Shown piece by piece: positions 1-64,000 of a stretch of 64,000 bases of DNA. Position 1 is the first letter of the stretch. Every line of letters starts with the position of its first letter. Source of the stretch: Wenyingzhuangia gilva (GTDB lineage Bacteria; Bacteroidota; Bacteroidia; Flavobacteriales; Flavobacteriaceae). The notes under the pieces were generated by a model, which searched no databases, was not told where the DNA came from, and was given only the letters and a program-made list of their open reading frames with translations. The position numbers and the translations under genes were made by a program. The DNA lies in contig NZ_JAUMIT010000006.1 in assembly GCF_030519655.1 (NCBI RefSeq), forward strand, positions 186,001 through 250,000, written 5' to 3'.

Positions 1-1
1 T

Positions 2-1597
2 GAGACTTTAAGAATGAATAAGTTCTATGGGAATTATGCTTCTTTTGTGATGTTATCAGCTGGAAATGAACCTTCGGGGAATCAGGTTTCTTACTTAAAT
101 AAGTTTGTCGATTTTTGGAAAGAAAAAGACAGCAGACATATATATACAGGAATGTCTGTTGGGGGTAGTTGGCCAGTAGTGCCTAATGCAGAATTTCAAG
201 TTCGTGGTGGAGTAAGAGGTGTAAATTGGAAAAGTCACAGACCCGAAACGGTAGAAGATTTTAGCAAAGGAATTGCTCCTTTTACAGTTCCGTTTGTAGC
301 TCATGAAGTTGGTCAGTATTGTGTGTTTCCAAATTTTGATGAAATCAAGAAATATACAGGAGTTTATAAAGCCAAAAATTTTGAAATGTTTCAACAAGAT
401 TTGATAGATCATCATATGGGAGATCAGGCAAAAGACTTTTTAAACGCTTCAGGAAAATTACAAGTGTTGAGTTATAAAACTGATATAGAAAAAATGTTAA
501 GAACCCCAGGTTATGCTGGTTTTCAATTGTTAGGTTTGCAAGATTTTCCAGGACAAGGTTCTGCCATTATAGGGGTTTTAGATGCTTTTTGGGATGAAAA
601 AGGATATGTGTCCGCAAAGGAGTATTCAAGATTTTGTAACCAAACCGTTCCTTTGGCAGAAATCCCAAAGTTTGTTTATCAAAATAATGAAACCTTTGAA
701 GCTACTGTTGAGTTGTTCCACTCAGGAAAAGCTCCTTTAGAAAATGCCGTTATTGACTGGACGATTAAAAATGAAACAGGACAAATTTTAAAGTCTAGTC
801 AGTTTGATGCTAAAACTTATGTTAATAGAAACGGAATGTATGTTGGTGCCTTAAAGTTTCCATTAGAAGACATTCAAAAAGCTTCAAAGCTAAATTTAGA
901 AGTCAGTGTTCAAGGAACCAATTTTGTAAATGATTGGGATTTTTGGGTATATCCAACAGCAAAACAAAAGACAGTTTCTACGGTGTATTATACTACAAGC
1001 TTAGATGCAAAAGCTAAAGAAATTTTAGCAAAAGGAGGAAACGTATTTTTAAATGCTTCGGGTAAAGTAATAAAAGGAAAAGAAGTACAAATGTACTTTC
1101 AACCAGTTTTTTGGAATACTTCATGGTTTAAAATGAGACCGCCACACGTTACAGGAATGTTGATTCAGGAAGATAGTCCTGCTTTTAGAGATTTTCCTAC
1201 AAGTTATCACAGTGATTTACAATGGTGGGAAATTCAGAATAGAGCTCAGGTGATGAATCTTGAAGATTTTCCATCAGATTTTCGTCCATTAATTCAGCCT
1301 ATAGATACTTGGTTTATGAACAGAAGATTGGCTTTGGTTTTTGAAGCCAAAGTTGGGAATGGAAAAATAATGGTTTCTAGTGCTGATATTTCTTCAGAAG
1401 TAAAAAATAAACCAGCTTCTTTACAGTTGTATCGATCATTAATCAAATACATGGATTCTGATAAATTTCAACCCAAACATGAATTGCCTATAGAAACCAT
1501 AGAAGAAGTGTTTAAGTCACCATCAAAAGAACTGTTTGATACTTTTACCAAAGACAGTCCCGATGAATTGAAACCGAATTCCAATCAAAATAAATAA
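2..1597 (+). CDS. GH2-like glycoside hydrolase, C-terminal part (5' end outside window)
   Basis: The reading frame is open to the left edge (codons before the first ATG at 14 read E-T-L-R), so this is the 3' part of a larger gene. The visible part begins inside a TIM barrel. GNEPSGN carries the probable acid/base Glu (residue 19 counted from the ATG at 14), and AHEVGQY carries the probable nucleophile (Glu98), as expected for the GH2 clan. After the barrel (about residues 1-220) come beta-sandwich-like regions, one of which (about 230-320) resembles GH2 accessory domains. No membrane segment follows. The product probably acts on galactosides or related sugars in the periplasm or at the cell surface. 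Its neighbours, an HTCS, another GH2 and a PL11 lyase, suggest pectin or rhamnogalacturonan side chains. The exact GH family or subfamily and the substrate cannot be fixed without the N-terminal half. Confidence 0.75.
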   Translation, partial: ETLRMNKFYGNYASFVMLSAGNEPSGNQVSYLNKFVDFWKEKDSRHIYTGMSVGGSWPVVPNAEFQVRGGVRGVNWKSHRPETVEDFSKGIAPFTVPFVAHEVGQYCVFPNFDEIKKYTGVYKAKNFEMFQQDLIDHHMGDQAKDFLNASGKLQVLSYKTDIEKMLRTPGYAGFQLLGLQDFPGQGSAIIGVLDAFWDEKGYVSAKEYSRFCNQTVPLAEIPKFVYQNNETFEATVELFHSGKAPLENAVIDWTIKNETGQILKSSQFDAKTYVNRNGMYVGALKFPLEDIQKASKLNLEVSVQGTNFVNDWDFWVYPTAKQKTVSTVYYTTSLDAKAKEILAKGGNVFLNASGKVIKGKEVQMYFQPVFWNTSWFKMRPPHVTGMLIQEDSPAFRDFPTSYHSDLQWWEIQNRAQVMNLEDFPSDFRPLIQPIDTWFMNRRLALVFEAKVGNGKIMVSSADISSEVKNKPASLQLYRSLIKYMDSDKFQPKHELPIETIEEVFKSPSKELFDTFTKDSPDELKPNSNQNK

Positions 1598-1938
1598 AGA
1601 TTTTTTCAATAATATATTTGATCCGTTTTGTGATAAAGGTTGATATGTATTTAGAAAATATGATAAGTCTTTTATATACTACTATTTATAATATTGTTGC
1701 ATAAAAAAGATACTATCAAAATATAAATCAGATATAGATTGTCATTTGTTATCAAGCGTTTGGATTACAACATTAAAAAATTACTAAGCCATCATAATTA
1801 GTAAAATTTTAATATCGATAAATTGGTTTGTTTAAGAGGTTAGTTTTAAAATTGGTATATCTTTCCTTTATACGGACTTTGTAAAGTCTTGAGTTTTTAT
1901 AACTCAAGACTTTTGTGTTTAATGATAGTTAAATTATT
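1598..1938. other. Intergenic region between GH2-like gene and HTCS
   Basis: This is an AT-rich spacer of 341 bases with no convincing coding frame. Its only clear element is the stem-loop at 1883-1913. No good TTG-N19-TAnnTTTG promoter was recognised, although the HTCS gene presumably starts its own transcript after the terminator. Confidence 0.6.
1883..1913 (+). terminator. Rho-independent terminator between GH2-like gene and HTCS
   Basis: A perfect 12-bp stem (1883-1894 with 1902-1913, arm AAAGTCTTGAGT) has a 7-base loop TTTTATA and is followed by a T-rich tail. It lies 286 bases after the GH2 stop and just before the HTCS, so it probably separates the two transcripts. Confidence 0.7.
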
Positions 1939-4900
1939 ATGGAAATAAGTTTTGTTATTTTCGTTAAAAAAAATAATATGCATTACCTGTTTTGTCATAG
2001 TAGCAAAAAACAACTATTTACTATAGTTGTTTTTATAATGATGCATGTTTTGTTACTTCAAAAAACAACTGCACAAAATTTATTTTTTGAAAAAGTTACA
2101 GGACAAGAAATTAGCCCTATTACTGCTATACACGGTATTGCCAAAGATTCTGTAGGATATATTTGGTTTGGAAGTTGGAATGGGGTGTATAGGTATGATG
2201 GGAAAACATTTGACCTGTATTATTATAAACCTAATGATAGTACTTCTATTCCAAACAATAGAATTAGAAATATTATTTCTGATAAAAATGACGGGCTTTG
2301 GTTTTTAACCTTCGATAGAAAATATGTAAAGTTTAACTATCAATTAAATAATTTTACGACCGTAGAAGATGCATTTGTTCCTAATATAATTAAAACACAA
2401 TTAAGCTATGGTAATAATAAAATAAATAGAGATAAAGTTGTTAATGGTAAGGTCTACTATTTATCTTCTCATTTATTTACTTCAAAAGAAATCAAATCAG
2501 GAAAAGAACATCAATATTTAGCAGATATTCGTCAATCAGGTAGCTTGTTAGATGATTATATTTCTTCTTTTTATATAGATGATGAAAACATCATTTGGTT
2601 AGGAGCTAGAAATGGAGATATTTACAAAGCAAATCCTCATAGAAATCCATTTAACCTACATTACACCTATAGACCTAATACAGAAAAATCAAAATTAATA
2701 ACGGTTAGAACCATTCTTAAAGTAAAAAATAAAACCTGGTTAGGAACTGATGAGGGAATTTTGATTTATGATAAAGAAGGAAATCTAGATTTAAACAATC
2801 CTTTTTATCAAGCTAAAAGTCAAACAAAATTTGTTCGTACCCTTTTTAAGGATCAGCAGGATGGAATTTGGATAGGGGGCGTAAATGGTTTAGAATACTA
2901 TAATAAAACAAGCAATAAAATAGAACCAATATTTAATAGAGCGCTATATCCAGATAAAGAAAAACCTTTTTCTGTGTATGCAATGGTATCTATAGAAAAA
3001 AATGCATTGTGGATTGGTTTGTATGATGGAATTGCTCGAGTTGACTTAAAAAGCAAAGAGATTCTATTTTATGATTTTGAAAAAGAAATTAGAAATCACA
3101 GTGTTACAGACATTTTATTTTTAGATCAACAGCACTTATTGTTGGCAACAGAAGGGAACGGAATTATTCCCGTTAAATTAAATGAAAAACAAAAGGCTTT
3201 TGTTGATGAAGAATTACAGTCAAAAGGAATTAATGTTAGTGTACCTGCTAAAATAATTTACACACTTTATAAAGATAAAAAAGGTTTTTTATGGGCTGGA
3301 ACCAGTGATGGTTTATATAAGTTAAATTTAAAAGATAAGTCCATTAAAACGGAAGAGATTAAGTTGCAATACGAAACTAAAGGAACCTATATTTCATCTA
3401 TTACAGATGATGAATTGGGAAATATATGGATTGCTCATAAAGATGGTATTTCAATGATTGATATTTTGACAGATAAAGTGGTAAACTATCAAAAAGAAGA
3501 TCAGTTTGGTTCTTGGAGTTTTTGGGAAAGAGCCATGTATAAAGACACCTTAGGTCAGCAGATTTATTTTGGAGCTAAAAATGGCTATGTTTCTTTTCAA
3601 CCCAATAAAATAAAGGCTGTTGTAGATAGTAACAATAAGATCATTTTAAAAAAACTGTTTGTTGGGAATGAAGAGGTTTTTCCTAAGGCTGAAATTGAGG
3701 GAAATGCAATTTTATCAAAAGCTCTGTCTCAAACAAAATCTATAGAATTGTCTCATGACAATAAAAGTTTTAGCATAGAATTTACATCCTTAAATTTTAA
3801 AAATTCTTCCAAAGAAGTTTTTGATTGTCAGTTAGAAGGATATGATGATGATTGGATTAAAACAACGAGTAATAAAGTTTCTTATAATAAAATTGCTCCA
3901 GGAAGATATAAACTGAAAGTAAAATTGGCATCTTCTATTAATGCACCCATCACCCTTTTAAAAATTAATATTTTAGCACCTTGGTATGCTACAGTATGGG
4001 CAAAAGTCATATTTATTGTGTTCATAATAATTGTTTTAATGCTAGTTTTTAGAGAGATTTTATACAGAGATCGTTTAAAAAATGAAATTAAATTAGAGCG
4101 TTTAAATAGAAAACAGCAAGCTGAATTGAACAAAGAAAAGTTGGCTTTTTTCACTAGTGTGTCTCACGAATTAAAAACTCCTTTGACCTTAATTTCAGGT
4201 CCTTTAAAAAAATTACAAGAAGCGGAGTTGAGTAATGAGGATAAAAAAGTGTATTTGTCTATTGTTAATAGAAATGTACAAAATTTGTCTAGACTGATTA
4301 ATCAAATATTAGATTTTAGAAAATCTGAAAAAGGAAAATTAAAAGTTAATAATACGCTTTGTGATTTCAAAAAATTAATAGAGGATTGTTGTGATTCTTT
4401 TAAGTTAATTGCTCATCAAAGAAAAATTAAGTTTCATGTAGAGATTACGGAGCATTTTTTACATTGTTATGTAGATATAGAAAAAGCAGAACAAATTATC
4501 ATGAATATTTTATCAAACGCTTTTAAATATACTCCCGATGGAGGTAGTGTTTTGTTTACAGTAAAATTAAATGAGGAGCAATCTGCTATAAAAATAAAAA
4601 TAAAAGATACCGGTATTGGTATTGATGCTTTGTCTATTACAAAAATATTTAAACCTTTTAACAATGTAGGAGCAAGACCTTTTCATGGAAATTCTTCGGG
4701 CATAGGACTATCTTTAACCAAGAATCTTCTAGATATTTTAGGGGGAAGCTTAGAATTAGATAGCAAACCTGATCAAGGGACTTTAGTTGCTATTGAATTG
4801 CCTTTTGTAAAAGGGGAAGAAGTTGATTCAGAAAATAAAAGGATAGGTTTTAATGTTAAAAAAGAGAGCAAGGAACAAAATAAGGGGGATTATAAACCAA

Positions 4901-5649
4901 CCATTCTTATTGTAGAAGACAATGCCGATGTACAAACTTATATAAGTAAGGAATTAGAAAGTCAATTTACTTTACTGCAAGAATATGATGGGAAAAAGGG
5001 ATTGACTTCTGCTGTTGAACACATTCCAGATTTAATTGTTTCGGATGTAATGATGCCTATTATGGAAGGTGTAGATATGTGTAAACATCTTAAGTTAAAT
5101 CAAAACACCTCACATATTCCTGTTATTTTATTAACGGCTAAAGATTCTGATGAAAATCAAATTCAAGGATATCAACATGGGGCAGAAGCTTATATTACTA
5201 AGCCATTCAGTATAGATGTTTTAAAAGCACAAATAAAAAGTATTTTAGAGAACAGAAGAATATTACAAAAGCAGTTAGCCAGTATAAAATCAGTAAATGT
5301 GTTACAAAAAGATTTACCAGATTTAGATCATGTTTTTATAGAAAAAATTATAGGTTTTGTAACCAAAGAAATTAAGAATCCCGAATTTAATCCCGAAAAG
5401 TTAGCTGCATACATGGGGATTAGTCAAAGTCAACTTTACAGAAAATTAAAAGCAGTTAGTGGTAGTACAGTTCACGAATTTATGACACGAGTTAAAATGG
5501 ATCATGCAGAAAAATTGTTGATAGAAGGAAATTTAAATATATCACAAATTGCTTATGAAACTGGGTTTAGTGAACCTTCAAATTTTTCTCGTACCTTTTC
5601 AAAGTATTATGGTGTTAGTCCGTCTAAGTACTTAAAAATGAGGGGTTAG
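1939..5649 (+). CDS. Hybrid two-component system regulator (HTCS)
   Basis: This is a one-protein sensor, kinase and transcription factor that senses a glycan breakdown product in the periplasm and activates the local PUL. An N-terminal signal or anchor segment (about 25-45) leads into a two-propeller sensor with repeated short W-I/L-G motifs (about 50-600) and a Y_Y_Y domain (about 610-680). A membrane helix follows at about 688-705. The HisKA domain has phospho-acceptor His743 in SVSHELKTP. The ATPase has the N-box NILSNAFKYT and the DTGIGI and SSGIGLSL motifs. The receiver has Asp1036 in SDVMMP and Lys1088 in ITKPF, and an AraC-type helix-turn-helix occupies about 1130-1236. Numbering is from the first ATG. 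The ATG at 1978 gives a more normal signal peptide and may be the true start. It sits between two GH2 genes, so it is the likely regulator of the pectin-type locus. Confidence 0.93.
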   Translation: MEISFVIFVKKNNMHYLFCHSSKKQLFTIVVFIMMHVLLLQKTTAQNLFFEKVTGQEISPITAIHGIAKDSVGYIWFGSWNGVYRYDGKTFDLYYYKPNDSTSIPNNRIRNIISDKNDGLWFLTFDRKYVKFNYQLNNFTTVEDAFVPNIIKTQLSYGNNKINRDKVVNGKVYYLSSHLFTSKEIKSGKEHQYLADIRQSGSLLDDYISSFYIDDENIIWLGARNGDIYKANPHRNPFNLHYTYRPNTEKSKLITVRTILKVKNKTWLGTDEGILIYDKEGNLDLNNPFYQAKSQTKFVRTLFKDQQDGIWIGGVNGLEYYNKTSNKIEPIFNRALYPDKEKPFSVYAMVSIEKNALWIGLYDGIARVDLKSKEILFYDFEKEIRNHSVTDILFLDQQHLLLATEGNGIIPVKLNEKQKAFVDEELQSKGINVSVPAKIIYTLYKDKKGFLWAGTSDGLYKLNLKDKSIKTEEIKLQYETKGTYISSITDDELGNIWIAHKDGISMIDILTDKVVNYQKEDQFGSWSFWERAMYKDTLGQQIYFGAKNGYVSFQPNKIKAVVDSNNKIILKKLFVGNEEVFPKAEIEGNAILSKALSQTKSIELSHDNKSFSIEFTSLNFKNSSKEVFDCQLEGYDDDWIKTTSNKVSYNKIAPGRYKLKVKLASSINAPITLLKINILAPWYATVWAKVIFIVFIIIVLMLVFREILYRDRLKNEIKLERLNRKQQAELNKEKLAFFTSVSHELKTPLTLISGPLKKLQEAELSNEDKKVYLSIVNRNVQNLSRLINQILDFRKSEKGKLKVNNTLCDFKKLIEDCCDSFKLIAHQRKIKFHVEITEHFLHCYVDIEKAEQIIMNILSNAFKYTPDGGSVLFTVKLNEEQSAIKIKIKDTGIGIDALSITKIFKPFNNVGARPFHGNSSGIGLSLTKNLLDILGGSLELDSKPDQGTLVAIELPFVKGEEVDSENKRIGFNVKKESKEQNKGDYKPTILIVEDNADVQTYISKELESQFTLLQEYDGKKGLTSAVEHIPDLIVSDVMMPIMEGVDMCKHLKLNQNTSHIPVILLTAKDSDENQIQGYQHGAEAYITKPFSIDVLKAQIKSILENRRILQKQLASIKSVNVLQKDLPDLDHVFIEKIIGFVTKEIKNPEFNPEKLAAYMGISQSQLYRKLKAVSGSTVHEFMTRVKMDHAEKLLIEGNLNISQIAYETGFSEPSNFSRTFSKYYGVSPSKYLKMRG

Positions 5650-5810
5650 TTTTAGAACTGTGTGTTTGTCAAATCTTGTCATTTTTGTTTTTTGAATGAA
5701 TATGATAGGTATTGACATTGATTGATATTATAAAAACGAATGGCTTCTATTAGTTTTGAAGAAAGAGCCATCGTGTTCACAACAAAAAATATCAATTAAA
5801 TTTTTTATAC

Positions 5811-8804
5811 ATGAATTTTAAAATTATTTATTTAACTTTTTTAGGATGTATACTAACAGCTAGCAATCTTTTTTCTCAGAAAAGTACTACTGATAAGTAT
5901 AATTTTAATTACGGTTGGAAACTCTATGTAGGAGAGAATGAAGAGGCTTCAAAAGTTTCTTACAATGATGAAAAGTGGTCAGACATTAACTTGCCATTTG
6001 CATGGAATCAAGAGGAGGCTTTTAAAGTAGATATTACTCAATTGTCTACAGGAATTGCTTGGTATAGAAAAACATTTCAATTGCCAGAAAACGCTACAGA
6101 TAAAAAAGTATTTGTGGAGTTTGAAGGTGTTCGCCACATGGGAGAAGTATATATTAATGGAGTGTTTATTGGTAGGCATGAAAATGGAGTCATGGCTTTT
6201 GGTTTTGATTTAACTCCTTTTGTAAAACCATCTCCTCAAGAAAATGTAATTGCTGTAAAAACAGATAACAACTGGAGATACAAAGAAAAATTAACAGGTT
6301 CTGGTTACCAATGGAATGATAAAAACTTTAATGCTAATTATGGAGGAATTCCAAAAAATGCATATATACATGTAAAGCCTAAAGTATATCAAACCCTTCC
6401 TTTATATTCAACTTTAGGGACTACAGGAACTTATGTATACGCATCAGATTTTAACATTGTTGATAAAAAAGCGGTGATTCATGTTTCTTCACAAGTAAAA
6501 AATGAAACCTTAAAACCTATCAATGCACAATTAAGAGTGAAGGTACAAGATATGAAAGGGAACATAGTCGCTACTTTCTTAGGAGATCCATGCATTATGT
6601 CACCTAATGGAATGAGAGATTTAGAAGCTTCTAAAATGTTAGAAAATTTAGAGTTTTGGAGTTGGGGATATGGTTATTTGTACAATGTATATAGCGAGGT
6701 ATTAATTGATGATCAGCCGGTTGATGTTGTTAAAATTCGAACAGGTTTTCGTAAAACAGCATTTAAAAATGGATTGGTTTATTTGAATGACCGAGTAATG
6801 ATGATGAAAGGATATGCTCAAAGAACCAGTAATGAATGGCCATCTGTAGGAATGTCTGTACCGGCTTGGTTAAGTGATTATAGCAATCAATTGATTGTAG
6901 AAGGAAACGGAAATTTAGTAAGATGGATGCACGTAACGCCATGGAAACAAGATGTAGAGTCATGTGATAGAGTCGGATTGTTACAAGCCATGCCAGCTGG
7001 GGATGCAGAGTCTGATGTACATGGTCGTAGATGGCAACAACGTTTAGAATTAATGAGAGATGCTATTATTTACAATAGAAACAATCCAAGTATTGTATAT
7101 TATGAATGTGGAAATGAAGCTATTTCTGAAGATCATATGCAAGAAATGAAAAATATACGAAATCAATATGATGCCTATGGAGGAAGAGCTATTGGAGCTA
7201 GAGAAATGTTAGATAGCGAAGTAGCAGAATATGGAGGTGAAATGTTGTACATCAACAAAAGTGCCGACATTCCTTTTTGGGCTACAGAATATAATAGAAA
7301 TGAAGGTTTACGCAAATATTGGGATGAGTACACAAAACCTTTTCATAAAGAAGGTACAGGAGGTACTTATGCACACAATGTAAATGGTTCAAAAGTAAGA
7401 GATGCTAGTGCTTATAACCAAAATCAAGATGCAGCAGCAATCGAAAATGTGGTGCGTTGGTACGACTATTGGGAAATGAGACCAGGAACAGGAGAACGAG
7501 TTAGTTCTGGAGGTGTAAATATTATTTTTAGTGACACCAATACACATTACAGGGGAGCAGAAAATTATAGAAGAAGTGGAGAAGTAGATCCTATGCGTAT
7601 TCCGAAAGATGGCTATTTTGCACATCAAGTAATTTGGGATGGTTGGGTTGATACAGATACTCCTAAGGCACATATTTTAGGGCACTGGAATTATGAACCA
7701 GGAGTGGTAAAAGATATGACCGTTGTTTCTACTGCAGATGAGGTTGAATTATTTGTAAACGGTAAGAGTTTAGGTAAAGGAAAACAACATAAACAATTCT
7801 TATTTACTTTTAAAAAAGTCGCTTTTAAAGCAGGAAATATAAAAGCAGTAGGGTATGATAGTAAAGGAAAACAAGTTTGTTCTACTCAAATGGCTACAGC
7901 AGGAAAACCTGAAGCGTTAAAATTAACAACCATTAAAAGATCAGAAGGAACTTTAGCAAATGGAAACGATTTGATATTGGTTCAAGTAGAGGTTGTAGAT
8001 AAAGACGGAAACCGTTGTCTTACCGCTTTAAATATGATTGATTTTGATGTAAAAGGAGAAGGAACTTTTGTGGGGGGGATTGCTCAAGGATCAGATAACT
8101 ACGTAGGTTCATCAACACTTCCAGTAGAATGTGGAGTGAATAGAGTATTTGTGAGAACCACAGAAAAAGCTGGAAAAATAAAAATCAAAGCGAGTTCGGA
8201 TGATTTAAAAGGTGATGTAATATCAGTAGAAACAGAAAAAGCAAATATTGATAAGTTGTCTAAAGTAATTCCAGCGAATTCTTTACCCTCTTATTTAGGT
8301 AAAGGTGCTACACCAAATACTCCTTCATACAATAAAACAAGAGAAGCGCTAAAAATTATTGGGGCAAAAGCAGTTTCTAATCAAGAAGATGTTGAAAAAA
8401 GTTTTGATGATAATGAATTAACGGAATGGAGTAATAATAGTAAAGAAGCTTCTACTATTGAATATGAGTTATCAAAAGCATCAGAAATTAATCAAGTAGT
8501 TTTAAAACTAGCGGGTTGGAGAACAAGACAATACCCTGTAAGAGTCTCAGTTGATCATAAAATTGTATATGAAGGACTAACTTCACTTAGTCTAGGATAT
8601 GTTACCCTAGATCTTGTTAAAACGAAAGGGAAATATATAAAAATTGAGCTAGTAGGTGAAACCAGTGATAGTGATGCTATCAACCTTGTAGAAATTACAG
8701 GAAAAGTAGATAATGCTGGTTTGGAAAAAAATAGTTCTGTAGAAAAACTTAGAATTGTAGAAGTAGAGTTTTATAAGAATTTGAATTTAACAGATAGAAG
8801 ATAG
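5811..8804 (+). CDS. GH2 family glycosidase (beta-galactosidase-like) with C-terminal discoidin-like domain
   Basis: This is a secreted retaining exo-glycosidase, most likely acting on beta-galactosides or related sugars. The signal peptide ends near residue 22 (NLFSQ). It is followed by the GH2 sugar-binding jelly roll (about 25-195, with WYRKTFQLP and EFEGVRHMGEVYING), an immunoglobulin-like domain (about 200-310) and a TIM barrel (about 315-610). The acid/base is Glu436 in YECGNEA and the nucleophile is Glu493 in FWATEYN. DUF4982/Ig-like domains follow (about 650-830). A discoidin/F5-8-like beta-sandwich (about 840-970) is a probable carbohydrate-binding module. At 997 residues it is long for GH2 because of this C-terminal addition. 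It lies 161 bases after the HTCS and 127 before the PL11 lyase on the same strand. It probably trims side chains of rhamnogalacturonan; the substrate is inferred from context only. Confidence 0.88.
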   Translation: MNFKIIYLTFLGCILTASNLFSQKSTTDKYNFNYGWKLYVGENEEASKVSYNDEKWSDINLPFAWNQEEAFKVDITQLSTGIAWYRKTFQLPENATDKKVFVEFEGVRHMGEVYINGVFIGRHENGVMAFGFDLTPFVKPSPQENVIAVKTDNNWRYKEKLTGSGYQWNDKNFNANYGGIPKNAYIHVKPKVYQTLPLYSTLGTTGTYVYASDFNIVDKKAVIHVSSQVKNETLKPINAQLRVKVQDMKGNIVATFLGDPCIMSPNGMRDLEASKMLENLEFWSWGYGYLYNVYSEVLIDDQPVDVVKIRTGFRKTAFKNGLVYLNDRVMMMKGYAQRTSNEWPSVGMSVPAWLSDYSNQLIVEGNGNLVRWMHVTPWKQDVESCDRVGLLQAMPAGDAESDVHGRRWQQRLELMRDAIIYNRNNPSIVYYECGNEAISEDHMQEMKNIRNQYDAYGGRAIGAREMLDSEVAEYGGEMLYINKSADIPFWATEYNRNEGLRKYWDEYTKPFHKEGTGGTYAHNVNGSKVRDASAYNQNQDAAAIENVVRWYDYWEMRPGTGERVSSGGVNIIFSDTNTHYRGAENYRRSGEVDPMRIPKDGYFAHQVIWDGWVDTDTPKAHILGHWNYEPGVVKDMTVVSTADEVELFVNGKSLGKGKQHKQFLFTFKKVAFKAGNIKAVGYDSKGKQVCSTQMATAGKPEALKLTTIKRSEGTLANGNDLILVQVEVVDKDGNRCLTALNMIDFDVKGEGTFVGGIAQGSDNYVGSSTLPVECGVNRVFVRTTEKAGKIKIKASSDDLKGDVISVETEKANIDKLSKVIPANSLPSYLGKGATPNTPSYNKTREALKIIGAKAVSNQEDVEKSFDDNELTEWSNNSKEASTIEYELSKASEINQVVLKLAGWRTRQYPVRVSVDHKIVYEGLTSLSLGYVTLDLVKTKGKYIKIELVGETSDSDAINLVEITGKVDNAGLEKNSSVEKLRIVEVEFYKNLNLTDRR

Positions 8805-8931
8805 TTTTAGTGATGTTTATTATGTAAGAATACCTGTCTTTAATTACTTAGTAGTTTTGGTAATTATGGGTGGATATTGTTTTTTATAATGATGTTAAAA
8901 TGAACTAACTAATGACTAAATAAAAAGAGAT

Positions 8932-11586
8932 ATGATAAATAATATTTTGAGAAAAGAAAAAGTTTTATTCTTGTTTTTGAGCTTATTTGTTTCTACAATA
9001 TATGCTCAAAGACCTATGGAGTACTTAGATCGTGGGGTGATAGCTTTAGAGACAAATATAGGGGTTTTTGTATCATGGAGAATGGTGGGTACAGATAGTC
9101 CAGGTGTTAAGTTTAATATTTATAAAAATGGAGAACAATTAAATGTTGGTCCTATAGATACAAAAACTAATTTTTCAGATTTTAATGGAACTTCATCTGA
9201 TGAATATCAAATAGAAACCGTTGTAGCAGAGGGGCAAAATGAAATGACTCAAAAAATCAAGCCATGGCCTTACGCACCTTCTTTAGATCCAGGAAGAGAT
9301 AACTTAGCAAGATTAGAAATTCCAATTCCAGCGGCTCCCGCATCAAACTTAATAGCAGGTGATATGTCTGTTGGAGATTTAGATGGAGATGGAGATTATG
9401 AACTTGTATTTCAGTGGGAAGGAGATAGAGAAGACCCTCCATACTTAGATGCCATAGATTTACAAGGAAATCATTTATGGAGAATTAGTTTAGGGGCCAA
9501 TGTAATTTACAATGGAATATCTTTTTTGGTGTATGATTTTGATGGAGATGGTAAAGCAGAAGTTGCCTGTCAAACAGGTCCAGGAACCAAAGATGGTCAA
9601 GGTAATTTCTTGAGCACCGGTCCTGCAGCTACTGATGATGACTCTAAAATCTATCAAAGAATTGCTGGTAGAGTTGTTGAAGACCCTACCTATTTTACGG
9701 TATTTAATGGGCAAACTGGCGTAGAGATGGCAACAGAAGAATGGCCAGTTCCAATTGGACCATTAAGTGAGATGGAGAAAACCTGGGAAGACGATTACGG
9801 ACATAGAGCGAATTCAACCAAAGGAGCTGTTTTATATGATAAGGTTAAAGGTCCAATGATGGTTTTTACACGTGGAATCTATTCAAAAATAGGTATGGGG
9901 GCTTATACTTGGAATGGAACCAACCTAAAACAAGAGTGGTTGTTTGATAGTGATGATTATCCAAGTGGTATGTATAGAGGAGAAGGAAATCATGCAGTTA
10001 CCATAGCCGATGTTGATGGAGATGAATCTGATGAGTTGATGTATGGAGCGTGTGCTATAGATAATGATGGTTTAGGCTTATATGCTACAGGTAGAGGACA
10101 TGGAGATTCACATGCCTTGGGAGATTTAGATCCAGATAGACCAGGGTTGGAGTATTTTCAACCACATGAAAATGGTACTTACGGACTTTCATTTAGAGAT
10201 GCTGCTACGGGAGAAATTTTATGGGAGTATTTAAGTCCTTCTGATGTAGGAAGAGCATGGGCTGCAGATATTACAGAGTCAAATAAAGGTTTTGAAATTG
10301 TAGCTGTTGGAGATTTTATAGATGATGGACGAGATGATCATAGTTCTGTGTTTGATGTTAAAGGAAATTTGTTAAATCCAGACATTTATTACAATGCTTT
10401 TTATCAACCTGTTTATTTCGATGGAGACATCCAACGTGATATTAGAAATAAAACTGGAATAGATGATGCTAACAATGGAGGTAGGATTTTAACTGCTTGG
10501 TATTATGGAGCTAGTACGATACACTATACAAAACAAGATGCCAATTTGGTAGCCGATATTTTAGGAGATTGGAGAGAAGAAATCATTTTTGTAAAGTCTG
10601 ATAACAGTGCTTTTGTGTTGTTTTCTTCTTGGATTCCTACCCAGCATAAAGTTTATACCTTAATGCATGATCCAGCTTATAGAATGCAAGTTGCTGCTCA
10701 GAATGTAGGATATAATCAACCAGCAAATGTTAGTTATTACTTACCTGACTATGCCTCTTATCAACCTAATATTACAACCATTAAGGCTGATAGATCTAAC
10801 GATGATGATGATAAAGATGGAGTAGTGAATGCAGAAGATCAATGTCCAGAAACTCCAGATGGAGATGTAGTTGATGAAAATGGATGTACTATTTTAAATA
10901 TTCCAAGTAACAATTTTACTATTGAAACAGTAAGTGAAACTTGTTTAGGAAGTAATAACGGAAAAATTGTAATAACCGCAAATGAGGCGAATGATTATGA
11001 ATTGGATATCAATGGTACTACTTATGAATTTACAGAAACATTTACAGTAGAAGATTTAGTTCCTGCGGATTATGATTTTTGTATTTCTATACTTAATACT
11101 TTATTCAAGCAATGTTATTCTGTAACTATCGATGCAGGAGGAACATTAGCCATCAATTCAAAAGTGCAAGAAAATGCAATAAGCATAGATGTTGAAAATG
11201 GAACTGCACCTTATAAAATATTTGTAAATAGTAAAAAAACGTTAGAAACTTCTACATCATCATTTACATTAGCTGTAAAACAAGGAGATATAGTTGAGGT
11301 ATTGACTGATAAAAACTGTGAAGGGACTGTTTCTAAAGTAATCGATTTTTATGAAATGATGACACCAACTCCAAATCCAACTCATGGTGTTTTTGAAATT
11401 ATAGTACCTACAACAAAAGATGAAGTAATGATTGAGGTTTACAATTCAGTATCAAGAGTTTCGTCAAAATCTTATCCCGTTATTAACGGAAAAGTAAGAT
11501 TAGATTTAGAAGGAAATACCAATGGTGTTTACTTTTTAAAAGTGTTGTTACAAAAACCAGTAGTGTTAAAAATAATAAAGCAATAA
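8932..11586 (+). CDS. Rhamnogalacturonan lyase, PL11 family, with thrombospondin-3 repeat and T9SS sorting tail
   Basis: This enzyme cleaves the rhamnose-galacturonate backbone of rhamnogalacturonan I by beta-elimination. The signal peptide ends at about residue 26 (TIYAQ). The PL11 fold (about 27-620) is an N-terminal beta domain (RPMEYLDRGVIAL) and an eight-bladed propeller with many Asp-rich calcium-type loops (DLDGDGDYEL, DFDGDGKAE, DVDGDESDEL). A calcium-binding thrombospondin type 3-like segment lies at about 623-650 (DDDDKDGVVNAEDQCPETP), then a beta-rich SprB-like linker. The last 80 residues form a type A type IX secretion signal (NPTHGVFEI, NGVYFLKV, ending KIIKQ). The protein is therefore probably exported across the outer membrane by the gliding-linked type IX system. 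The next gene starts only 4 bases after the stop, so the two are co-transcribed. Confidence 0.93.
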   Translation: MINNILRKEKVLFLFLSLFVSTIYAQRPMEYLDRGVIALETNIGVFVSWRMVGTDSPGVKFNIYKNGEQLNVGPIDTKTNFSDFNGTSSDEYQIETVVAEGQNEMTQKIKPWPYAPSLDPGRDNLARLEIPIPAAPASNLIAGDMSVGDLDGDGDYELVFQWEGDREDPPYLDAIDLQGNHLWRISLGANVIYNGISFLVYDFDGDGKAEVACQTGPGTKDGQGNFLSTGPAATDDDSKIYQRIAGRVVEDPTYFTVFNGQTGVEMATEEWPVPIGPLSEMEKTWEDDYGHRANSTKGAVLYDKVKGPMMVFTRGIYSKIGMGAYTWNGTNLKQEWLFDSDDYPSGMYRGEGNHAVTIADVDGDESDELMYGACAIDNDGLGLYATGRGHGDSHALGDLDPDRPGLEYFQPHENGTYGLSFRDAATGEILWEYLSPSDVGRAWAADITESNKGFEIVAVGDFIDDGRDDHSSVFDVKGNLLNPDIYYNAFYQPVYFDGDIQRDIRNKTGIDDANNGGRILTAWYYGASTIHYTKQDANLVADILGDWREEIIFVKSDNSAFVLFSSWIPTQHKVYTLMHDPAYRMQVAAQNVGYNQPANVSYYLPDYASYQPNITTIKADRSNDDDDKDGVVNAEDQCPETPDGDVVDENGCTILNIPSNNFTIETVSETCLGSNNGKIVITANEANDYELDINGTTYEFTETFTVEDLVPADYDFCISILNTLFKQCYSVTIDAGGTLAINSKVQENAISIDVENGTAPYKIFVNSKKTLETSTSSFTLAVKQGDIVEVLTDKNCEGTVSKVIDFYEMMTPTPNPTHGVFEIIVPTTKDEVMIEVYNSVSRVSSKSYPVINGKVRLDLEGNTNGVYFLKVLLQKPVVLKIIKQ

Positions 11587-11590
11587 GAAT

Positions 11591-12289
11591 ATGAAAAAAT
11601 ACATATATATAACAATTATTAGTTTAGCATTGTTTTCTTGTGGAGGAGCAGGAGGAGATGATATAGGAGAAGAAACAGGAGGTAATAATGCACCTACAAG
11701 ACCCAATATTAAAGCACCAGCAAATAATTTATTATGTATCGATAATAATATTAGATTTGAATGGAATCGATCTTCTGATCAAGAAGGAGATGCTATTAGT
11801 TATACTATTGAAATTTCAAAAGACAATCAATTTAATACGATAGAATATTCCGATAAAGTTGTAACTAGACTTGTAAATGTTACTCTAGAAAAAGGGGTAA
11901 GTTATTATTGGAGAGTAAAAGCTACGGATTCTCAAAATAATTCCAGCGAATATTCAACCACATATCAATTTTATACAGAGGGTGATGGTACTAGTAATCA
12001 TTTGCCTTTTGCAGCAACTTTGGTAGGACCTAGCAATATATCGAATGTTACAGGGGCTTCTGTAACTTTAGAGTGGACAGCTAATGATGTTGATACTGAG
12101 GATCAATTAACTTATGATGTGTATTTTGGTACTTCTAGTGATGTTGATACATTGGTTTCTGAGAATCTAGAAACAAATAGTTTTAATGTTTCTCTAACCG
12201 CAGGAACTAAATATTATTGGAAAGTTGATGTAAAAGACAATCATGGTGCCAAGACTCAAGGACAAGTATGGACTTTTACAACTAATTAA
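11591..12289 (+). CDS. Surface lipoprotein with two fibronectin type III-like domains
   Basis: The lipoprotein signal peptide is short, with Cys17 (ALFSC) as the lipidated residue. The Gly/Asp/Glu-rich stretch after it (GGAGGDDIGEE) resembles the export signal that sends Bacteroidota lipoproteins to the cell surface. Two fibronectin III-like domains follow (about 38-128 and 135-232), each with the YYWRVKATD / YYWKVDVKD type strand. No catalytic motif is visible. It is translationally close to the PL11 gene (4-base gap) and is the last gene of the locus. A role as a surface glycan-binding or enzyme-holding protein is inferred from the architecture and neighbourhood; the binding target is unknown. 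Confidence 0.7.
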   Translation: MKKYIYITIISLALFSCGGAGGDDIGEETGGNNAPTRPNIKAPANNLLCIDNNIRFEWNRSSDQEGDAISYTIEISKDNQFNTIEYSDKVVTRLVNVTLEKGVSYYWRVKATDSQNNSSEYSTTYQFYTEGDGTSNHLPFAATLVGPSNISNVTGASVTLEWTANDVDTEDQLTYDVYFGTSSDVDTLVSENLETNSFNVSLTAGTKYYWKVDVKDNHGAKTQGQVWTFTTN

Positions 12290-12318
12290 ATTAGACGAGT
12301 ATTGTTCTAAATTTCATA

Positions 12319-12354
12319 AAAAATCCCTGAGTGATATTCAATTCAGGGATTTTT
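12319..12354. terminator. Bidirectional terminator
   Basis: A perfect 12-bp stem (12319-12330 with 12343-12354) has arm AAAAATCCCTGA and a 12-base loop, with A and T runs on either side. It lies between convergent genes and can end both the PL11-lipoprotein transcript and the RND exporter transcript. Confidence 0.85.
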
Positions 12355-12386
12355 GTATGTATAAAGTATCGTAATTTATAGAGATA

Positions 12387-14726
12387 TTACTTTTTAGATT
12401 TCTTTCTTTTCTTATTAATTACTCTTTCAAAAGTTAGTAATAAAGAAGGTAAGATTACTAAATTAGAAATCATGGCAAATAAAAGGGTGATTGAAACCAA
12501 TCCTCCTAGAGCTTTGGTTCCTCCAAAACTAGAAATTACAAAAACTAGAAATCCAAAAAACAACACAATAGAAGTGTAGAACATGCTAATTCCAGACTCT
12601 TTAATGGCTTTGTAAACAGATTTTCGAACCTTTCCTTTACTCGCTATTAATTCTTGCCTGTATTTGGCTAAAAAGTGTATGGTGTCATCTACAGAGATTC
12701 CAAAAGCAATGCTAAATACTAAAATGGTTGAAGGTTTTAACGGAATACCTAAATAGCCCATCAATCCAGCTGTTAATACCAATGGAAATACATTTGGAAT
12801 TAAGGAAATTAAGATCATTTTAGAGTTCTTGAATAATCCACCAATAAATAAAGCAATCAATACAATTGCCAAACCTAAAGAAATGATCAGATTATGGATT
12901 AAATAATTGGTTCCTTTTACAAAAACCAAAGCTTTTCCTGTCATGGTAACATCATAGCGTTCCTTCGGGAAGTTTTTATCAATAATCACTTGTAGTTCTT
13001 CTTGAATTTGTTCCATTCTTTCTGTACCAATATCTTTCATAAAAGTGGTAATACGAGCATAGCGACCTGTTTTGTCAACCATATTGGCCAAGGCATTTGT
13101 ATTTCCTCCAGAATTTTGAGCATAACTTAAAATAAAGTTTTTCTCTTGTGAGGTTGGAAGTTTATAAAAATCAGGATTTCCGTTGTAAAAAGCTTGTTTG
13201 GTAAACTTTACCAGGTTGTTTACCGAAATAGGTTTTGAAAATTCAGGGATTTTAAGAATTTCTGATTCAAGTTTGTCAATACGTTTTAAGGTTGCTAAAT
13301 TCATCACTCCCTTATCTTTTTTAGTATCTACTAAAATTTCAAGTGGTAAAATACCCCCAAACTCCTTCTCAAAGAATACAATGTCTTTGTAAAACTGAGT
13401 CTTTTTAGACATGTCTTCAATTAAACTACCCGATACTTTTATTTGAAAAGCACCAATAATAGCCACTGTTAATAAAATAAAAGAAACAATATATACATAA
13501 GGTTTTTTATTTCTTACAATACTCGTCATTCCTTTTACAATGGTATCCACCCACCTTTTTTCTAAATGTTTTAAGTGCTTGGGTTTAGGTAAAGGCATAA
13601 AGCTATACAGAATCGGAATTAAACAAAGGGAGATTAAAAAGATTCCCATAATGTTAATAGAAGCAATTACTCCAAACTCTTTTAGAATGGTACTTTTGGT
13701 AAATATAAAAGTAGCAAAACCAGCAGAGGTGGTTAAGTTAGTCATTAAGGTAGCATTTCCAACTTTTGTAATGACACGCTGTAAAGACTTTGCCTTGTTT
13801 CCGTGTTTATGTATTTCTTGTTGATACTTATGAATTAAAAATATGGCATTAGGAACTCCAATTACAATAATTAAAGGCGGAATTAAAGCGGTTAAAATAG
13901 AAATTTGATATCCTAATAATCCTATAAAACCAAAAGACCAAAGTACACCAATAATTACCACTGTTAAAGTAATGGCTGTGGCTCTAAGAGATCTAAAAAA
14001 CAAAAAGAAAATAAGTCCTGTTACTCCTAAACCAAGTAGCACAAACATTCCCATTTCGGATTTTACACTAGCAGCATTCATACTACGAACGTAAGGCATT
14101 CCCGAAACTCTTACTTGTAAGTTATTTTCTTTATTAAATTTTTGAATCAAGGGATTAAAAGTTTCTTTAATAAAGTCAGACCTAACCTTGGTATTTACAA
14201 TTTGCTTGTCTACATAAACAATGGTTTGAATTGTTCCGGTTTCTTTGTTAAATAAAAGATGATCGTAAAAAGGTAAATCATTAAATATATGTTGACTGAT
14301 GCTATCTACTTCTTGTTGATTGTATTTTTTTTTGGTAAATATAGAGGTCAGTTCAAACTTTTGTGCTTCAACATTTTTCTTTAGTTCTTTGATATTACTG
14401 AAGGAGACTACCCCTTCTATTACTTCTTTATAAGCTGAAATTTTATCTGCTAAAGCAATCCAATTGTTAAATTTGTTAACATCAGTAAAAAGGGTACTGT
14501 CTTTAACAGCCAATACAATAATATTTCCTTCTTCTCCAAAAATGTTTAAGAATTTATCATATTCTATGTTTACAGAATTGTCTTCAGGAAGTAAATTGGC
14601 TTCGGTATATGAGAACTGTACTTTTTTAAATTGAGATGCCAGTAGACCTGTAACTACAGCAATTATAATAATGGTAGCAACTCTGTGGGTAAGAATGGTT
14701 CTAGCAACAGTATTCCAAAATTTCAT
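12387..14726 (-). CDS. RND superfamily exporter (MMPL/HAE3-like)
   Basis: This is an inner-membrane proton-driven exporter of the RND superfamily, in the branch often annotated as MMPL or hydrophobe/amphiphile exporter 3. Two homologous halves (about 1-390 and 400-779) each have one helix, a large periplasmic loop and a five-helix bundle. The conserved helix-4 region of the second half reads GISVDDTIHFLAKYRQE. The first half has the matching stretch around IVIGVPNAIFLIHKYQQE, where the usual acidic pair is replaced by PN. At 779 residues it has the usual length for this group and is shorter than tripartite multidrug pumps. The C-terminus is Lys-rich. It lies downstream of frr behind a terminator. 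The cargo is unknown; relatives handle lipids or hydrophobic compounds. Confidence 0.85.
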   Translation of the reverse strand: MKFWNTVARTILTHRVATIIIIAVVTGLLASQFKKVQFSYTEANLLPEDNSVNIEYDKFLNIFGEEGNIIVLAVKDSTLFTDVNKFNNWIALADKISAYKEVIEGVVSFSNIKELKKNVEAQKFELTSIFTKKKYNQQEVDSISQHIFNDLPFYDHLLFNKETGTIQTIVYVDKQIVNTKVRSDFIKETFNPLIQKFNKENNLQVRVSGMPYVRSMNAASVKSEMGMFVLLGLGVTGLIFFLFFRSLRATAITLTVVIIGVLWSFGFIGLLGYQISILTALIPPLIIVIGVPNAIFLIHKYQQEIHKHGNKAKSLQRVITKVGNATLMTNLTTSAGFATFIFTKSTILKEFGVIASINIMGIFLISLCLIPILYSFMPLPKPKHLKHLEKRWVDTIVKGMTSIVRNKKPYVYIVSFILLTVAIIGAFQIKVSGSLIEDMSKKTQFYKDIVFFEKEFGGILPLEILVDTKKDKGVMNLATLKRIDKLESEILKIPEFSKPISVNNLVKFTKQAFYNGNPDFYKLPTSQEKNFILSYAQNSGGNTNALANMVDKTGRYARITTFMKDIGTERMEQIQEELQVIIDKNFPKERYDVTMTGKALVFVKGTNYLIHNLIISLGLAIVLIALFIGGLFKNSKMILISLIPNVFPLVLTAGLMGYLGIPLKPSTILVFSIAFGISVDDTIHFLAKYRQELIASKGKVRKSVYKAIKESGISMFYTSIVLFFGFLVFVISSFGGTKALGGLVSITLLFAMISNLVILPSLLLTFERVINKKRKKSKK

Positions 14727-14768
14727 AAAAAGTAAATAATTGAATGAGGGACGTAAAATTATATAAAA

Positions 14769-14812
14769 AAAGCCATCTAATTAGGTAACAAAGTACTTTA
14801 TTAGATGGCTTT
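14769..14812 (-). terminator. Terminator after frr
   Basis: A perfect 13-bp stem (14769-14781 with 14800-14812, arm AAAGCCATCTAAT) is followed on the - strand by a run of T. It is placed 25 bases after the frr stop and ends the pyrH-frr transcript. Confidence 0.85.
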
Positions 14813-14837
14813 ATGTTTTTAGGTTGAGAACAGTAGG

Positions 14838-15392
14838 TTAAACTTTCATGATTTCAGCATCTTTTACAACATAAACTTCATCTACTTTTTTGATAAAACT
14901 ATCTGTTAAAGTTTGAATTTTATCTTCTGCAACTTTCTTTTCATCATCAGAAATTTCAACTTTTTTAATATCGTTATTAGCATCTCTACGAATGTTACGG
15001 ATACTAATTTTAGCAAGTTCAGCTTCTGCTTTCGCTTGTTTAGATAATTCTTTACGTCTTTCTTCAGTCAATGCAGGAACACTAATAATGATGTGTTCTC
15101 CATTATTCATTGGGTTAAAGCCTAAGTTAGCTACAATAATTCCTTTCTCAATTTCAGGAATCATGTTTTTTTCCCATGGTTGTACGGTAATGGTTTGAGC
15201 ATCTGGCGTATTGATGTTTGCAACTTGTCCAATAGGAGTAGGAGAACCATAATAGTTAACCATTACACTTCCCAACATAGCAGGACTTGCTTTTCCAGCT
15301 CTAATATTTCCAAATTCTTTGATTAAGTGAGCAATGGCAGCATCCATTCCCTCTTTAGTAGTGTCAATAATAAATGTAACTTCCTCGTTCAT
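14838..15392 (-). CDS. frr: Ribosome recycling factor
   Basis: With EF-G, this protein splits the post-termination ribosome so that the subunits can be reused. At 184 residues it has the normal family length. Signature stretches are seen for the two-domain fold: the N-terminal helix with IRAGKASPAM, then the beta/alpha domain with the NNGEHIIISVP strand and TEERRKELSKQAK, and a C-terminal helix with RRDANNDIKK. It begins 8 bases after the pyrH stop, the conserved pyrH-frr order, so it is co-transcribed with pyrH. A strong terminator follows. Confidence 0.98.
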   Translation of the reverse strand: MNEEVTFIIDTTKEGMDAAIAHLIKEFGNIRAGKASPAMLGSVMVNYYGSPTPIGQVANINTPDAQTITVQPWEKNMIPEIEKGIIVANLGFNPMNNGEHIIISVPALTEERRKELSKQAKAEAELAKISIRNIRRDANNDIKKVEISDDEKKVAEDKIQTLTDSFIKKVDEVYVVKDAEIMKV

Positions 15393-15400
15393 CTTATGTA

Positions 15401-16111
15401 TTATTTATCTGTAACTATTGTACCAATTTTTTCTCCTGTAATTAATTTTTGAAGATTTCCTTTTGTATTCATATCAAATACTAAAATAGGAAGGCTATTT
15501 TCTTCACTTAAAGTAAAAGCTGTTGAGTCCATTACTTTTAAGCCTTTGTCTAATACATCTCTATAAGAAATGGTATCAAATTTTGTAGCTGTGCTATCTT
15601 TTTCAGGGTCTGCAGTGTAAATTCCATCTACACGAGTTCCTTTTAAAATCACGTCTGCTTGTATTTCAATGGCTCTTAATACTGAGGCAGTATCTGTAGT
15701 AAAATATGGGTTTCCAGTTCCGGCTCCAAAAATAACAACTCTCCCTTTTTCTAAGTGTCTTACAGCTCTTCTTTTGATAAAAGGTTCTGCAATTTCTTCC
15801 ATTTTAATAGCGGTAAGTAATCTGGTTTTAACCCCTGTAGCTTCTATGGCGCTTTGTAAAGCCATTCCGTTAATACAAGTAGCTAACATTCCCATATAAT
15901 CTCCTTGCACACGATCCATTCCTTGCGCTGCACCAGAAACTCCTCTAAAGATATTTCCTCCACCTATTACAATTGCAATTTCTAATCCAGTTTCAACAGC
16001 CGCTTTGATTTCTTGAGCATATTCGGCTAATCTTTTAGGATCTATACCATATTGCTTATCTCCCATTAAAGCTTCACCACTTAATTTTAATAGTATTCTT
16101 TTGTATTGCAT
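15401..16111 (-). CDS. pyrH: UMP kinase
   Basis: This cytosolic enzyme phosphorylates UMP to UDP using ATP in pyrimidine nucleotide synthesis. It belongs to the bacterial hexameric amino-acid-kinase-fold family. Clear family motifs are KLSGEALMG at the N-terminus, IGGGNIFRG for phosphate binding, GDYMGMLAT, and [13 protein letters not shown] in the nucleotide and UMP site. At 236 residues it has the usual length. It is the first gene of the pyrH-frr unit and is separated from tsf by a terminator and a probable -7 box. Confidence 0.98.
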
Positions 16112-16130
16112 GATTGTTATTTAGGTAGTG

Positions 16131-16138
16131 CAAATATA
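16131..16138 (-). promoter_or_regulatory. Probable -7 element of the pyrH promoter
   Basis: Read on the - strand the bases are TATATTTG, matching the Bacteroidota -7 consensus TAnnTTTG, about 20 bases before the pyrH start. No TTG stands at 19 bases upstream, so the -33 half is weak or absent. Confidence 0.5.
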
Positions 16139-16195
16139 AAATTTTACACGAATATTTATAGCTTGATAAGTTTGTTTCTTCTTTTTATTACATAA

Positions 16196-16225
16196 AAAAA
16201 CCTCTCATGAAAATGAGAGGTTTTT
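16196..16225 (-). terminator. Terminator after tsf
   Basis: A perfect 13-bp stem (16196-16208 with 16213-16225) has a GAAA tetraloop on the + strand and runs of A/T on both sides. It lies 22 bases after the tsf stop and ends the ribosomal operon. Confidence 0.88.
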
Positions 16226-16247
16226 AATATTGTGATTAGAATATTAA

Positions 16248-17213
16248 TTATCCTAAAGTTACTCTTGAGAAAGCAACCACTTCTACGTTAGAAGCAGCAA
16301 CATATTCAGCAACAGTTATTTTTTCATCTTTGATGAAGTTTTGATCTAAAAGACATTTCTCTTGATCTAAAGTAGTGTTGTCAGAAACAAATCTTTCCAT
16401 TTTACCTGGTAAAATTCTATCCCAGATTTTTTCTGGTTTTCCTTCAGCAGTTAATTCAGCTTTAGCATCCGCTTCAGCTTTAGCCATTACTTCATCAGTT
16501 AATTGAGATTTAGAAATGTATTGAGGAACATTTTTTAATGTTTTTCCTAACCTTCCTAATTCAATATTGTCTTTTTCAATTGCAGCAATTCTTGCTTCAG
16601 TTTCAGCAGCTACAAATTCTGGATCAAAATCTTTATAAGATAATGTAGTAGCTCCCATAGAAGCAACTTGCATCGCAATGTCTCTAGACAAAGCTTCAGC
16701 ACCTTCTACAGCCTCAGATAAACCAACTAAAGTTGCAATTTTGTTACCCACGTGAATATATGAACCAACGAAAGGAGCCTCAACTCTTGCAAAATCGTTA
16801 ATTTCTAATTTTTCACCTACAACTCCTGTTTGCTCAACTAATTTTTCAGCAACAGAAATACCACCAAAATCAGAAGCTAAAAACTCTTCTTTTGTTTTAA
16901 AGTTTAATGCAGCAGCAGCCAATTCTTTAGCCAAAGCAACAAAATCTTCGTTTTTACCAACAAAATCAGTTTCACATCCTAATACAATAGAAACTCCAGC
17001 TGTTTTATCAGCGTTTACAACAGAGATAGCAGCACCTTCACTAGACTCACGGTCAGCTCTTTTCTCTGCCATTTTTTGTCCTCTTTTGCGTAATACATCT
17101 ACTGCTTTGTCAAAATCTCCTTCAGCTTCGATTAAAGCTTTTTTACAGTCCATCATTCCAGCTCCTGATGATTTTCTTAATTTCATCACGTCAGCTGCCT
17201 TAATATCTGCCAT
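16248..17213 (-). CDS. tsf: Translation elongation factor Ts
   Basis: This is the guanine nucleotide exchange factor that regenerates EF-Tu-GTP. The N-terminal UBA-like domain holds the EF-Tu binding stretch VMKLRKSSGAGMMDCKKAL. The core contains the hallmark GCETDFVGKNEDF, followed by the coiled-coil dimerisation insert and a C-terminal module. At 321 residues it is longer than the E. coli protein (about 283) and within the range for Bacteroidota. It follows rpsB on the same strand after 82 bases, with a stem-loop in the gap. The rpsB-tsf pair is conserved across bacteria. Confidence 0.98.
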   Translation of the reverse strand: MADIKAADVMKLRKSSGAGMMDCKKALIEAEGDFDKAVDVLRKRGQKMAEKRADRESSEGAAISVVNADKTAGVSIVLGCETDFVGKNEDFVALAKELAAAALNFKTKEEFLASDFGGISVAEKLVEQTGVVGEKLEINDFARVEAPFVGSYIHVGNKIATLVGLSEAVEGAEALSRDIAMQVASMGATTLSYKDFDPEFVAAETEARIAAIEKDNIELGRLGKTLKNVPQYISKSQLTDEVMAKAEADAKAELTAEGKPEKIWDRILPGKMERFVSDNTTLDQEKCLLDQNFIKDEKITVAEYVAASNVEVVAFSRVTLG

Positions 17214-17244
17214 AGTATTGTGTTTTAAAGTTTTTATAAAAATG

Positions 17245-17276
17245 AACGGTACAAAATTATATTTTTTTGTACCGTT
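17245..17276 (-). promoter_or_regulatory. Stem-loop between rpsB and tsf (possible attenuator)
   Basis: A perfect 12-bp stem (17245-17256 with 17265-17276, arm AACGGTACAAAA) has an 8-base loop and sits 19 bases after the rpsB stop. On the - strand it is followed by only a short, interrupted T tract. It may lower read-through from rpsB into tsf or protect the upstream message. Confidence 0.6.
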
Positions 17277-17295
17277 TCATGTTAAATTTATGTGA

Positions 17296-18030
17296 TTATT
17301 CAGCTTTTTCTTCAACAGCTGCAGTTTCAGCAGGAGCATCTTTTCCAGCTTTTCTTTCGCTTAATCCTTGAGCAATTGCTCCAGTAGTTAAGGTTAAGAT
17401 TTTATCAATAGACTTAGAAGCATCATCGTTAGATGGGATTACATAATCAATATCACTAGGATCTGAGTTTGTATCCACCATTGCAAAAACAGGAATGTTT
17501 AATTTATTAGCTTCAGCAACAGCAATGTGTTCTTTTTTAACGTCAATTACAAATAAAGCACCTGGTAAACGAGTCATGTCAGCAATAGAACCTAAGTTCT
17601 TTTCCAATTTAGCACGTTGACGTTCGATTTGTAATTTTTCTCTTTTTGATAAAGCGTCGAAAGAACCATCAGTCTTCATTCTATCAATTTGAGACATTTT
17701 TTTAACTGCTTTACGAATAGTAACGAAGTTTGTTAACATTCCTCCAGGCCATCTTTCAGTGATGTAAGGCATGTTTACAGCTCCAGCTTTTTCAGCAACG
17801 ATGTCTTTCGCTTGTTTTTTTGTTGCAACAAATAAGATTTTTCTTCCTGAAGCAGCAATTTTTTCTAATGCAGCAGAAGCGTCATCAATTTTAGCTGAAG
17901 TTTTATATAAGTCAATGATGTGTACTCCATTACGTTCTGTGTAGATGTAAGGAGCCATGCTTGGATTCCACTTTCTAGTTAAGTGTCCAAAATGTACACC
18001 AGCTTCTAATAATTCTTGAATATTTGCCAT
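17296..18030 (-). CDS. rpsB: 30S ribosomal protein S2
   Basis: This is a structural protein of the small ribosomal subunit, needed for binding S1 and mRNA. The N-terminus LLEAGVHFGHLTRKWNP and the stretches FVATKKQAKDIV, MPYITERWPGGMLTNF and PGALFVIDVKKE are diagnostic. The C-terminal tail is Ala/Glu-rich and variable. At 244 residues it has the normal length. It is preceded by rpsI after a 165-base gap containing a long stem-loop, and followed by tsf. Confidence 0.98.
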   Translation of the reverse strand: MANIQELLEAGVHFGHLTRKWNPSMAPYIYTERNGVHIIDLYKTSAKIDDASAALEKIAASGRKILFVATKKQAKDIVAEKAGAVNMPYITERWPGGMLTNFVTIRKAVKKMSQIDRMKTDGSFDALSKREKLQIERQRAKLEKNLGSIADMTRLPGALFVIDVKKEHIAVAEANKLNIPVFAMVDTNSDPSDIDYVIPSNDDASKSIDKILTLTTGAIAQGLSERKAGKDAPAETAAVEEKAE

Positions 18031-18130
18031 AATATGGTTGTTGTTTAGATGTTAGCAATAGTGGAGTAGTTCTGAGTAGAAGTCTCTACTATTTTTGCTA
18101 AACAATCGATTAATTTTATTTTTAGTTTGT

Positions 18131-18188
18131 AAAGTTTAAGGTTGAAAAGTTGTAAGTAAACTTTAAACTTTTTAACCTTAAAAACTTT
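18131..18188 (-). promoter_or_regulatory. Long stem-loop in the rpsI-rpsB spacer, upstream of rpsB
   Basis: Arms 18137-18150 and 18167-18180 pair over 14 positions with one G-U pair. Beyond a small bulge the pairing continues (AAAGTTT at 18131 with AAACTTT near 18182-18188). The loop is 16 bases. It lies in the transcribed leader of rpsB, so a role in S2 feedback control or in attenuation is possible but not shown. Confidence 0.5.
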
Positions 18189-18195
18189 AATAATA

Positions 18196-18582
18196 TTAAC
18201 GCTTTGAGAATTGGAATTTCTTTCTTGCTTTCTTTTGACCAAATTTCTTACGCTCAACCATTCTAGGGTCACGAGTTAATAATCCTTCTGGTTTTAAGAT
18301 TGCTCTGTTCTCAGCATCAATTTCACATAATGCTCTAGCGATAGCTAAACGGATTGCCTCAGCTTGTCCAGTTACACCACCTCCAAATACATTTACTGTA
18401 ATATCGAAAGACTCTAAGTTATCTGTTAATAATAAAGCTTGTTTAGCTTTGTACTGTAAAGTTCCAGTAGTAAAGTAAGCAGGTAAATCTTTACCATTAA
18501 TAGTCATGTTTCCTTTTCCTTCAGAAACATATACTCTTGCTACGGCAGTTTTTCTTCTACCAATCTTGTGAATAGTCTCCAT
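18196..18582 (-). CDS. rpsI: 30S ribosomal protein S9
   Basis: This is a small-subunit ribosomal protein whose extended C-terminal tail reaches the P-site tRNA. Diagnostic stretches are IGRRKTAVARVYV at the N-terminus, GGGVTGQAEAIRLAIARAL in the core, and a basic C-terminal end QKKARKKFQFSKR with the conserved terminal Lys-Arg. At 128 residues it has the expected length. It starts 2 bases after the rplM stop; the rplM-rpsI pair is universal and translationally coupled here. Confidence 0.98.
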   Translation of the reverse strand: METIHKIGRRKTAVARVYVSEGKGNMTINGKDLPAYFTTGTLQYKAKQALLLTDNLESFDITVNVFGGGVTGQAEAIRLAIARALCEIDAENRAILKPEGLLTRDPRMVERKKFGQKKARKKFQFSKR

Positions 18583-18584
18583 GA

Positions 18585-19040
18585 TTATAATAGGTCGTTT
18601 AAGTTAATAGCTTTTGGTTGTTGTGCTTCTTGAGCGTGCTCAACACCAGCGTAAACATATAAGTTTCTGTAAAGAGCGCTTCCTAATTTGTTTTTAGGTA
18701 ACATTCCTTTTACTGCTTTTTCGATTAATCTTGTAGGATCTTTCTCGAACATTTCTGTTGCAGTTAAACTTCTTTGACCACCTGGATAACCTGTGTGACG
18801 AATGTAAGATTTGTCAGACCATTTTTTTCCAGTTAAATTGATTTTTTCAGCGTTGATAATAACAACGTTGTCACCACAATCCACGTGAGGAGTGTAGCTT
18901 GGCTTGTACTTACCTCTAATTAGTTTTGCAACTTTAGAAGCTAAACGACCCAATGTTTGTCCGTCCGCATCAACTAAAACCCATTGCTTGTCAGCAGTTG
19001 CTTTGTTAGCCGATACTGTTTTGTAACTTAATGTGTTCAT
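18585..19040 (-). CDS. rplM: 50S ribosomal protein L13
   Basis: This is an early-assembly protein of the large ribosomal subunit. Diagnostic stretches are WVLVDADGQTLGRLASKVA, DNVVIINAEKINLTGKKW, the GYPGGQRSLTA loop and VKGMLPKNKLG. At 151 residues it has the normal length. It is the first gene of the rplM-rpsI-rpsB-tsf operon, preceded by a good promoter at 19101-19130. Confidence 0.98.
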   Translation of the reverse strand: MNTLSYKTVSANKATADKQWVLVDADGQTLGRLASKVAKLIRGKYKPSYTPHVDCGDNVVIINAEKINLTGKKWSDKSYIRHTGYPGGQRSLTATEMFEKDPTRLIEKAVKGMLPKNKLGSALYRNLYVYAGVEHAQEAQQPKAINLNDLL

Positions 19041-19100
19041 TTACACCTAGTTTTTGTAATAATTAAACAATAATTCTTCTTGGATTCTCCCAAGGGTGTG

Positions 19101-19130
19101 CAAAAATAGAACTATTTGTTTAGATTACAA
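19101..19130 (-). promoter_or_regulatory. Promoter of the rplM-rpsI-rpsB-tsf operon
   Basis: On the - strand the sequence is TTG, then 19 bases, then TATTTTTG. This fits the Bacteroidota primary sigma consensus (TTG near -33, TAnnTTTG near -7). It lies about 60 bases before the rplM ATG. Confidence 0.8.
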
Positions 19131-19189
19131 TCTTTTTTTTAAGAGAATTTTCATAAAAAAGAATCGTATAAACATCTGATAACTAATTA

Positions 19190-21193
19190 TTAATGTTTAT
19201 GGGTGGTTTTTAGTTTGTTGTTTTTAAACAATTCGTAAGCTGTTTGGTAGTTTGCAACAGTTTCTTCTAACAGTTTTTCATCACTTTCTGTTAGGCTTAA
19301 AGTATTTTCCTCAGCATTCCAATTGTAGGTGTTGCTTCCTTTGTTTTCGTTAAGAATGACCACTTGATTTCCTTTTCTGAATCCTAATTTTCGGTGGTTA
19401 GCTATAAAAGCTCTTTCTTCTTCAGGCTTCATTTTAGTAATGTCTTTTCCAAAGATTTTACTTTCATATGACCAGTTTAAATATCCAAATAAAGTGGGTA
19501 GTAAATCTATTTGAGAACAAAGTTTGTTTACTTTCTGTGGTTTTGTGTGTGGCAAATTGTAAATCAACGCTGGAATGTGATAGCTATCAATTTCCAATTC
19601 TGTTTTACCGGCACTGTATGCACAATGATCTGAGATAATTACAAATACAGTATTTTTGTACCAAGGTTCTTTTTTTGCTTCCGTAAAGAATCGCTTCATC
19701 GCCCAATCTGCATAACGGATGGCAGATATCCTACTTCCTGATTTATCAGCAATATGTCCTTCTGGAAAAGAATAAGGTCTATGATTTGTATTGGTCATGA
19801 TAAAGTTAAAGAAAGGCTTTTTACTTTGATGTTGTAGGTTTATTTGCTGAATGGCTTTGTTATAAATATCACCATCGCAAGCCCCCCAAGCATTTTCAAA
19901 AGTAATTTCTTCCTCGGTAAAAATTGTTCGTTTGGTAGGGAATTCTTTTGCTGAATTTACCTCCTTAGGATTGTCAACAATATCAAAACCATTGTTCCCA
20001 AAATAACCATTCATATTATCAAAATGTCCATCGCCCCCATAAAAGAAAGTTCTGCTATATCCTTTTTGTTTTAAGATTTCTCCAATGGTAAATAAATGAT
20101 CGTTGTTAGGTCGTTTTACAATGCTGCGGCCTGGTGTAGGAGGAATGGCAAGTGTAATGGCTTCCATTCCACGAATGGTTCGTGTTCCTGTAGCTTGTAA
20201 GTTGGTGTAAAACACACTTTGTTGTGCTAAACTATCTAAAAAAGGAGTTAATAATTTTTGATTTCCAAAAGCTTCCATAAAATTAGCACTCAAACTTTCC
20301 ATACATATAAAGACTATGTTTGGTTTTAGCTCTTTTCCTCTGCTCTTAATAGTTCTTAAAATATTGTCTTTAGAAAGTAGTTGATCTTCTTTTTCTAAAA
20401 GACTTTGTTGTACTATTTTTAAAGATTTTTCTTGAGGTTGTTTGATGTAAAATTCATCGTAATCTAATTCATTAGCATTGTAGGCGGCAAAAAAAGAATA
20501 AATTCCTGATTTGGCTAGTTCGTTTTCGTATCTATTCGTAAAAATTTCAGCCTGTTTGTTTTGTACAAATAAATGAAAAGTACCTGCTACTAAAAGCCAA
20601 AATCCATAAGGGATAATTTTTCTTATATAGCCATCGTTATTGTTGTAGCAATTGATAAAAGCCTCTTGTTTTTTAGCTACGTAAAATGCCCCAAGTGTTA
20701 AGACAATAATAACTCCAATCAATATAGGAAGCGGATAAGATTCGTTAATGTTTTCTATCACTTCATAAGTGTATAGTAAATAATCTACTGCGATGAAATT
20801 GTATCTTCTGGCAAATTCTTCCCAGAAAGTAAATTCTCCTAAAAAGGCAAATACAAAAATAAAGACCAATAAAAAGTATGTGAATTTTGTAAGTGTTTTG
20901 TCAAGCCAGTTTCCGTAAAACTTGCTAGGGAATAAAAACCAATAAATTCCATAAATAGCTAAAATATAAGAAAGAGTTCCAAAATCAAAAAAAACGCCAA
21001 TTCCTATTACTTTGATGAAATCAACAATAGAAAATCCGATACTTTTAATAGACCATATATAAAGACTTAGTCTTACCAATGAAGAGACTATTAAAAACAA
21101 AGCGCTAAAGCTTTTTAATAAACTAAAACGTTTAGGAAATAGTAAAGAAGTAATGTTAATCATGTATTTTTTAGGTAAAAAATTAATGAGCAT
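19190..21193 (-). CDS. LTA synthase family sulfatase-fold membrane protein (phosphoglycerol transferase-like)
   Basis: Five hydrophobic segments in the first 230 residues anchor a large periplasmic alkaline-phosphatase-fold domain (about 285-600). The domain has NIVFICMESLSANFMEAFG with a metal-binding Glu, the probable nucleophile Thr339 in TGTRTIRGMEA, and later HRPYSFPEG and ISDHCAYS with the metal-binding Asp-His pair. This matches the LtaS/MdoB family, which moves phosphoglycerol-type groups onto membrane or periplasmic glycans. In a Gram-negative bacterium the acceptor is unknown. The longest frame overlaps the polA stop by 11 bases; the ATG at 21163 is an equally good start and avoids the overlap. 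It is probably co-transcribed with polA. Confidence 0.85.
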   Translation of the reverse strand: MLINFLPKKYMINITSLLFPKRFSLLKSFSALFLIVSSLVRLSLYIWSIKSIGFSIVDFIKVIGIGVFFDFGTLSYILAIYGIYWFLFPSKFYGNWLDKTLTKFTYFLLVFIFVFAFLGEFTFWEEFARRYNFIAVDYLLYTYEVIENINESYPLPILIGVIIVLTLGAFYVAKKQEAFINCYNNNDGYIRKIIPYGFWLLVAGTFHLFVQNKQAEIFTNRYENELAKSGIYSFFAAYNANELDYDEFYIKQPQEKSLKIVQQSLLEKEDQLLSKDNILRTIKSRGKELKPNIVFICMESLSANFMEAFGNQKLLTPFLDSLAQQSVFYTNLQATGTRTIRGMEAITLAIPPTPGRSIVKRPNNDHLFTIGEILKQKGYSRTFFYGGDGHFDNMNGYFGNNGFDIVDNPKEVNSAKEFPTKRTIFTEEEITFENAWGACDGDIYNKAIQQINLQHQSKKPFFNFIMTNTNHRPYSFPEGHIADKSGSRISAIRYADWAMKRFFTEAKKEPWYKNTVFVIISDHCAYSAGKTELEIDSYHIPALIYNLPHTKPQKVNKLCSQIDLLPTLFGYLNWSYESKIFGKDITKMKPEEERAFIANHRKLGFRKGNQVVILNENKGSNTYNWNAEENTLSLTESDEKLLEETVANYQTAYELFKNNKLKTTHKH

Positions 21194-23987
21194 CTAACCA
21201 ATTGTCTCCCATATCAGTATCAACCACTAAAGGAACACTCAGTTTATAAGCGTTTTCCATTTCGGAAACAATTAAAGGTTTTAAGAGGTCAATTTCATCT
21301 TTATGCATATCGAAAACCAATTCATCGTGTACTTGTAATAGCATTTGGGTTTTGTAATTGCCTTTTTCTAATGCTCTTTGAATGTTAATCATGGCGATTT
21401 TAATGATGTCTGCAGCGGTTCCTTGAATAGGAGCGTTGACAGCGTTTCGTTCATCAGCAGAACGAACAATGGCATTGGCAGAATTGATATTGTTTAAATA
21501 TCTACGTCTGTCTAGTAAAGTTTTTACATACCCGTGTTCTTTGGCAAAATCTACTTGACTAGCCATGTATTTTTTTAAAGTTGGATACGTTTTGTAATAA
21601 GTATCAATTAATTCTTTAGATTCTTTTCTACTTAAATTGGTTTGTTGACTCAATCCAAAGGCAGAAACGCCATAAATAATTCCAAAGTTTACTGTTTTGG
21701 CTTGACTACGTTGTTCTCGCGTAACTTCTTTTAAAGGTACTCCAAAAACATTGGCTGCTGTAGAACGGTGAATGTCATCTCCATTCTGAAAAGAAGCTAG
21801 CATTTCTGGATCTTGACTCAGTTCGGCAATTAACCTTAACTCTATTTGAGAATAATCGGCAGCAAATAAAGTGTAGTCATCATTCTTTTTGATAAAGGCC
21901 TTACGGATTTGTTTTCCTCTTTCCGTTCTAATAGGGATGTTTTGCAAGTTAGGATTGTTAGAACTCAATCTACCGGTTGCAGCGGTTGCTTGACTGTAGG
22001 TAGTGTGAACTCTGTGTGTAATTGGATTGACCTCGTTAGGTAAAGCATCTACATATGTATTTTTTAATTTTACCAATCCACGATATTCTAATATTTTGGC
22101 TGCAATTTCATGTTCTGCTGCTAACTTGCTTAAAATATCTTCTCCTGTTGCATATTGACCTGTTTTGGTTTTTTTGGCCTTGTCTACTAATTTTAAGTTT
22201 TCAAACAAAACAATTCCTAATTGCTTTGGAGAGGCAATGTTAAATTCTTCTCCCGCAAGTGTGTAAATATCTTTTTCTAAAACAGCAATGTCAGTAGTTA
22301 AAACGTCAGACAATTCTTTTAAATAAGGAACATCTAGGTTAATTCCTGTTAATTCCATTTTAGCCAATACTCTTAATAAAGGTAATTCAATCTCATCGTA
22401 TAATTTTTCAAGATTGTTTTCTCCTAATTCTTTTCTAAATTGTGTTTCTAATTGAAAACAGACATCAGATTGTTCACAAGAATATGGAGTAGTAATAGAT
22501 AAATCAACTTCGGCTAATTTTATTTTGTTTTTACCTTTTCCGATGATATTGTCTTGATGTGTTACTTCATACTTTAAATAAGTTTCAGATAATACTTCTA
22601 ATTGATGTCTCATATCAGGGTGTAGTAGATAGTGAGCCAAACTAATGTCAAAAATCTTTCCTTTTAAAGTGATGTTATATTGTGCTAAGAATTTAATATT
22701 ACTTTTTACATCGTAAGCAATCTTTTCAATAATCTCATTTTCAAAGAAAGCTTTTAACTCGGTCATTATTTGATCTGTGTTTTCGGTAACAGGAATATAA
22801 TATCCTGTATTAGCTTCATAAGAAAAGCTAAATCCAATAATTTGATCGATAAAATTTTCTCTTTCCGTAACAATTTCAAAAGCAACTTTAGGCTGATTTA
22901 AAAGTTTGCTAATAAACAATTTTCTAGCAACGTTGGTGTTTAAATATTGATAAATAGGCTTTGTGTTGCTAATGGTGTTAAAACCAAAAGAAGATGTTGT
23001 GTTTGTTTGTTCTGGACTAGCAAACAAGTCTAATTGAGGCTCGTTACTATTTGTTTTTTGAATTTCTTGAGTTGGGTTTTCTGTAGTGCTCTCAGGAGTC
23101 TCCGTTCCAAAAATCTTATTAACAGTTTCAGCAATTCTTCTAAATTCTAATTCTTGAAAAATTTTAGAAGTTTCTTCAATATTTGGAGCACACATGGTAA
23201 AGTTTTCCTCGTGGTATTCCACAGGACAATCCAAAATAATGGTCGCCAATTGTTTGGATAAGATCCCTAATTCTTTATTGGCTTCAATTTTTTCTTTCAT
23301 TTTTCCTTTTAGCTCATGAGTGTTGGCTAAAAGATTTTCCATAGATCCGTATTCTTTGATGAATTTTTTAGCAGTCTTGTCTCCAACTCCTGGTAAACCA
23401 GGAATGTTGTCTACAGCATCCCCCATCATTCCTAAATAATCTATAACTTGTAAAGGATTTTCTACTTCAAACTTTTCTTTTACTTTTTCTACATCCCAAA
23501 TTTCAATTCCGTTCCCCATTCTGGCGGGTCTGTACATAAAAATGTTTTCAGAAACCAATTGAGCGTAATCTTTATCTGGAGTTACCATGTAAACTTGGCA
23601 ACCTTCTTTTTCTGCTTGTTTTGCCAAAGTTCCAATCAAATCATCGGCTTCAAAACCTTCCACTTCAATAATGGGAATGTTCATGGCTTTTAAAATTTCA
23701 TGAATATATGGAACGGCAATTTTAATGGCTTCGGGTGTTTCTTGCCTGTTGGCTTTATAATCTTCAAAAGATTCAGTTCTAGTAGCCGACCCTCCTTTGT
23801 CAAAAGCAACGGCTAAAAGTTCTGGTTTTTCTCTTTTGATGACGTCTAATAAAGAATTTGTAAATCCTAGAATTGCAGAAGTATCCATTCCTTTAGAGTT
23901 AATTCTTGGATTTTTGATCAAAGCATAATATCCTCTAAAAATTAAAGCATAAGCATCTAGTAAAAACAATCTTTTTTGTGTAGCCAT
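21183..23987 (-). CDS. polA: DNA polymerase I, proofreading site degenerate
   Basis: This is the repair and Okazaki-fragment polymerase. The 5' nuclease domain (about 1-290) has the Asp-rich metal motifs (EVEGFEADDLIGTLA, YLGMMGDAVDNIPGLPGVG). The polymerase domain (about 560-934) has motif A (LFAADYSQIELRL), motif B (RSQAKTVNFGIIYG) and motif C (QVHDELVFD), so both activities should be intact. In the middle domain (about 345-535) the residues for 3'-5' exonuclease metal binding appear lost. The usual FDTET-type motif reads FEIVTE (Glu371, Val373), and the Asp matching E. coli Asp424 is Asn430; only the last Asp (QSDVCFQL) remains. The length, 934, is normal. The gene is followed directly by the LTA-synthase-like gene. 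Confidence 0.97.
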   Translation of the reverse strand: MATQKRLFLLDAYALIFRGYYALIKNPRINSKGMDTSAILGFTNSLLDVIKREKPELLAVAFDKGGSATRTESFEDYKANRQETPEAIKIAVPYIHEILKAMNIPIIEVEGFEADDLIGTLAKQAEKEGCQVYMVTPDKDYAQLVSENIFMYRPARMGNGIEIWDVEKVKEKFEVENPLQVIDYLGMMGDAVDNIPGLPGVGDKTAKKFIKEYGSMENLLANTHELKGKMKEKIEANKELGILSKQLATIILDCPVEYHEENFTMCAPNIEETSKIFQELEFRRIAETVNKIFGTETPESTTENPTQEIQKTNSNEPQLDLFASPEQTNTTSSFGFNTISNTKPIYQYLNTNVARKLFISKLLNQPKVAFEIVTERENFIDQIIGFSFSYEANTGYYIPVTENTDQIMTELKAFFENEIIEKIAYDVKSNIKFLAQYNITLKGKIFDISLAHYLLHPDMRHQLEVLSETYLKYEVTHQDNIIGKGKNKIKLAEVDLSITTPYSCEQSDVCFQLETQFRKELGENNLEKLYDEIELPLLRVLAKMELTGINLDVPYLKELSDVLTTDIAVLEKDIYTLAGEEFNIASPKQLGIVLFENLKLVDKAKKTKTGQYATGEDILSKLAAEHEIAAKILEYRGLVKLKNTYVDALPNEVNPITHRVHTTYSQATAATGRLSSNNPNLQNIPIRTERGKQIRKAFIKKNDDYTLFAADYSQIELRLIAELSQDPEMLASFQNGDDIHRSTAANVFGVPLKEVTREQRSQAKTVNFGIIYGVSAFGLSQQTNLSRKESKELIDTYYKTYPTLKKYMASQVDFAKEHGYVKTLLDRRRYLNNINSANAIVRSADERNAVNAPIQGTAADIIKIAMINIQRALEKGNYKTQMLLQVHDELVFDMHKDEIDLLKPLIVSEMENAYKLSVPLVVDTDMGDNWLDAH

Positions 23988-24130
23988 AAATAAAAATTAA
24001 GTGTGGTAAATGTAATTAAAAATGTCTTTAAATTTAAGTGTTGATCATTGGTTTTTACCTCTTACTTGTTCTGTAAAAATTTAAATAAGATAAAAACAAT
24101 GCAAAAAACATCAAAATTCACGTTGTTTTT

Positions 24131-24160
24131 TTTGTTTAATTTGTAAAAAAGTTATATTAG
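24131..24160 (+). promoter_or_regulatory. Probable promoter of the thioredoxin-like gene
   Basis: TTTG, 18 bases, then TATATTAG, close to the Bacteroidota consensus with one mismatch in the -7 box. It is 65 bases before the ATG at 24226. Confidence 0.5.
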
Positions 24161-24225
24161 CATAGTTTTTGTATATGAATTGTACATAACACAATACGTT
24201 TGTAGTAATTGTTAAACATTTAGAT

Positions 24226-24525
24226 ATGACTAAGTTTGGTGATTTAATCAATGTTGAGATTCCTGTTTTGATTGATTTTTATGCTCAATGGAGTGAGGAA
24301 GAGGAGGAGCCAACGGGTGCAGTTTTAAGAGATGTTGTTGCTGCTTTAGGAGATAAGGCTAAAGTGATAAAAATTGACATTCAAAAAAACGAAATTTTAG
24401 CAAATGCTTTAAAGGTTAAAGGGAATCCTACTTTTGTGATTTATAAAAACGGAGTCATGAAATGGAGACAATCTGGAGAGCAAGATGCTAATACTTTGAT
24501 TACTTTGGTTCAACAGTACGTTTAA
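24226..24525 (+). CDS. Thioredoxin-fold protein lacking the CxxC motif
   Basis: This small 99-residue single-domain protein has the thioredoxin pattern: VLIDFYAQW, a central VIKIDIQKN strand, and the cis-proline segment KGNPTFVIYKNG followed by WRQSG. The place of the usual WCGPC active site holds WSEEEEEPTG, and the protein contains no cysteine. It therefore cannot act as a dithiol reductase, and a binding or chaperone role is more likely. There is no signal peptide, so it should be cytosolic. Its stop overlaps the stop of the convergent deacetylase gene by 4 bases. Confidence 0.8.
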   Translation: MTKFGDLINVEIPVLIDFYAQWSEEEEEPTGAVLRDVVAALGDKAKVIKIDIQKNEILANALKVKGNPTFVIYKNGVMKWRQSGEQDANTLITLVQQYV

Positions 24526-25151
24526 GGAATCGCTTTAAAAGAGTAGCCTTTTTTAGTTAATTCATTTAGGACTTTGGGAAGTGTTTCTTGAAGTCTAGGG
24601 AAAGCCTTTTCACTATCGTGAAAAACAACAATACTTCCATTTTTTACTTTTGATAGTACATTCTTAATACAGTCTTTGGCAGATAGATGTTTGTCAAAAT
24701 CACCACTTAATACATCCCACATAATAATTTGATACCCTAGTTTTAGCAGTTTTCTAGATTGTTTAGGTGCAATTTTACCATAAGGAGGTCTAAATAATTT
24801 TTGTTCTTGTTTTGGAATATATTGCTCCGCTAGTAAAGTATTTTTAATATATTTTTCAGTATCGGTTTGCCAGCCTTTTAAATGGTTAAAAGTATGATTT
24901 CCAATTCTATGATTTTCATCAATAATTTGCTGAAAGACTTCGGGGTGTTTTTTAATGTTGTCACCAATACAAAAAAAAGTTGCTTTTGCTTGGTGGTTTT
25001 TTAATTGTGATAATACCCATGGAGTGATGTTGGGAATTGGTCCATCATCAAAAGTAAGATAGATTTCTTTTTGAGAAGTGCTAAAACTCCAAGTCCATTT
25101 ATTAAAAATGGACTTGAAAATTTTAGCAGTTTTTATAGGATATAATCTCAT
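24522..25151 (-). CDS. Polysaccharide deacetylase family protein (NodB/CE4)
   Basis: This is a predicted metal-dependent deacetylase acting on N- or O-acetyl groups of a glycan. The NodB motifs are visible in order: motif 1 LTFDDGPIP with the catalytic and metal-binding Asp pair, motif 2 GNHTFNH with the His pair, motif 3 FRPPYGK, then the MWDVLSGDFD and VVFHDSEKA stretches of motifs 4 and 5. The start at 25151 (MRLYPIKTAK) gives 209 residues and sits 4 bases after the upstream stop. An ATG at 25175 would overlap the upstream gene by 20 bases. No clear signal peptide is seen. It is co-transcribed with the DUF2723 membrane protein. The substrate is unknown. Confidence 0.88.
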   Translation of the reverse strand: MRLYPIKTAKIFKSIFNKWTWSFSTSQKEIYLTFDDGPIPNITPWVLSQLKNHQAKATFFCIGDNIKKHPEVFQQIIDENHRIGNHTFNHLKGWQTDTEKYIKNTLLAEQYIPKQEQKLFRPPYGKIAPKQSRKLLKLGYQIIMWDVLSGDFDKHLSAKDCIKNVLSKVKNGSIVVFHDSEKAFPRLQETLPKVLNELTKKGYSFKAIP

Positions 25152-25155
25152 ATTG

Positions 25156-28100
25156 TTATTCAAAGAGATCTTCAAAAAGTTGGATGTGTTGCATAAATTC
25201 CTCTTCTACTTTCTTTTTATATTCTTCGTCTTTATCGTATTTATTAACGTCTGCAGCAATGGTTTGGTACATTTTAAATTGCGTTTCTACCTCTGAGAAT
25301 AAATAGTTTAAGTCGTATTTATTGAATTGAGCAAAGTAAACCAATTGTTCTTGGAATACTTTTATTAATAAATCTGCAGATTTACGAGCTTTCTCAGGTT
25401 TGTTGATTAGATAATATTGTTCAGGAAATCCTAAACAAAGTCCATATTGCTGATATTCTTTAATAGGTAATTTGTTGTAGCTAAGATCTAGCATCTCTTC
25501 TGCTTTGTCTAGTTTTCCTTCATTGATAAGTGCTTCAACCAACCTCGAAATAGTGTTTCTATAACTGATAGAGTTTTTTCTAGATTCAACATCTAAATAA
25601 AAATCTTTACCACGATTTCCAAAGTTCCATTCTTTTACCTTTTCATATAGGTCATCGCTGTCAATTCTTCCCATACCAAAAATACCATATTCGTTTTTGG
25701 TTTTTATAGGGACCAATTTGTAAGCCATACCCTCAAGTTGTAAGTAATCCTTTAGCCAAATATATTCTTCATCAGCATTGGCACCACCAGTAAAATAAAT
25801 AGGATGTTTCCAGTTGTTATTGGCAAGAATATCTAGCATTAAAATCCTGTTTTTTGTCAATCCACGATCGTCAACATCCATGTCCATATACTCCACAATA
25901 CTATCAGCATCTTTTGGTTTAACGGTTCCATTTGCTAAGACTGTTTCTTTGTTAACGGTTAGTCGTAATTTATTGGTAGGGTAAAATTTTTCAAATTTAC
26001 CTTCACTAATTTCAATGTAAGTTCTTTTATCTGATGAGCTAATCCACATCATAAAATCATCAATGTTCCATCGGTCTTGTACTTGTCCTGTGTGGTAGGC
26101 AACATCCAAACTACCATGTCTGTATTGTTTGTGTGTTAGTTGAGATGGAATTGGGTCTGATTCGTAAGCTTTACGTTTCATTTGATCGATATACCAATCG
26201 GTAGCCAATAAACTAGAGTTGATGATTTTAATATCAGTTCTGTATTTTTCAACCTCTTGTAAATACCAAAGCGGGAAGGTGTCATTATCTCCAATGGTAA
26301 ATAAGATAGCATCTTTATCGCAAGAATCTAAATAAGCTTTTGCGTTAAAATAAGCAGTGTATCTGTTAGATCTATCATGATCGTCCCAGTTTTGAGAAGC
26401 CATTAACAGCGGAGAGGTTAATAAGCAGATAGAAGTAACTCCAATAGCAACTGCTTTTGTAGCTTTGTATTCGTTAATTTTTTCAATAATAGCATAGACT
26501 CCAAAACCTACCCACATGGCAAAAATGTAAAAAGATCCTACAATGGCGTAATCTCTTTCTCTTGGTTCAAATGGTTTCGGATTGGTGTAAAAAATAATGG
26601 CAAAACCTGTAAAAGCAAAGAATAAAAACAAGTTGTAAAAATTACGTTTGTCTTTACTTAGTTGATACATCAAGCCAATAATACCCAATAGAAAAGGAAT
26701 TCCGTAATAGATGTTTCTTCCTTTGTTGTTTGCTACATCGCTAGGTAAGTTTGTTTGCGGTCCTACAAATATTTTATCAATAAAATTGATTCCAGTAATC
26801 CAGTTTCCGTTTAAAGGATCCATGTTTCCTTGGATGTCGTTTTGTTTTCCGATAAAATTCCAAAATAAATATCTAAAATACATGTATCCAAATTGGTATT
26901 CAGCCATGTATCTTAAGTTTTGAGCCATGGTTGGTCTGGCTTTGCTTTCTTTCGGAATACCTGCGATCATTTTATAGTTTTGCTCTAAACTAGGTACTAC
27001 CATTCTAGGAATAAATCCTTTGTGTAAATCACTGGTTTTTTGTTGAGCGTTTTTATAATCGTTTACAATGATGTATTTACCGCTTTTTTCATCTTTCTCA
27101 TATTTTGGTTTTACATCTTCCATAATGGGATTGCCATTGGCATCCATGGCAGGTTCTTTGTTGTATTTCTCAGAGTAATAAGTGTCATAAAAAATATTAG
27201 CATCACCATATTGTTCACGGTTGTAGTAAGCCAAAAGTTCTCTAGCAGATGAAGGATTGTTTTCGTTAATCATCGTATTGGCATTTGCTCTAATAGGTAA
27301 CATTAACCAACAAGAAAAACCAATCATTACAAACATGATAGATAGTAAAGCTGTGTTTCCTAAATACAGGTTGTTTTTACGAGTGTGTTTTAATCCAAAA
27401 TAAAATCCAACAATAATAAGGATTCCGGCAATAATAGTTCCTGTGTTGAAAGGAAGTCCTAGGTTGTTGATAAAGAATAGTTCCGAAGCACTGAAGAATA
27501 ATAAAGTGTATGGAAATAAAAATTTAAAAATAAAAGCAAGAGTTCCAATTGCAATGGCATTTGCAATGATAAATGTTTTGATTGTGTATTTTTCGTAGTA
27601 GTGGTTTAAGTAAATAAATACCAAAGATGGAATTACTAATAAAGATAAGATATGTACTCCAAAAGAGAGTCCTATTATTAAGCAGATAAGGATTAACCAT
27701 CTGTTGTTTCTAGGTTCTCCAAAAGATTTTTCCCATTTTAAACCTAACCAAAAAAGCAAAGCCATTAAGAAAGAAGACATGGCATATACTTCAGCCTCTA
27801 CCGCGCTAAACCAAAAACTATCAGAAAAGGTATAAGTTAAACTTCCAACGGCAGCACTCCCTATAATTGCAATAATTTTATTGTTGTCAAGTGTGTTGTT
27901 TTTAATAGCAACTCTTTTAATAAGGTTGGTTAAAGACCAGAACATAAATAAAATGGTAAATGCACTTGCTAGGCCAGACATAAAGTTAACCATATAAGCT
28001 ATATTACTTGCAGAAAAACTAAACATCGCAAAAAACGCTCCTAACATTTGAAATAAAGGTGCTCCTGGTGGGTGGCCTACTTCTAGTTTTACAGCTGTTG

Positions 28101-28227
28101 AGATATATTCTCCACAATCCCAAAAGCTAACAGTAGGTTCAAGAGTAAGTGTGTAAGTAATTAACGAGATAGCAAATACAACCCATCCTGTGATGATGTT
28201 CCATTTTTGATATGTTTTTTCTTCCAT
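25156..28227 (-). CDS. DUF2723 multi-spanning membrane protein, GT-C glycosyltransferase-like
   Basis: A long polytopic membrane protein (1023 residues). The N-terminal half has about a dozen hydrophobic segments, starting with VVFAISLITYTLTLEPTV followed by SFWDCGEYIST. The acidic residue in this first periplasmic loop is typical of GT-C enzymes that use lipid-linked sugars, such as protein O-mannosyltransferases. A long hydrophilic C-terminal region (about 590-1023) begins with MASQNWDDHDRSNRYTA and contains IGDNDTFPLWYLQEVE, both typical of the DUF2723 family of Bacteroidota. A helical repeat-like end lies at about 900-1023. A role in transferring sugar to a periplasmic or secreted acceptor is an inference from the fold. 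The deacetylase gene follows within 5 bases. Confidence 0.85.
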   Translation of the reverse strand: MEEKTYQKWNIITGWVVFAISLITYTLTLEPTVSFWDCGEYISTAVKLEVGHPPGAPLFQMLGAFFAMFSFSASNIAYMVNFMSGLASAFTILFMFWSLTNLIKRVAIKNNTLDNNKIIAIIGSAAVGSLTYTFSDSFWFSAVEAEVYAMSSFLMALLFWLGLKWEKSFGEPRNNRWLILICLIIGLSFGVHILSLLVIPSLVFIYLNHYYEKYTIKTFIIANAIAIGTLAFIFKFLFPYTLLFFSASELFFINNLGLPFNTGTIIAGILIIVGFYFGLKHTRKNNLYLGNTALLSIMFVMIGFSCWLMLPIRANANTMINENNPSSARELLAYYNREQYGDANIFYDTYYSEKYNKEPAMDANGNPIMEDVKPKYEKDEKSGKYIIVNDYKNAQQKTSDLHKGFIPRMVVPSLEQNYKMIAGIPKESKARPTMAQNLRYMAEYQFGYMYFRYLFWNFIGKQNDIQGNMDPLNGNWITGINFIDKIFVGPQTNLPSDVANNKGRNIYYGIPFLLGIIGLMYQLSKDKRNFYNLFLFFAFTGFAIIFYTNPKPFEPRERDYAIVGSFYIFAMWVGFGVYAIIEKINEYKATKAVAIGVTSICLLTSPLLMASQNWDDHDRSNRYTAYFNAKAYLDSCDKDAILFTIGDNDTFPLWYLQEVEKYRTDIKIINSSLLATDWYIDQMKRKAYESDPIPSQLTHKQYRHGSLDVAYHTGQVQDRWNIDDFMMWISSSDKRTYIEISEGKFEKFYPTNKLRLTVNKETVLANGTVKPKDADSIVEYMDMDVDDRGLTKNRILMLDILANNNWKHPIYFTGGANADEEYIWLKDYLQLEGMAYKLVPIKTKNEYGIFGMGRIDSDDLYEKVKEWNFGNRGKDFYLDVESRKNSISYRNTISRLVEALINEGKLDKAEEMLDLSYNKLPIKEYQQYGLCLGFPEQYYLINKPEKARKSADLLIKVFQEQLVYFAQFNKYDLNYLFSEVETQFKMYQTIAADVNKYDKDEEYKKKVEEEFMQHIQLFEDLFE

Positions 28228-28258
28228 ATTGTTTATTGAGAAACTAAAATTTTAGTCA

Positions 28259-28266
28259 CAAATTTA
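28259..28266 (-). promoter_or_regulatory. Probable -7 element before the DUF2723 gene
   Basis: On the - strand the bases read TAAATTTG, fitting TAnnTTTG, about 32 bases before the start codon. No TTG is found at a suitable distance, so this is a weak call. Confidence 0.35.
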
Positions 28267-28410
28267 AATAAATATAAATGCTGAAGACCTTTTAAGCAAA
28301 AAATGTTCCAATTAGTGGTGTGGTGTGAAAAATAATGAAACATTAAAATGTTGATTTTCAAACAGAAGATTATCGAGTGAAAAAAAAAGTGATTTTTTTT
28401 CAAAAAAAGT

Positions 28411-28441
28411 TTTGCAGAATTGTAGATGTGCTGTATATTTG
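28411..28441 (+). promoter_or_regulatory. Promoter of tRNA-Gln
   Basis: TTTG, exactly 19 bases, then TATATTTG. The -7 box ends 15 bases before the mature tRNA 5' end, so the primary transcript has a very short leader. Confidence 0.8.
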
Positions 28442-28456
28442 CAACCGCTAACGCAC

Positions 28457-28527
28457 TGTCCCATGGTGTAATGGTAACACAGCGGTTTTTGGTACCGTCG
28501 TTCAAGGTTCGAGTCCTTGTGGGACAA
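28457..28527 (+). tRNA. tRNA-Gln (anticodon TTG)
   Basis: The 7-bp acceptor stem TGTCCCA pairs with TGGGACA. The D arm contains GGTGTAATGGTAACAC. The anticodon stem GCGGT/ACCGT encloses the loop TTTTGGT with anticodon TTG, and the T arm is CAAGG-TTCGAGT-CCTTG. No CCA is encoded. It has its own promoter and terminator and stands alone. Confidence 0.95.
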
Positions 28528-28528
28528 C

Positions 28529-28564
28529 AAAAAAGTCTTAATCCTTTTGGTTTAAGACTTTTTT
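28529..28564 (+). terminator. Terminator of tRNA-Gln
   Basis: A perfect 13-bp stem (28529-28541 with 28552-28564, arm AAAAAAGTCTTAA) has a 10-base loop, starts one base after the tRNA and ends in a T run. Confidence 0.88.
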
Positions 28565-28631
28565 ATTTAAAACGTATTTATTCCTTTGTATTGTCTAGGT
28601 TAACAAGAGATTTGTCTTTCGTATTAAAATC

Positions 28632-28661
28632 TTGTGAATCAATAAAAAACTCGTATATTTG
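28632..28661 (+). promoter_or_regulatory. Promoter of rimP-nusA-infB
   Basis: TTG, 19 bases, then TATATTTG. The -7 box lies about 60 bases before the rimP ATG. The leader contains a short inverted repeat, GGGGCTAATTAGCCCC (28688-28703), which may form a small hairpin ahead of rimP. Confidence 0.8.
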
Positions 28662-28721
28662 CGTTGGAAATAATTGAAATCGATGAGTGGGGCTAATTAG
28701 CCCCACTTTTTATAGATATAT

Positions 28722-29186
28722 ATGGATAAAAAGAAAGTCGAAGGATACATTAACGAAGCACTACAAGAAAACGCTGAATTGTTTTTGGTAGAATTGGTTA
28801 TTGAAGCTGAAAATAAAATTTCAGTCATCATAGATGGAGACAAAGGGGTGCCGTTAAGCGAATGTATTCGAGTAAGTAGAGCTGTAGAGGCGAATTTAGA
28901 TAGAGACGAAGAAGATTTTAGTATTGAAGTTGCAACACCAGATATTGCGAAACCAATTGTGTTACAAAGACAATATATTAAAAATATAGGTAGAACTTTA
29001 AAAGTAACTACTGAAAACGAAAAACATGAAGGAGTACTTGAAGAAGTTACGGATACTGGTATCGTTTTAAGTTGGGAAACAAGAGAGCCTAAAGAAATTG
29101 GAAAAGGTAAAGTAACGGTTCGTAAATCAGTCGCTTTAACTTATGAAGAGATAAAAGAAACAAAAGTAAAAATATTATTTAGTTAA
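28722..29186 (+). CDS. rimP: Ribosome maturation factor RimP
   Basis: RimP is needed for maturation of the 30S subunit. The N-terminal alpha/beta domain has the family pattern around ISVIIDGDKGVPLSECIRVSRAVE. The EDFSIEVATPDIAKPI segment corresponds to the family's conserved YxLEVSSPGxxRPL motif, here in a divergent form. A C-terminal SH3-like barrel follows (about 80-154, with GRTLKVTTEN). At 154 residues it has the expected length. It is followed by nusA after 9 bases; rimP-nusA-infB is a conserved operon. Confidence 0.95.
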   Translation: MDKKKVEGYINEALQENAELFLVELVIEAENKISVIIDGDKGVPLSECIRVSRAVEANLDRDEEDFSIEVATPDIAKPIVLQRQYIKNIGRTLKVTTENEKHEGVLEEVTDTGIVLSWETREPKEIGKGKVTVRKSVALTYEEIKETKVKILFS

Positions 29187-29195
29187 AATATTTAA

Positions 29196-30446
29196 ATGGA
29201 GAATATAGATTTAATCAATTCATTTTCAGAATTTAAAGATGATAAGAACATTGACCGTGTAATGTTAATGTCTATTTTAGAAGAAGTTTTTAGAGCTGCA
29301 TTGAAAAGAAAGTATGGTTCAGATGAAAATTTTGATATTATCGTTAACCCAGACAAAGGGGATTTAGAGATTTGGAGAAACCGTATTGTGGTAGCAGATG
29401 AAATGTCTGAAGATGATAATGAAGAAATTGAATTGTCTGAAGCAAGAAAAATTGAACCTGACTTTGAAATTGGAGAAGAAGTGTCAGAAGAAATTAAGTT
29501 ACATCAATTAGGACGTAGAGCTATTTTAGCATTACGTCAAAATTTAATTTCTAAGTTATACGAGCACGACAGTACAAACTTGTATAAAAAGTTTAAAGAG
29601 TTAGAGGGGGATTTATATACTGCGGAAGTTCATCACATTAAGCATAATGCAGTTATCTTATTAGATGATGAAGGTAACGAGTTGGTATTGCCTAAGAGTG
29701 AGCAAATTCGTTCAGATTTCTTTAGAAAAGGTGATTCTGTTAGAGGAATTATTAAAACAGTAGAGTTAAGAGGTAATAAACCAGTGATTATATTGTCTAG
29801 AACCGCTCCAGAATTTTTAACAAAATTATTTGAACAAGAAATTCCTGAAGTTTTTGATGGTTTAATCACTATTGAAGGGGTAGCACGTATTCCTGGTGAA
29901 AAAGCTAAGATAGCTGTTGATTCTTATGATGATAGAATTGATCCAGTTGGAGCATGTGTTGGTATCAAAGGATCTAGAATTCACGGGATTGTTCGTGAGT
30001 TAGGAAATGAAAATATAGATGTAATTAATTACACAAAAAATATTCAATTATACATTTCTAGAGCATTAAGTCCTGCTAAAGTTGTAAAAATAGATATCTT
30101 TGAAGCCGAAGGAGACAAGAAAGCCAAAGCAGAGGTTTATTTAAAACCAGAAGAAGTATCAAAAGCAATTGGTAGAAATGGTGTAAATATTAGATTAGCC
30201 ACTCAATTAACAGGTTACGAAATTGACGTGTTAAGAGAAGGAGCAGAAGATGATGAAGATGTAGAATTGACAGAATTTTCTGATGAAATAGAAGCATGGA
30301 TTATTGACGAATTCAAAAGCATTGGTTTAGACACTGCAAAAAGTGTGATAGACAAAGATGTAGCTGAATTAGTGAGCAGAACCGATTTGGAAGAAGAAAC
30401 CATTATTGAGGTTCAACGTATATTAAAAGAAGAATTTGATAGATAG
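29196..30446 (+). CDS. nusA: Transcription termination/antitermination factor NusA
   Basis: NusA binds RNA polymerase and nascent RNA to control pausing, termination and antitermination. The N-terminal polymerase-binding domain (about 1-125) includes NSFSEFKDDKNID. An S1 domain (about 130-200) reads GDLYTAEVHHIKHNAVIL. Two KH domains (about 200-345) have RIPGEKAKIAV, DPVGACVGIKGSRI and KAIGRNGVNIRLA. A short acidic C-terminal helical region ends the protein. At 416 residues it lacks the two C-terminal acidic repeats of the E. coli protein, as in most other bacteria. Confidence 0.97.
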   Translation: MENIDLINSFSEFKDDKNIDRVMLMSILEEVFRAALKRKYGSDENFDIIVNPDKGDLEIWRNRIVVADEMSEDDNEEIELSEARKIEPDFEIGEEVSEEIKLHQLGRRAILALRQNLISKLYEHDSTNLYKKFKELEGDLYTAEVHHIKHNAVILLDDEGNELVLPKSEQIRSDFFRKGDSVRGIIKTVELRGNKPVIILSRTAPEFLTKLFEQEIPEVFDGLITIEGVARIPGEKAKIAVDSYDDRIDPVGACVGIKGSRIHGIVRELGNENIDVINYTKNIQLYISRALSPAKVVKIDIFEAEGDKKAKAEVYLKPEEVSKAIGRNGVNIRLATQLTGYEIDVLREGAEDDEDVELTEFSDEIEAWIIDEFKSIGLDTAKSVIDKDVAELVSRTDLEEETIIEVQRILKEEFDR

Positions 30447-30506
30447 GGTAGTCAGTAGCCTTTATTCAAAACATCTTCTTAAACAAAAAAATAGTAAAAA
30501 TTATAT

Positions 30507-33449
30507 ATGTCTGTAAGCAAAACATTAAGGCTTAACAAAGTTTTACGAGAATTAAACATTTCGTTAGATAGGGCGGTAGAGCATCTTTCATCCAAAGGGA
30601 TAGAAATAGAGGCTCGTCCTACCACAAAAATTTCTAATCAAGAGTATCAAATCTTATTAGACGGTTTTCAAACGGATGCCCAAAAGAAAGCTGATTCTAA
30701 AGAAGTAGGAGAAGAGAAAAGAAAAGAAAAAGAAGAGTTACGCATTGCTCAAGAAGAGAAAAAGCGTAGAGAAGAAGAGGAAAGAAACAAAGTTTTAAAG
30801 GCTAAGGCTGAGAAATTAGAGTTGAAAACTGTTGGTAAAATAGATTTAGAATCTAAACCAGCTCCTGTTCAAAAAGAAGAGCCACAAGCTCCAAAAGAAG
30901 AACCTGCTAAAACAGAAGAAAAACCTAAAGAGCCGGAAGTAATTAAAGCTAGCGCTCCTAAATTAGGAGGTCTTAAAATAGTTAAATCTGCTCCAGAAGT
31001 CATTAAAGAAACTCCGAGAGTAGAGGTTAAAGTAGAAAAAGAAGTCAAAAAAGAAGCTCCAAAACCAAAAACGGAAGCTCCAAAACCTACTGTTTCTAAG
31101 GAAACACCTTCACCAGCTGTTAACAAACCTGTTGCTAAAGAAAAAGCACCAGAGCCAAAAACAGCAACTCCTACTGCAACAACTAATGATCCTGAAGAAG
31201 GAGGAGAGCCAGAGGCTATTAAAACACAATACCAAAAACTTACAGGGCCAAGACTTACTGGGACTACTATTGACTTAAAGCAATTTGAAAGACCTAAAAA
31301 GAAAAAGCCAGATCCTAAAGTAGCTGCTAATGCTGCCAACGATGCTAAGAAAAAACGTAAAAGAATTGTAAAACCAGGAGCTCCTAATACGGGAAATCGT
31401 ACTCAAGGAGGGCCAGGACAAGGAAATAGACCAGGGGGAGGACCAGGACAAAGAAATACTCAAGGTACAGGACCAAATAGAAGACCGGCTGGAGGACCAG
31501 GGCAAAGAGGAAGATTTGCTGCACCTGTTTCTAAAGAAGAGCCTACGGATGAAGAAGTACAAAGACAAGTACGTGAGACTTTAGAAAGATTACAAGGAAA
31601 GTCTAAAAAGAATAAAGGAGCTAAGTATCGTAGAGAAAAGCGTGACTTACACCGTCAACAAGCCGATGATGCACAAGCACAAGAAGCAGCGGATAGCAAG
31701 GTACTTAAAGTAACAGAATTTGTTACGGTAAGTGAGGTTGCAACCATGATGGACGTTCAGGTTACAGAAATTATTTCTGCATGTATGATGTTAGGAATGA
31801 TGGTAACCATGAACCAACGTTTAGATGCTGAAACCATTAAAATTGTTGCTGAAGAATTTAACTATGATGTTGAGTTTGTAGGTGCTGAAGTTGAAGAAGC
31901 AGTTGCAGAAGATGCAGATAGTGAAGAAGATTTAGAAGATAGAGCTCCTATTATTACAATTATGGGACACGTAGATCACGGTAAAACTTCTTTGTTAGAT
32001 TATATTCGTAAAGCAAATGTAATTGCTGGAGAATCTGGAGGAATTACCCAACATATTGGTGCGTATTCTGTGAAGATTGCTACAGGTCAAAAAATTGCAT
32101 TTTTAGATACACCAGGTCACGAGGCCTTTACAGCAATGCGTGCTCGTGGTGCTCAAGTAACCGATATTGTTGTTATTGTAATTGCAGCGGATGATGATGT
32201 AATGCCTCAAACAAAAGAAGCTATTAGTCATGCACAGGCAGCAGGAGTACCAATTGTATTTGCATTAAACAAAATTGATAAACCAACCGCTAACCCAGAT
32301 AATGTGAAGCAGCAATTAGCTAGCATGGATATGTTAGTTGAAGATTGGGGAGGAAAGTATCAATGTCAAGAAATTTCTGCTAAAACAGGTTTAGGAGTTG
32401 AAGAACTTTTAGAAAAAGTTGTATTAGAAGCTGATATTTTAGAATTAAAAGCAAATCCTAACAAACCAGCTGTAGGTACTGTTGTAGAAGCTCAGTTAGA
32501 TAAAGGTAGAGGGTATGTTTCTACCATAATGGTTCAAGGAGGTACTTTAAAAATTGGTGACTATATTTTAGCAGGAAAACACTCTGGTAAAGTAAGAGCC
32601 ATGTTTGATGAGAGAGGAAATACGATAGACGAAGCTCCTCCATCAACTCCAGTATCTATCTTAGGATTAGATGGAGCTCCACAAGCTGGAGATAAATTTA
32701 ATGTATTTGAAGATGAAAGAGAAGCAAAGCAAATTGCATCAAAACGTTCTCAATTACAACGTGAACAATCTGTAAGAACTCAGAAAACACTTACGTTAGA
32801 TGAAATTGGTCGTCGTATTGCTTTAGGAGACTTTAAAGAGTTAAATATTATTTTAAAAGGAGATGTAGATGGTTCTGTAGAAGCGTTAACAGATTCTTTC
32901 CAAAAACTATCTACTGAAGAAATTCAAGTAAATATTTTACATAAAGGAGTAGGGGCAATTACTGAGTCTGATGTATTATTAGCTTCAGCTTCGGATGCTA
33001 TTATTGTTGGATTTAACGTAAGACCAGCGGGTAATGCTAGACAGGTTGCAGATACAGAAGAAGTTGACATTAGAACTTATTCTATTATTTATGATGCTAT
33101 TAATGATCTTAAGGATGCAATGGAAGGTATGTTATCTCCAGACACTAAAGAAGAATTATTAGGTAATGTAGAAATTAGAGAAGTTTACAAAATTTCTAAA
33201 GTAGGTAATATTGCAGGATGTATGGTTGTTCAAGGTAAAATTACTAGAAACTCTAAAGTTAGAATTATTAGAGATAGTATAGTTGTTCACGATGGTGAAT
33301 TGGCAGCTTTAAAACGTTTTAAAGATGATGTTAAGGAAGTAACCAAAGGTTATGATTGTGGTGTTCAGATTAAAAACTACAATGATATTGCCGTTGGAGA
33401 CGTGATTGAATCTTACCAAATTGTAGAAGTAAAAAAGAAATTAAAATAA
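30507..33449 (+). CDS. infB: Translation initiation factor IF-2
   Basis: This GTPase brings initiator fMet-tRNA to the 30S subunit and promotes subunit joining. A short IF2 N-terminal helix-turn domain (about 1-55) is followed by a long charged linker rich in Lys/Glu/Pro/Ala (about 60-270) and a Gly-rich stretch with GGPGQ-type repeats (about 290-335). The second N-domain, then the G domain (about 480-650) follow, with G1 GHVDHGKT (487-494), G3 DTPGHE, G4 NKID and G5 SAKTG. Domains II-IV complete the protein, ending NYNDIAVGDVIESYQ. At 980 residues it has the large form typical of Bacteroidota. It is last in the rimP-nusA-infB operon, with a terminator 20 bases downstream. Confidence 0.98.
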   Translation: MSVSKTLRLNKVLRELNISLDRAVEHLSSKGIEIEARPTTKISNQEYQILLDGFQTDAQKKADSKEVGEEKRKEKEELRIAQEEKKRREEEERNKVLKAKAEKLELKTVGKIDLESKPAPVQKEEPQAPKEEPAKTEEKPKEPEVIKASAPKLGGLKIVKSAPEVIKETPRVEVKVEKEVKKEAPKPKTEAPKPTVSKETPSPAVNKPVAKEKAPEPKTATPTATTNDPEEGGEPEAIKTQYQKLTGPRLTGTTIDLKQFERPKKKKPDPKVAANAANDAKKKRKRIVKPGAPNTGNRTQGGPGQGNRPGGGPGQRNTQGTGPNRRPAGGPGQRGRFAAPVSKEEPTDEEVQRQVRETLERLQGKSKKNKGAKYRREKRDLHRQQADDAQAQEAADSKVLKVTEFVTVSEVATMMDVQVTEIISACMMLGMMVTMNQRLDAETIKIVAEEFNYDVEFVGAEVEEAVAEDADSEEDLEDRAPIITIMGHVDHGKTSLLDYIRKANVIAGESGGITQHIGAYSVKIATGQKIAFLDTPGHEAFTAMRARGAQVTDIVVIVIAADDDVMPQTKEAISHAQAAGVPIVFALNKIDKPTANPDNVKQQLASMDMLVEDWGGKYQCQEISAKTGLGVEELLEKVVLEADILELKANPNKPAVGTVVEAQLDKGRGYVSTIMVQGGTLKIGDYILAGKHSGKVRAMFDERGNTIDEAPPSTPVSILGLDGAPQAGDKFNVFEDEREAKQIASKRSQLQREQSVRTQKTLTLDEIGRRIALGDFKELNIILKGDVDGSVEALTDSFQKLSTEEIQVNILHKGVGAITESDVLLASASDAIIVGFNVRPAGNARQVADTEEVDIRTYSIIYDAINDLKDAMEGMLSPDTKEELLGNVEIREVYKISKVGNIAGCMVVQGKITRNSKVRIIRDSIVVHDGELAALKRFKDDVKEVTKGYDCGVQIKNYNDIAVGDVIESYQIVEVKKKLK

Positions 33450-33469
33450 TTTCTAATTGATATAAATAT

Positions 33470-33500
33470 AAGCCCATCCTAATCAGGATGGGCTTTTTTA
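33470..33500 (+). terminator. Terminator after infB
   Basis: An 11-bp perfect stem (33470-33480 with 33485-33495, arm AAGCCCATCCT) has an AATC loop followed by a T run. Confidence 0.92.
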
Positions 33501-33566
33501 TTGAATTTCAGTTTGTTAATTATAAATAAATATTAAGATTTGTGGTGTATTTTATTTAAATAATAC

Positions 33567-33574
33567 TATGTTTG
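33567..33574 (+). promoter_or_regulatory. Probable -7 element of the cold-shock gene
   Basis: TATGTTTG fits TAnnTTTG and lies 25 bases before the GTG start. The nearest TTTG (33539-33542) is 24 bases upstream, longer than usual, so the -33 part is uncertain. Confidence 0.45.
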
Positions 33575-33599
33575 TCCTTTATTTAAATATTATTACAAA

Positions 33600-33791
33600 G
33601 TGAAAAAAGGTACAGTAAAGTTCTTTAATGAATCAAAAGGATTTGGATTTATTATTGACGATGAAACAAAACAAGATTATTTCGTGCATATCTCAGGATT
33701 GATTGATGAAGTTCGTGAAGGAGATGCAGTAGAGTTCGACTTAAAAGAAGGTAGAAAAGGATTAAACGCAGTAGACGTTAAAGCTTTATAA
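33600..33791 (+). CDS. Cold-shock domain protein (CspA family), GTG start
   Basis: A 63-residue single cold-shock domain, an OB fold that binds single-stranded RNA or DNA and melts RNA structure. Both RNA-binding motifs are present: RNP1-like KGFGFI and RNP2-like YFVHIS. The start codon is GTG: the family consensus begins with KGTVKFFN two residues in, and no nearby upstream ATG is in frame. It stands alone between two terminators. Confidence 0.95.
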   Translation: MKKGTVKFFNESKGFGFIIDDETKQDYFVHISGLIDEVREGDAVEFDLKEGRKGLNAVDVKAL

Positions 33792-33813
33792 TATACTCTT
33801 TTTAAAGAAAATG

Positions 33814-33847
33814 AAACCCGCTTAAACCATATAAGTGGGTTTTTTTA
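33814..33847 (+). terminator. Terminator after the cold-shock gene
   Basis: An 11-bp stem with one G-U pair (33814-33824 with 33832-33842, arm AAACCCGCTTA) is followed by a run of T, 22 bases after the stop codon. Confidence 0.88.
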
Positions 33848-34237
33848 TGCCTATTTTTACGGGGTTGTAAATATTATTTTTTTCTAGATGCTCTCATAAC
33901 AATCTTTGTAGTTAAAAATAATTTGATTTAGCATCATACATTTAATTTTTTAATGGACTTGTTTTTAATTTTATTTTTTACAAAAAAAATAAAGCCCTGG
34001 GCTAGTGCTGAAATGCTAATTCAATGATTAGTATGTAAATGACAGTATATATATCAAAAACATTAATTGTGCAATCCAAAAGCTTATAAATTCTGGAGAT
34101 CCGTTTATGTTGCTTAGAGTCGTTTTATTCATGACATTGGTGTTTTTAAATTTCAATATCAAAAGTACTTAATGAATGCTGTTTGATTCTTTTTTTTTAG
34201 TTGAATGGTTTTTTACTGTAGATGATTCGACATAAAA

Positions 34238-34265
34238 AAAAGAGCATCTGTACAGATGCTCTTTT
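34238..34265 (-). terminator. Terminator after the coiled-coil/zinc-ribbon-family gene
   Basis: A near-continuous palindrome (34238-34250 with 34253-34265, arm AAAAGAGCATCTG) has a T run on the - strand side. It is 22 bases after the stop of the - strand gene. Confidence 0.85.
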
Positions 34266-34287
34266 ATATCATGATAAAATTATTTTT

Positions 34288-35061
34288 CTATTTGATAATA
34301 GATGATAATTTTTCTCTTTCTTCTTCCGCCAATGCAGCATCAACTAAAATACGACCTGAGTATTCATCAATGGTGATTTTTTTGCGACTTGCAATTTCTA
34401 TTTGAACCTGAGGAGGAATAGTAAAATAAGATCCACCAGCAGCACCTCTTTCAATAGCTACAACTGCTAAACCGTTTACAACACTCTTTCTAATTCTTTT
34501 ATAAGCAACTAGTAAATGATCGTCTATTTTGTCTGCCATTTGCTCTGAAAGTTTGCTCAACTTATTTTGCTCATTCTCAGTTTCTTTTAAAATTGCATCT
34601 AACTCAGATTTTTTATGATCTAAATGCGCTTGTTGAGAGTTTAACTTTTCAGTAGTCTTAGCGATAATTTCTTTTTTATGCTCAATTTTAGCATATGCTT
34701 CCTTAATTCTTTTTTCAGCCAATTCAATTTCTAATTCTTGAAATTCAGCTTCTTTGGTTAAAGAATCAAATTCTCTGTTGTTACGAACTGATTTTTGTTG
34801 CTCAGTGTATTTTTTTACCAATTCTTTGGATTCAACAATACTTAATTTTCTGTTAGCAATTTCAGTTTCAAAAGCTGCAACGTCTTGGTTTAATTTTTCT
34901 ATACGAGTTGATAACCCAGTAATTTCACTGTCTAAATCTTCAATCTCTAGTGGTAACTCTCCTTGAACACTTTTGATTTCATCAATTCTAGAGTCGATTA
35001 ATTGTAAATTGTATAAAGCTCTTAACTTGTCTTCTACAGATACTTCTTGTTTAGTTGCCAT
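34288..35061 (-). CDS. Coiled-coil protein of the C4 zinc-ribbon (DUF164-like) family without the cysteines
   Basis: A 257-residue cytosolic protein. Residues about 10-180 form a long antiparallel coiled coil rich in Glu, Lys and Leu. A C-terminal domain reads GGSYFTIPPQVQIEI and then EYSGRILVD. In the wider family this is a C4 zinc ribbon (CxxC ... CxxCGRILV), but here no cysteine remains and the shape motifs (IPPQ, SGRILVD) are kept. The fold has apparently been retained without zinc. It begins 5 bases after the nif3-like stop. The two genes are neighbours in many bacteria, suggesting a shared role, which is unknown. Confidence 0.85.
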   Translation of the reverse strand: MATKQEVSVEDKLRALYNLQLIDSRIDEIKSVQGELPLEIEDLDSEITGLSTRIEKLNQDVAAFETEIANRKLSIVESKELVKKYTEQQKSVRNNREFDSLTKEAEFQELEIELAEKRIKEAYAKIEHKKEIIAKTTEKLNSQQAHLDHKKSELDAILKETENEQNKLSKLSEQMADKIDDHLLVAYKRIRKSVVNGLAVVAIERGAAGGSYFTIPPQVQIEIASRKKITIDEYSGRILVDAALAEEEREKLSSIIK

Positions 35062-35066
35062 AATAA

Positions 35067-36167
35067 CTATGAGTAATATATTGGGTTTGTACTTTTATCC
35101 GATAAAATGATTGCAAAATTACGAAATTTTTCTTTAAGATAATCAACTAATAGATTTTTTGTAAACTGCTCACTTTCGTAGTGCCCAATATCGGTAATTA
35201 ATATTTTTCCTTCTGCTTTATAGAACTCATGATACTTAAAATCTGCAGTAATATAAGCATCTGCTCCTTTACTAATTGCAGCATTAATTCCGAAACTTCC
35301 AGAACCACCTAGCACTGCTACTTTTTTTATTTCCTTATTTAAAGGAGCAGAATGTCTAATACACTCTGTATTCATTTTAAGTTTTACATAACGTAAAAAA
35401 TCGCTAACTTCCATGGCATCTTTTAATTCACCAATCATTCCAATACCTATATGTTGATTGTTGTTTTCTAAAGTAGTAATTTCATAAGCGACCTCTTCGT
35501 AAGGATGTGTTTTAAGTAAGGTTTTAATGACTTTACTTTCTAAATGCTTAGGAAATGTCATTCCAATTTGTGTTTCTTTTTCTTTAGAGGTAATTCCTTT
35601 GGTTCCTATTACAGGATTAGAATTTTCATTTCCATTAAAAGTTCCTATTCCATTGATGTTAAAACTACATTCCTTATAATTTCCAATGGCTCCAGCACCT
35701 ACTTCAAAAAGCGCTTCTCTAACACTATCGGCATTGTTTATGGGTACAAAAGTCACTAATTTTTTTATGGTTCCTTTTTGAGGGATTAATACTGACTTAT
35801 TTTGGAGTTGTAGTACATCGCACATTTTAGCACTAACACCATTAAAACAGTTATCTAAGGCTGTGTGCGTAGCATAAATAGCAATGTCATGCTTAATGGC
35901 TTTCATCACTACTCTCTCTACATAATTATTTCCGTTAAATTTTTTAAGTCCACTAAAAATAATAGGATGAAAGCTAACAATCAAATTGCATTTTTTTTCA
36001 ATGGCTTCGTCAATGGTTTGTTCTAGAGTATCTAAAGTAACCAAGACCCCTTTAACTTCGGTATTGTAATTACCTACTAACAAACCTACATTGTCAAAAT
36101 CTTCAGCATAGCTTAAAGGAGCTAAGTTTTCTATATAATTCGTAATTTCTTTAATCTTCATATTCAA
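35067..36167 (-). CDS. Nif3-like dinuclear metal centre protein (DUF34)
   Basis: A 366-residue member of the Nif3/YbgI family, hexameric toroid proteins with two metal ions at each active site and possible hydrolase activity. The N-terminal part contains VSFHPIIFSGLKKF and THTALDNCFNGVS. The C-terminal part contains ITADFKYHEFYKAEGK and DIGHYESEQF, which carry the remaining His/Glu metal ligands. In the first motif only one of the usual two adjacent histidines is present (Phe-His instead of His-His). A PII/CutA-like insert (about 130-230) makes it longer than the E. coli protein, as is common in Bacteroidota and Firmicutes. The physiological substrate is not established. Confidence 0.9.
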   Translation of the reverse strand: MNMKIKEITNYIENLAPLSYAEDFDNVGLLVGNYNTEVKGVLVTLDTLEQTIDEAIEKKCNLIVSFHPIIFSGLKKFNGNNYVERVVMKAIKHDIAIYATHTALDNCFNGVSAKMCDVLQLQNKSVLIPQKGTIKKLVTFVPINNADSVREALFEVGAGAIGNYKECSFNINGIGTFNGNENSNPVIGTKGITSKEKETQIGMTFPKHLESKVIKTLLKTHPYEEVAYEITTLENNNQHIGIGMIGELKDAMEVSDFLRYVKLKMNTECIRHSAPLNKEIKKVAVLGGSGSFGINAAISKGADAYITADFKYHEFYKAEGKILITDIGHYESEQFTKNLLVDYLKEKFRNFAIILSDKSTNPIYYS

Positions 36168-36249
36168 AAATACAGATTTTGTTCTATTTGTTGTTTCTAG
36201 AATGGAATTGTTTTAGTTTTGAAACCACTAGTTAACTTATAGCAAACAA

Positions 36250-37266
36250 ATGAATTTCATTACGATATTAAGAATTTTACTTTTACCATTTTCAATTTTG
36301 TATGGAATTATTGTGTCTATAAGAAACTTATTATATGATTGCAGAATTTTAACCTCTACTTCTTTTGATATTCCTATTATTACGGTTGGGAATTTAAGTG
36401 TTGGGGGAACAGGAAAAACGCCACAAATAGAATATTTGGTTCGTTTGTTACAAGATGATTCACAAGTAGCGGTGTTGAGTAGAGGCTATAAAAGGAAATC
36501 AGAAGGATTTGTATTGGCTAATGAAAATACGACGGTTGAAGCATTAGGAGATGAACCTTTTCAATATCATCAAAAATTTTCTAAGATTGATGTTGCCGTC
36601 AATGGTGATAGGGTCGCTGGTGTAAAACAATTAATGATATTAAAACCTAAGACAAATTTAATTTTGTTAGATGATGCTTATCAGCACAGAAGAATAAAAG
36701 CAGGATACCAGATATTATTAACTTCTTATTCTGATTTGTATTATAAAGATTTTATGATGCCTACGGGTAATTTACGTGAGTTGTGGTGGGGTAAGAACAG
36801 AGCTGATGTGATTGTGGTAACCAAGTGTCCTTCAGATTTATCTAAAGAAGATCAAGAAAAAATTACAGCTAAAATACATCCATCACCTTCACAAAAAGTG
36901 TTTTTTAGTAGCATTGCCTATTCCCCAATTTTAAAAGGATATAAAGAAATTAAGCTAAAGGAATTACAGAATCAGAAAATAGTATTGGTTACAGGAATTG
37001 CAAAACCATCACCATTACTTTCTTATTTAAAAAATCAGGAAATTCAGTTTGAACATTTAAAGTTTCCAGATCATCATAATTTTACTGTTGATGAAATCAA
37101 TAAAATTCAACAAAAAGGAAAAGAATCAATAATTTTAACCACGGAAAAAGATTATGTTCGTTTAGAGAAGGATATCAAAAAACTCTTATACATTCCTATT
37201 GAAACCGTTTTTCTAAATAATAAAACTGCTTTTGATAAGGAAGTTTTAGCTTTTGTAAAGCGTTAA
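36250..37266 (+). CDS. lpxK: Tetraacyldisaccharide 4'-kinase
   Basis: LpxK phosphorylates the 4' position of the lipid A disaccharide precursor at the cytoplasmic face of the inner membrane. The N-terminal membrane-associated helix (about 1-28) is followed by the P-loop GNLSVGGTGKTP (about 47-58), then SRGYKRKSEGF, the GDEPFQ stretch, VNGDRVAGV, and LLDDAYQHR with the catalytic Asp pair and His. LTTEKDYVRL is near the C-terminus. At 338 residues it has a normal length. It is divergent from nif3 and its stop overlaps the convergent small gene by 4 bases. Confidence 0.96.
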   Translation: MNFITILRILLLPFSILYGIIVSIRNLLYDCRILTSTSFDIPIITVGNLSVGGTGKTPQIEYLVRLLQDDSQVAVLSRGYKRKSEGFVLANENTTVEALGDEPFQYHQKFSKIDVAVNGDRVAGVKQLMILKPKTNLILLDDAYQHRRIKAGYQILLTSYSDLYYKDFMMPTGNLRELWWGKNRADVIVVTKCPSDLSKEDQEKITAKIHPSPSQKVFFSSIAYSPILKGYKEIKLKELQNQKIVLVTGIAKPSPLLSYLKNQEIQFEHLKFPDHHNFTVDEINKIQQKGKESIILTTEKDYVRLEKDIKKLLYIPIETVFLNNKTAFDKEVLAFVKR

Positions 37267-37685
37267 TTTTGAGTTCTATCTTGAGCGGTTGTATTGATAA
37301 AATGTGGTGTAATGGTTTTGTTTTCTTCATCAACTTGTAAGAAAGCAGTTCCTAAATCTCCGCTATTCCATTTAGCATATTCCTCAGAATCACCAGCGAT
37401 GTAACATTTTAAATAATGATCATCTAATAAGTCTTCTATATTTCTAATGCTTAGATTTTTAGTTTTTTTTAGGGCTCTAGATACTTGAAAATAACTTTCT
37501 TTGGTAATGGCATTTAAGATGGCTAAAGCGTAATTGTCTCCATTTTGATGTGTAAAAATGGCATCGTTTTCATAGTGCGTTCTATACTCTAATATTTCAA
37601 CTTGCTCAAAAGCAACATTCGGTTCGTCTAATATGGCAATTTTACTAAGGGTATTATTGATGTAGTTTTCTACTTCTGTTTTCAT
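37263..37685 (-). CDS. Hypothetical protein, 140 residues
   Basis: I do not recognise this protein. It has no signal peptide, no membrane segment and only one Cys (CYIAGD). The sequence suggests a mixed alpha/beta globular cytosolic domain: an acidic N-terminal helix, a strand pair around VEILEYRTHYENDAIFTH, a helix SRALKKTKNLSIRN, and GDLGTAFLQVDEENKTITPHF near the end. Composition and codon use resemble the neighbours. It is on the - strand between lpxK and purM. A purM terminator lies just upstream, so it must have its own promoter, which I could not identify. Confidence 0.65.
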   Translation of the reverse strand: MKTEVENYINNTLSKIAILDEPNVAFEQVEILEYRTHYENDAIFTHQNGDNYALAILNAITKESYFQVSRALKKTKNLSIRNIEDLLDDHYLKCYIAGDSEEYAKWNSGDLGTAFLQVDEENKTITPHFINTTAQDRTQN

Positions 37686-37706
37686 TGTGTAATTAGATTT
37701 ATATAA

Positions 37707-37738
37707 AAAAAGCTATCTAAATACATAGATAGCTTTTT
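37707..37738 (-). terminator. Terminator after purM
   Basis: A perfect 13-bp stem (37707-37719 with 37726-37738, arm AAAAAGCTATCTA) has a 6-base loop and A/T runs on both sides, 19 bases after the purM stop. Confidence 0.88.
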
Positions 37739-37757
37739 AAATTTATAAGGTGTTTTA

Positions 37758-38945
37758 TTAGTAGTTAAAGATTCCAAATTCACTAGAAATTTCTAAAGAT
37801 TTGGTTCCTTCTGTTTTAGGATTTTCTACACGACCAATAATTTTTGCATTTACATTAAAGCTTTTAGAAATAGCAATAATATCACTAGCAATTTCAGCAG
37901 GTACATAAACTTCCATTCTGTGTCCCATATTAAATACTTGGTACATTTCTTTCCAATCTGTACCAGAATTTTCTTGTATCAATTTAAATAAAGGTGGTAC
38001 CTCAAACATGTTGTCTTTTACAATGTGTAAGTTTTCTACAAAGTGTAAAATTTTAGTTTGTGCTCCTCCAGAACAGTGCACCATTCCATGAATTTGTTCA
38101 GGTGTATATTTTTCCAATATTGCTTTGATAATAGGAGCATAAGTTCTTGTTGGAGATAATACCAATTTACCAGCATCAATAGGAGAATTTTCTACAGCAT
38201 CTGTCAATTTTGTGTTTCCAGAATACACTAATTCTTCAGGTACTGCAGCATCATAACTTTCAGGATATTTTTCAGCTAAATATTTGTGAAAAACATCATG
38301 TCTTGCAGAAGTCAATCCGTTAGATCCCATTCCACCATTGTATCCTTTTTCATAAGAAGCTTGACCAAAAGATTCTAATCCTACAATTACATCCCCTGGT
38401 TTTATGTTGGCATTGTTTACAACGTCACTACGTTTCATACGAGCGGTTACAGTAGAATCTACAATAATGGTTCTTACCAAATCACCCACATCAGCAGTTT
38501 CTCCACCTGTAGAATGAATTTTAACTCCGAAAGTTGCCAATTCGGCTAACAATTCTTCGGTACCGTTAATAATTTCAGAAATCACTGCTCCAGGAATTAA
38601 ATTTTTATTTCTTCCAATGGTTGATGATAACATAATATTATCTGTGGCACCTACACATAACAAATCATCAATATTCATGATTAAAGCATCTTGTGCAATT
38701 CCTTTCCAAACAGAAGTGTCTCCTGTTTCTTTCCAGTACATATAAGCCAAAGAAGATTTAGTTCCCGCCCCATCAGCATGCATAATCAAACAATAATCTT
38801 CATCGTTTGTTAAGTAATCAGGAACAATTTTACAGAATGCCTTAGGGAATAATCCTTTATCTACATTTTTAATTGCGTTGTGTACATCTTCTTTAGAAGC
38901 TGATACTCCACGTTGGCTATATCTTTTACTTACTTCAGAACTCAT
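37758..38945 (-). CDS. purM: Phosphoribosylformylglycinamidine cyclo-ligase (AIR synthase)
   Basis: This is the fifth step of purine synthesis: ATP-dependent closure of the imidazole ring of FGAM to give AIR. The PurM-fold motifs are present: MHADGAGTKSSLAYMY near the N-terminus, NIDDLLCVGATDNIM, STGGETADVGD, and MVHCSGGAQTK and NMGHRMEVYVP in the C-terminal half. The start chosen (MSSEVSKRYSQRG, 395 residues) is downstream of the longest possible ATG at 39017. A promoter -7 box lies at 38975-38982, inside the longer frame, so the upstream ATG would not be transcribed. The protein is longer than the E. coli enzyme (about 345), as in other Bacteroidota. Confidence 0.92.
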   Translation of the reverse strand: MSSEVSKRYSQRGVSASKEDVHNAIKNVDKGLFPKAFCKIVPDYLTNDEDYCLIMHADGAGTKSSLAYMYWKETGDTSVWKGIAQDALIMNIDDLLCVGATDNIMLSSTIGRNKNLIPGAVISEIINGTEELLAELATFGVKIHSTGGETADVGDLVRTIIVDSTVTARMKRSDVVNNANIKPGDVIVGLESFGQASYEKGYNGGMGSNGLTSARHDVFHKYLAEKYPESYDAAVPEELVYSGNTKLTDAVENSPIDAGKLVLSPTRTYAPIIKAILEKYTPEQIHGMVHCSGGAQTKILHFVENLHIVKDNMFEVPPLFKLIQENSGTDWKEMYQVFNMGHRMEVYVPAEIASDIIAISKSFNVNAKIIGRVENPKTEGTKSLEISSEFGIFNY

Positions 38946-38974
38946 ATGATAGTTTGTTGTTTTTAATGGTGGTG

Positions 38975-39009
38975 CAAATTTAGTTATTTGATTTTTATCT
39001 ACTGTCAAA
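38975..39009 (-). promoter_or_regulatory. Probable purM promoter
   Basis: On the - strand the sequence is TTTG, 23 bases, then TAAATTTG, about 30 bases before the chosen purM start. The spacing is longer than in the best local promoters but within the reported range for Bacteroidota. Confidence 0.55.
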
Positions 39010-39130
39010 AAAAGCAATAAGGTTTAAAACTGCTAAAAATCAGCTTTATTTGTGGTTTAACACAATAGTGATATTTTGATATTGTTAATTTTACACATGA
39101 TTTTTTACGAATTAGGGAAAAATAAATATT

Positions 39131-39148
39131 CTACGTAAAAATACGTAG
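39131..39148. promoter_or_regulatory. Inverted repeat upstream of the glutamine synthetase promoter (possible operator)
   Basis: CTACGTA-AAAA-TACGTAG is a perfect 7-4-7 inverted repeat that ends 8 bases before the -33 box. The place and symmetry suit a dimeric activator. No protein is known from this window to bind it. Confidence 0.45.
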
Positions 39149-39156
39149 TATTTCAA

Positions 39157-39186
39157 TTGTGCGTTCGAATAATTATTTTATATTTG
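39157..39186 (+). promoter_or_regulatory. Promoter of the glutamine synthetase gene
   Basis: TTG, exactly 19 bases, then TATATTTG; the -7 box ends 50 bases before the ATG. Confidence 0.82.
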
Positions 39187-39235
39187 CTTTCGTTAAGATA
39201 AAAAAAGAAACTTTTATTAAATATAATATTTTATT

Positions 39236-40252
39236 ATGGCTAAAATTAAATTAGAGTATATCTGGTTAGATGGTTACTTTCCAACTCAAAACTTAAGAAG
39301 TAAAACTAAAGTTGAGGAGCATGAAAACTTCCAAGGAACTTTAGAAGAAATCGGAAATTGGTCTTTTGATGGTTCATCTACTAAACAAGCTGAAGGAGGT
39401 TCTTCTGACTGTGTATTAGTACCTGTTGCTATTTATCCAGATCCTGCAAGAATCAACGGATGGTTAGTAATGACTGAAGTTTACAATGCTGATGGAACTC
39501 CACACGAGTCTAACGGACGAGCTACGATTGATGATGATAATGATGATTTCTGGTTTGGATTTGAGCAAGAATACTTTATCATGGATACTGAAACTGACTT
39601 ACCATTAGGATTCCCAAGAGGAGGATACCCTAAGCCACAGGGTATGTATTACTGTTCAGTTGGAGGTAGAAATACTCATGGTCGTGATTTAGTTGAAGAG
39701 CATGCTGATTTATGTATTGAAGCTGGATTGAACTTTGAAGGAATTAACCAAGAGGTTGCTTCTGGACAATGGGAATTCCAATTATTTGCAAAAGGAGCTA
39801 AGAAAGCCGGTGATGAAATTTGGATTGCAAGATATTTATTAGACCGTTTAACTGAAGGTCGTGGAATGTACATTGAGTACCACCCTAAGCCATTAGGAGA
39901 TACTGACTGGAACGGGTCTGGAATGCACGCTAACTTCTCTAACTCTGTATTAAGAACTTGTGGTTCTAAAGAAAAGTATGCTGAAATTTGTGAAGCTTTC
40001 CGTCCTTTCGTAAAAGAACACATTGAAGTATATGGAGAGTTTAACGAACAACGTTTAACTGGTAAGCACGAAACTGCGTCTATCAACCAATTCTCTTGGG
40101 GAGTTTCAGATAGAGGTGCATCTATCCGTATTCCAATTATCGCTGTAGAAAAAGGATACAAAGGATGGTTAGAAGACCGTCGTCCTGCTTCAAACGGAGA
40201 CCCATATAAAATTGCTGCTCGTATTATCAAAACGGTTAAAACTGTTGCATAA
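39236..40252 (+). CDS. Glutamine synthetase, type II (eukaryote-like)
   Basis: This enzyme forms glutamine from glutamate, ammonia and ATP in the cytosol. At 338 residues it is the short type II form, not the 470-residue type I or the 720-residue type III. Visible motifs are the N-terminal beta-grasp strand with NWSFDGSSTKQAEGGSSD, the metal-binding WFGFEQEYF, GINQEVASGQWEFQ, the GSGMHANFS ATP-site segment, and GVSDRGASIRIP with the substrate-binding Arg. No Tyr adenylylation loop of the GlnA I-beta type is seen. It is transcribed alone between a good promoter with a palindrome in front and a terminator. Confidence 0.95.
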   Translation: MAKIKLEYIWLDGYFPTQNLRSKTKVEEHENFQGTLEEIGNWSFDGSSTKQAEGGSSDCVLVPVAIYPDPARINGWLVMTEVYNADGTPHESNGRATIDDDNDDFWFGFEQEYFIMDTETDLPLGFPRGGYPKPQGMYYCSVGGRNTHGRDLVEEHADLCIEAGLNFEGINQEVASGQWEFQLFAKGAKKAGDEIWIARYLLDRLTEGRGMYIEYHPKPLGDTDWNGSGMHANFSNSVLRTCGSKEKYAEICEAFRPFVKEHIEVYGEFNEQRLTGKHETASINQFSWGVSDRGASIRIPIIAVEKGYKGWLEDRRPASNGDPYKIAARIIKTVKTVA

Positions 40253-40273
40253 TTACCAGCCTTATAATATTTT

Positions 40274-40304
40274 AAAAGCCCTGCATTTTGCAGGGCTTTT
40301 TTTG
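40274..40304 (+). terminator. Terminator after glutamine synthetase gene
   Basis: An 11-bp perfect stem (40274-40284 with 40290-40300, arm AAAAGCCCTGC) is followed by a T run. Confidence 0.9.
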
Positions 40305-40327
40305 TGATAAATAGTTATTTTTAAAAA

Positions 40328-41092
40328 ATGATGATTGCAATAATAGTTACTATAATTTTGGTGATGGGTATTTATAGTTACCAAAAAGACAAACCGAATA
40401 AGAAAGCAATAATTCCGGTTGATTTAGAGGAAATATTAGAGTCTAATGTTTTGTTTTATCAAAAACTTGAAAAAAAAGAGAAAGAACTTTTTAGAGTAAA
40501 GGTTAAAACATTTTTAAAAGAGGTTTATATAGATGCAGTTGGTTTTGAGTTAGAAACTCTAGATATTGTATTGGTAGCAGCAAGTGCAATTATTCCTGTT
40601 TTTTATTTTGATACATGGCAATACCGTAATTTGTCTTCGGTAATCATATATCCAGACAACTTTAATTCAGACTTAATGTATCGAGGCGACAATCGTGTAG
40701 TAGCAGGGATGATAGGATCTGGTAGGTATGAAAATCAAATGATTTTATCTCGAAAAGCTTTGCATCATGGATTTAAAAATAATACAGACAAAAGTAATAC
40801 GGCCATACATGAATTTGTTCATTTAATTGATAAATCGGATGGAATTGTAGATGGAGTTCCTAGTGCTTTGTTGACTAATGCTTATGTGATTCCTTGGTTA
40901 AAATTAATTCACCAAGAAATGGAAAGCATTAATAATGATACTTCAGATATTAGAGGTTATGGAGGAACCAATCAACAAGAGTTTTTTGCTGTGGCTGCTG
41001 AATATTTTTTTGAACGTCCAGATTTATTAAAACGCAAGCATCCTGAACTTTTTAAAATGATGGAAATGTGTTTTTGTAACACCAAAAAATAA
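40328..41092 (+). CDS. Zinc-dependent peptidase, MtfA-like (M90 family)
   Basis: A 254-residue protein with an N-terminal hydrophobic helix (about 2-16, IAIIVTIILVMGIYS) that should anchor it in the membrane. The conserved M90 catalytic domain follows. The zinc motif is H161-E162-F-V-H165, and GTNQQEFFAVAAEYFFERP provides the third ligand Glu. E. coli MtfA is a soluble peptidase that binds the repressor Mlc. Here the anchor and the lack of visible Mlc-type partners leave the target open. It starts about 25 bases after the glutamine synthetase terminator. Confidence 0.88.
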   Translation: MMIAIIVTIILVMGIYSYQKDKPNKKAIIPVDLEEILESNVLFYQKLEKKEKELFRVKVKTFLKEVYIDAVGFELETLDIVLVAASAIIPVFYFDTWQYRNLSSVIIYPDNFNSDLMYRGDNRVVAGMIGSGRYENQMILSRKALHHGFKNNTDKSNTAIHEFVHLIDKSDGIVDGVPSALLTNAYVIPWLKLIHQEMESINNDTSDIRGYGGTNQQEFFAVAAEYFFERPDLLKRKHPELFKMMEMCFCNTKK

Positions 41093-41171
41093 ACATATTT
41101 TTTTATAAGTGACCTTTGTTACCAATAGGTTTGTTGGCTCTAGATATCTTTATTTTATCAAATTAGGTAAT

Positions 41172-42824
41172 ATGAGATTTAGAATTATAGTAATAGGAGG
41201 TTTGTCAGCAGGTCCTTCTGCAGCAGCCAAAGCGAGAAGACAAAATGAGCATGCAGATATTAAATTATTCGAGAAATGTAAAAACATCAGTTACGCCACT
41301 TGTGGAATTCCTTATGCTTTGTCAGGAGTTATAAAAACAAGAGAAAAACTGCTTGTTGTAGAAGCAAATTTATTAAGAGAAAGGTTTAATATTGATGTAC
41401 ATTTAGAAGAAAAAGTTATAGATATTCTTCCTTTAGAACACAAAGTCATCACTACCAAAGGTGAATATTTTTATGATAAACTAATTTATACAGTAGGAGC
41501 TAAAACAGTTATTCCTCCTATTAAAAATATTGAAAAAGCCTTCAACTGGTCTGCTTGTAGAACATTAGAAGATTTTGATAAAATCACTCAAAAAGGAGTA
41601 CTTGATAAAGCAAATCATGTGACTATAATGGGAGCAGGTTTGATAGGTGTCGAGGTTGTTGAAAACTTAGTAGAATTAGGCAAAAAAGTTACCTTAATTG
41701 AAGGAGGTGATGGAGTTTTACCCATGTGGGAAAATAAATTTAGAAAGTTTGCTCAAAATACTTTAGAGGCTCATGGCGTAGAAGTCATTACAAATACTTT
41801 TGTCAAAGAATTTAATGTAGAACAAAATAAAATAGTTTCTATTCCTACTCCTTTAAAAGAAATCAAAACAGATTTTGTAATTATGAGTGTAGGAATTAAA
41901 CCCAACACAGAAATGTTAACTAGCAAGGGAGCTACGCACGTAAGAAATGGAGCGTTAAAAGTGAACGAAAAAATGGAAACTTCTTTGCCAGATATATATG
42001 CAGCGGGAGATTGTGCTAGTATTAAAAACACTTTAACCAATGAGCATGATTATTTGCCTCTAGGTACCCATTCTAACAAAGGAGGGAGAACTGCAGGAGC
42101 TAATGCAGCAGGAGGTAAAGAACTGTTTAAAGGAGGTTATAAAACAGCTATCATTCAAGTTTTTGAAAATACTTTAGGAAGAACTGGATTAAATCCAGAG
42201 TTTATGATAAAAAATGACATAGATTTTAAAACCAATCTTGTTATTGCTGGAGCGACTCCTAGTTATTATCCAAATCAAAAAGATATTATTATAGAAACGT
42301 ATTATGCTCCGCATACAGGTAAAATATTAGGCTGCGAAGCTTTTGGCGAACATGGTGTTGATAAACGAATTGATGTAATGAGTACTGCTATTTATGCAGG
42401 ATTAAGCATTCAAGATTTGTCAAATTTAGATCTGGCTTATGCACCACCTTTCTCACCGGCTAAAGATCCTATAGTAGTTACTGGTTTTGTAAGTTCAAAT
42501 GCTTATAAAGGAGGTTATGATGAAATTAGTGTTAATCATTTATATGATTTACTAATAAATGATTTGGAAGATAATTATCAAGTGGTAGATGTAAGAAACA
42601 AAGAAGAAATAGAGAAAACTTATATGATTCCAAAAGCAATTCATGTTGAATTAGACTCTATTAGGACTCAAGAATTATTAAATTTAGATAAGAATAAACC
42701 AACCATTGTTTATTGTGCCAAGGGAATAAGAGGTTATTTGTCTTATTTATTGTTAAAAGATAAAGGGTTTAATAATGTAAAAAACTTATCAGGAGGTTTT
42801 AACGTTTGGGACAAATTATATTAA
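41172..42824 (+). CDS. FAD-dependent CoA-disulfide-reductase-like protein with C-terminal rhodanese domain
   Basis: A pyridine-nucleotide disulfide oxidoreductase that uses a single active-site cysteine. The FAD-binding motif VIGGLSAGPSAAAKARR is N-terminal. Cys44 in YATCGIPY matches the redox Cys of CoA-disulfide and persulfide reductases. The NAD(P)H motif is MGAGLIGVEVVENL, and YAAGDCASI is the second FAD contact. A rhodanese domain (about 455-550) has catalytic Cys515 in VYCAKGIRGY, so it may handle persulfide sulfur. The start at 41172 (MRFRIIVIGG) is chosen because the alternative GTG at 41109 adds 21 unrelated residues before the FAD strand. The protein has 550 residues and is followed by a strong terminator. 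Confidence 0.88.
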   Translation: MRFRIIVIGGLSAGPSAAAKARRQNEHADIKLFEKCKNISYATCGIPYALSGVIKTREKLLVVEANLLRERFNIDVHLEEKVIDILPLEHKVITTKGEYFYDKLIYTVGAKTVIPPIKNIEKAFNWSACRTLEDFDKITQKGVLDKANHVTIMGAGLIGVEVVENLVELGKKVTLIEGGDGVLPMWENKFRKFAQNTLEAHGVEVITNTFVKEFNVEQNKIVSIPTPLKEIKTDFVIMSVGIKPNTEMLTSKGATHVRNGALKVNEKMETSLPDIYAAGDCASIKNTLTNEHDYLPLGTHSNKGGRTAGANAAGGKELFKGGYKTAIIQVFENTLGRTGLNPEFMIKNDIDFKTNLVIAGATPSYYPNQKDIIIETYYAPHTGKILGCEAFGEHGVDKRIDVMSTAIYAGLSIQDLSNLDLAYAPPFSPAKDPIVVTGFVSSNAYKGGYDEISVNHLYDLLINDLEDNYQVVDVRNKEEIEKTYMIPKAIHVELDSIRTQELLNLDKNKPTIVYCAKGIRGYLSYLLLKDKGFNNVKNLSGGFNVWDKLY

Positions 42825-43386
42825 AGAGAATTTAAAGTTAAATTTTACAAAAAACCACAACATTAATGTTGTGGTTTTTTGTTGTCTTTTTAAAAATATC
42901 TTACAGGATAAAAATTTTATTAGATGTTGGAATTATTTTAATACTCTTGAATTTTAAACTTTTAAACCGTTAATTTTTTTCTAGGAGGTAGAAAAAACTT
43001 TTATATTGTTAGTTGATTTTAAAATTGGAAGCCATTCAATTTAAAAGATGTTTGTTTAAAATATTGAGAAGCTACATCTTTTTTTGTGGATTCAAAATTA
43101 CTAAAAATTAAGGCTTCAGTCATGGAGTTTAAATTCAAATAGATAGAGAAATCTATCATCTTTTATATAATAAAAAAACAAAGACTTGATGTGAACTAAA
43201 TATTGTAGAAACTGTTTAAAAACAGTTGTTTACGATTATGGTTCCATGCTTTTGAAGTCTCAGTCCATTTAAAAGGAAGTTTTCAGAATTAGTTTTACAA
43301 CAAGCGAATAACAATTTTGGTTATTAAAACCTTAACGAATTGTTATGAAGTAAAACATAATTAATTATTAACTAAACAAATTAAAA
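42825..43386. other. Intergenic region before the first SusC/SusD pair
   Basis: This region of 562 bases opens with a terminator (42849-42880). The rest is AT-rich with no coding frame and presumably contains the HTCS-controlled promoter of the PUL. No TAnnTTTG box was found, consistent with a promoter that depends on an activator. The 18 bases at 43363-43380 (AATTATTAACTAAACAAA) recur at the same place before the second susC gene. Confidence 0.6.
42849..42885 (+). terminator. Terminator after the rhodanese-fused flavoprotein
   Basis: A 15-bp perfect stem (42849-42863 with 42866-42880, arm AAAAAACCACAACAT) has a TA centre, ending in T; 25 bases after the stop. Confidence 0.92.
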
Positions 43387-46300
43387 ATGGAGAAACTTAA
43401 ACTTTTATTATTAGCCTTAGTGCTATGTTTAACCACAACTTCATGGTCACAGGAAAAAGTGACGGGAGTTATAACAGACGCATATAGCATGCCTATACCT
43501 GGAGCCAATGTTATTATCAAAGGTACCTCCAAAGGAACCATTACAGATTTTGATGGTAATTATGAGTTGATGGTTAACAAAGGAGAAATTTTAGAAATAT
43601 CTTATATAGGTTACAAAACAAAGGAGATTACCTATAATGGAGAGTCTAAATTAAATGCAACTTTAGAAGAAACAAATACCCAGTTAGATGAAGTTGTTGT
43701 TGTTGGGTACGGTAAAGTAAAAAGAAAAGACGTTACTGGGGCTGTTGCTTCAATGAACTCTGAAGCTTTAGAAAAAACAAACAAAGTAGATGCTGTTTCA
43801 GCATTACAAGGACAAGCACCAGGGGTGGTAATTCAACGTACAGACAACAAGCCTGGTTCAGGAGGATTTAATATTCGTATTCGTGGAGCTAGTACTATTA
43901 ACTCCAATGATTCCAATGGTTTTAATCCTGGTCAAAACCCATTGTTTATTGTTGATGGAATTTTTGTTGATGACATTTCTTTTTTAAATCCAGCAGATAT
44001 AGAAAGAATGGATGTTCTTAAAGATGCCTCTGCTACGGCAATTTATGGGTCAAGAGGTAGTAGTGGTGTTGTTCTGATTGAAACTAAAAAAGGGAAATCA
44101 GGGAAACTTAAAATTAACTACAGTAATTATGTAGGGTTTAAACAAGCTTATCATTTGCCACCAATGTTTAATGCAAATCAATACGTACAATTTGTAAAAG
44201 AAGCAGCTGTAGGAAATGAGTTTTCTAAAACAAATGGAGATCTTAATTACAGAAGTGAAGATGTGGTGTTATCAGATTACTTTGATTCTGAAGAGCTACA
44301 AAATATAGCTGATGGAGTTGATACAGATTGGATAGATCTTATTCTTCACAATGGTTTTCAAACCAATCATACTCTTAATTTAACAGGAGGAACAGATCAA
44401 ACTAATTATGCATTAGGTTTGGCTTATACGTCTGATGAAGGTAATGTTAAAGGAGAAGATTTTGAAAGATATAATATTAGAGGGACTATTAGTAGTGATC
44501 TTACTAAATGGTTAAATGTTAGTACCAATAGTTATATAACCGTTGCTACTCAAAACGCGGGTAGTTTTGAGGCTTTAAGAAGCGCTTATCGATTAAAACC
44601 TATAGGTTCTGCATACAACGATGATGGATCATTAAAATTCTTTCCCATAGCTAAAGAAACTCAGATTTCTAATCCCCTATTTGAATCAGACAATATTACC
44701 AAAGAAACCAAGTATTTGCAATACATAGGAAATTTTGCTGTAAAACTTACACCTATTGAAGGGCTTACTGTTACGTCTAAATTTTCTCCAAACATTAAAT
44801 ACTCTAGGTATGGAGAGTACCGTGGATTGTATTCTAAATCCGTAAATGCTAATCCAGCTAACAGAAGAGCTCAGGTAGACAACTCTAACTATTATTCATA
44901 TTCTTGGGATAATATTTTTAATTATAAATTAGAAAAAGGGATTCATACTTTAGATATTACTGGGGTTTTCTCAAGATTTATGGAGCAAAAAGAAATGTAT
45001 TCAGCTCAGGTAAGAAACTTTACAACAGATGATTATTTATTTTACAACCAAGGAGCTGGTTTAAATATTAATAATGTATCAAGTTCATTCTCAAAACAAA
45101 CGTTAGAGTCTTATACTGCAAGGGTTAATTATGGTTTGATGGATAAATATTTATTAACTGTTACAGGTAGATATGATGGAGCTTCAGTTTTATCAGATAA
45201 AAACAAATGGGCGTTTTTCCCTTCTATAGCCTTGGCTTGGAAAATGGATGAAGAGGATTTTATGCAATCACAAAATGTTTTAACTACTTCTAAAGTTAGA
45301 TTAAGTTACGGACAAACAGGAAATAACGGTCAAGGAGGTGGATTATCACCATTAGGTTCTCAATCTTTGTTAGGTTCTAGTGCTACTTATATAAATGATT
45401 CAGCTTTGTCAACAGCCTATATTACTGGTTTGGCAAATGAAAATTTAACTTGGGAAAGAACAACAGAATTAAATTTAGGTTTTGATTTTGGATTCTTAAA
45501 CAATAGAATTAATGGATCAATTGATGTTTATAACAGAAAAAACACAGATATTATTTTTCAACTACCATTACAATTAGTGACAGGGTATGACAATACTTAT
45601 AAAAATATTGGAGAGTCCTCAAATAAAGGAATTGAAATTGGTTTGAACTCAACCAACATCAATACAGGTGATTTTAAATGGACCACCAACTTAAATTTTG
45701 CCTCAAATAAAAACAATTTAGATAAGTTATATAATAATGTTGAGGAAATTAATTTTAATGTAAGTGGAACAAACCTTATTCATAAAGTAGGAGAATCTAT
45801 AGGTTCTATATATGATTATGAATTTGTTGGTATTTGGCAACTTGATGAGGCTGCCGAAGCTGCTTCATATGGTCAACGTCCAGGTCAAGTAAGAGTAAAA
45901 GATATTAATAACGATGGTCAAATTACGCCAGAAGATAGAAAAGTAATCGGTCAAGTAACTCCTAAATGGACAGGAGGAATTACCAACACTTTTGATTATA
46001 AAGATTTCGATTTTTCATTCTTTGTTAATATTAGTCAAGGAAACAAGATGATGAGTAATTTTCATAACAGTATGTATGCCTATGATAATGAACCTTCACA
46101 AGCATTTAATGGGTATGATACAGATTACTGGACCCCAACAAATCCAACAAACAATTGGTATCAGCCAGGAAATGGAGGAACTTATCAAGGAGCTATTAAG
46201 TATAAAGATATTTCTTTTGTAAAAGTTGGATACATGACTTTAGGTTACTCTATTCCATCAAAATTATTAGAGAAATTTAAAATAGGAAGTTTAAGATTCT

Positions 46301-46431
46301 ATACGACGGTTCAAAACCCTTTCATTTTTACAGATTATGATGGTTGGGATCCTGAGAATGCAGGAAGAAACCAATGGGGAGCAGCATTTATGTCACGCAC
46401 ATATATGGCAGGACTTAACTTAAACTTTTAA
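43387..46431 (+). CDS. SusC-like TonB-dependent receptor (first pair)
   Basis: This is the outer-membrane importer of oligosaccharides, working with the SusD lipoprotein as a lid and powered by TonB. The signal peptide ends at about residue 22 (TSWSQ). It is followed by a CarboxypepD_reg-like domain (about 23-100, VTGVITDAYSMPIPGANV), the TonB-box region near DEVVVVGYG, the plug domain (about 110-235, with IRIRGAST, PLFIVDGI and KDASATAIYGSRGSSGVVLI) and a 22-strand barrel ending in NLNF with C-terminal Phe. There is no STN domain, so no direct anti-sigma signalling is expected; the HTCS at 51874 is the likely regulator. It is a close paralogue of the SusC at 58949. susD follows after 22 bases. 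Confidence 0.96.
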   Translation: MEKLKLLLLALVLCLTTTSWSQEKVTGVITDAYSMPIPGANVIIKGTSKGTITDFDGNYELMVNKGEILEISYIGYKTKEITYNGESKLNATLEETNTQLDEVVVVGYGKVKRKDVTGAVASMNSEALEKTNKVDAVSALQGQAPGVVIQRTDNKPGSGGFNIRIRGASTINSNDSNGFNPGQNPLFIVDGIFVDDISFLNPADIERMDVLKDASATAIYGSRGSSGVVLIETKKGKSGKLKINYSNYVGFKQAYHLPPMFNANQYVQFVKEAAVGNEFSKTNGDLNYRSEDVVLSDYFDSEELQNIADGVDTDWIDLILHNGFQTNHTLNLTGGTDQTNYALGLAYTSDEGNVKGEDFERYNIRGTISSDLTKWLNVSTNSYITVATQNAGSFEALRSAYRLKPIGSAYNDDGSLKFFPIAKETQISNPLFESDNITKETKYLQYIGNFAVKLTPIEGLTVTSKFSPNIKYSRYGEYRGLYSKSVNANPANRRAQVDNSNYYSYSWDNIFNYKLEKGIHTLDITGVFSRFMEQKEMYSAQVRNFTTDDYLFYNQGAGLNINNVSSSFSKQTLESYTARVNYGLMDKYLLTVTGRYDGASVLSDKNKWAFFPSIALAWKMDEEDFMQSQNVLTTSKVRLSYGQTGNNGQGGGLSPLGSQSLLGSSATYINDSALSTAYITGLANENLTWERTTELNLGFDFGFLNNRINGSIDVYNRKNTDIIFQLPLQLVTGYDNTYKNIGESSNKGIEIGLNSTNINTGDFKWTTNLNFASNKNNLDKLYNNVEEINFNVSGTNLIHKVGESIGSIYDYEFVGIWQLDEAAEAASYGQRPGQVRVKDINNDGQITPEDRKVIGQVTPKWTGGITNTFDYKDFDFSFFVNISQGNKMMSNFHNSMYAYDNEPSQAFNGYDTDYWTPTNPTNNWYQPGNGGTYQGAIKYKDISFVKVGYMTLGYSIPSKLLEKFKIGSLRFYTTVQNPFIFTDYDGWDPENAGRNQWGAAFMSRTYMAGLNLNF

Positions 46432-46453
46432 TCATTAATTAAAATTTAGAAAG

Positions 46454-48088
46454 ATGAAATATATTAATAAAACAATATTTACCATTCTTCTTGCAGCAGG
46501 GGCAATCAGTTCAAGTTGTGAAAGTTATCTTGAAGAAGAAAATTATACAGCAGTATCATTAGAGTCTGCAAATAAAAGTTCAGATATTTTTGACCAATTG
46601 GTAGGGTCAGTATATGAAAGAGCTAGAGAAACCACTACATATTACCAACCAGAAATGATGTATGCGTTAGAAGATGTAGGAACAGACATTGTAACAAGAG
46701 GTGCTATTTTATCAGGAACAGATCCAATTAATGACTATGTTAACTTTAACTCAACAAACAATGTTGTAAGAGTATATTGGGGAAATCAATATAAAGTAAT
46801 AGCATCAGCAAATTTGGCTATAGACAATGCCGTTAATATTCAAGGTTTAGAAGAGTCTGCAAAAAATACTGGTATTGGAGAAGCAAAATTTTTTAGAGCT
46901 TTGAGTTACTTTAATTTAGTAGAGAATTTTGGAGGAGTCCCTTTAATTATAAATCAAGTAACTCCTGCCGATACAGAGATTAAGTATTCTCGTAGTACAG
47001 AAGAACAAGTCTATACTCAAATATTAAAAGACCTTAATGAGGCTTTATTGGCAGTAGATGAAACTCCTGATGATTATGGAAGAGTTTCTAAAGACGCAGT
47101 AAGACATATTATGTCTAAAGTTTTATTAACAAGAGCTTATAAATCATTTGCAGATGTTAATGACTTTACTGAAGCGGCAGCTTTGGCAGAAACTGTGATT
47201 GCTAACCATGATTTGGTTGCTACTTTTCCAGATTTGATTGATATCAATAATCAACGAAACTCAGAAGTTGTTTTTTCTTATTTATTTGGTAGTGATCCTG
47301 TAAGTAGAGGATGGGGGAACTCAAGACATCAGTTATATAAGTTTGATTACTTTAATTATCCAGGAATGACTAGAGGTAATAAAGGTATTGGACCAGCTCC
47401 AACTCCATTTTTTTATTCATTGTTTGGCGAAGATGACGAAAGAGCAGAAGCAACCTATAGAAGAGCTATTTATGCTGAAAAAAATTATGTTAAAAATATA
47501 GCAGGGACAGATGTAACTGTAGTTGCAGGTGATACAGCTATTTATTTTCCTAAAACAGCTTGGTCTCAAACCGCTATTGATGCAGCACGTTATAAGGTTA
47601 TCAATCCAGGTACCTATTTTGAAAACGATGGGATTACATCTGTTCACTATCCAATGTTTAAAAAGTTTGATGATCCATCAACTCCTTTTGCATATACAGA
47701 TCAAGAGTCAGCAGGACAAAGAGATATGGTGATGATGAGAAGTGGAGAAGCTTATTTAATTGCAGCAGAAGCTTATTTAGGAGCATCAAACCCAACAACA
47801 GCAGCAGCGAGATTAACTACATTAAGAGCCAGAGCTGGTTTAACTACTCCAGTACTTCCAACAGAAGTTACCCTTGATTTTATTTTAGATGAAAGAGCTA
47901 GAGAACTGGTTGGAGAAGTAAATAGATGGATGGACTTAAAAAGAACAGGAAAATTGATAGAAAGAACACTGATGCATAATCCACATGCTAAGTTTAATAA
48001 TGCATTAAATGCTAAAAACCTATTAAGACCAATTCCTCAAGTTGAAATTGACAATTCTGGAGGAAATATTACACAGAACCCAATTTAG
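46454..48088 (+). CDS. SusD/RagB-like surface glycan-binding lipoprotein (first pair)
   Basis: This surface lipoprotein captures the glycan and closes over SusC. The lipidated Cys is at residue 22 (AISSSC), and the acidic residues just after it (ESYLEEE) fit surface export. The helical SusD fold is visible: EAKFFRALSYFNLVENFGGVPL, later SGEAYLIAAEAYLGASN with TPR-like repeats, and the C-terminal DERARELVGEVNRWMDLKRT. The final third is almost identical in sequence to the SusD at 62013, while the middle differs more. The gene is followed by a short stem-loop at 48141-48160. Confidence 0.95.
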   Translation: MKYINKTIFTILLAAGAISSSCESYLEEENYTAVSLESANKSSDIFDQLVGSVYERARETTTYYQPEMMYALEDVGTDIVTRGAILSGTDPINDYVNFNSTNNVVRVYWGNQYKVIASANLAIDNAVNIQGLEESAKNTGIGEAKFFRALSYFNLVENFGGVPLIINQVTPADTEIKYSRSTEEQVYTQILKDLNEALLAVDETPDDYGRVSKDAVRHIMSKVLLTRAYKSFADVNDFTEAAALAETVIANHDLVATFPDLIDINNQRNSEVVFSYLFGSDPVSRGWGNSRHQLYKFDYFNYPGMTRGNKGIGPAPTPFFYSLFGEDDERAEATYRRAIYAEKNYVKNIAGTDVTVVAGDTAIYFPKTAWSQTAIDAARYKVINPGTYFENDGITSVHYPMFKKFDDPSTPFAYTDQESAGQRDMVMMRSGEAYLIAAEAYLGASNPTTAAARLTTLRARAGLTTPVLPTEVTLDFILDERARELVGEVNRWMDLKRTGKLIERTLMHNPHAKFNNALNAKNLLRPIPQVEIDNSGGNITQNPI

Positions 48089-48140
48089 CATAAAGATATT
48101 TTATTTGAGTTTTATTTAGTTTAAGTTTTGTTAGATACAG

Positions 48141-48160
48141 GCAGGTAAGTAATTGCCTGC
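48141..48160 (+). promoter_or_regulatory. Stem-loop after susD (first copy)
   Basis: GCAGGT and GCCTGC pair over 6 bp (one T-G) around an 8-base loop, with a T-rich stretch downstream. The same element lies at the same place after the second susD. It may act as a partial terminator or as a 3' stabiliser that sets SusC/D levels above those of the downstream enzymes. Confidence 0.6.
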
Positions 48161-48324
48161 TTGTATTTCTTAAATAGAACAACATGTTTTTTTTAGAGGT
48201 GTGTATGGTAAAGAATATTGTGTTCTTTTTTTCATTCTCGTAACATTAAAAACAATTAAAAAGCCACAAGTCTAATATTTCATTATGTCACCTTGAATGT
48301 TAGATGAATATTTAAAAGAGAAAA

Positions 48325-50559
48325 ATGAATAGAATTTTTAAAAAAATTACATATTTACTACTTGTTTCCTTCTTGATTCTTTCCTGCGGAAATAAGGAAA
48401 AAGAAATAAAAGAATTAAGTCCATCTGAATTATTGATATCTAGAGTTCTACCTAATTATTCAGAGAATTTTGAGGTAGAGATTGATAGTCTGTTAGAGAA
48501 CGATTGGTTTGAGATTGTTTCTAAGGGAGATAAAATATTGTTGCGCGGAAACAATGGTGTTTCTATTGCCTCAGCCTTATATTATTATTTAAAAGAATAT
48601 GCACATTGCCAAATTACGTGGAATGGAACGAATTTAAATTTACCAGAAAACTTACCAAAAGTACCTACCCTTATTCATAAAAAGACCCCATATGAGTATC
48701 GTTATTATTTAAATTACTGTACGTTTAATTACACGATGAGTTGGTGGGATTGGGAACGTTGGGAAAAAGAGATTGATTGGATGGCTTTACATGGAATCAA
48801 CATGCCTTTGGCGATTACCGGAGAAGAATCTATCTGGGATGAAGTTTATAAATCTTATGGATTTACAGATGAAGACTTGAGTGGTTTTTATAGTGGACCT
48901 GCATATTTTTCATGGTTATGGATGGGGAATCTAGACGGTTGGGGAGGTCCTTTGACTCAGCATTGGAAAGACAGCCATAGAGAATTACAAAAGAAGATTT
49001 TACAACGTGAACGAGAGTTGGGAATGAAAACGGTTTTACCAGCTTTTACTGGTCATGTACCAGCCTCTTTTAAAAAGTTTTTTCCAGACGCGAAGTTGAA
49101 ACGAACCAACTGGGGGAATGATTTTGAAGACACCTATATTTTAGATGCGAATGATCCATTGTTTGCAGAAATTGGGAAGAAGTTTTTAGAAACCCAAGAA
49201 CGTATTTATGGAACCGATCATTTGTATTCAGCCGATACGTTTAATGAAAACACGCCACCTTCAGACGATCCTACTTATTTAAGCAATTTAAGTAGTAAAG
49301 TTTATGAGGGAATGAAATCAGCCGATGCTGAAGCTGTTTGGGTGATGCAAGGATGGTTGTTTTATAGCCATAGAGAATTTTGGAAAGCCCCACAAATCAA
49401 AGGATTGTTAGCTCCAGTACCAGATGATAAAATGATCATTTTAGACTTGGCGAGTGAAATAGAACCTATTTGGAAAAGGACAGAAGCGTTTTATGGAAAA
49501 CAATGGATTTGGAACATGTTACACAGTTTTGGAGGAAATATTAGCATGTTTGGAAGAATAGAAACTGTTGCCGATGAACCAGCCAAGGCTTTAAAAGATC
49601 CAAATTCAGGAAAGTTAAAAGGAATTGGACTTACTATGGAATCTATAGAACAAAATCCTGTTTTATATGAATTGATGACCGACAATACCTGGCGAGATAC
49701 TCCTATTGATTTAAAAGATTGGTTAGAACAATATACCACAAACAGATACGGTAAAGAAAATAAACAATTGATCAAAGCATGGGATGTTTTAGTTCAGACA
49801 GCTTATAACGGAGAAACCATTCGTGATGGAGCAGAAAGTATCATTGTAGCCCGACCTACATTTGAAGGATATAGAAGATGGGCACGAACCAAGTTGAATT
49901 ATGCTCCAGCAGATTTATTACCTGCTTGGGACTTGTTTGTGTCAGCCATTCCAAATCATCAACATTCAGATGGATTTGAATATGATTTGGTAGATGTTAC
50001 CCGTCAAGTATTGGCTAATTATGCATTGCCCTTACAACAACAAATTACAGTTGCTTATCAAGAAAATAACAAAGAAGCCTTTGACAAGTATAGTACAGAG
50101 TTCATTACTTTGATAGAAGACATGGACAAACTACTAGCCACTAGAAAAGACTTTTTACTAGGACCATGGATAGCCGATGCCAGAGCATGGGGAGAGACAG
50201 AATCCGAAAAAGCCTTGTATGAACAAAATGCAAGAGATTTGATTACGCTTTGGGGAGGAGCAGACAATAGACTACATGAGTATAGCAACCGCCAATGGAG
50301 TGGCTTGTTTAATGACTTTTACAAACCAAGATGGGAACAATTCTTTGCCGCAGTTAAACAAGACTGGAAACACTTTGATCAAGAAGCGTTTGATGAAGAA
50401 ATCAAACAATGGGAATGGAATTGGGTAACGTCTAGAAAAGACTTTCCGATTGAAGCCACAGGAAGTGCTAGTGAAATAGTACAAGAATTACACACCAAGT
50501 ATAGAGATCTCATTATTCCTGTAACAGAAAAGATGAGTCCTATTGACTACAATTACTAG
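48325..50559 (+). CDS. Alpha-N-acetylglucosaminidase, GH89 family, lipoprotein
   Basis: An exo-enzyme that removes terminal alpha-linked GlcNAc. It is the bacterial counterpart of lysosomal NAGLU. Lipid-anchored via Cys21 (FLILSC). The N-terminal domain (about 25-120) precedes the catalytic barrel with PYEYRYYLNYCTFNYTMSWW, LHGINMPLAITGEESIW, and SADTFNENTPPS with acid/base Glu308. The nucleophile is Glu439 in GLTMESIEQN. The C-terminal helical domain reaches residue 744. Family members need an acetylated amino group and do not act on free alpha-glucosaminides. The next gene, an HGSNAT/NagX-like acetyltransferase, starts 3 bases after the stop, so the two are translationally coupled. Confidence 0.95.
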   Translation: MNRIFKKITYLLLVSFLILSCGNKEKEIKELSPSELLISRVLPNYSENFEVEIDSLLENDWFEIVSKGDKILLRGNNGVSIASALYYYLKEYAHCQITWNGTNLNLPENLPKVPTLIHKKTPYEYRYYLNYCTFNYTMSWWDWERWEKEIDWMALHGINMPLAITGEESIWDEVYKSYGFTDEDLSGFYSGPAYFSWLWMGNLDGWGGPLTQHWKDSHRELQKKILQRERELGMKTVLPAFTGHVPASFKKFFPDAKLKRTNWGNDFEDTYILDANDPLFAEIGKKFLETQERIYGTDHLYSADTFNENTPPSDDPTYLSNLSSKVYEGMKSADAEAVWVMQGWLFYSHREFWKAPQIKGLLAPVPDDKMIILDLASEIEPIWKRTEAFYGKQWIWNMLHSFGGNISMFGRIETVADEPAKALKDPNSGKLKGIGLTMESIEQNPVLYELMTDNTWRDTPIDLKDWLEQYTTNRYGKENKQLIKAWDVLVQTAYNGETIRDGAESIIVARPTFEGYRRWARTKLNYAPADLLPAWDLFVSAIPNHQHSDGFEYDLVDVTRQVLANYALPLQQQITVAYQENNKEAFDKYSTEFITLIEDMDKLLATRKDFLLGPWIADARAWGETESEKALYEQNARDLITLWGGADNRLHEYSNRQWSGLFNDFYKPRWEQFFAAVKQDWKHFDQEAFDEEIKQWEWNWVTSRKDFPIEATGSASEIVQELHTKYRDLIIPVTEKMSPIDYNY

Positions 50560-50562
50560 CAT

Positions 50563-51702
50563 ATGAAAGAAGCGATATTAAAAAAAACAAATCGGTTTTT
50601 GTCTTTAGATGTATTTAGAGGGTTGACGATTTGTTTGATGATTGTGGTAAACACCCCAGGAACAGGAGCAAAGTTATATCCATATTTGGTACATGCTCAT
50701 TGGTTTGGATTTACGTTGGCCGATTTGGTTTTTCCATCGTTTTTATTTGCGATGGGAAATGCGATGAGTTTTTCGATGACCAAATTAAAAGATGCTCCCT
50801 CAGTAGTATTTTGGAAAAAAGTATTCAAACGTACGGTGATTATCTTTTTGTTAGGATATTTAATGTATTGGTTCCCGTTTTTTAGACAAGGAGCTGATGG
50901 ATGGGAATTAAAACCTATTTCCGAGACACGTGTAATGGGTGTTTTACAACGTATTGCCATTTGTTATTTTATAACCTCTTTACTTTTTTATTATTTAAAA
51001 GAAAAAACAGTATTACTACTCTCAGCCATGATTTTAATCTGTTATTGGGAGATATTGTATTTGTTTGGAACCACAGGATCAGAATTAGAGATGGCTACCA
51101 ATGCGATAACCCGCTTAGACTTAACGATTTTAGGAGAAGGGCATATTTACAAAAGAGATAGCATTCCGTTTGATCCAGAAGGGATCTTAAGTACGTTACC
51201 TTCTGTGGTGAATGTAATAGGAGGATATTTGGCAGGAAAGTTTATTCAACAAAAAGGGAAGAGTTTTGAAGGGATTTCAAAATTATTGATAGCAGGATTT
51301 TTATTATCGGCGTTGGCACTTTGGTGGGATTTGGTTTTCCCGATGAGTAAAAAGTTATGGACGAGTCCCTTTGTGTTACATACGGTAGGGATAGATTTAT
51401 CTGTAATGGCGATATTGATTTATTTTATAGAGTTAAAAAACACAAGAAAAGGAACAGAGTTCTTTAATATTTTTGGAAAGAATCCGATGTTTATTTATTT
51501 GTTTTCAGAATTGTTTTACATCACTTTAAGAATGATACCGACAAGTTCAGGCTTAGATGTTTTTGAATGGGTGAGTGAGAAGATTTTCCAGAGACTCTTT
51601 CCTGGGAGTTTTGGAGCGTTTGTAACGGCCATTGTTTTTATGCTGCTTTGTTGGTCAATAGGTTGGTGGTTAAACAAGAAAAAAATCTATATTAAAATTT
51701 AG
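50563..51702 (+). CDS. HGSNAT/NagX-like membrane N-acetyltransferase (DUF5009-type)
   Basis: A polytopic inner-membrane protein of 379 residues with about 10-11 hydrophobic segments. The N-terminus RFLSLDVFRGLTICLMIVVN and then HAHWFGFTLADLVFPSF are hallmarks of the transmembrane glucosaminide N-acetyltransferase family. His44 stands at the position of the catalytic His of human HGSNAT. The family carries acetyl groups from cytosolic acetyl-CoA across the membrane to the amino group of a terminal alpha-glucosaminide. It is coupled to GH89 by a 3-base gap, which supports a joint role: it would make the GlcNAc that GH89 removes. The C-terminus is basic (NKKKIYIKI). The acceptor is not known from sequence. 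Confidence 0.88.
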   Translation: MKEAILKKTNRFLSLDVFRGLTICLMIVVNTPGTGAKLYPYLVHAHWFGFTLADLVFPSFLFAMGNAMSFSMTKLKDAPSVVFWKKVFKRTVIIFLLGYLMYWFPFFRQGADGWELKPISETRVMGVLQRIAICYFITSLLFYYLKEKTVLLLSAMILICYWEILYLFGTTGSELEMATNAITRLDLTILGEGHIYKRDSIPFDPEGILSTLPSVVNVIGGYLAGKFIQQKGKSFEGISKLLIAGFLLSALALWWDLVFPMSKKLWTSPFVLHTVGIDLSVMAILIYFIELKNTRKGTEFFNIFGKNPMFIYLFSELFYITLRMIPTSSGLDVFEWVSEKIFQRLFPGSFGAFVTAIVFMLLCWSIGWWLNKKKIYIKI

Positions 51703-51873
51703 GAAGTAAATAAATTAGATCATTTGAAAAAAATTAAAAAGAGAAAGAATAAGTGGCATTCAAAGCTTAAATAAATCTGTTATATATCATTAAATAGACC
51801 TATCAATAAGCATCTTTTTATATGACAAATCCGTTTATATTAGCAGCTCATCAAATTAAAATGAATTATTTAA

Positions 51874-54800
51874 ATGCTTAAACCAATTGTTTTTCTCTTT
51901 TTTATCATATCGCTATTTACTTTAAACGCTCAAAGTTTAAAATTTGAGCACTATAATAGTAGAGATGGGCTTTCTCATAATTCGGTAAGGCATATAATAC
52001 AAGACAATCAAGGGTTTTTGTGGTTGGGAACTTTTTCTGGTTTAAACCGTTTTGATGGTTATCAATTTAAATCATATTTAAGCACTTCTTTAGGTAAAAA
52101 TAAGATATACAATGATGATATTACTGTTTTAAGATATGATGAATCTTTAAATAATATTTGGATTGGTACAAGAGATGGATTGACTCTTTTTGAAATTGAC
52201 ACTCAAAAATTTACTACATTTTTACCAGAAAAAAACAATCCTAATAGTTTACCTGATAGGGAAATTCGTTCGTTGTATATAGATAAGTTTAAAAGAATTT
52301 GGGTAGGGACTAAAACAAAAGGACTTTGTGTTTTTTATCCTGATGAAAATAAATTTATAAAAATAGAACTTCCTGATTTTAATTATGTTAAAGAGATATA
52401 TGATGATAAAAAAGGAAATCTTTGGATAGGTAGCTATGAAACTGCGGGGGTTGCAAAATTATCTTTAGATCATAAAGGTAATGTTGTTGCAGTATCAAAA
52501 TATTCGTTGTCCATTCCAAACTCAAACAATAAAAATCCATATATAAATTTTATACATGAAGATTTTAAATCTGATATTTTTGTAGGAACCAGAGAAGGGC
52601 TTTATAAATTAAATAAGGCTTCTAATACTTTTGAAATCATTCAAATAGAAGATAAGGTTCTTCGAGATCAAATAGGAAATTATTTTTTATCAATAGCAAG
52701 AAGTCCAAATGGTAAATATTGGATAGGAACACTTTCGGGAATTTTGGTGTGTAATCAATTAGAAGATCTAAAAACAGCGAACTTTCAATGGCATTATTCT
52801 GTATTAACAGAAAATACCTCTTTGGCAGATAATTTAATTTCTTCACTTTATTTTGATCCTTCAGGTGTTTTGTGGATTGGAACAGAAGATGGCTTGGATA
52901 AGTACGACCCTTATGAAAACCAAATTCATTTAAACAAAGAGGTTTCATTATACACAGAAAATCAAATTCCAAGAAATAGGGGATTTGCACAAACATACGA
53001 CGGGAAATTAATTTTAGCTACATGGCACAATGGTCTTTTTATAACTAAAAAAAACAGCTTTGTTCCTTTGTATAAAAACAAAGAAGATATTTCGAGTATC
53101 TATACTGTAGATGGTAAAATATTTTTCTGTGGTTTGTGGAATGGAAAAATAATGGTGTATAATTACCTTAACAACACATCAAAAACTATAGATGTTGGTT
53201 TTGTAAATTCTGCAATTTCTTCCTTTTTAAAATATAATGAAGAGACTTTATTGGTTGGATCTTTTGGTGAAGGAATTGTTTATTTAGATATTAAGAATTT
53301 AAGCGTAAAAACGTCTACAGAAAGATTGTTTGCTGATTATGAGATTAATAAAATAAAAAAATCAGGAGATGATTTATGGATTGCTGCCGAAGAAGGAATT
53401 ATTAAGTATAATTTGATACAAAAAACTACAAAATTATATCAACACAACCCAGACATAATAAATGGATTGCCTCAAGACAATTTAAGTGATGTCTTAATAG
53501 ATTCAAAAAATAGAGTTTGGGCTGCAACAAGAGCGGGGTTGGCTAAGTATGTTCCTGAAATGGATGCTTTTGAATTGGTTACGGAATTTCCTGAATTAAA
53601 AGGGAAATGGATTACCGATATGACTTTAGTTACCGATGGTTCTCTTTGGTTAAATATTAATAATAATACCATAGGAAAGTATAATGCAGATCTTAAAACC
53701 GTAAATATTTATCATGTAAAAAGTGGTACAAGGTTAGATGTTTTTAGTTCCAGAGGTTTTTATAATTATAATAATTCGCTCATATATATTGGAGGAAAAT
53801 ATGGTGTAATTTCCTTTTCACCTAATACGATTATGGAAAATAAGTATTCCCCAAAACCTTTTATCACAGAATTTAAGGTACAGAATAAAGAAGTGTTACC
53901 AGGAATGAAAATTAATGGTCAAACTCCTTTTAAAAAAGATATTAATATTGCAGGGAATGTTGTTTTAGATTATAATAATCGAAATTTTTCAATTCAATTT
54001 TCAACCCCATCTTATACAAATGAAAGATTAAATAAGTTTCAATATATGTTAGAGGGCTTTGATGATGATTGGATTGAGGTTAATAGCGATTCAAGAACCG
54101 TTCAATACACCAATTTGTTTTCTAAAAATTATACATTTAAAATAAAATCTAGTAATAGTGATGGTGTTTGGAGTGATGTTTCTACTTATCAAATAAAAGT
54201 CTTACCCTCGTTTTGGTTAACCTATAAAGGTTTGTTTATTATAGGGTTTTCACTGGTTCTTTTACTGTTTTTCTTGAACAGGCAAATCAAGTTAAAAAAA
54301 GAACTTTTATATGAAAAAGTTAAAAGAGAAAGAGAAGAAAAGTTAAATAATGAAAAATTAAGATTTTTCACCAATATTTCTCATGAACTAAGAACGCCTC
54401 TAACTCTAATTTTAGGACCTATAAAACAATTGTTAGATCATCATGAAAATAATGATTATGCAAAAAGCAGGGTAGATTTAATTCATTTAAATGCCAACAG
54501 GTTGTTGCGACTGGTAAATCAAATTTTAGATTTTAGAAAAGCTGAAAAAGGAAAGTTAGCGTTAAAGGTTTCTAAAGTAAATGTTTTAAAGATTACTCAA
54601 AATGTGGTTGATTCGTTTCTTGTATTTGCACAGTCTAAGAATATTAATTTTAATTTAAATATTGATGATGAAGCCAAAGAATGTTGGATTGATGTAGATA
54701 AATATGATAAGATATTATTCAATCTACTTTCTAACGCAATGAAATTTACGAATCACTTTGGAAATATAGATTTGTTTATAGGGGTTAAAAATGAGCAAGA

Positions 54801-55911
54801 AAAAACCTTAATTATAGAAGTATGTGATGACGGAATAGGAATTCCAATTGAAAGTCAAGAAAAAATATTTTCTAGATTTTACCAAGCCAATAATAGTAAA
54901 GAAAATACAACCGGATCTGGTATCGGTTTGTCTTTTGTTAAGGCTTTGGTAGATATACATAAAGGAAAAATTTCCGTAAAAAGTACTCCAAACAAAGGAA
55001 GCGTTTTTACAGTAGAACTTCCTGTTTATAAAGAAGCATATCAAGCAACTGAAATTTTAGATTCTATACCCTATCAAGAACATGAATCTGAATTCATTAC
55101 TGTTGATTCAACCAGTGAAGTTTTGCTAGAAAATATAAAAAGAGTTCAACAAAATACAGAAATAAAACATAAAGTAGTCATTATTGAAGACAACACGGAG
55201 CTAAGAAAATATATTGTAGAATATCTTTCTGGTTTTTATAAAGTATATGAAGCCGAGAATGGACAAGAAGGTTTGGAGTTGTGTAGAAAAGTAAGACCAG
55301 CCCTTTGTGTAGCTGATGTAATGATGCCTGTGATGGATGGGTTTGATTTTGTAGAAGCATTAAAATCTGATGAAAATATAAGTAACACAGCCGTTATTCT
55401 TTTAACAGCTTTGGCAGAAAATGAGAATAGAATTAAAGGTTACGAAATAGGAGTAGATGATTATTTGGTTAAACCTTTTGATCCCTTTGTCTTAAAATCT
55501 CGTATTGATAATATTATTAAAACACATTTTAACTTAAAACAAAAGTTTTCTGGGGAAGTAGAAACGGATGTAATTACATTGGCTCATTCACAAATAGATA
55601 TTGACTTAATTACTGAAATAAAGGAGTTGATAGACGAGCATATGGGAAATTCAGATTTAACCATGGGATTTTTATGTGAGACCTTGGCTATGAGTACTTC
55701 TAAATTATACAGAAAAATAACGCAGCTTACTGATATGTCTCCAAGTGAATTTATAAGAACTATTCGTTTAAAAAAATCCGCAGAATTACTAAAAACAAAA
55801 AAGTATAACGTTTCAGAAGTCGCTAACATGGTTGGCTTTAACGATCCATTATATTTTAGTAGATGTTTTAAAAAACAATTCGGAATAGCTCCAAGTACTT
55901 TAATAAAATAG
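51874..55911 (+). CDS. Hybrid two-component system regulator (HTCS) of the second PUL
   Basis: A one-protein sensor and regulator. The signal peptide ends at about residue 20 (LNAQ). A two-propeller periplasmic sensor has WLGTFSGLNRFDG-type repeats (about 25-680) and a Y_Y_Y domain (about 690-775). A membrane helix lies at about 785-803. HisKA has His837 in NISHELRTP, and the ATPase has NLLSNAMKFT, CDDGIGIP and GSGIGLSFV. The receiver has Asp1148 in ADVMMPVMDG and Lys1200 in LVKPF. The AraC-type helix-turn-helix is at about 1240-1345 (MSTSKLYRKITQLTDMSPSE). It lies between the two SusC/D pairs and probably controls both, with the shared susC leader as a candidate place for its target. It differs widely in sensor sequence from the HTCS at 1939. 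Confidence 0.95.
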   Translation: MLKPIVFLFFIISLFTLNAQSLKFEHYNSRDGLSHNSVRHIIQDNQGFLWLGTFSGLNRFDGYQFKSYLSTSLGKNKIYNDDITVLRYDESLNNIWIGTRDGLTLFEIDTQKFTTFLPEKNNPNSLPDREIRSLYIDKFKRIWVGTKTKGLCVFYPDENKFIKIELPDFNYVKEIYDDKKGNLWIGSYETAGVAKLSLDHKGNVVAVSKYSLSIPNSNNKNPYINFIHEDFKSDIFVGTREGLYKLNKASNTFEIIQIEDKVLRDQIGNYFLSIARSPNGKYWIGTLSGILVCNQLEDLKTANFQWHYSVLTENTSLADNLISSLYFDPSGVLWIGTEDGLDKYDPYENQIHLNKEVSLYTENQIPRNRGFAQTYDGKLILATWHNGLFITKKNSFVPLYKNKEDISSIYTVDGKIFFCGLWNGKIMVYNYLNNTSKTIDVGFVNSAISSFLKYNEETLLVGSFGEGIVYLDIKNLSVKTSTERLFADYEINKIKKSGDDLWIAAEEGIIKYNLIQKTTKLYQHNPDIINGLPQDNLSDVLIDSKNRVWAATRAGLAKYVPEMDAFELVTEFPELKGKWITDMTLVTDGSLWLNINNNTIGKYNADLKTVNIYHVKSGTRLDVFSSRGFYNYNNSLIYIGGKYGVISFSPNTIMENKYSPKPFITEFKVQNKEVLPGMKINGQTPFKKDINIAGNVVLDYNNRNFSIQFSTPSYTNERLNKFQYMLEGFDDDWIEVNSDSRTVQYTNLFSKNYTFKIKSSNSDGVWSDVSTYQIKVLPSFWLTYKGLFIIGFSLVLLLFFLNRQIKLKKELLYEKVKREREEKLNNEKLRFFTNISHELRTPLTLILGPIKQLLDHHENNDYAKSRVDLIHLNANRLLRLVNQILDFRKAEKGKLALKVSKVNVLKITQNVVDSFLVFAQSKNINFNLNIDDEAKECWIDVDKYDKILFNLLSNAMKFTNHFGNIDLFIGVKNEQEKTLIIEVCDDGIGIPIESQEKIFSRFYQANNSKENTTGSGIGLSFVKALVDIHKGKISVKSTPNKGSVFTVELPVYKEAYQATEILDSIPYQEHESEFITVDSTSEVLLENIKRVQQNTEIKHKVVIIEDNTELRKYIVEYLSGFYKVYEAENGQEGLELCRKVRPALCVADVMMPVMDGFDFVEALKSDENISNTAVILLTALAENENRIKGYEIGVDDYLVKPFDPFVLKSRIDNIIKTHFNLKQKFSGEVETDVITLAHSQIDIDLITEIKELIDEHMGNSDLTMGFLCETLAMSTSKLYRKITQLTDMSPSEFIRTIRLKKSAELLKTKKYNVSEVANMVGFNDPLYFSRCFKKQFGIAPSTLIK

Positions 55912-55988
55912 ATTCTTAATCACCGTTTTTATGTTAATACTTATTTAAGATATTCTCTATAGTATCATTATGGTGACGGAAATATAGT

Positions 55989-56020
55989 AAAACACGATGT
56001 TTCTAGTACACCGTGTTTTT
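55989..56020. terminator. Terminator between HTCS and symporter (convergent)
   Basis: A stem of 12 positions with one A-C mismatch (outer arm AAAACACG at 55989-55996 with CGTGTTTT at 56012-56019, inner TGT with ACA) is followed by T on the + side. It lies between convergent genes and can serve both. Confidence 0.7.
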
Positions 56021-56080
56021 AAATTTGCATATATCTGAAATCAATAGATAAAGTAATTTCTAAAATACAATACTGTTTTT

Positions 56081-57652
56081 TTAGGATAACAAAATATAGA
56101 TAAGAATTGTTAAAAAGACTAATATTACTCCTGCTATATTCACTTTAGACCATGATTTTTCCTCTGTTCCTTTATCCATTTCAGGATGGTCTTCAGCTGT
56201 TGGAAATAATTTAGAAACTAAAAACATGATGATAAAGTTTAGCACAAACTCAATTCCCCATAAATGCACAAAATGAATGTCTAGCTGAAGAATAAAAGTG
56301 GTTAGGATGTAAAATACAAATCCAAAAAACAAACCAGCTTTGGCTCCTTTGGTATTGATTTGTTTAAAAAAGATTCCAGCAATAATAATAGAAGAAATAG
56401 GAATAAAAAAGACACCGTTTAATTGTTGTAATAATTGATACAGCCCTTCGGGAGCATAGGCAACCATTGGAGCTACAGCAATGGCTATGATTGCTAGTAC
56501 AACAGATGAAATTTTACCATATTTTACCAAATTACTATCCGATACATTTTTGTTGATATTTTTTTTGTAAATGTCCAAACAAAAAATGGTGCTTGCAGAG
56601 TTTAGTACACTATTAAAAGTACTCAATACGGCTCCTAAAATAACGGCAGCAAAAAATCCATATAAATAAGTAGGCAATACTTTTTTTACCAAAAGAGGAT
56701 AGATTAAATCAGGAGTATCGTAATATTTATCTTGGAAATAGTAAAAAGAAATCAAACCAGGAAGGACAATAATAATAGGAACAAAAAGTTTTAGAACCCC
56801 TGTGTAAATCAATCCTTTTTGAGCTTCAACTAAATTTTTAGCACCAAAAGCTCTCTGAACAATGGCTTGATTCATTCCCCAAAAATACAACTGATTGATC
56901 ATTAAACCTGTGAACAAAACTGAAAAAGGAAGTACAGAATCGGGTTTTCCAATAATATCAAATTTATCAGGGGCAAAATTATATACAGTGCTTAATCCAC
57001 TAAAAAAATCTCCATGACCAATTTGAAATAATGCAATAACAGGAATTAACAAACCACCTAACATCAATCCAACTCCATTTAAAGAATCTGAATATGCCAC
57101 GGCTTTTAATCCTCCAAAAATGGCGTATAAAGAACCTATAATTCCAATTACCAAAACAGTATATATTAATGACTCTTCTTTGCTGATGTTAAACATTACA
57201 GAAAAATCAAAAACACTTTCAATATTTATAGCACCAGAATATAATACAATTGGTAAAAGGGTAATTACAAAAGATGACATCAGTAAAAAAGCAACGATAG
57301 ATCTAATAGCACCATCAAATCTTTTTTCTAAAAATTCTGGAATGGTGGTTAGCCCCATTTTAATAAATTTTGGAATAAAAAAGATGGCGGCAATTACCAA
57401 AGCAATGGCCGAAGTTACTTCCCATGCAATAACAATAATTCCGTTTTTATAAGAACTACCATTCATTCCTATTAAATGTTCTGTAGAAATATTGGTTAAA
57501 ATCATAGATCCCGCTATAATGGGACCTGTTAAACTTTTACCAGCTAAAAAGTAACCTTTAGAGGTAGTAAACTTGTCTTTTCGGAGTTTGTAAGTGGTAT
57601 AAAAAATGACAAATAGGGTAAAACCAAAAAATCCTAAGTAGGTAAATAGCAT
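56081..57652 (-). CDS. Sodium/solute symporter (SSS/SGLT family)
   Basis: An inner-membrane sodium-coupled importer of 523 residues with 13-14 hydrophobic segments in the LeuT-like fold. Family features are GYFLAGKSLTGPIIAGSMI in helix 1, the NISTEHLIGMNGSSYKNG stretch, TTIPEFLEKRFDGAIRS (the conserved TxPEFLxxRF motif), and GLKAVAYSDSLNGVGLMLGG. Its relatives carry glucose, galactose, myo-inositol or sialic acid. The gene starts 21 bases after the stop of the inositol oxygenase gene on the same strand, which makes inositol or a linked sugar the best guess for cargo. Specificity cannot be read from sequence alone. Confidence 0.88.
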   Translation of the reverse strand: MLFTYLGFFGFTLFVIFYTTYKLRKDKFTTSKGYFLAGKSLTGPIIAGSMILTNISTEHLIGMNGSSYKNGIIVIAWEVTSAIALVIAAIFFIPKFIKMGLTTIPEFLEKRFDGAIRSIVAFLLMSSFVITLLPIVLYSGAINIESVFDFSVMFNISKEESLIYTVLVIGIIGSLYAIFGGLKAVAYSDSLNGVGLMLGGLLIPVIALFQIGHGDFFSGLSTVYNFAPDKFDIIGKPDSVLPFSVLFTGLMINQLYFWGMNQAIVQRAFGAKNLVEAQKGLIYTGVLKLFVPIIIVLPGLISFYYFQDKYYDTPDLIYPLLVKKVLPTYLYGFFAAVILGAVLSTFNSVLNSASTIFCLDIYKKNINKNVSDSNLVKYGKISSVVLAIIAIAVAPMVAYAPEGLYQLLQQLNGVFFIPISSIIIAGIFFKQINTKGAKAGLFFGFVFYILTTFILQLDIHFVHLWGIEFVLNFIIMFLVSKLFPTAEDHPEMDKGTEEKSWSKVNIAGVILVFLTILIYILLS

Positions 57653-57673
57653 GGTAAAAGTTTTTAGTTAGGG

Positions 57674-58540
57674 TTAAAATTTTAATACTTCGGGCAGATA
57701 TTTAGAAACCAAGGCTTCATAATAAGGTCTTAAAGCTTTTACGTCTGGTTTTACAGGAGCTTTGGTATATAAATCGTACGGATTGAATTTTTTCACCCAT
57801 TCAAACATTTCAATATCCTTTTCATTCATTAAATGACGATAGTCTTCTTCTCTGTGTTGAGAATAAAAAGAATGATAACGAATCATATATAAAGCAGGTT
57901 CAGGCAAATAGTCTTTTAGTATTTGATATAAATATTCATCATGACCCCAGCTCATTTTTACATTGTCTAGACCACAATTAGGAGTATAGACTCCATATTT
58001 GGTGTTATATCTTTCATCTTTGCTGTCCGGATTTTGTTCAAAAAATTCAGGATAAACAATTTTATCAGAAAATTTACACCCTACAGGAAAAGTATCACCT
58101 ACCACTGCCCATTGCGGTTCTCCAAACAAACAAAGCACTTTACCTATATCGTGTAAAAAACCAGTTAATACAAACCAATCTGGATGTCCATCTGCTCTAA
58201 TAGCTTCAGAGGTTTGCAATAAGTGTTGAAGTTGGTCTAAGTCAATATCAGGATCACTATCATCAACCAAAGTGTTTAAGAAGTCTACAGCTTCCCATAA
58301 TGACATTTCTTTTTTGTCAAACTTTAAAAATTCTTCTTCTTTTTTACATACAAAATCATAAGTCTGATTGATGTGGTTGATGCGATAAAATTCTTTAACA
58401 GTATCTACTCTTTCAGAATCTACATAATTTCTAAAAGCCTCTTTTTCTTTTGTAGGTGTTTCAGGGTCAGGATAGCGTTCTATTAAGTTTTCTTCCCAAT
58501 CGTCAATATTGTCCATCGGATTATTGATATTATTTTTCAT
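57674..58540 (-). CDS. Myo-inositol oxygenase (MIOX family)
   Basis: A cytosolic di-iron oxygenase that cleaves the ring of myo-inositol with O2 to give D-glucuronate. The 288-residue HD-domain protein is strongly like animal [58 protein letters not shown] and [15 protein letters not shown]. All six iron ligands are in place: His106, His130, Asp131, His200, His223 and Asp256, equivalent to human His98, His123, Asp124, His194, His220 and Asp253. No signal peptide is present. It is the first gene of a two-gene unit with the symporter and is divergent from the second susC. D-glucuronate would enter the uronate pathway, which is not in this window. Confidence 0.94.
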
Positions 58541-58948
58541 TGTATTTAAAATTTTGGTTAAAAGATTTGTGTTAAGATGATAACTAAACTCTTTGATATT
58601 AAGGTTTGGTAAAGAGTTAGATTGTTTTTTTCTATTGATTATAAATCAGTAAAATATAGCAATCCAAAGTAATAATGTTCTTTGTTTGTTATATGGATAT
58701 TTTATGCAAAAGTATGGATGCTTTGTTTTTTTATTGATAATAAACTAATAAAAAAACTATTTATTTGTGATTTTGATAATTTAAAAACATAGTTATTGAG
58801 CAATTGCTGATTCTCCATGTTTTTGAATAAAATGTCCATTTTAAAAAAAGAAAACTCGGTTAATTTTACGAAATGCTTACAATACTTATTGATTGGTTGA
58901 TTATAATTTAAAGTAAGTGTAAAACAATTATTAACTAAACAAAATAAA
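58541..58948. other. Divergent regulatory region between inositol oxygenase and second SusC
   Basis: This region of 408 bases has no supported gene and must hold promoters for both directions. The last bases before susC (58925-58942) repeat the leader AATTATTAACTAAACAAA of the first susC. A TACTTTTG on the - strand (58707-58714) fits the -7 consensus loosely, without a matching -33. No other structure was seen. Confidence 0.55.
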
Positions 58949-61900
58949 ATGGAGAAACTTAAACTTTTAATGATAGCCGTGGTGCTATGTTTTTCATCAA
59001 CTTTATGGGCACAAAGTAAAGTGACAGGAGTTGTAACGGATGCGAATGATATTCCAGTTCCTGGAGCTAATATCATTATCAAAGGAACCTCAAAAGGAAC
59101 AATAGCAGATTTTGATGGTAACTTTGAGATTACTGCTAGCAATGGAGACGTTATAGCAGTTTCATATGTAGGGTACACAACTAAAGAGATAGCTTACACT
59201 GGGCAAGCTAAATTAAGTGTAAAATTAGAACAAACTAATACAGAATTAGATGAAGTGGTAATTGTAGGATACGGTACTGTTAAAAGGAAAGACGTAACAG
59301 GATCCGTAGCTTCAATGGATGCAGAACAGATACAGCAAACAAATAAAGTAGATGCTGTGTCAGCTCTTCAAGGTCAAGCACCTGGGGTTGTGGTTCAACG
59401 TACAGATAACAAGCCAGGGGGTGGAGGTTTTAATATCCGTATTCGTGGAGCGAGTTCTATTAATGTAAATGAAAATTCTTCTTCTTCAAATGGAGGTTTT
59501 AATCCAGGACAAAATCCTTTATTTATTGTAGATGGAATTTTTGTGGACGATATTTCTTTCTTAAATCCAGCGGATATCAGCAGAATGGATATTTTAAAAG
59601 ATGCTTCTGCAACGGCTATTTATGGATCAAGAGGTAGTAATGGTGTTGTGTTGATTGAAACTAAGGGAGGTAAAAAAGGAGTTTTAAAAGTTGACTACAG
59701 TAATTATGTAGGTTTTAAACAAGCATATCACTTGCCTTCTGTTTTTGATGGTTCTAGTTATGTAGATTTTGTTAAAGATGCCGTAGTAGGTACTCAGTTT
59801 GCTTCAGGAAACTATGCTTACCGTAAAAGTGATGTAGTTTTGTCTGATTATTTTGATGCAGAGGAATTACAAAATGTAGCGGATGGAGTGAGTACTGATT
59901 GGGTTGATTTAATGCTTAAAAATGGACTACAAACCAATCATACAATTAATATGAGTGGAGGAACAGATAAAACTATTTATTCTGTTGGTTTGGCATATAC
60001 CAAAGATGAAGGTACGGCTAGAGGTGAAGATTTTACTAGATATAACATTAGAGGAACTTTAAGTAGTGATTTAACAAAATGGTTAAATGTAAGTGTTAGT
60101 AATTATATTACCAATGCGATCCAAAACTCTGGAAGTTGGGAAGGTTTTAGGAGTGCTTACAGATTAAAGCCTATTGGTCGTCCATACGATGAAAATGGAG
60201 ATTTAAAGTTTTTCCCTACAGCAAAAGAAACTCAAATTACCAACCCGTTGTTTGAGGCTGATAATGTAACAAGAGAAACTAAATATTTACAATACCTTGG
60301 TGATTTTGCCTTAAAAGTAACTCCTATTGAGGGGTTGACACTTACTTCTAAGTTTTCTCCAAATATTAAATATTCAAGATATGGAGAGTATAGAGGGTTG
60401 TATTCAAAATCTGTTAGTGCAAATCCAGCAAACAGAAGAGCTCAGGTAAATAATGATAATTATTTTTCATATTCATGGGATAATATTTTGAATTATAAAT
60501 TCGAAACTGGAATTCATGCTATTGATTTTACTGGAGTATTCTCAAGATTTTCACAACGTTCAGAAGGATACTATACACAAGTAAGAAACTTTACAACAGA
60601 TGATTATTCATTCTACAATTTAGGGGCTGGATTAAGTGTTAATGATGTATCTAGTGGTTTTTCTAAGCAAACATTAGAATCTTACACAGCTAGAGTTAAC
60701 TACAGCTTAATGGATAAATACTTAATCACTTTAACAGGTAGATATGATGGAGCTTCTAAATTAGCAGAAGGGAATAAATGGGCGTTTTTCCCATCAGCAG
60801 CTTTTGCATGGAAAATATCTGAAGAAGATTTTATGAAATCTCAAAATGTATTAACCAATGCAAAACTTAGAGTAAGTTATGGTCAAACAGGAAATACAGG
60901 AGAAGGGTTACAACCTTTAGGATCACAATCATTATTAGATCCTAGTGCAACCAATTTGGGAGATGCTGCGTATCCATCTCTTTACGTAGGTGGTTTGGCG
61001 AATAAAAATCTTAAATGGGAAAGAACAGCAGAAGTAAACGTTGGTTTCGATTTTGGATTATTAAACAATAGAATTAATGGATCTGTAGATGTATATCACA
61101 GAAAAAATACAGACCTTATTTTATATACACCTTTATCTAATCTTACAGGATTTCCAGGGGTTTTTGAAAATATTGGAGAGTCTAGTAACAAAGGAATTGA
61201 AATTGGTTTAAATACAACAAACATCAATTCAGGAGGGTTTAAATGGACAACCAACTTTAACTTCGCGTCAAATAAAAACAATGTAGATAAGTTATACGGA
61301 GGAAAAGATATTTTATTTGGAAATTATATTACCAGAGTAGGACAGCCAGTTGGAGCTATTTATGATTATGAATTTGCAGGGATTTGGCAATTAGATGAGG
61401 AAGCTGAGGCTTTATCATACGAACAAAAACCAGGTCAAGTAAAAGTAACAGATGTAAATAAGGATGGAAAAATAACTCCAGAAGATAGAAAAATAATTGG
61501 ACAAACTGCTCCTAAATGGACAGGTGGTATTACCAATACAATGAACTATAAAGATTTTGATTTTTCATTCATGGTAAACATCAGTCAAGGAAACACCATG
61601 AGAAGTAATTTCCATAGTAACTATGCTTGGGGATGGCAAGAACAACCAAACAGAGTGTTTAACGGTTATGATGTTGATTACTGGACACCTGAAAATCAAT
61701 CTAACGATTATAATCAACCTGGTAACCCTGGTCCTTACGGTTGGGCAATACAATACAAAGATGTTTCTTTTGTTAAAGTTGGATATGTGACCTTAGGATA
61801 CAAGTTCCCTTCAAAATTCTTAGATAAAATAAACGTAAAAAGTTTAAGAATTTATGGAACAGTACAAAATCCATTCATTTTTACTGATTACGATGGTTGG

Positions 61901-61984
61901 GATCCTGAAAATGCATCAAGAAACCAATGGGGAGCAGCATTTATGTCACGTACATTCATGACAGGTCTTAATTTAAGCTTCTAA
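58949..61984 (+). CDS. SusC-like TonB-dependent receptor (second pair)
   Basis: This outer-membrane importer is a close paralogue of the SusC at 43387 across the full length (1011 and 1014 residues) and begins with the same MEKLKLL signal peptide. Signal cleavage is after WAQ at about residue 22. It is followed by a CarboxypepD_reg-like domain, the TonB-box region DEVVIVGYG, the plug with IRIRGASS, PLFIVDGI and KDASATAIYGSRGSNGVV, and a barrel ending in NLSF. The plug has a Ser-rich insertion (NENSSSSNGG) absent from copy 1. Differences are spread over the barrel, including the region about 650-700 and 775-790, where loop changes could alter ligand choice. susD follows after 28 bases. Confidence 0.96.
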   Translation: MEKLKLLMIAVVLCFSSTLWAQSKVTGVVTDANDIPVPGANIIIKGTSKGTIADFDGNFEITASNGDVIAVSYVGYTTKEIAYTGQAKLSVKLEQTNTELDEVVIVGYGTVKRKDVTGSVASMDAEQIQQTNKVDAVSALQGQAPGVVVQRTDNKPGGGGFNIRIRGASSINVNENSSSSNGGFNPGQNPLFIVDGIFVDDISFLNPADISRMDILKDASATAIYGSRGSNGVVLIETKGGKKGVLKVDYSNYVGFKQAYHLPSVFDGSSYVDFVKDAVVGTQFASGNYAYRKSDVVLSDYFDAEELQNVADGVSTDWVDLMLKNGLQTNHTINMSGGTDKTIYSVGLAYTKDEGTARGEDFTRYNIRGTLSSDLTKWLNVSVSNYITNAIQNSGSWEGFRSAYRLKPIGRPYDENGDLKFFPTAKETQITNPLFEADNVTRETKYLQYLGDFALKVTPIEGLTLTSKFSPNIKYSRYGEYRGLYSKSVSANPANRRAQVNNDNYFSYSWDNILNYKFETGIHAIDFTGVFSRFSQRSEGYYTQVRNFTTDDYSFYNLGAGLSVNDVSSGFSKQTLESYTARVNYSLMDKYLITLTGRYDGASKLAEGNKWAFFPSAAFAWKISEEDFMKSQNVLTNAKLRVSYGQTGNTGEGLQPLGSQSLLDPSATNLGDAAYPSLYVGGLANKNLKWERTAEVNVGFDFGLLNNRINGSVDVYHRKNTDLILYTPLSNLTGFPGVFENIGESSNKGIEIGLNTTNINSGGFKWTTNFNFASNKNNVDKLYGGKDILFGNYITRVGQPVGAIYDYEFAGIWQLDEEAEALSYEQKPGQVKVTDVNKDGKITPEDRKIIGQTAPKWTGGITNTMNYKDFDFSFMVNISQGNTMRSNFHSNYAWGWQEQPNRVFNGYDVDYWTPENQSNDYNQPGNPGPYGWAIQYKDVSFVKVGYVTLGYKFPSKFLDKINVKSLRIYGTVQNPFIFTDYDGWDPENASRNQWGAAFMSRTFMTGLNLSF

Positions 61985-62012
61985 TTTATTGTTGAATTAA
62001 ACTATAGAAAAA

Positions 62013-63632
62013 ATGAGAAAAATTAATTATAAAATAATAACATTACTTCTAGCGGCAAGTTTGTTAAATACAAGTTGTGAGAGTTATTTAGAAGAGGAAA
62101 ATAATACTAAACTTAATATTGATGATGCCGATGCAAATACTTATAAACAGTTAGTTGCAACCGTATATGAAAGAGCAAGAGAAACAACTACACATTATGC
62201 TCCAGATTTGTATTATGTTTTAGAGGATTTAGGGACAGATATCGTTACTCGAGGAAACGCTGTTGTTGGAACTAGTGATCTTAATGACTATGTCAACTTC
62301 AACTCTCAAAATTTGGCTATCGGTGTGTATTGGTCTAATCAATACAAAATCATTTCAGCAGCAAATATTGTTATTGACAATGCTGATGGAATTGACGGTT
62401 TAGAAGAAGCAGACAAAAATATGGGAGTAGCAGAGTCTAAGTTTTTTAGAGCGATGTCTTATTTTCAGTTGGTTGAGAATTTTGGGGGTGTTCCTTTGGT
62501 TTTAAATCAAATTACCACGGCTGAAAGAGATTTTACAAGAGCTAGTGAAGAAGATGTTTATACCCAAATTATACAAGATTTAGAAGATGCTTTGGCTGGA
62601 GTAGATCAAACTCCTAATAAATACGGTAGAGTTTCTAAAGATGCAGTAAGACATTTGTTATCAAAAGTATTGTTAACTAGAGCTTATAAGCCGTTTGCGG
62701 GTTCAACTGATTTCACAGATGCAGCTGCTTTGGCAGAAACAGTAATCTCTAATCACGCTTTAGTTGGGTCTTTTGAAAGCTTAGTAAGTATTGAAAATCA
62801 GCGTAATTCAGAGGTAATCTTTTCTTACTTATTTGGAAGCAATTCTGTAAGTAGAGGATGGGGTAATTCAAGACATCAGATGTATAAATTTAGATTTTTT
62901 GATTATCCTGGATTGACTAGAACAGTTAAAGGTTTAGGAGCAATGCCAACACCTTTTTACTATTCACTTTTTGAAGACGATGATGAAAGAGCAGCAGCTA
63001 CTTTTGCTAGAGTTATTTACGCTACAGAAGATTACACTGCTACTGTTGGTGGAGCTACTGTAAATGTAATGGCGGGTGACACTGCGATGTATTTTCCTAA
63101 AACAGCATGGTCTCAATCAGCAATCAATGCTGTTAGATATAGAGTTGTAAACCCAGGTACTTACTTTACAAACGATGGAGTTACGGATGTACATTATCCT
63201 CAGTTTAAAAAATTTGATGACCCTAATGTTCCGTTTAGACAACCAGATACAGAATCTGTAGGAGAGAGAGATATGGTGATGATGAGAAGTGGAGAAGCTT
63301 ATTTAATTGCGGCAGAAGCATATTTAGGAGCTTCAAATCCAACGACTGCTGCAGCTCGTTTAACTACTTTAAGATCTAGAGCTGGATTAACTACTCCAGT
63401 ACTTCCAACAGAAGTAACATTGGATTTTATTCTTGACGAAAGAGCAAGAGAGTTAACAGGAGAAGTGAATAGATGGATGGATTTAAAAAGAACAGGAAAG
63501 CTAATAGAGCGTACATTATTGCATAATCCACATGCGAAATTGAATAATGCTTTAAATGCTAAAAATTTATTGAGACCTATTCCTCAATATGAGATAGATA
63601 ACAGTAATGGTCTTACTCAAAATCCATTATAA
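62013..63632 (+). CDS. SusD/RagB-like surface glycan-binding lipoprotein (second pair)
   Basis: Partner lipoprotein of the preceding SusC. Lipidated Cys at about residue 22 (LLNTSC) is followed by ESYLEEE as in copy 1. The fold markers are VAESKFFRAMSYFQLVENFGG, FSYLFGSNSVSRGWGNSRHQ, SGEAYLIAAEAYLGASN and DERARELTGEVNRWMDL. Compared with copy 1 the C-terminal part is nearly unchanged, even at the DNA level in stretches of about 40 bases (near 63270 and 47725). The N-terminal and middle parts, which shape the glycan site, differ more. The stem-loop at 63701-63720 follows. Confidence 0.95.
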   Translation: MRKINYKIITLLLAASLLNTSCESYLEEENNTKLNIDDADANTYKQLVATVYERARETTTHYAPDLYYVLEDLGTDIVTRGNAVVGTSDLNDYVNFNSQNLAIGVYWSNQYKIISAANIVIDNADGIDGLEEADKNMGVAESKFFRAMSYFQLVENFGGVPLVLNQITTAERDFTRASEEDVYTQIIQDLEDALAGVDQTPNKYGRVSKDAVRHLLSKVLLTRAYKPFAGSTDFTDAAALAETVISNHALVGSFESLVSIENQRNSEVIFSYLFGSNSVSRGWGNSRHQMYKFRFFDYPGLTRTVKGLGAMPTPFYYSLFEDDDERAAATFARVIYATEDYTATVGGATVNVMAGDTAMYFPKTAWSQSAINAVRYRVVNPGTYFTNDGVTDVHYPQFKKFDDPNVPFRQPDTESVGERDMVMMRSGEAYLIAAEAYLGASNPTTAAARLTTLRSRAGLTTPVLPTEVTLDFILDERARELTGEVNRWMDLKRTGKLIERTLLHNPHAKLNNALNAKNLLRPIPQYEIDNSNGLTQNPL

Positions 63633-63700
63633 GAGTTAATAAAACATAGAGACTTATAGTCTTTATTATTTGAGTTAGTTTAAAGTTAGTTTAGATATAG

Positions 63701-63720
63701 GCAGGTGAGCAATTGCCTGC
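63701..63720 (+). promoter_or_regulatory. Stem-loop after susD (second copy)
   Basis: GCAGGTGAGC-AATTGCCTGC differs from the copy at 48141 by two bases, both in the loop; the 6-bp stem is unchanged. It lies 68 bases after susD; the first lies 52 bases after. Confidence 0.6.
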
Positions 63721-63792
63721 TTATATTCTTTAAAGAAATGATTTGATTGTTATTATTAAGTATTTACATCAAAACATATTACAAAAAATCCT

Positions 63793-64000
63793 ATGGAAGT
63801 AAAGCCATTTAAATTAAATAGAATCCATATTTTAAAAAATGCTTGGATTGGATTGATTTTCCTTTTTCTAATCTCTTGTAAAGAAGAAATAAAGAAAACG
63901 GTTGTCAAAGAAAATTATGTAGACAAAGTATATCCTTTGTTGGATACAGAAAATTCAAGATGGTTTTTCTTTACTTCTGCAAGTCGTCCATTTGGAATGG
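63793..64000 (+). CDS. GH92-like alpha-mannosidase lipoprotein, N-terminal part (cut by window end)
   Basis: Only the first 69 codons are inside the window. The start ATG at 63793 gives a signal with a hydrophobic stretch WIGLIFLFLISC and lipidated Cys29. The mature part begins KEEIKKTVVKENYVDKV, then YPLLDTENSRWFFFTSASR and PFGM. A V-x-P-L/F...S/T-R...PFGM pattern near the N-terminus is typical of GH92, calcium-dependent exo-alpha-mannosidases. The catalytic residues lie beyond the window, so the family call is based on the N-terminal motif and the PUL context. It takes the same place after susD 2 as GH89 does after susD 1. Confidence 0.7.
   Translation, partial: MEVKPFKLNRIHILKNAWIGLIFLFLISCKEEIKKTVVKENYVDKVYPLLDTENSRWFFFTSASRPFGM

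What the first reader, a model, noticed from the sequence alone, without database searches (positions are those of the whole stretch)
43387..64000. Gene set fits stepwise breakdown of a mannose-glucosamine-inositol glycan (GPI-anchor core or glycosyl-inositol lipid headgroup)
Seen: two SusC/D pairs, GH89, HGSNAT/NagX-like acetyltransferase, HTCS, sodium symporter, myo-inositol oxygenase and a GH92-like start in one cluster. Known: GPI cores are alpha-mannoses on non-acetylated alpha-GlcN linked to myo-inositol; GH92 removes alpha-mannose, HGSNAT acetylates terminal alpha-GlcN, GH89 needs alpha-GlcNAc, and MIOX oxidises free inositol. Inference: the locus removes mannose, acetylates the exposed GlcN, cleaves GlcNAc from inositol, imports inositol and oxidises it to glucuronate. 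I know of no described PUL with this logic. Alternatives are alpha-GlcNAc-capped glycans or heparan-like chains (no sulfatase or lyase is seen here), with MIOX present by chance.
Basis: partly seen in the sequence, partly recalled or inferred. Interest (0 to 1): 0.88.

Follow-up and report, generated by a model that had tools for sequence, protein, structure and literature searches.

The report
Gene cluster eating plant sphingolipid headgroups
A marine bacterium carries a conserved set of genes that looks built to strip the sugars off major plant membrane sphingolipids, cut the inositol phosphate head from the fat, and burn the freed inositol; if the bench confirms it, this would be a bacterial route for consuming these abundant plant lipids.

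Summary
The window belongs to a Wenyingzhuangia-like genome (near W. marina). Beyond 64000 the cluster continues with GH92, two GH28, GH2, GH92 and a second GH89 cut by a contig end, and appears to resume on contig C23 with PI-PLC, a full-length GH115 alpha-glucuronidase, a metallophosphoesterase and a second HTCS; W. marina shows this order on one contig. No sulfatase or lyase family was found among its scanned genes. MIOX and GH89 are both in 15 of 395 Bacteroidota genomes, within 27 kb in 12 of the 15. In named genomes PI-PLC, GH115, phosphoesterase, HTCS, MIOX and symporter form one gene string in 7 of 80 MIOX loci. The families match plant glycosyl inositol phosphorylceramide (GIPC): Gal/Man/GlcN(Ac)-alpha1,4-GlcA-alpha1,2-inositol-P-ceramide. 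I found no described PUL of this kind in the searches made. All activities are inferred from sequence; the GH28 role is unresolved.

The parts
43387..46431 (+). SusC-like TonB-dependent transporter, copy 1 (73% identical to copy 2); part of a block absent at this place in W. marina
46454..48088 (+). SusD-like protein, copy 1 (71% identical to copy 2)
48325..50559 (+). GH89 alpha-N-acetylglucosaminidase; 553 bits to PDB 4xwh (human NAGLU, species recalled) against 458 to 2vc9 (clostridial, recalled); both catalytic Glu aligned (positions recalled). Proposed: cuts GlcNAc-alpha1,4-GlcA
50563..51702 (+). HGSNAT/NagX-like membrane acetyltransferase; proposed to N-acetylate terminal GlcN in the periplasm so that GH89 can act
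51874..55911 (+). Hybrid two-component regulator (HTCS) 1
56081..57652 (-). Sodium:solute symporter, proposed myo-inositol importer (a relative lies within 10 kb of MIOX in 68 of 80 named loci, directly beside it in 46 of 80)
57674..58540 (-). myo-inositol oxygenase; the six metal ligands of mouse MIOX (recalled) are present and invariant in all 22 aligned sequences
58949..61984 (+). SusC-like transporter, copy 2 (the copy shared with W. marina)
62013..63632 (+). SusD-like protein, copy 2
63793..64000 (+). Start of GH92 (GH92a, 771 aa; rest in L002 = G000:C30:249700-261076). Beyond it, outside the window: GH28, GH28, GH2, GH92, GH89 cut by the contig end; then on contig C23 PI-PLC-C1, GH115, metallophosphoesterase, HTCS 2, MFS transporter

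Best explanation
A polysaccharide-utilisation-type locus for the headgroup of glucuronate-containing inositol phospho-sphingolipids, i.e. plant-type GIPC. Proposed order (inferred): SusCD and lipoproteins bind and take up the lipid or its head; PI-PLC-C1 cuts inositol phosphate from ceramide; GH2 removes beta-galactose and GH92 alpha-mannose; the membrane acetyltransferase turns terminal GlcN into GlcNAc; GH89 cuts GlcNAc-alpha1,4-GlcA; GH115 (in some relatives probably GH28) cuts GlcA-alpha1,2-inositol; the metallophosphoesterase removes phosphate; the symporter imports inositol; MIOX turns it into glucuronate, which joins the other glucuronate in the UxaC/UxuA route. Shown: gene content, order, conservation, catalytic residues of several enzymes. 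Inferred: all substrates.
For: Own cluster beyond the window: GH92, GH28, GH28, GH2, GH92, GH89 N-terminus. PI-PLC-C1 (E 1e-124), full-length GH115 (5e-132 plus GH115_C), metallophosphoesterase and HTCS open contig C23. PI-PLC, GH115, phosphoesterase, HTCS, MIOX, symporter are direct neighbours in that order in 7 of 80 named MIOX loci, 4 genera. F. pokkalii has GH92, one extra gene, GH89, NagX, PI-PLC, GH115, phosphoesterase, HTCS as in the own genome; Aestuariibaculum has GH115, NagX, GH89, GH92, GH2, GH92, SusDC, UxuA, MIOX. GH89 is on the MIOX contig within 24 kb in 8 of 23 glycan-class genomes and in 0 of 17 plain-MIOX genomes; PI-PLC on the MIOX contig within 22 kb in 18 of 23 against 0 of 17. 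Substrate: GlcNAc(a1-4)GlcA(a1-2)inositol-1-O-phosphorylceramide, with GlcN, Man, Gal, Ara further out (PMC8099651, passages). A GH51 arabinofuranosidase lies within 10 kb of MIOX in 12 of 80 (one a 22% match). UxaC and UxuA are present in the own genome.
Against: No activity or expression data. The C30-C23 link in the own genome is inferred. The two GH28 enzymes have no assigned bond; their nearest NCBIfam models are rhamnogalacturonidases and galacturonidases, all below cut-off. PI-PLC presence is not specific: 15 of 17 plain-MIOX genomes also have one, away from MIOX, and in the 395-genome draw it lies near MIOX on one contig in only 1 of 11 genomes with both. GH115 is common (56 of 395), is known for xylan, and was not seen in the stretches read around MIOX in the g51 (Flavobacterium) genomes of that draw. 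14 of 23 glycan-class genomes have no GH89. In g51 GH89 and NagX are only about 35% and 28% identical to the own ones. The host is marine, while GIPC is best known from land plants. No ceramidase was recognised among the genes scanned.
Confidence: 0.75

Rival explanations
1. GPI-anchor core: alpha-mannosidases strip mannose, NagX acetylates GlcN, GH89 cuts GlcNAc-alpha1,6-inositol, PI-PLC frees the glycan from the lipid.
For: GH92 x2, NagX, GH89, PI-PLC and MIOX all fit a GPI core.
Against: GPI has no glucuronic acid, yet GH115 is full-length, in the same gene string and kept next to PI-PLC and MIOX in other genera; GH2 and, in relatives, GH51 have no role in a GPI core.
Confidence: 0.07
2. 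Plant or algal polysaccharide (glucuronoxylan, arabinogalactan or pectin side chains) attacked by GH115, GH2, GH28 and GH51, with MIOX and PI-PLC as neighbours by chance.
For: GH115 is known on xylan (PMC3879575, abstract in search listing; PDB molecule names); GH28 hits are pectin enzymes, and GH28 includes endo-polygalacturonases.
Against: No xylanase, galactanase or pectin lyase family among the scanned genes; MIOX, PI-PLC, phosphoesterase and GH115 are tied together across genera.
Confidence: 0.08
3. Phosphorus scavenging from inositol lipids or phytate in general, like the F. johnsoniae phosphate utilisation system PUSI (SusCD, PI-PLC, phosphodiesterase), with sugar enzymes attached.
For: PUSI of F. 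johnsoniae has PI-PLC and a phosphodiesterase with SusCD and is induced by phosphate depletion (PMC8115612, passages); PI-PLC lies beside the phosphoesterase in G372, a genome without MIOX over cut-off.
Against: Two HTCS regulators and eight carbohydrate enzyme genes, one of them cut, point to carbon use; PUSI is described as unlike PULs that hold CAZy enzymes (passage).
Confidence: 0.06
4. Heparan- or heparosan-like chains: NagX and GH89 act on GlcN(Ac)-alpha1,4-uronate ends.
For: GH89 and NagX are kin of the human heparan enzymes; a lyase-fold protein sits in Flavobacterium relatives.
Against: No sulfatase, GH88 or lyase family among the scanned genes of the own cluster; does not explain PI-PLC, GH92 or MIOX.
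Confidence: 0.03

Closest known systems
Bacteroidota polysaccharide utilisation loci (SusCD plus CAZymes plus HTCS)
   Same: SusC/SusD pairs, glycosidases, HTCS regulators
   Different: Carries PI-PLC, phosphoesterase, MIOX and a symporter: the predicted substrate is a glycolipid head whose core is a cyclitol
F. johnsoniae phosphate utilisation system PUSI (PMC8115612, passages seen)
   Same: SusCD with a Ca-dependent PI-PLC and a calcineurin-like phosphodiesterase
   Different: PUSI is induced by phosphate depletion, holds an ECF sigma factor and is described without CAZymes or MIOX; here HTCS regulators and eight carbohydrate enzyme genes (one cut)
Botrytis cinerea GIPC-PLC1 (PMC11496612, passages seen)
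   Same: A secreted phospholipase C that cuts plant GIPC and releases inositol phosphate glycans
   Different: Fungal, a single enzyme; the bacterial cluster would also take the released head apart and use it as food
Human lysosomal HGSNAT plus NAGLU pair (heparan breakdown)
   Same: Acetylate terminal alpha-GlcN across a membrane, then cleave alpha-GlcNAc (recalled); sequence kin in PDB
   Different: Here in a bacterial glycolipid locus, no sulfatases found
Animal myo-inositol oxygenase
   Same: 308.6-bit match to PDB 2huo (mouse, species recalled), metal ligands kept
   Different: Bacterial, paired with a symporter inside a PUL

Membership tests
Polysaccharide utilisation locus | adjacent SusC and SusD genes | tested here: met
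   two pairs
Polysaccharide utilisation locus | co-located carbohydrate-active enzymes and a regulator | tested here: met
Polysaccharide utilisation locus | co-regulation by the substrate | not testable with these tools
   needs expression data
GIPC-degrading locus (proposed) | an enzyme family for each bond of Gal/Man-GlcN(Ac)-GlcA-Ins-P-Cer | tested here: met
   by family only: GH2, GH92, NagX-like, GH89, GH115, PI-PLC, phosphoesterase, MIOX
GIPC-degrading locus (proposed) | activity on GIPC | not testable with these tools
   no assay
GPI-anchor degradation | no enzyme for sugars absent from GPI cores (glucuronate; LacZ-type beta-galactose) | tested here: not met
   GH115 and GH2 present
Heparan/GAG utilisation locus | sulfatases, GH88 and annotated uronate lyases | tested here: not met
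   none among the scanned genes of the own cluster; the gap between C30 and C23 was not read
NagX (NCBIfam NF046061) | score over curated cut-off | tested here: not met
   160.2 against 480 bits
HGSNAT_cat (PF07786) | score over gathering cut-off and the histidine of the HAxWxG motif (catalytic role recalled) | tested here: met
   32.7 against 22 bits; His aligned to HGSNAT 8vkj
MIOX (PF05153) | score over cut-off and the six metal ligands (recalled) | tested here: met
   376 bits, alignment to 2huo, invariant in 22 sequences
GH115 | catalytic and C-terminal domains | tested here: met
   PDB kin
F. johnsoniae PUSI | SusCD with PI-PLC and phosphodiesterase, ECF sigma factor, no CAZymes | tested here: not met
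   PI-PLC and phosphoesterase present, but CAZymes and HTCS too

The most novel reading that the evidence does not exclude
A widespread Flavobacteriia pathway that uses plant GIPC completely (sugar, inositol and phosphate), containing new enzyme activities: GH115 and a GH28 clade as alpha-glucuronidases on inositol, a sphingomyelinase-like phosphoesterase, and in Flavobacterium an undescribed lyase family (the 597-aa protein) that splits the hexose-alpha1,4-glucuronate bond of the headgroup.
Probability: 0.35. Interest if true: 0.92.

Novelty: new variant of a known kind. Interest (0 to 1): 0.84.

Why it matters
GIPCs are a dominant class of plant plasma-membrane sphingolipids (up to 40% of total sphingolipids, PMC8099651, abstract in search listing), and I found no paper on how bacteria consume them (searches named in Tried and rejected). 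The locus gives named, testable enzymes, would supply tools to cut GIPC heads at defined bonds, and would explain why MIOX, PI-PLC and the acetylate-then-cleave pair of human lysosomes sit together in marine and soil bacteria.

Tried and rejected
GPI core as main target: rejected as best because of GH115 and GH2. Heparan: no sulfatase or GH88 among the scanned genes. The idea that GH92a lacks its catalytic acid because of a GNQP motif: dropped, since BT3990 (2wvx) has GNQP too and the acid Glu and the Asp-Glu-Asp motif align (motif table). PI-PLC as a stand-alone marker: rejected, it is also in 15 of 17 plain-MIOX genomes. GH115 by presence alone: rejected, 56 of 395 genomes have it. A PDB search with the single phosphoesterase gave nothing; its profile matches Lmo2642 and its model (mean pLDDT 69) Lmo2642, then SMPDL3A/B, then more weakly purple acid phytase. 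The 597-aa protein had no Pfam or PDB sequence match; its model (mean pLDDT 66) matches uronate lyases, moderate confidence only.

Literature: GIPC or glycosylinositol with PUL words (no paper; one paper on obesity, each term once, seen in the listing only), GIPC with SusD (57: 16 papers, the 10 listed look like unrelated gene-name matches), MIOX with PUL words (29: none), MIOX with Flavobacteri (56: 5, none on a PUL by title), a four-of-six mix (88: none), broad GIPC mixes (30: 20 of 320 listed; 51: 20 of 826 listed): no paper on a bacterial GIPC locus among those listed. The library lacks most subscription journals and all bioRxiv.

Rows dropped before counts: five weak PI-PLC rows (E 2e-16 to 7e-10, over Pfam's cut-off; this lowers 29 genomes to 27) and the MIOX matches below cut-off (34 of 63 genomes). 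The classes were defined by neighbourhood, so nearness of PI-PLC is partly built in (GH89 was within 10 kb in one of 80 only). For plain genomes, nearness was excluded by coordinates, by recorded contig lengths or by reading the locus.
Full report
What is there. The window is G000:C30:186001-250000 of a 3.35 Mb genome. The frame that starts at 63793 is a real GH92. GH89 and the acetyltransferase are separated by 3 bases, and symporter and MIOX by 21.

Beyond the window. Contig C30 goes on for 11 kb: GH92, GH28, GH28, GH2 of LacZ type, GH92, then the first 92 codons of a second GH89, cut by the contig end. The own genome's only PI-PLC-C1 lies at the very start of contig C23. C23 begins PI-PLC (358 aa), GH115 (983 aa, both domains), metallophosphoesterase (622 aa), HTCS (1352 aa), MFS transporter. 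The end of C30 is 98% identical to window 48382-48604 and the first 123 bases of C23 are identical to window 51590-51712, the end of the first NagX. So the gap most likely holds a second, nearly identical GH89-NagX pair that broke the assembly, and C30 leads into C23 (inference). W. marina DSM 100572 (G001, contig of 707963 bases in both collections) shows the order on one contig: symporter and MIOX on one strand, then SusC, SusD, GH92, GH28, GH28, GH2, GH92, GH89, NagX, PI-PLC, GH115, phosphoesterase, HTCS. At the place of the window's first SusC-SusD-GH89-NagX block it has nothing alike, so that block is an extra copy in the window genome. The window genome is hence Wenyingzhuangia-like (same-genus label and 98% MIOX identity).

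The locus is patchy. Five further genomes of the genus (one only 85% complete) have no MIOX and no PI-PLC over the cut-off, whereas UxaC is in 6 of the 7 genus members (all but the 85%-complete G005) and UxuA in all 6 examined. The cluster is an accessory unit that would feed a general glucuronate route.

Co-occurrence. In 395 Bacteroidota genomes MIOX is over cut-off in 29 and GH89 in 26. The other three have both genes far apart or on different contigs. Fisher P for co-occurrence is 8e-13 without correction for kinship. PI-PLC (27 strong) co-occurs with MIOX in 11 (P 3e-7), but lies near it on one contig in only one of these (G258); the window genome would be a second across the gap.

Neighbourhoods in named genomes. 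The best 80 of 591 MIOX stretches were read with up to 10 kb on each side. Within that reach: symporter 68 of 80 (directly beside MIOX 46), HTCS 30, GH92 25, phosphoesterase 24, GH28 21, SusC 19, SusD 18, GH2 17, NagX 17, GH115 13, the 597-aa protein or its kin 13, GH51 12 (one weak), UxuA 11, PI-PLC 10, NagB-PIG-L fusion 5, GH89 1. Forty-two loci have two or more of the glycan and phospho genes, one has one, 37 have none (Cyclobacterium, Algoriphagus, Chitinophaga and others); 27 of these 37 have the symporter and 2 a SusC, which reads as plain inositol use. In 7 loci (Cellulophaga baltica, four Maribacter, one Mariniflexile, one Flavobacterium MAG) the genes PI-PLC, GH115, phosphoesterase, HTCS, MIOX, symporter follow one another directly. 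Several hosts bear root- or plant-derived names (F. glycines, F. pokkalii, F. panacis, Croceivirga radicis), but so do some without the glycan genes (Chitinophaga rhizophila, Adhaeribacter rhizoryzae), so names are weak evidence.

Control by class. Of 23 glycan-class genomes 9 have GH89, 8 of them on the MIOX contig (equal contig lengths) within 24 kb; of 17 plain-MIOX genomes 4 have GH89, none near MIOX. PI-PLC is in 20 of 23, and on the MIOX contig within 22 kb in 18 of 23; in the plain class it is in 15 of 17, and within 22 kb of MIOX in 0 of 17 (for the plain class by coordinates and contig lengths). PI-PLC presence alone thus says little; its place in the string says more. The classes were drawn by neighbourhood, so this is partly built in. 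GH89 is missing in 14 of 23, so the acetylate-and-cleave pair looks like a module for one type of head, while PI-PLC, a uronate enzyme, phosphoesterase, GH92, symporter and MIOX are the commoner core. Of the 42 glycan-class loci 38 have GH115, GH28 or the 597-aa protein within 10 kb and three more a GH115 when read further (L195, L215, L217); the exception, L149, is a 10.5 kb contig.

Why GIPC. [quoted passage not shown] A reference title in PMC11496612 gives alpha-Man-(1-4)-alpha-GlcA-(1-2)-myo-inositol from rose cells. Families in the cluster fit these bonds: GH2 (beta-Gal; the anomer in GIPC is recalled), GH92 (alpha-Man), NagX then GH89 (GlcN/GlcNAc-a1,4-GlcA, the kind of bond that human HGSNAT and NAGLU treat in heparan, recalled), GH115 (PDB kin are named xylan alpha-1,2-glucuronidases), PI-PLC, phosphoesterase, and MIOX for the inositol; GH51 for arabinose is added in Flavobacterium. 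The abstract of PMC6151786 (search listing) says that GIPC cores start with glucosamine, mannose or glucuronic acid; only the last needs GH115. A GPI core needs neither GH115 nor GH2.

Enzyme details. MIOX keeps the six metal ligands. GH89 aligns with NAGLU 4xwh better than with the other PDB GH89 and keeps both glutamates. The acetyltransferase aligns with HGSNAT including its HAxWxG histidine. GH92a keeps the acid glutamate and the Asp-Glu-Asp motif of 2wvx. Which residues are catalytic in mouse, human and BT3990 enzymes is recalled. GH92a, GH89, PI-PLC and the phosphoesterase begin like lipoproteins by eye (one search prints the N-termini; its pattern flagged GH92a, the second GH89 and PI-PLC only), MIOX shows no signal. 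The phosphoesterase model matches Lmo2642 best, then acid sphingomyelinase-like SMPDL3A/B and, weakly, wheat purple acid phytase: it may act on the lipid phosphodiester or on inositol phosphate.

Unresolved. The two GH28 (55% identical) have no assigned bond. In G156 (SusCD, GH89, NagX, GH28, MIOX, UxuA) GH28 is the only neighbour in the string that could free GlcA from inositol, which suggests but does not show such an activity. The 597-aa protein of Flavobacterium has helices followed by strands like alpha/alpha-toroid GAG and alginate lyases (pLDDT 66).

Known and new. F. johnsoniae PUSI combines SusCD, PI-PLC and a phosphodiesterase and answers to phosphate depletion (PMC8115612, passages); its authors name lipid headgroups and nucleic acids as likely targets. 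Botrytis has a GIPC phospholipase C (PMC11496612, passages). The B. thetaiotaomicron inositol-lipid paper concerns mainly synthesis (PMC9246714, passages). The searches listed no paper on a bacterial GIPC locus or on MIOX in a PUL (30, 51 and 57 listed only part of their hits). It is a PUL by anatomy with a new kind of predicted substrate, so a new variant of a known kind.

Noticed in passing
L116:157-1947 (-), L089:15106-16899 (-), kin L062:5603-7429 (+): Unannotated 597-608 aa protein with a hydrophobic signal-like start and no Pfam match, in MIOX loci of Flavobacterium; predicted fold matches GAG/alginate lyases. Candidate new lyase family.
   Followed up: partly
window 48382-51712 and ends of G000 contigs C30 and C23: Nearly identical GH89-NagX pair, apparently duplicated, that breaks the assembly.
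   Followed up: partly
L090:8221-10149 (-): 642-aa fusion of a GlcN-6-phosphate-isomerase-like and a PIG-L deacetylase-like domain next to GH89 in G399; kin within 10 kb of MIOX in 5 of 80 named loci, all Flavobacterium.
   Followed up: no
window 1939-11586 and G000:C30:173693-174724: Separate pectin-like locus at the window start (HTCS, GH2, rhamnogalacturonan lyase family 11) and a second GH115 about 11 kb before the window.
   Followed up: no
G012:C3:86117-86866 and L053/L054: MIOX match contains two TGA codons and the symporter appears as two short frames, beside PI-PLC, GH92 and NagX (78%): possible decay or sequence error.
   Followed up: no
L047:7390-10111 (-): Two alpha-L-fucosidase family genes in the MIOX locus of G008, with kin in Cellulophaga, Maribacter and Mariniflexile: a differently capped head may exist.
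   Followed up: no
PMC8115612 Table 1 (passage): Pfam numbers of Fjoh_4172 and Fjoh_4173 seem exchanged (pf00149 beside the PI-PLC name, pf16670 beside CpdA).
   Followed up: no
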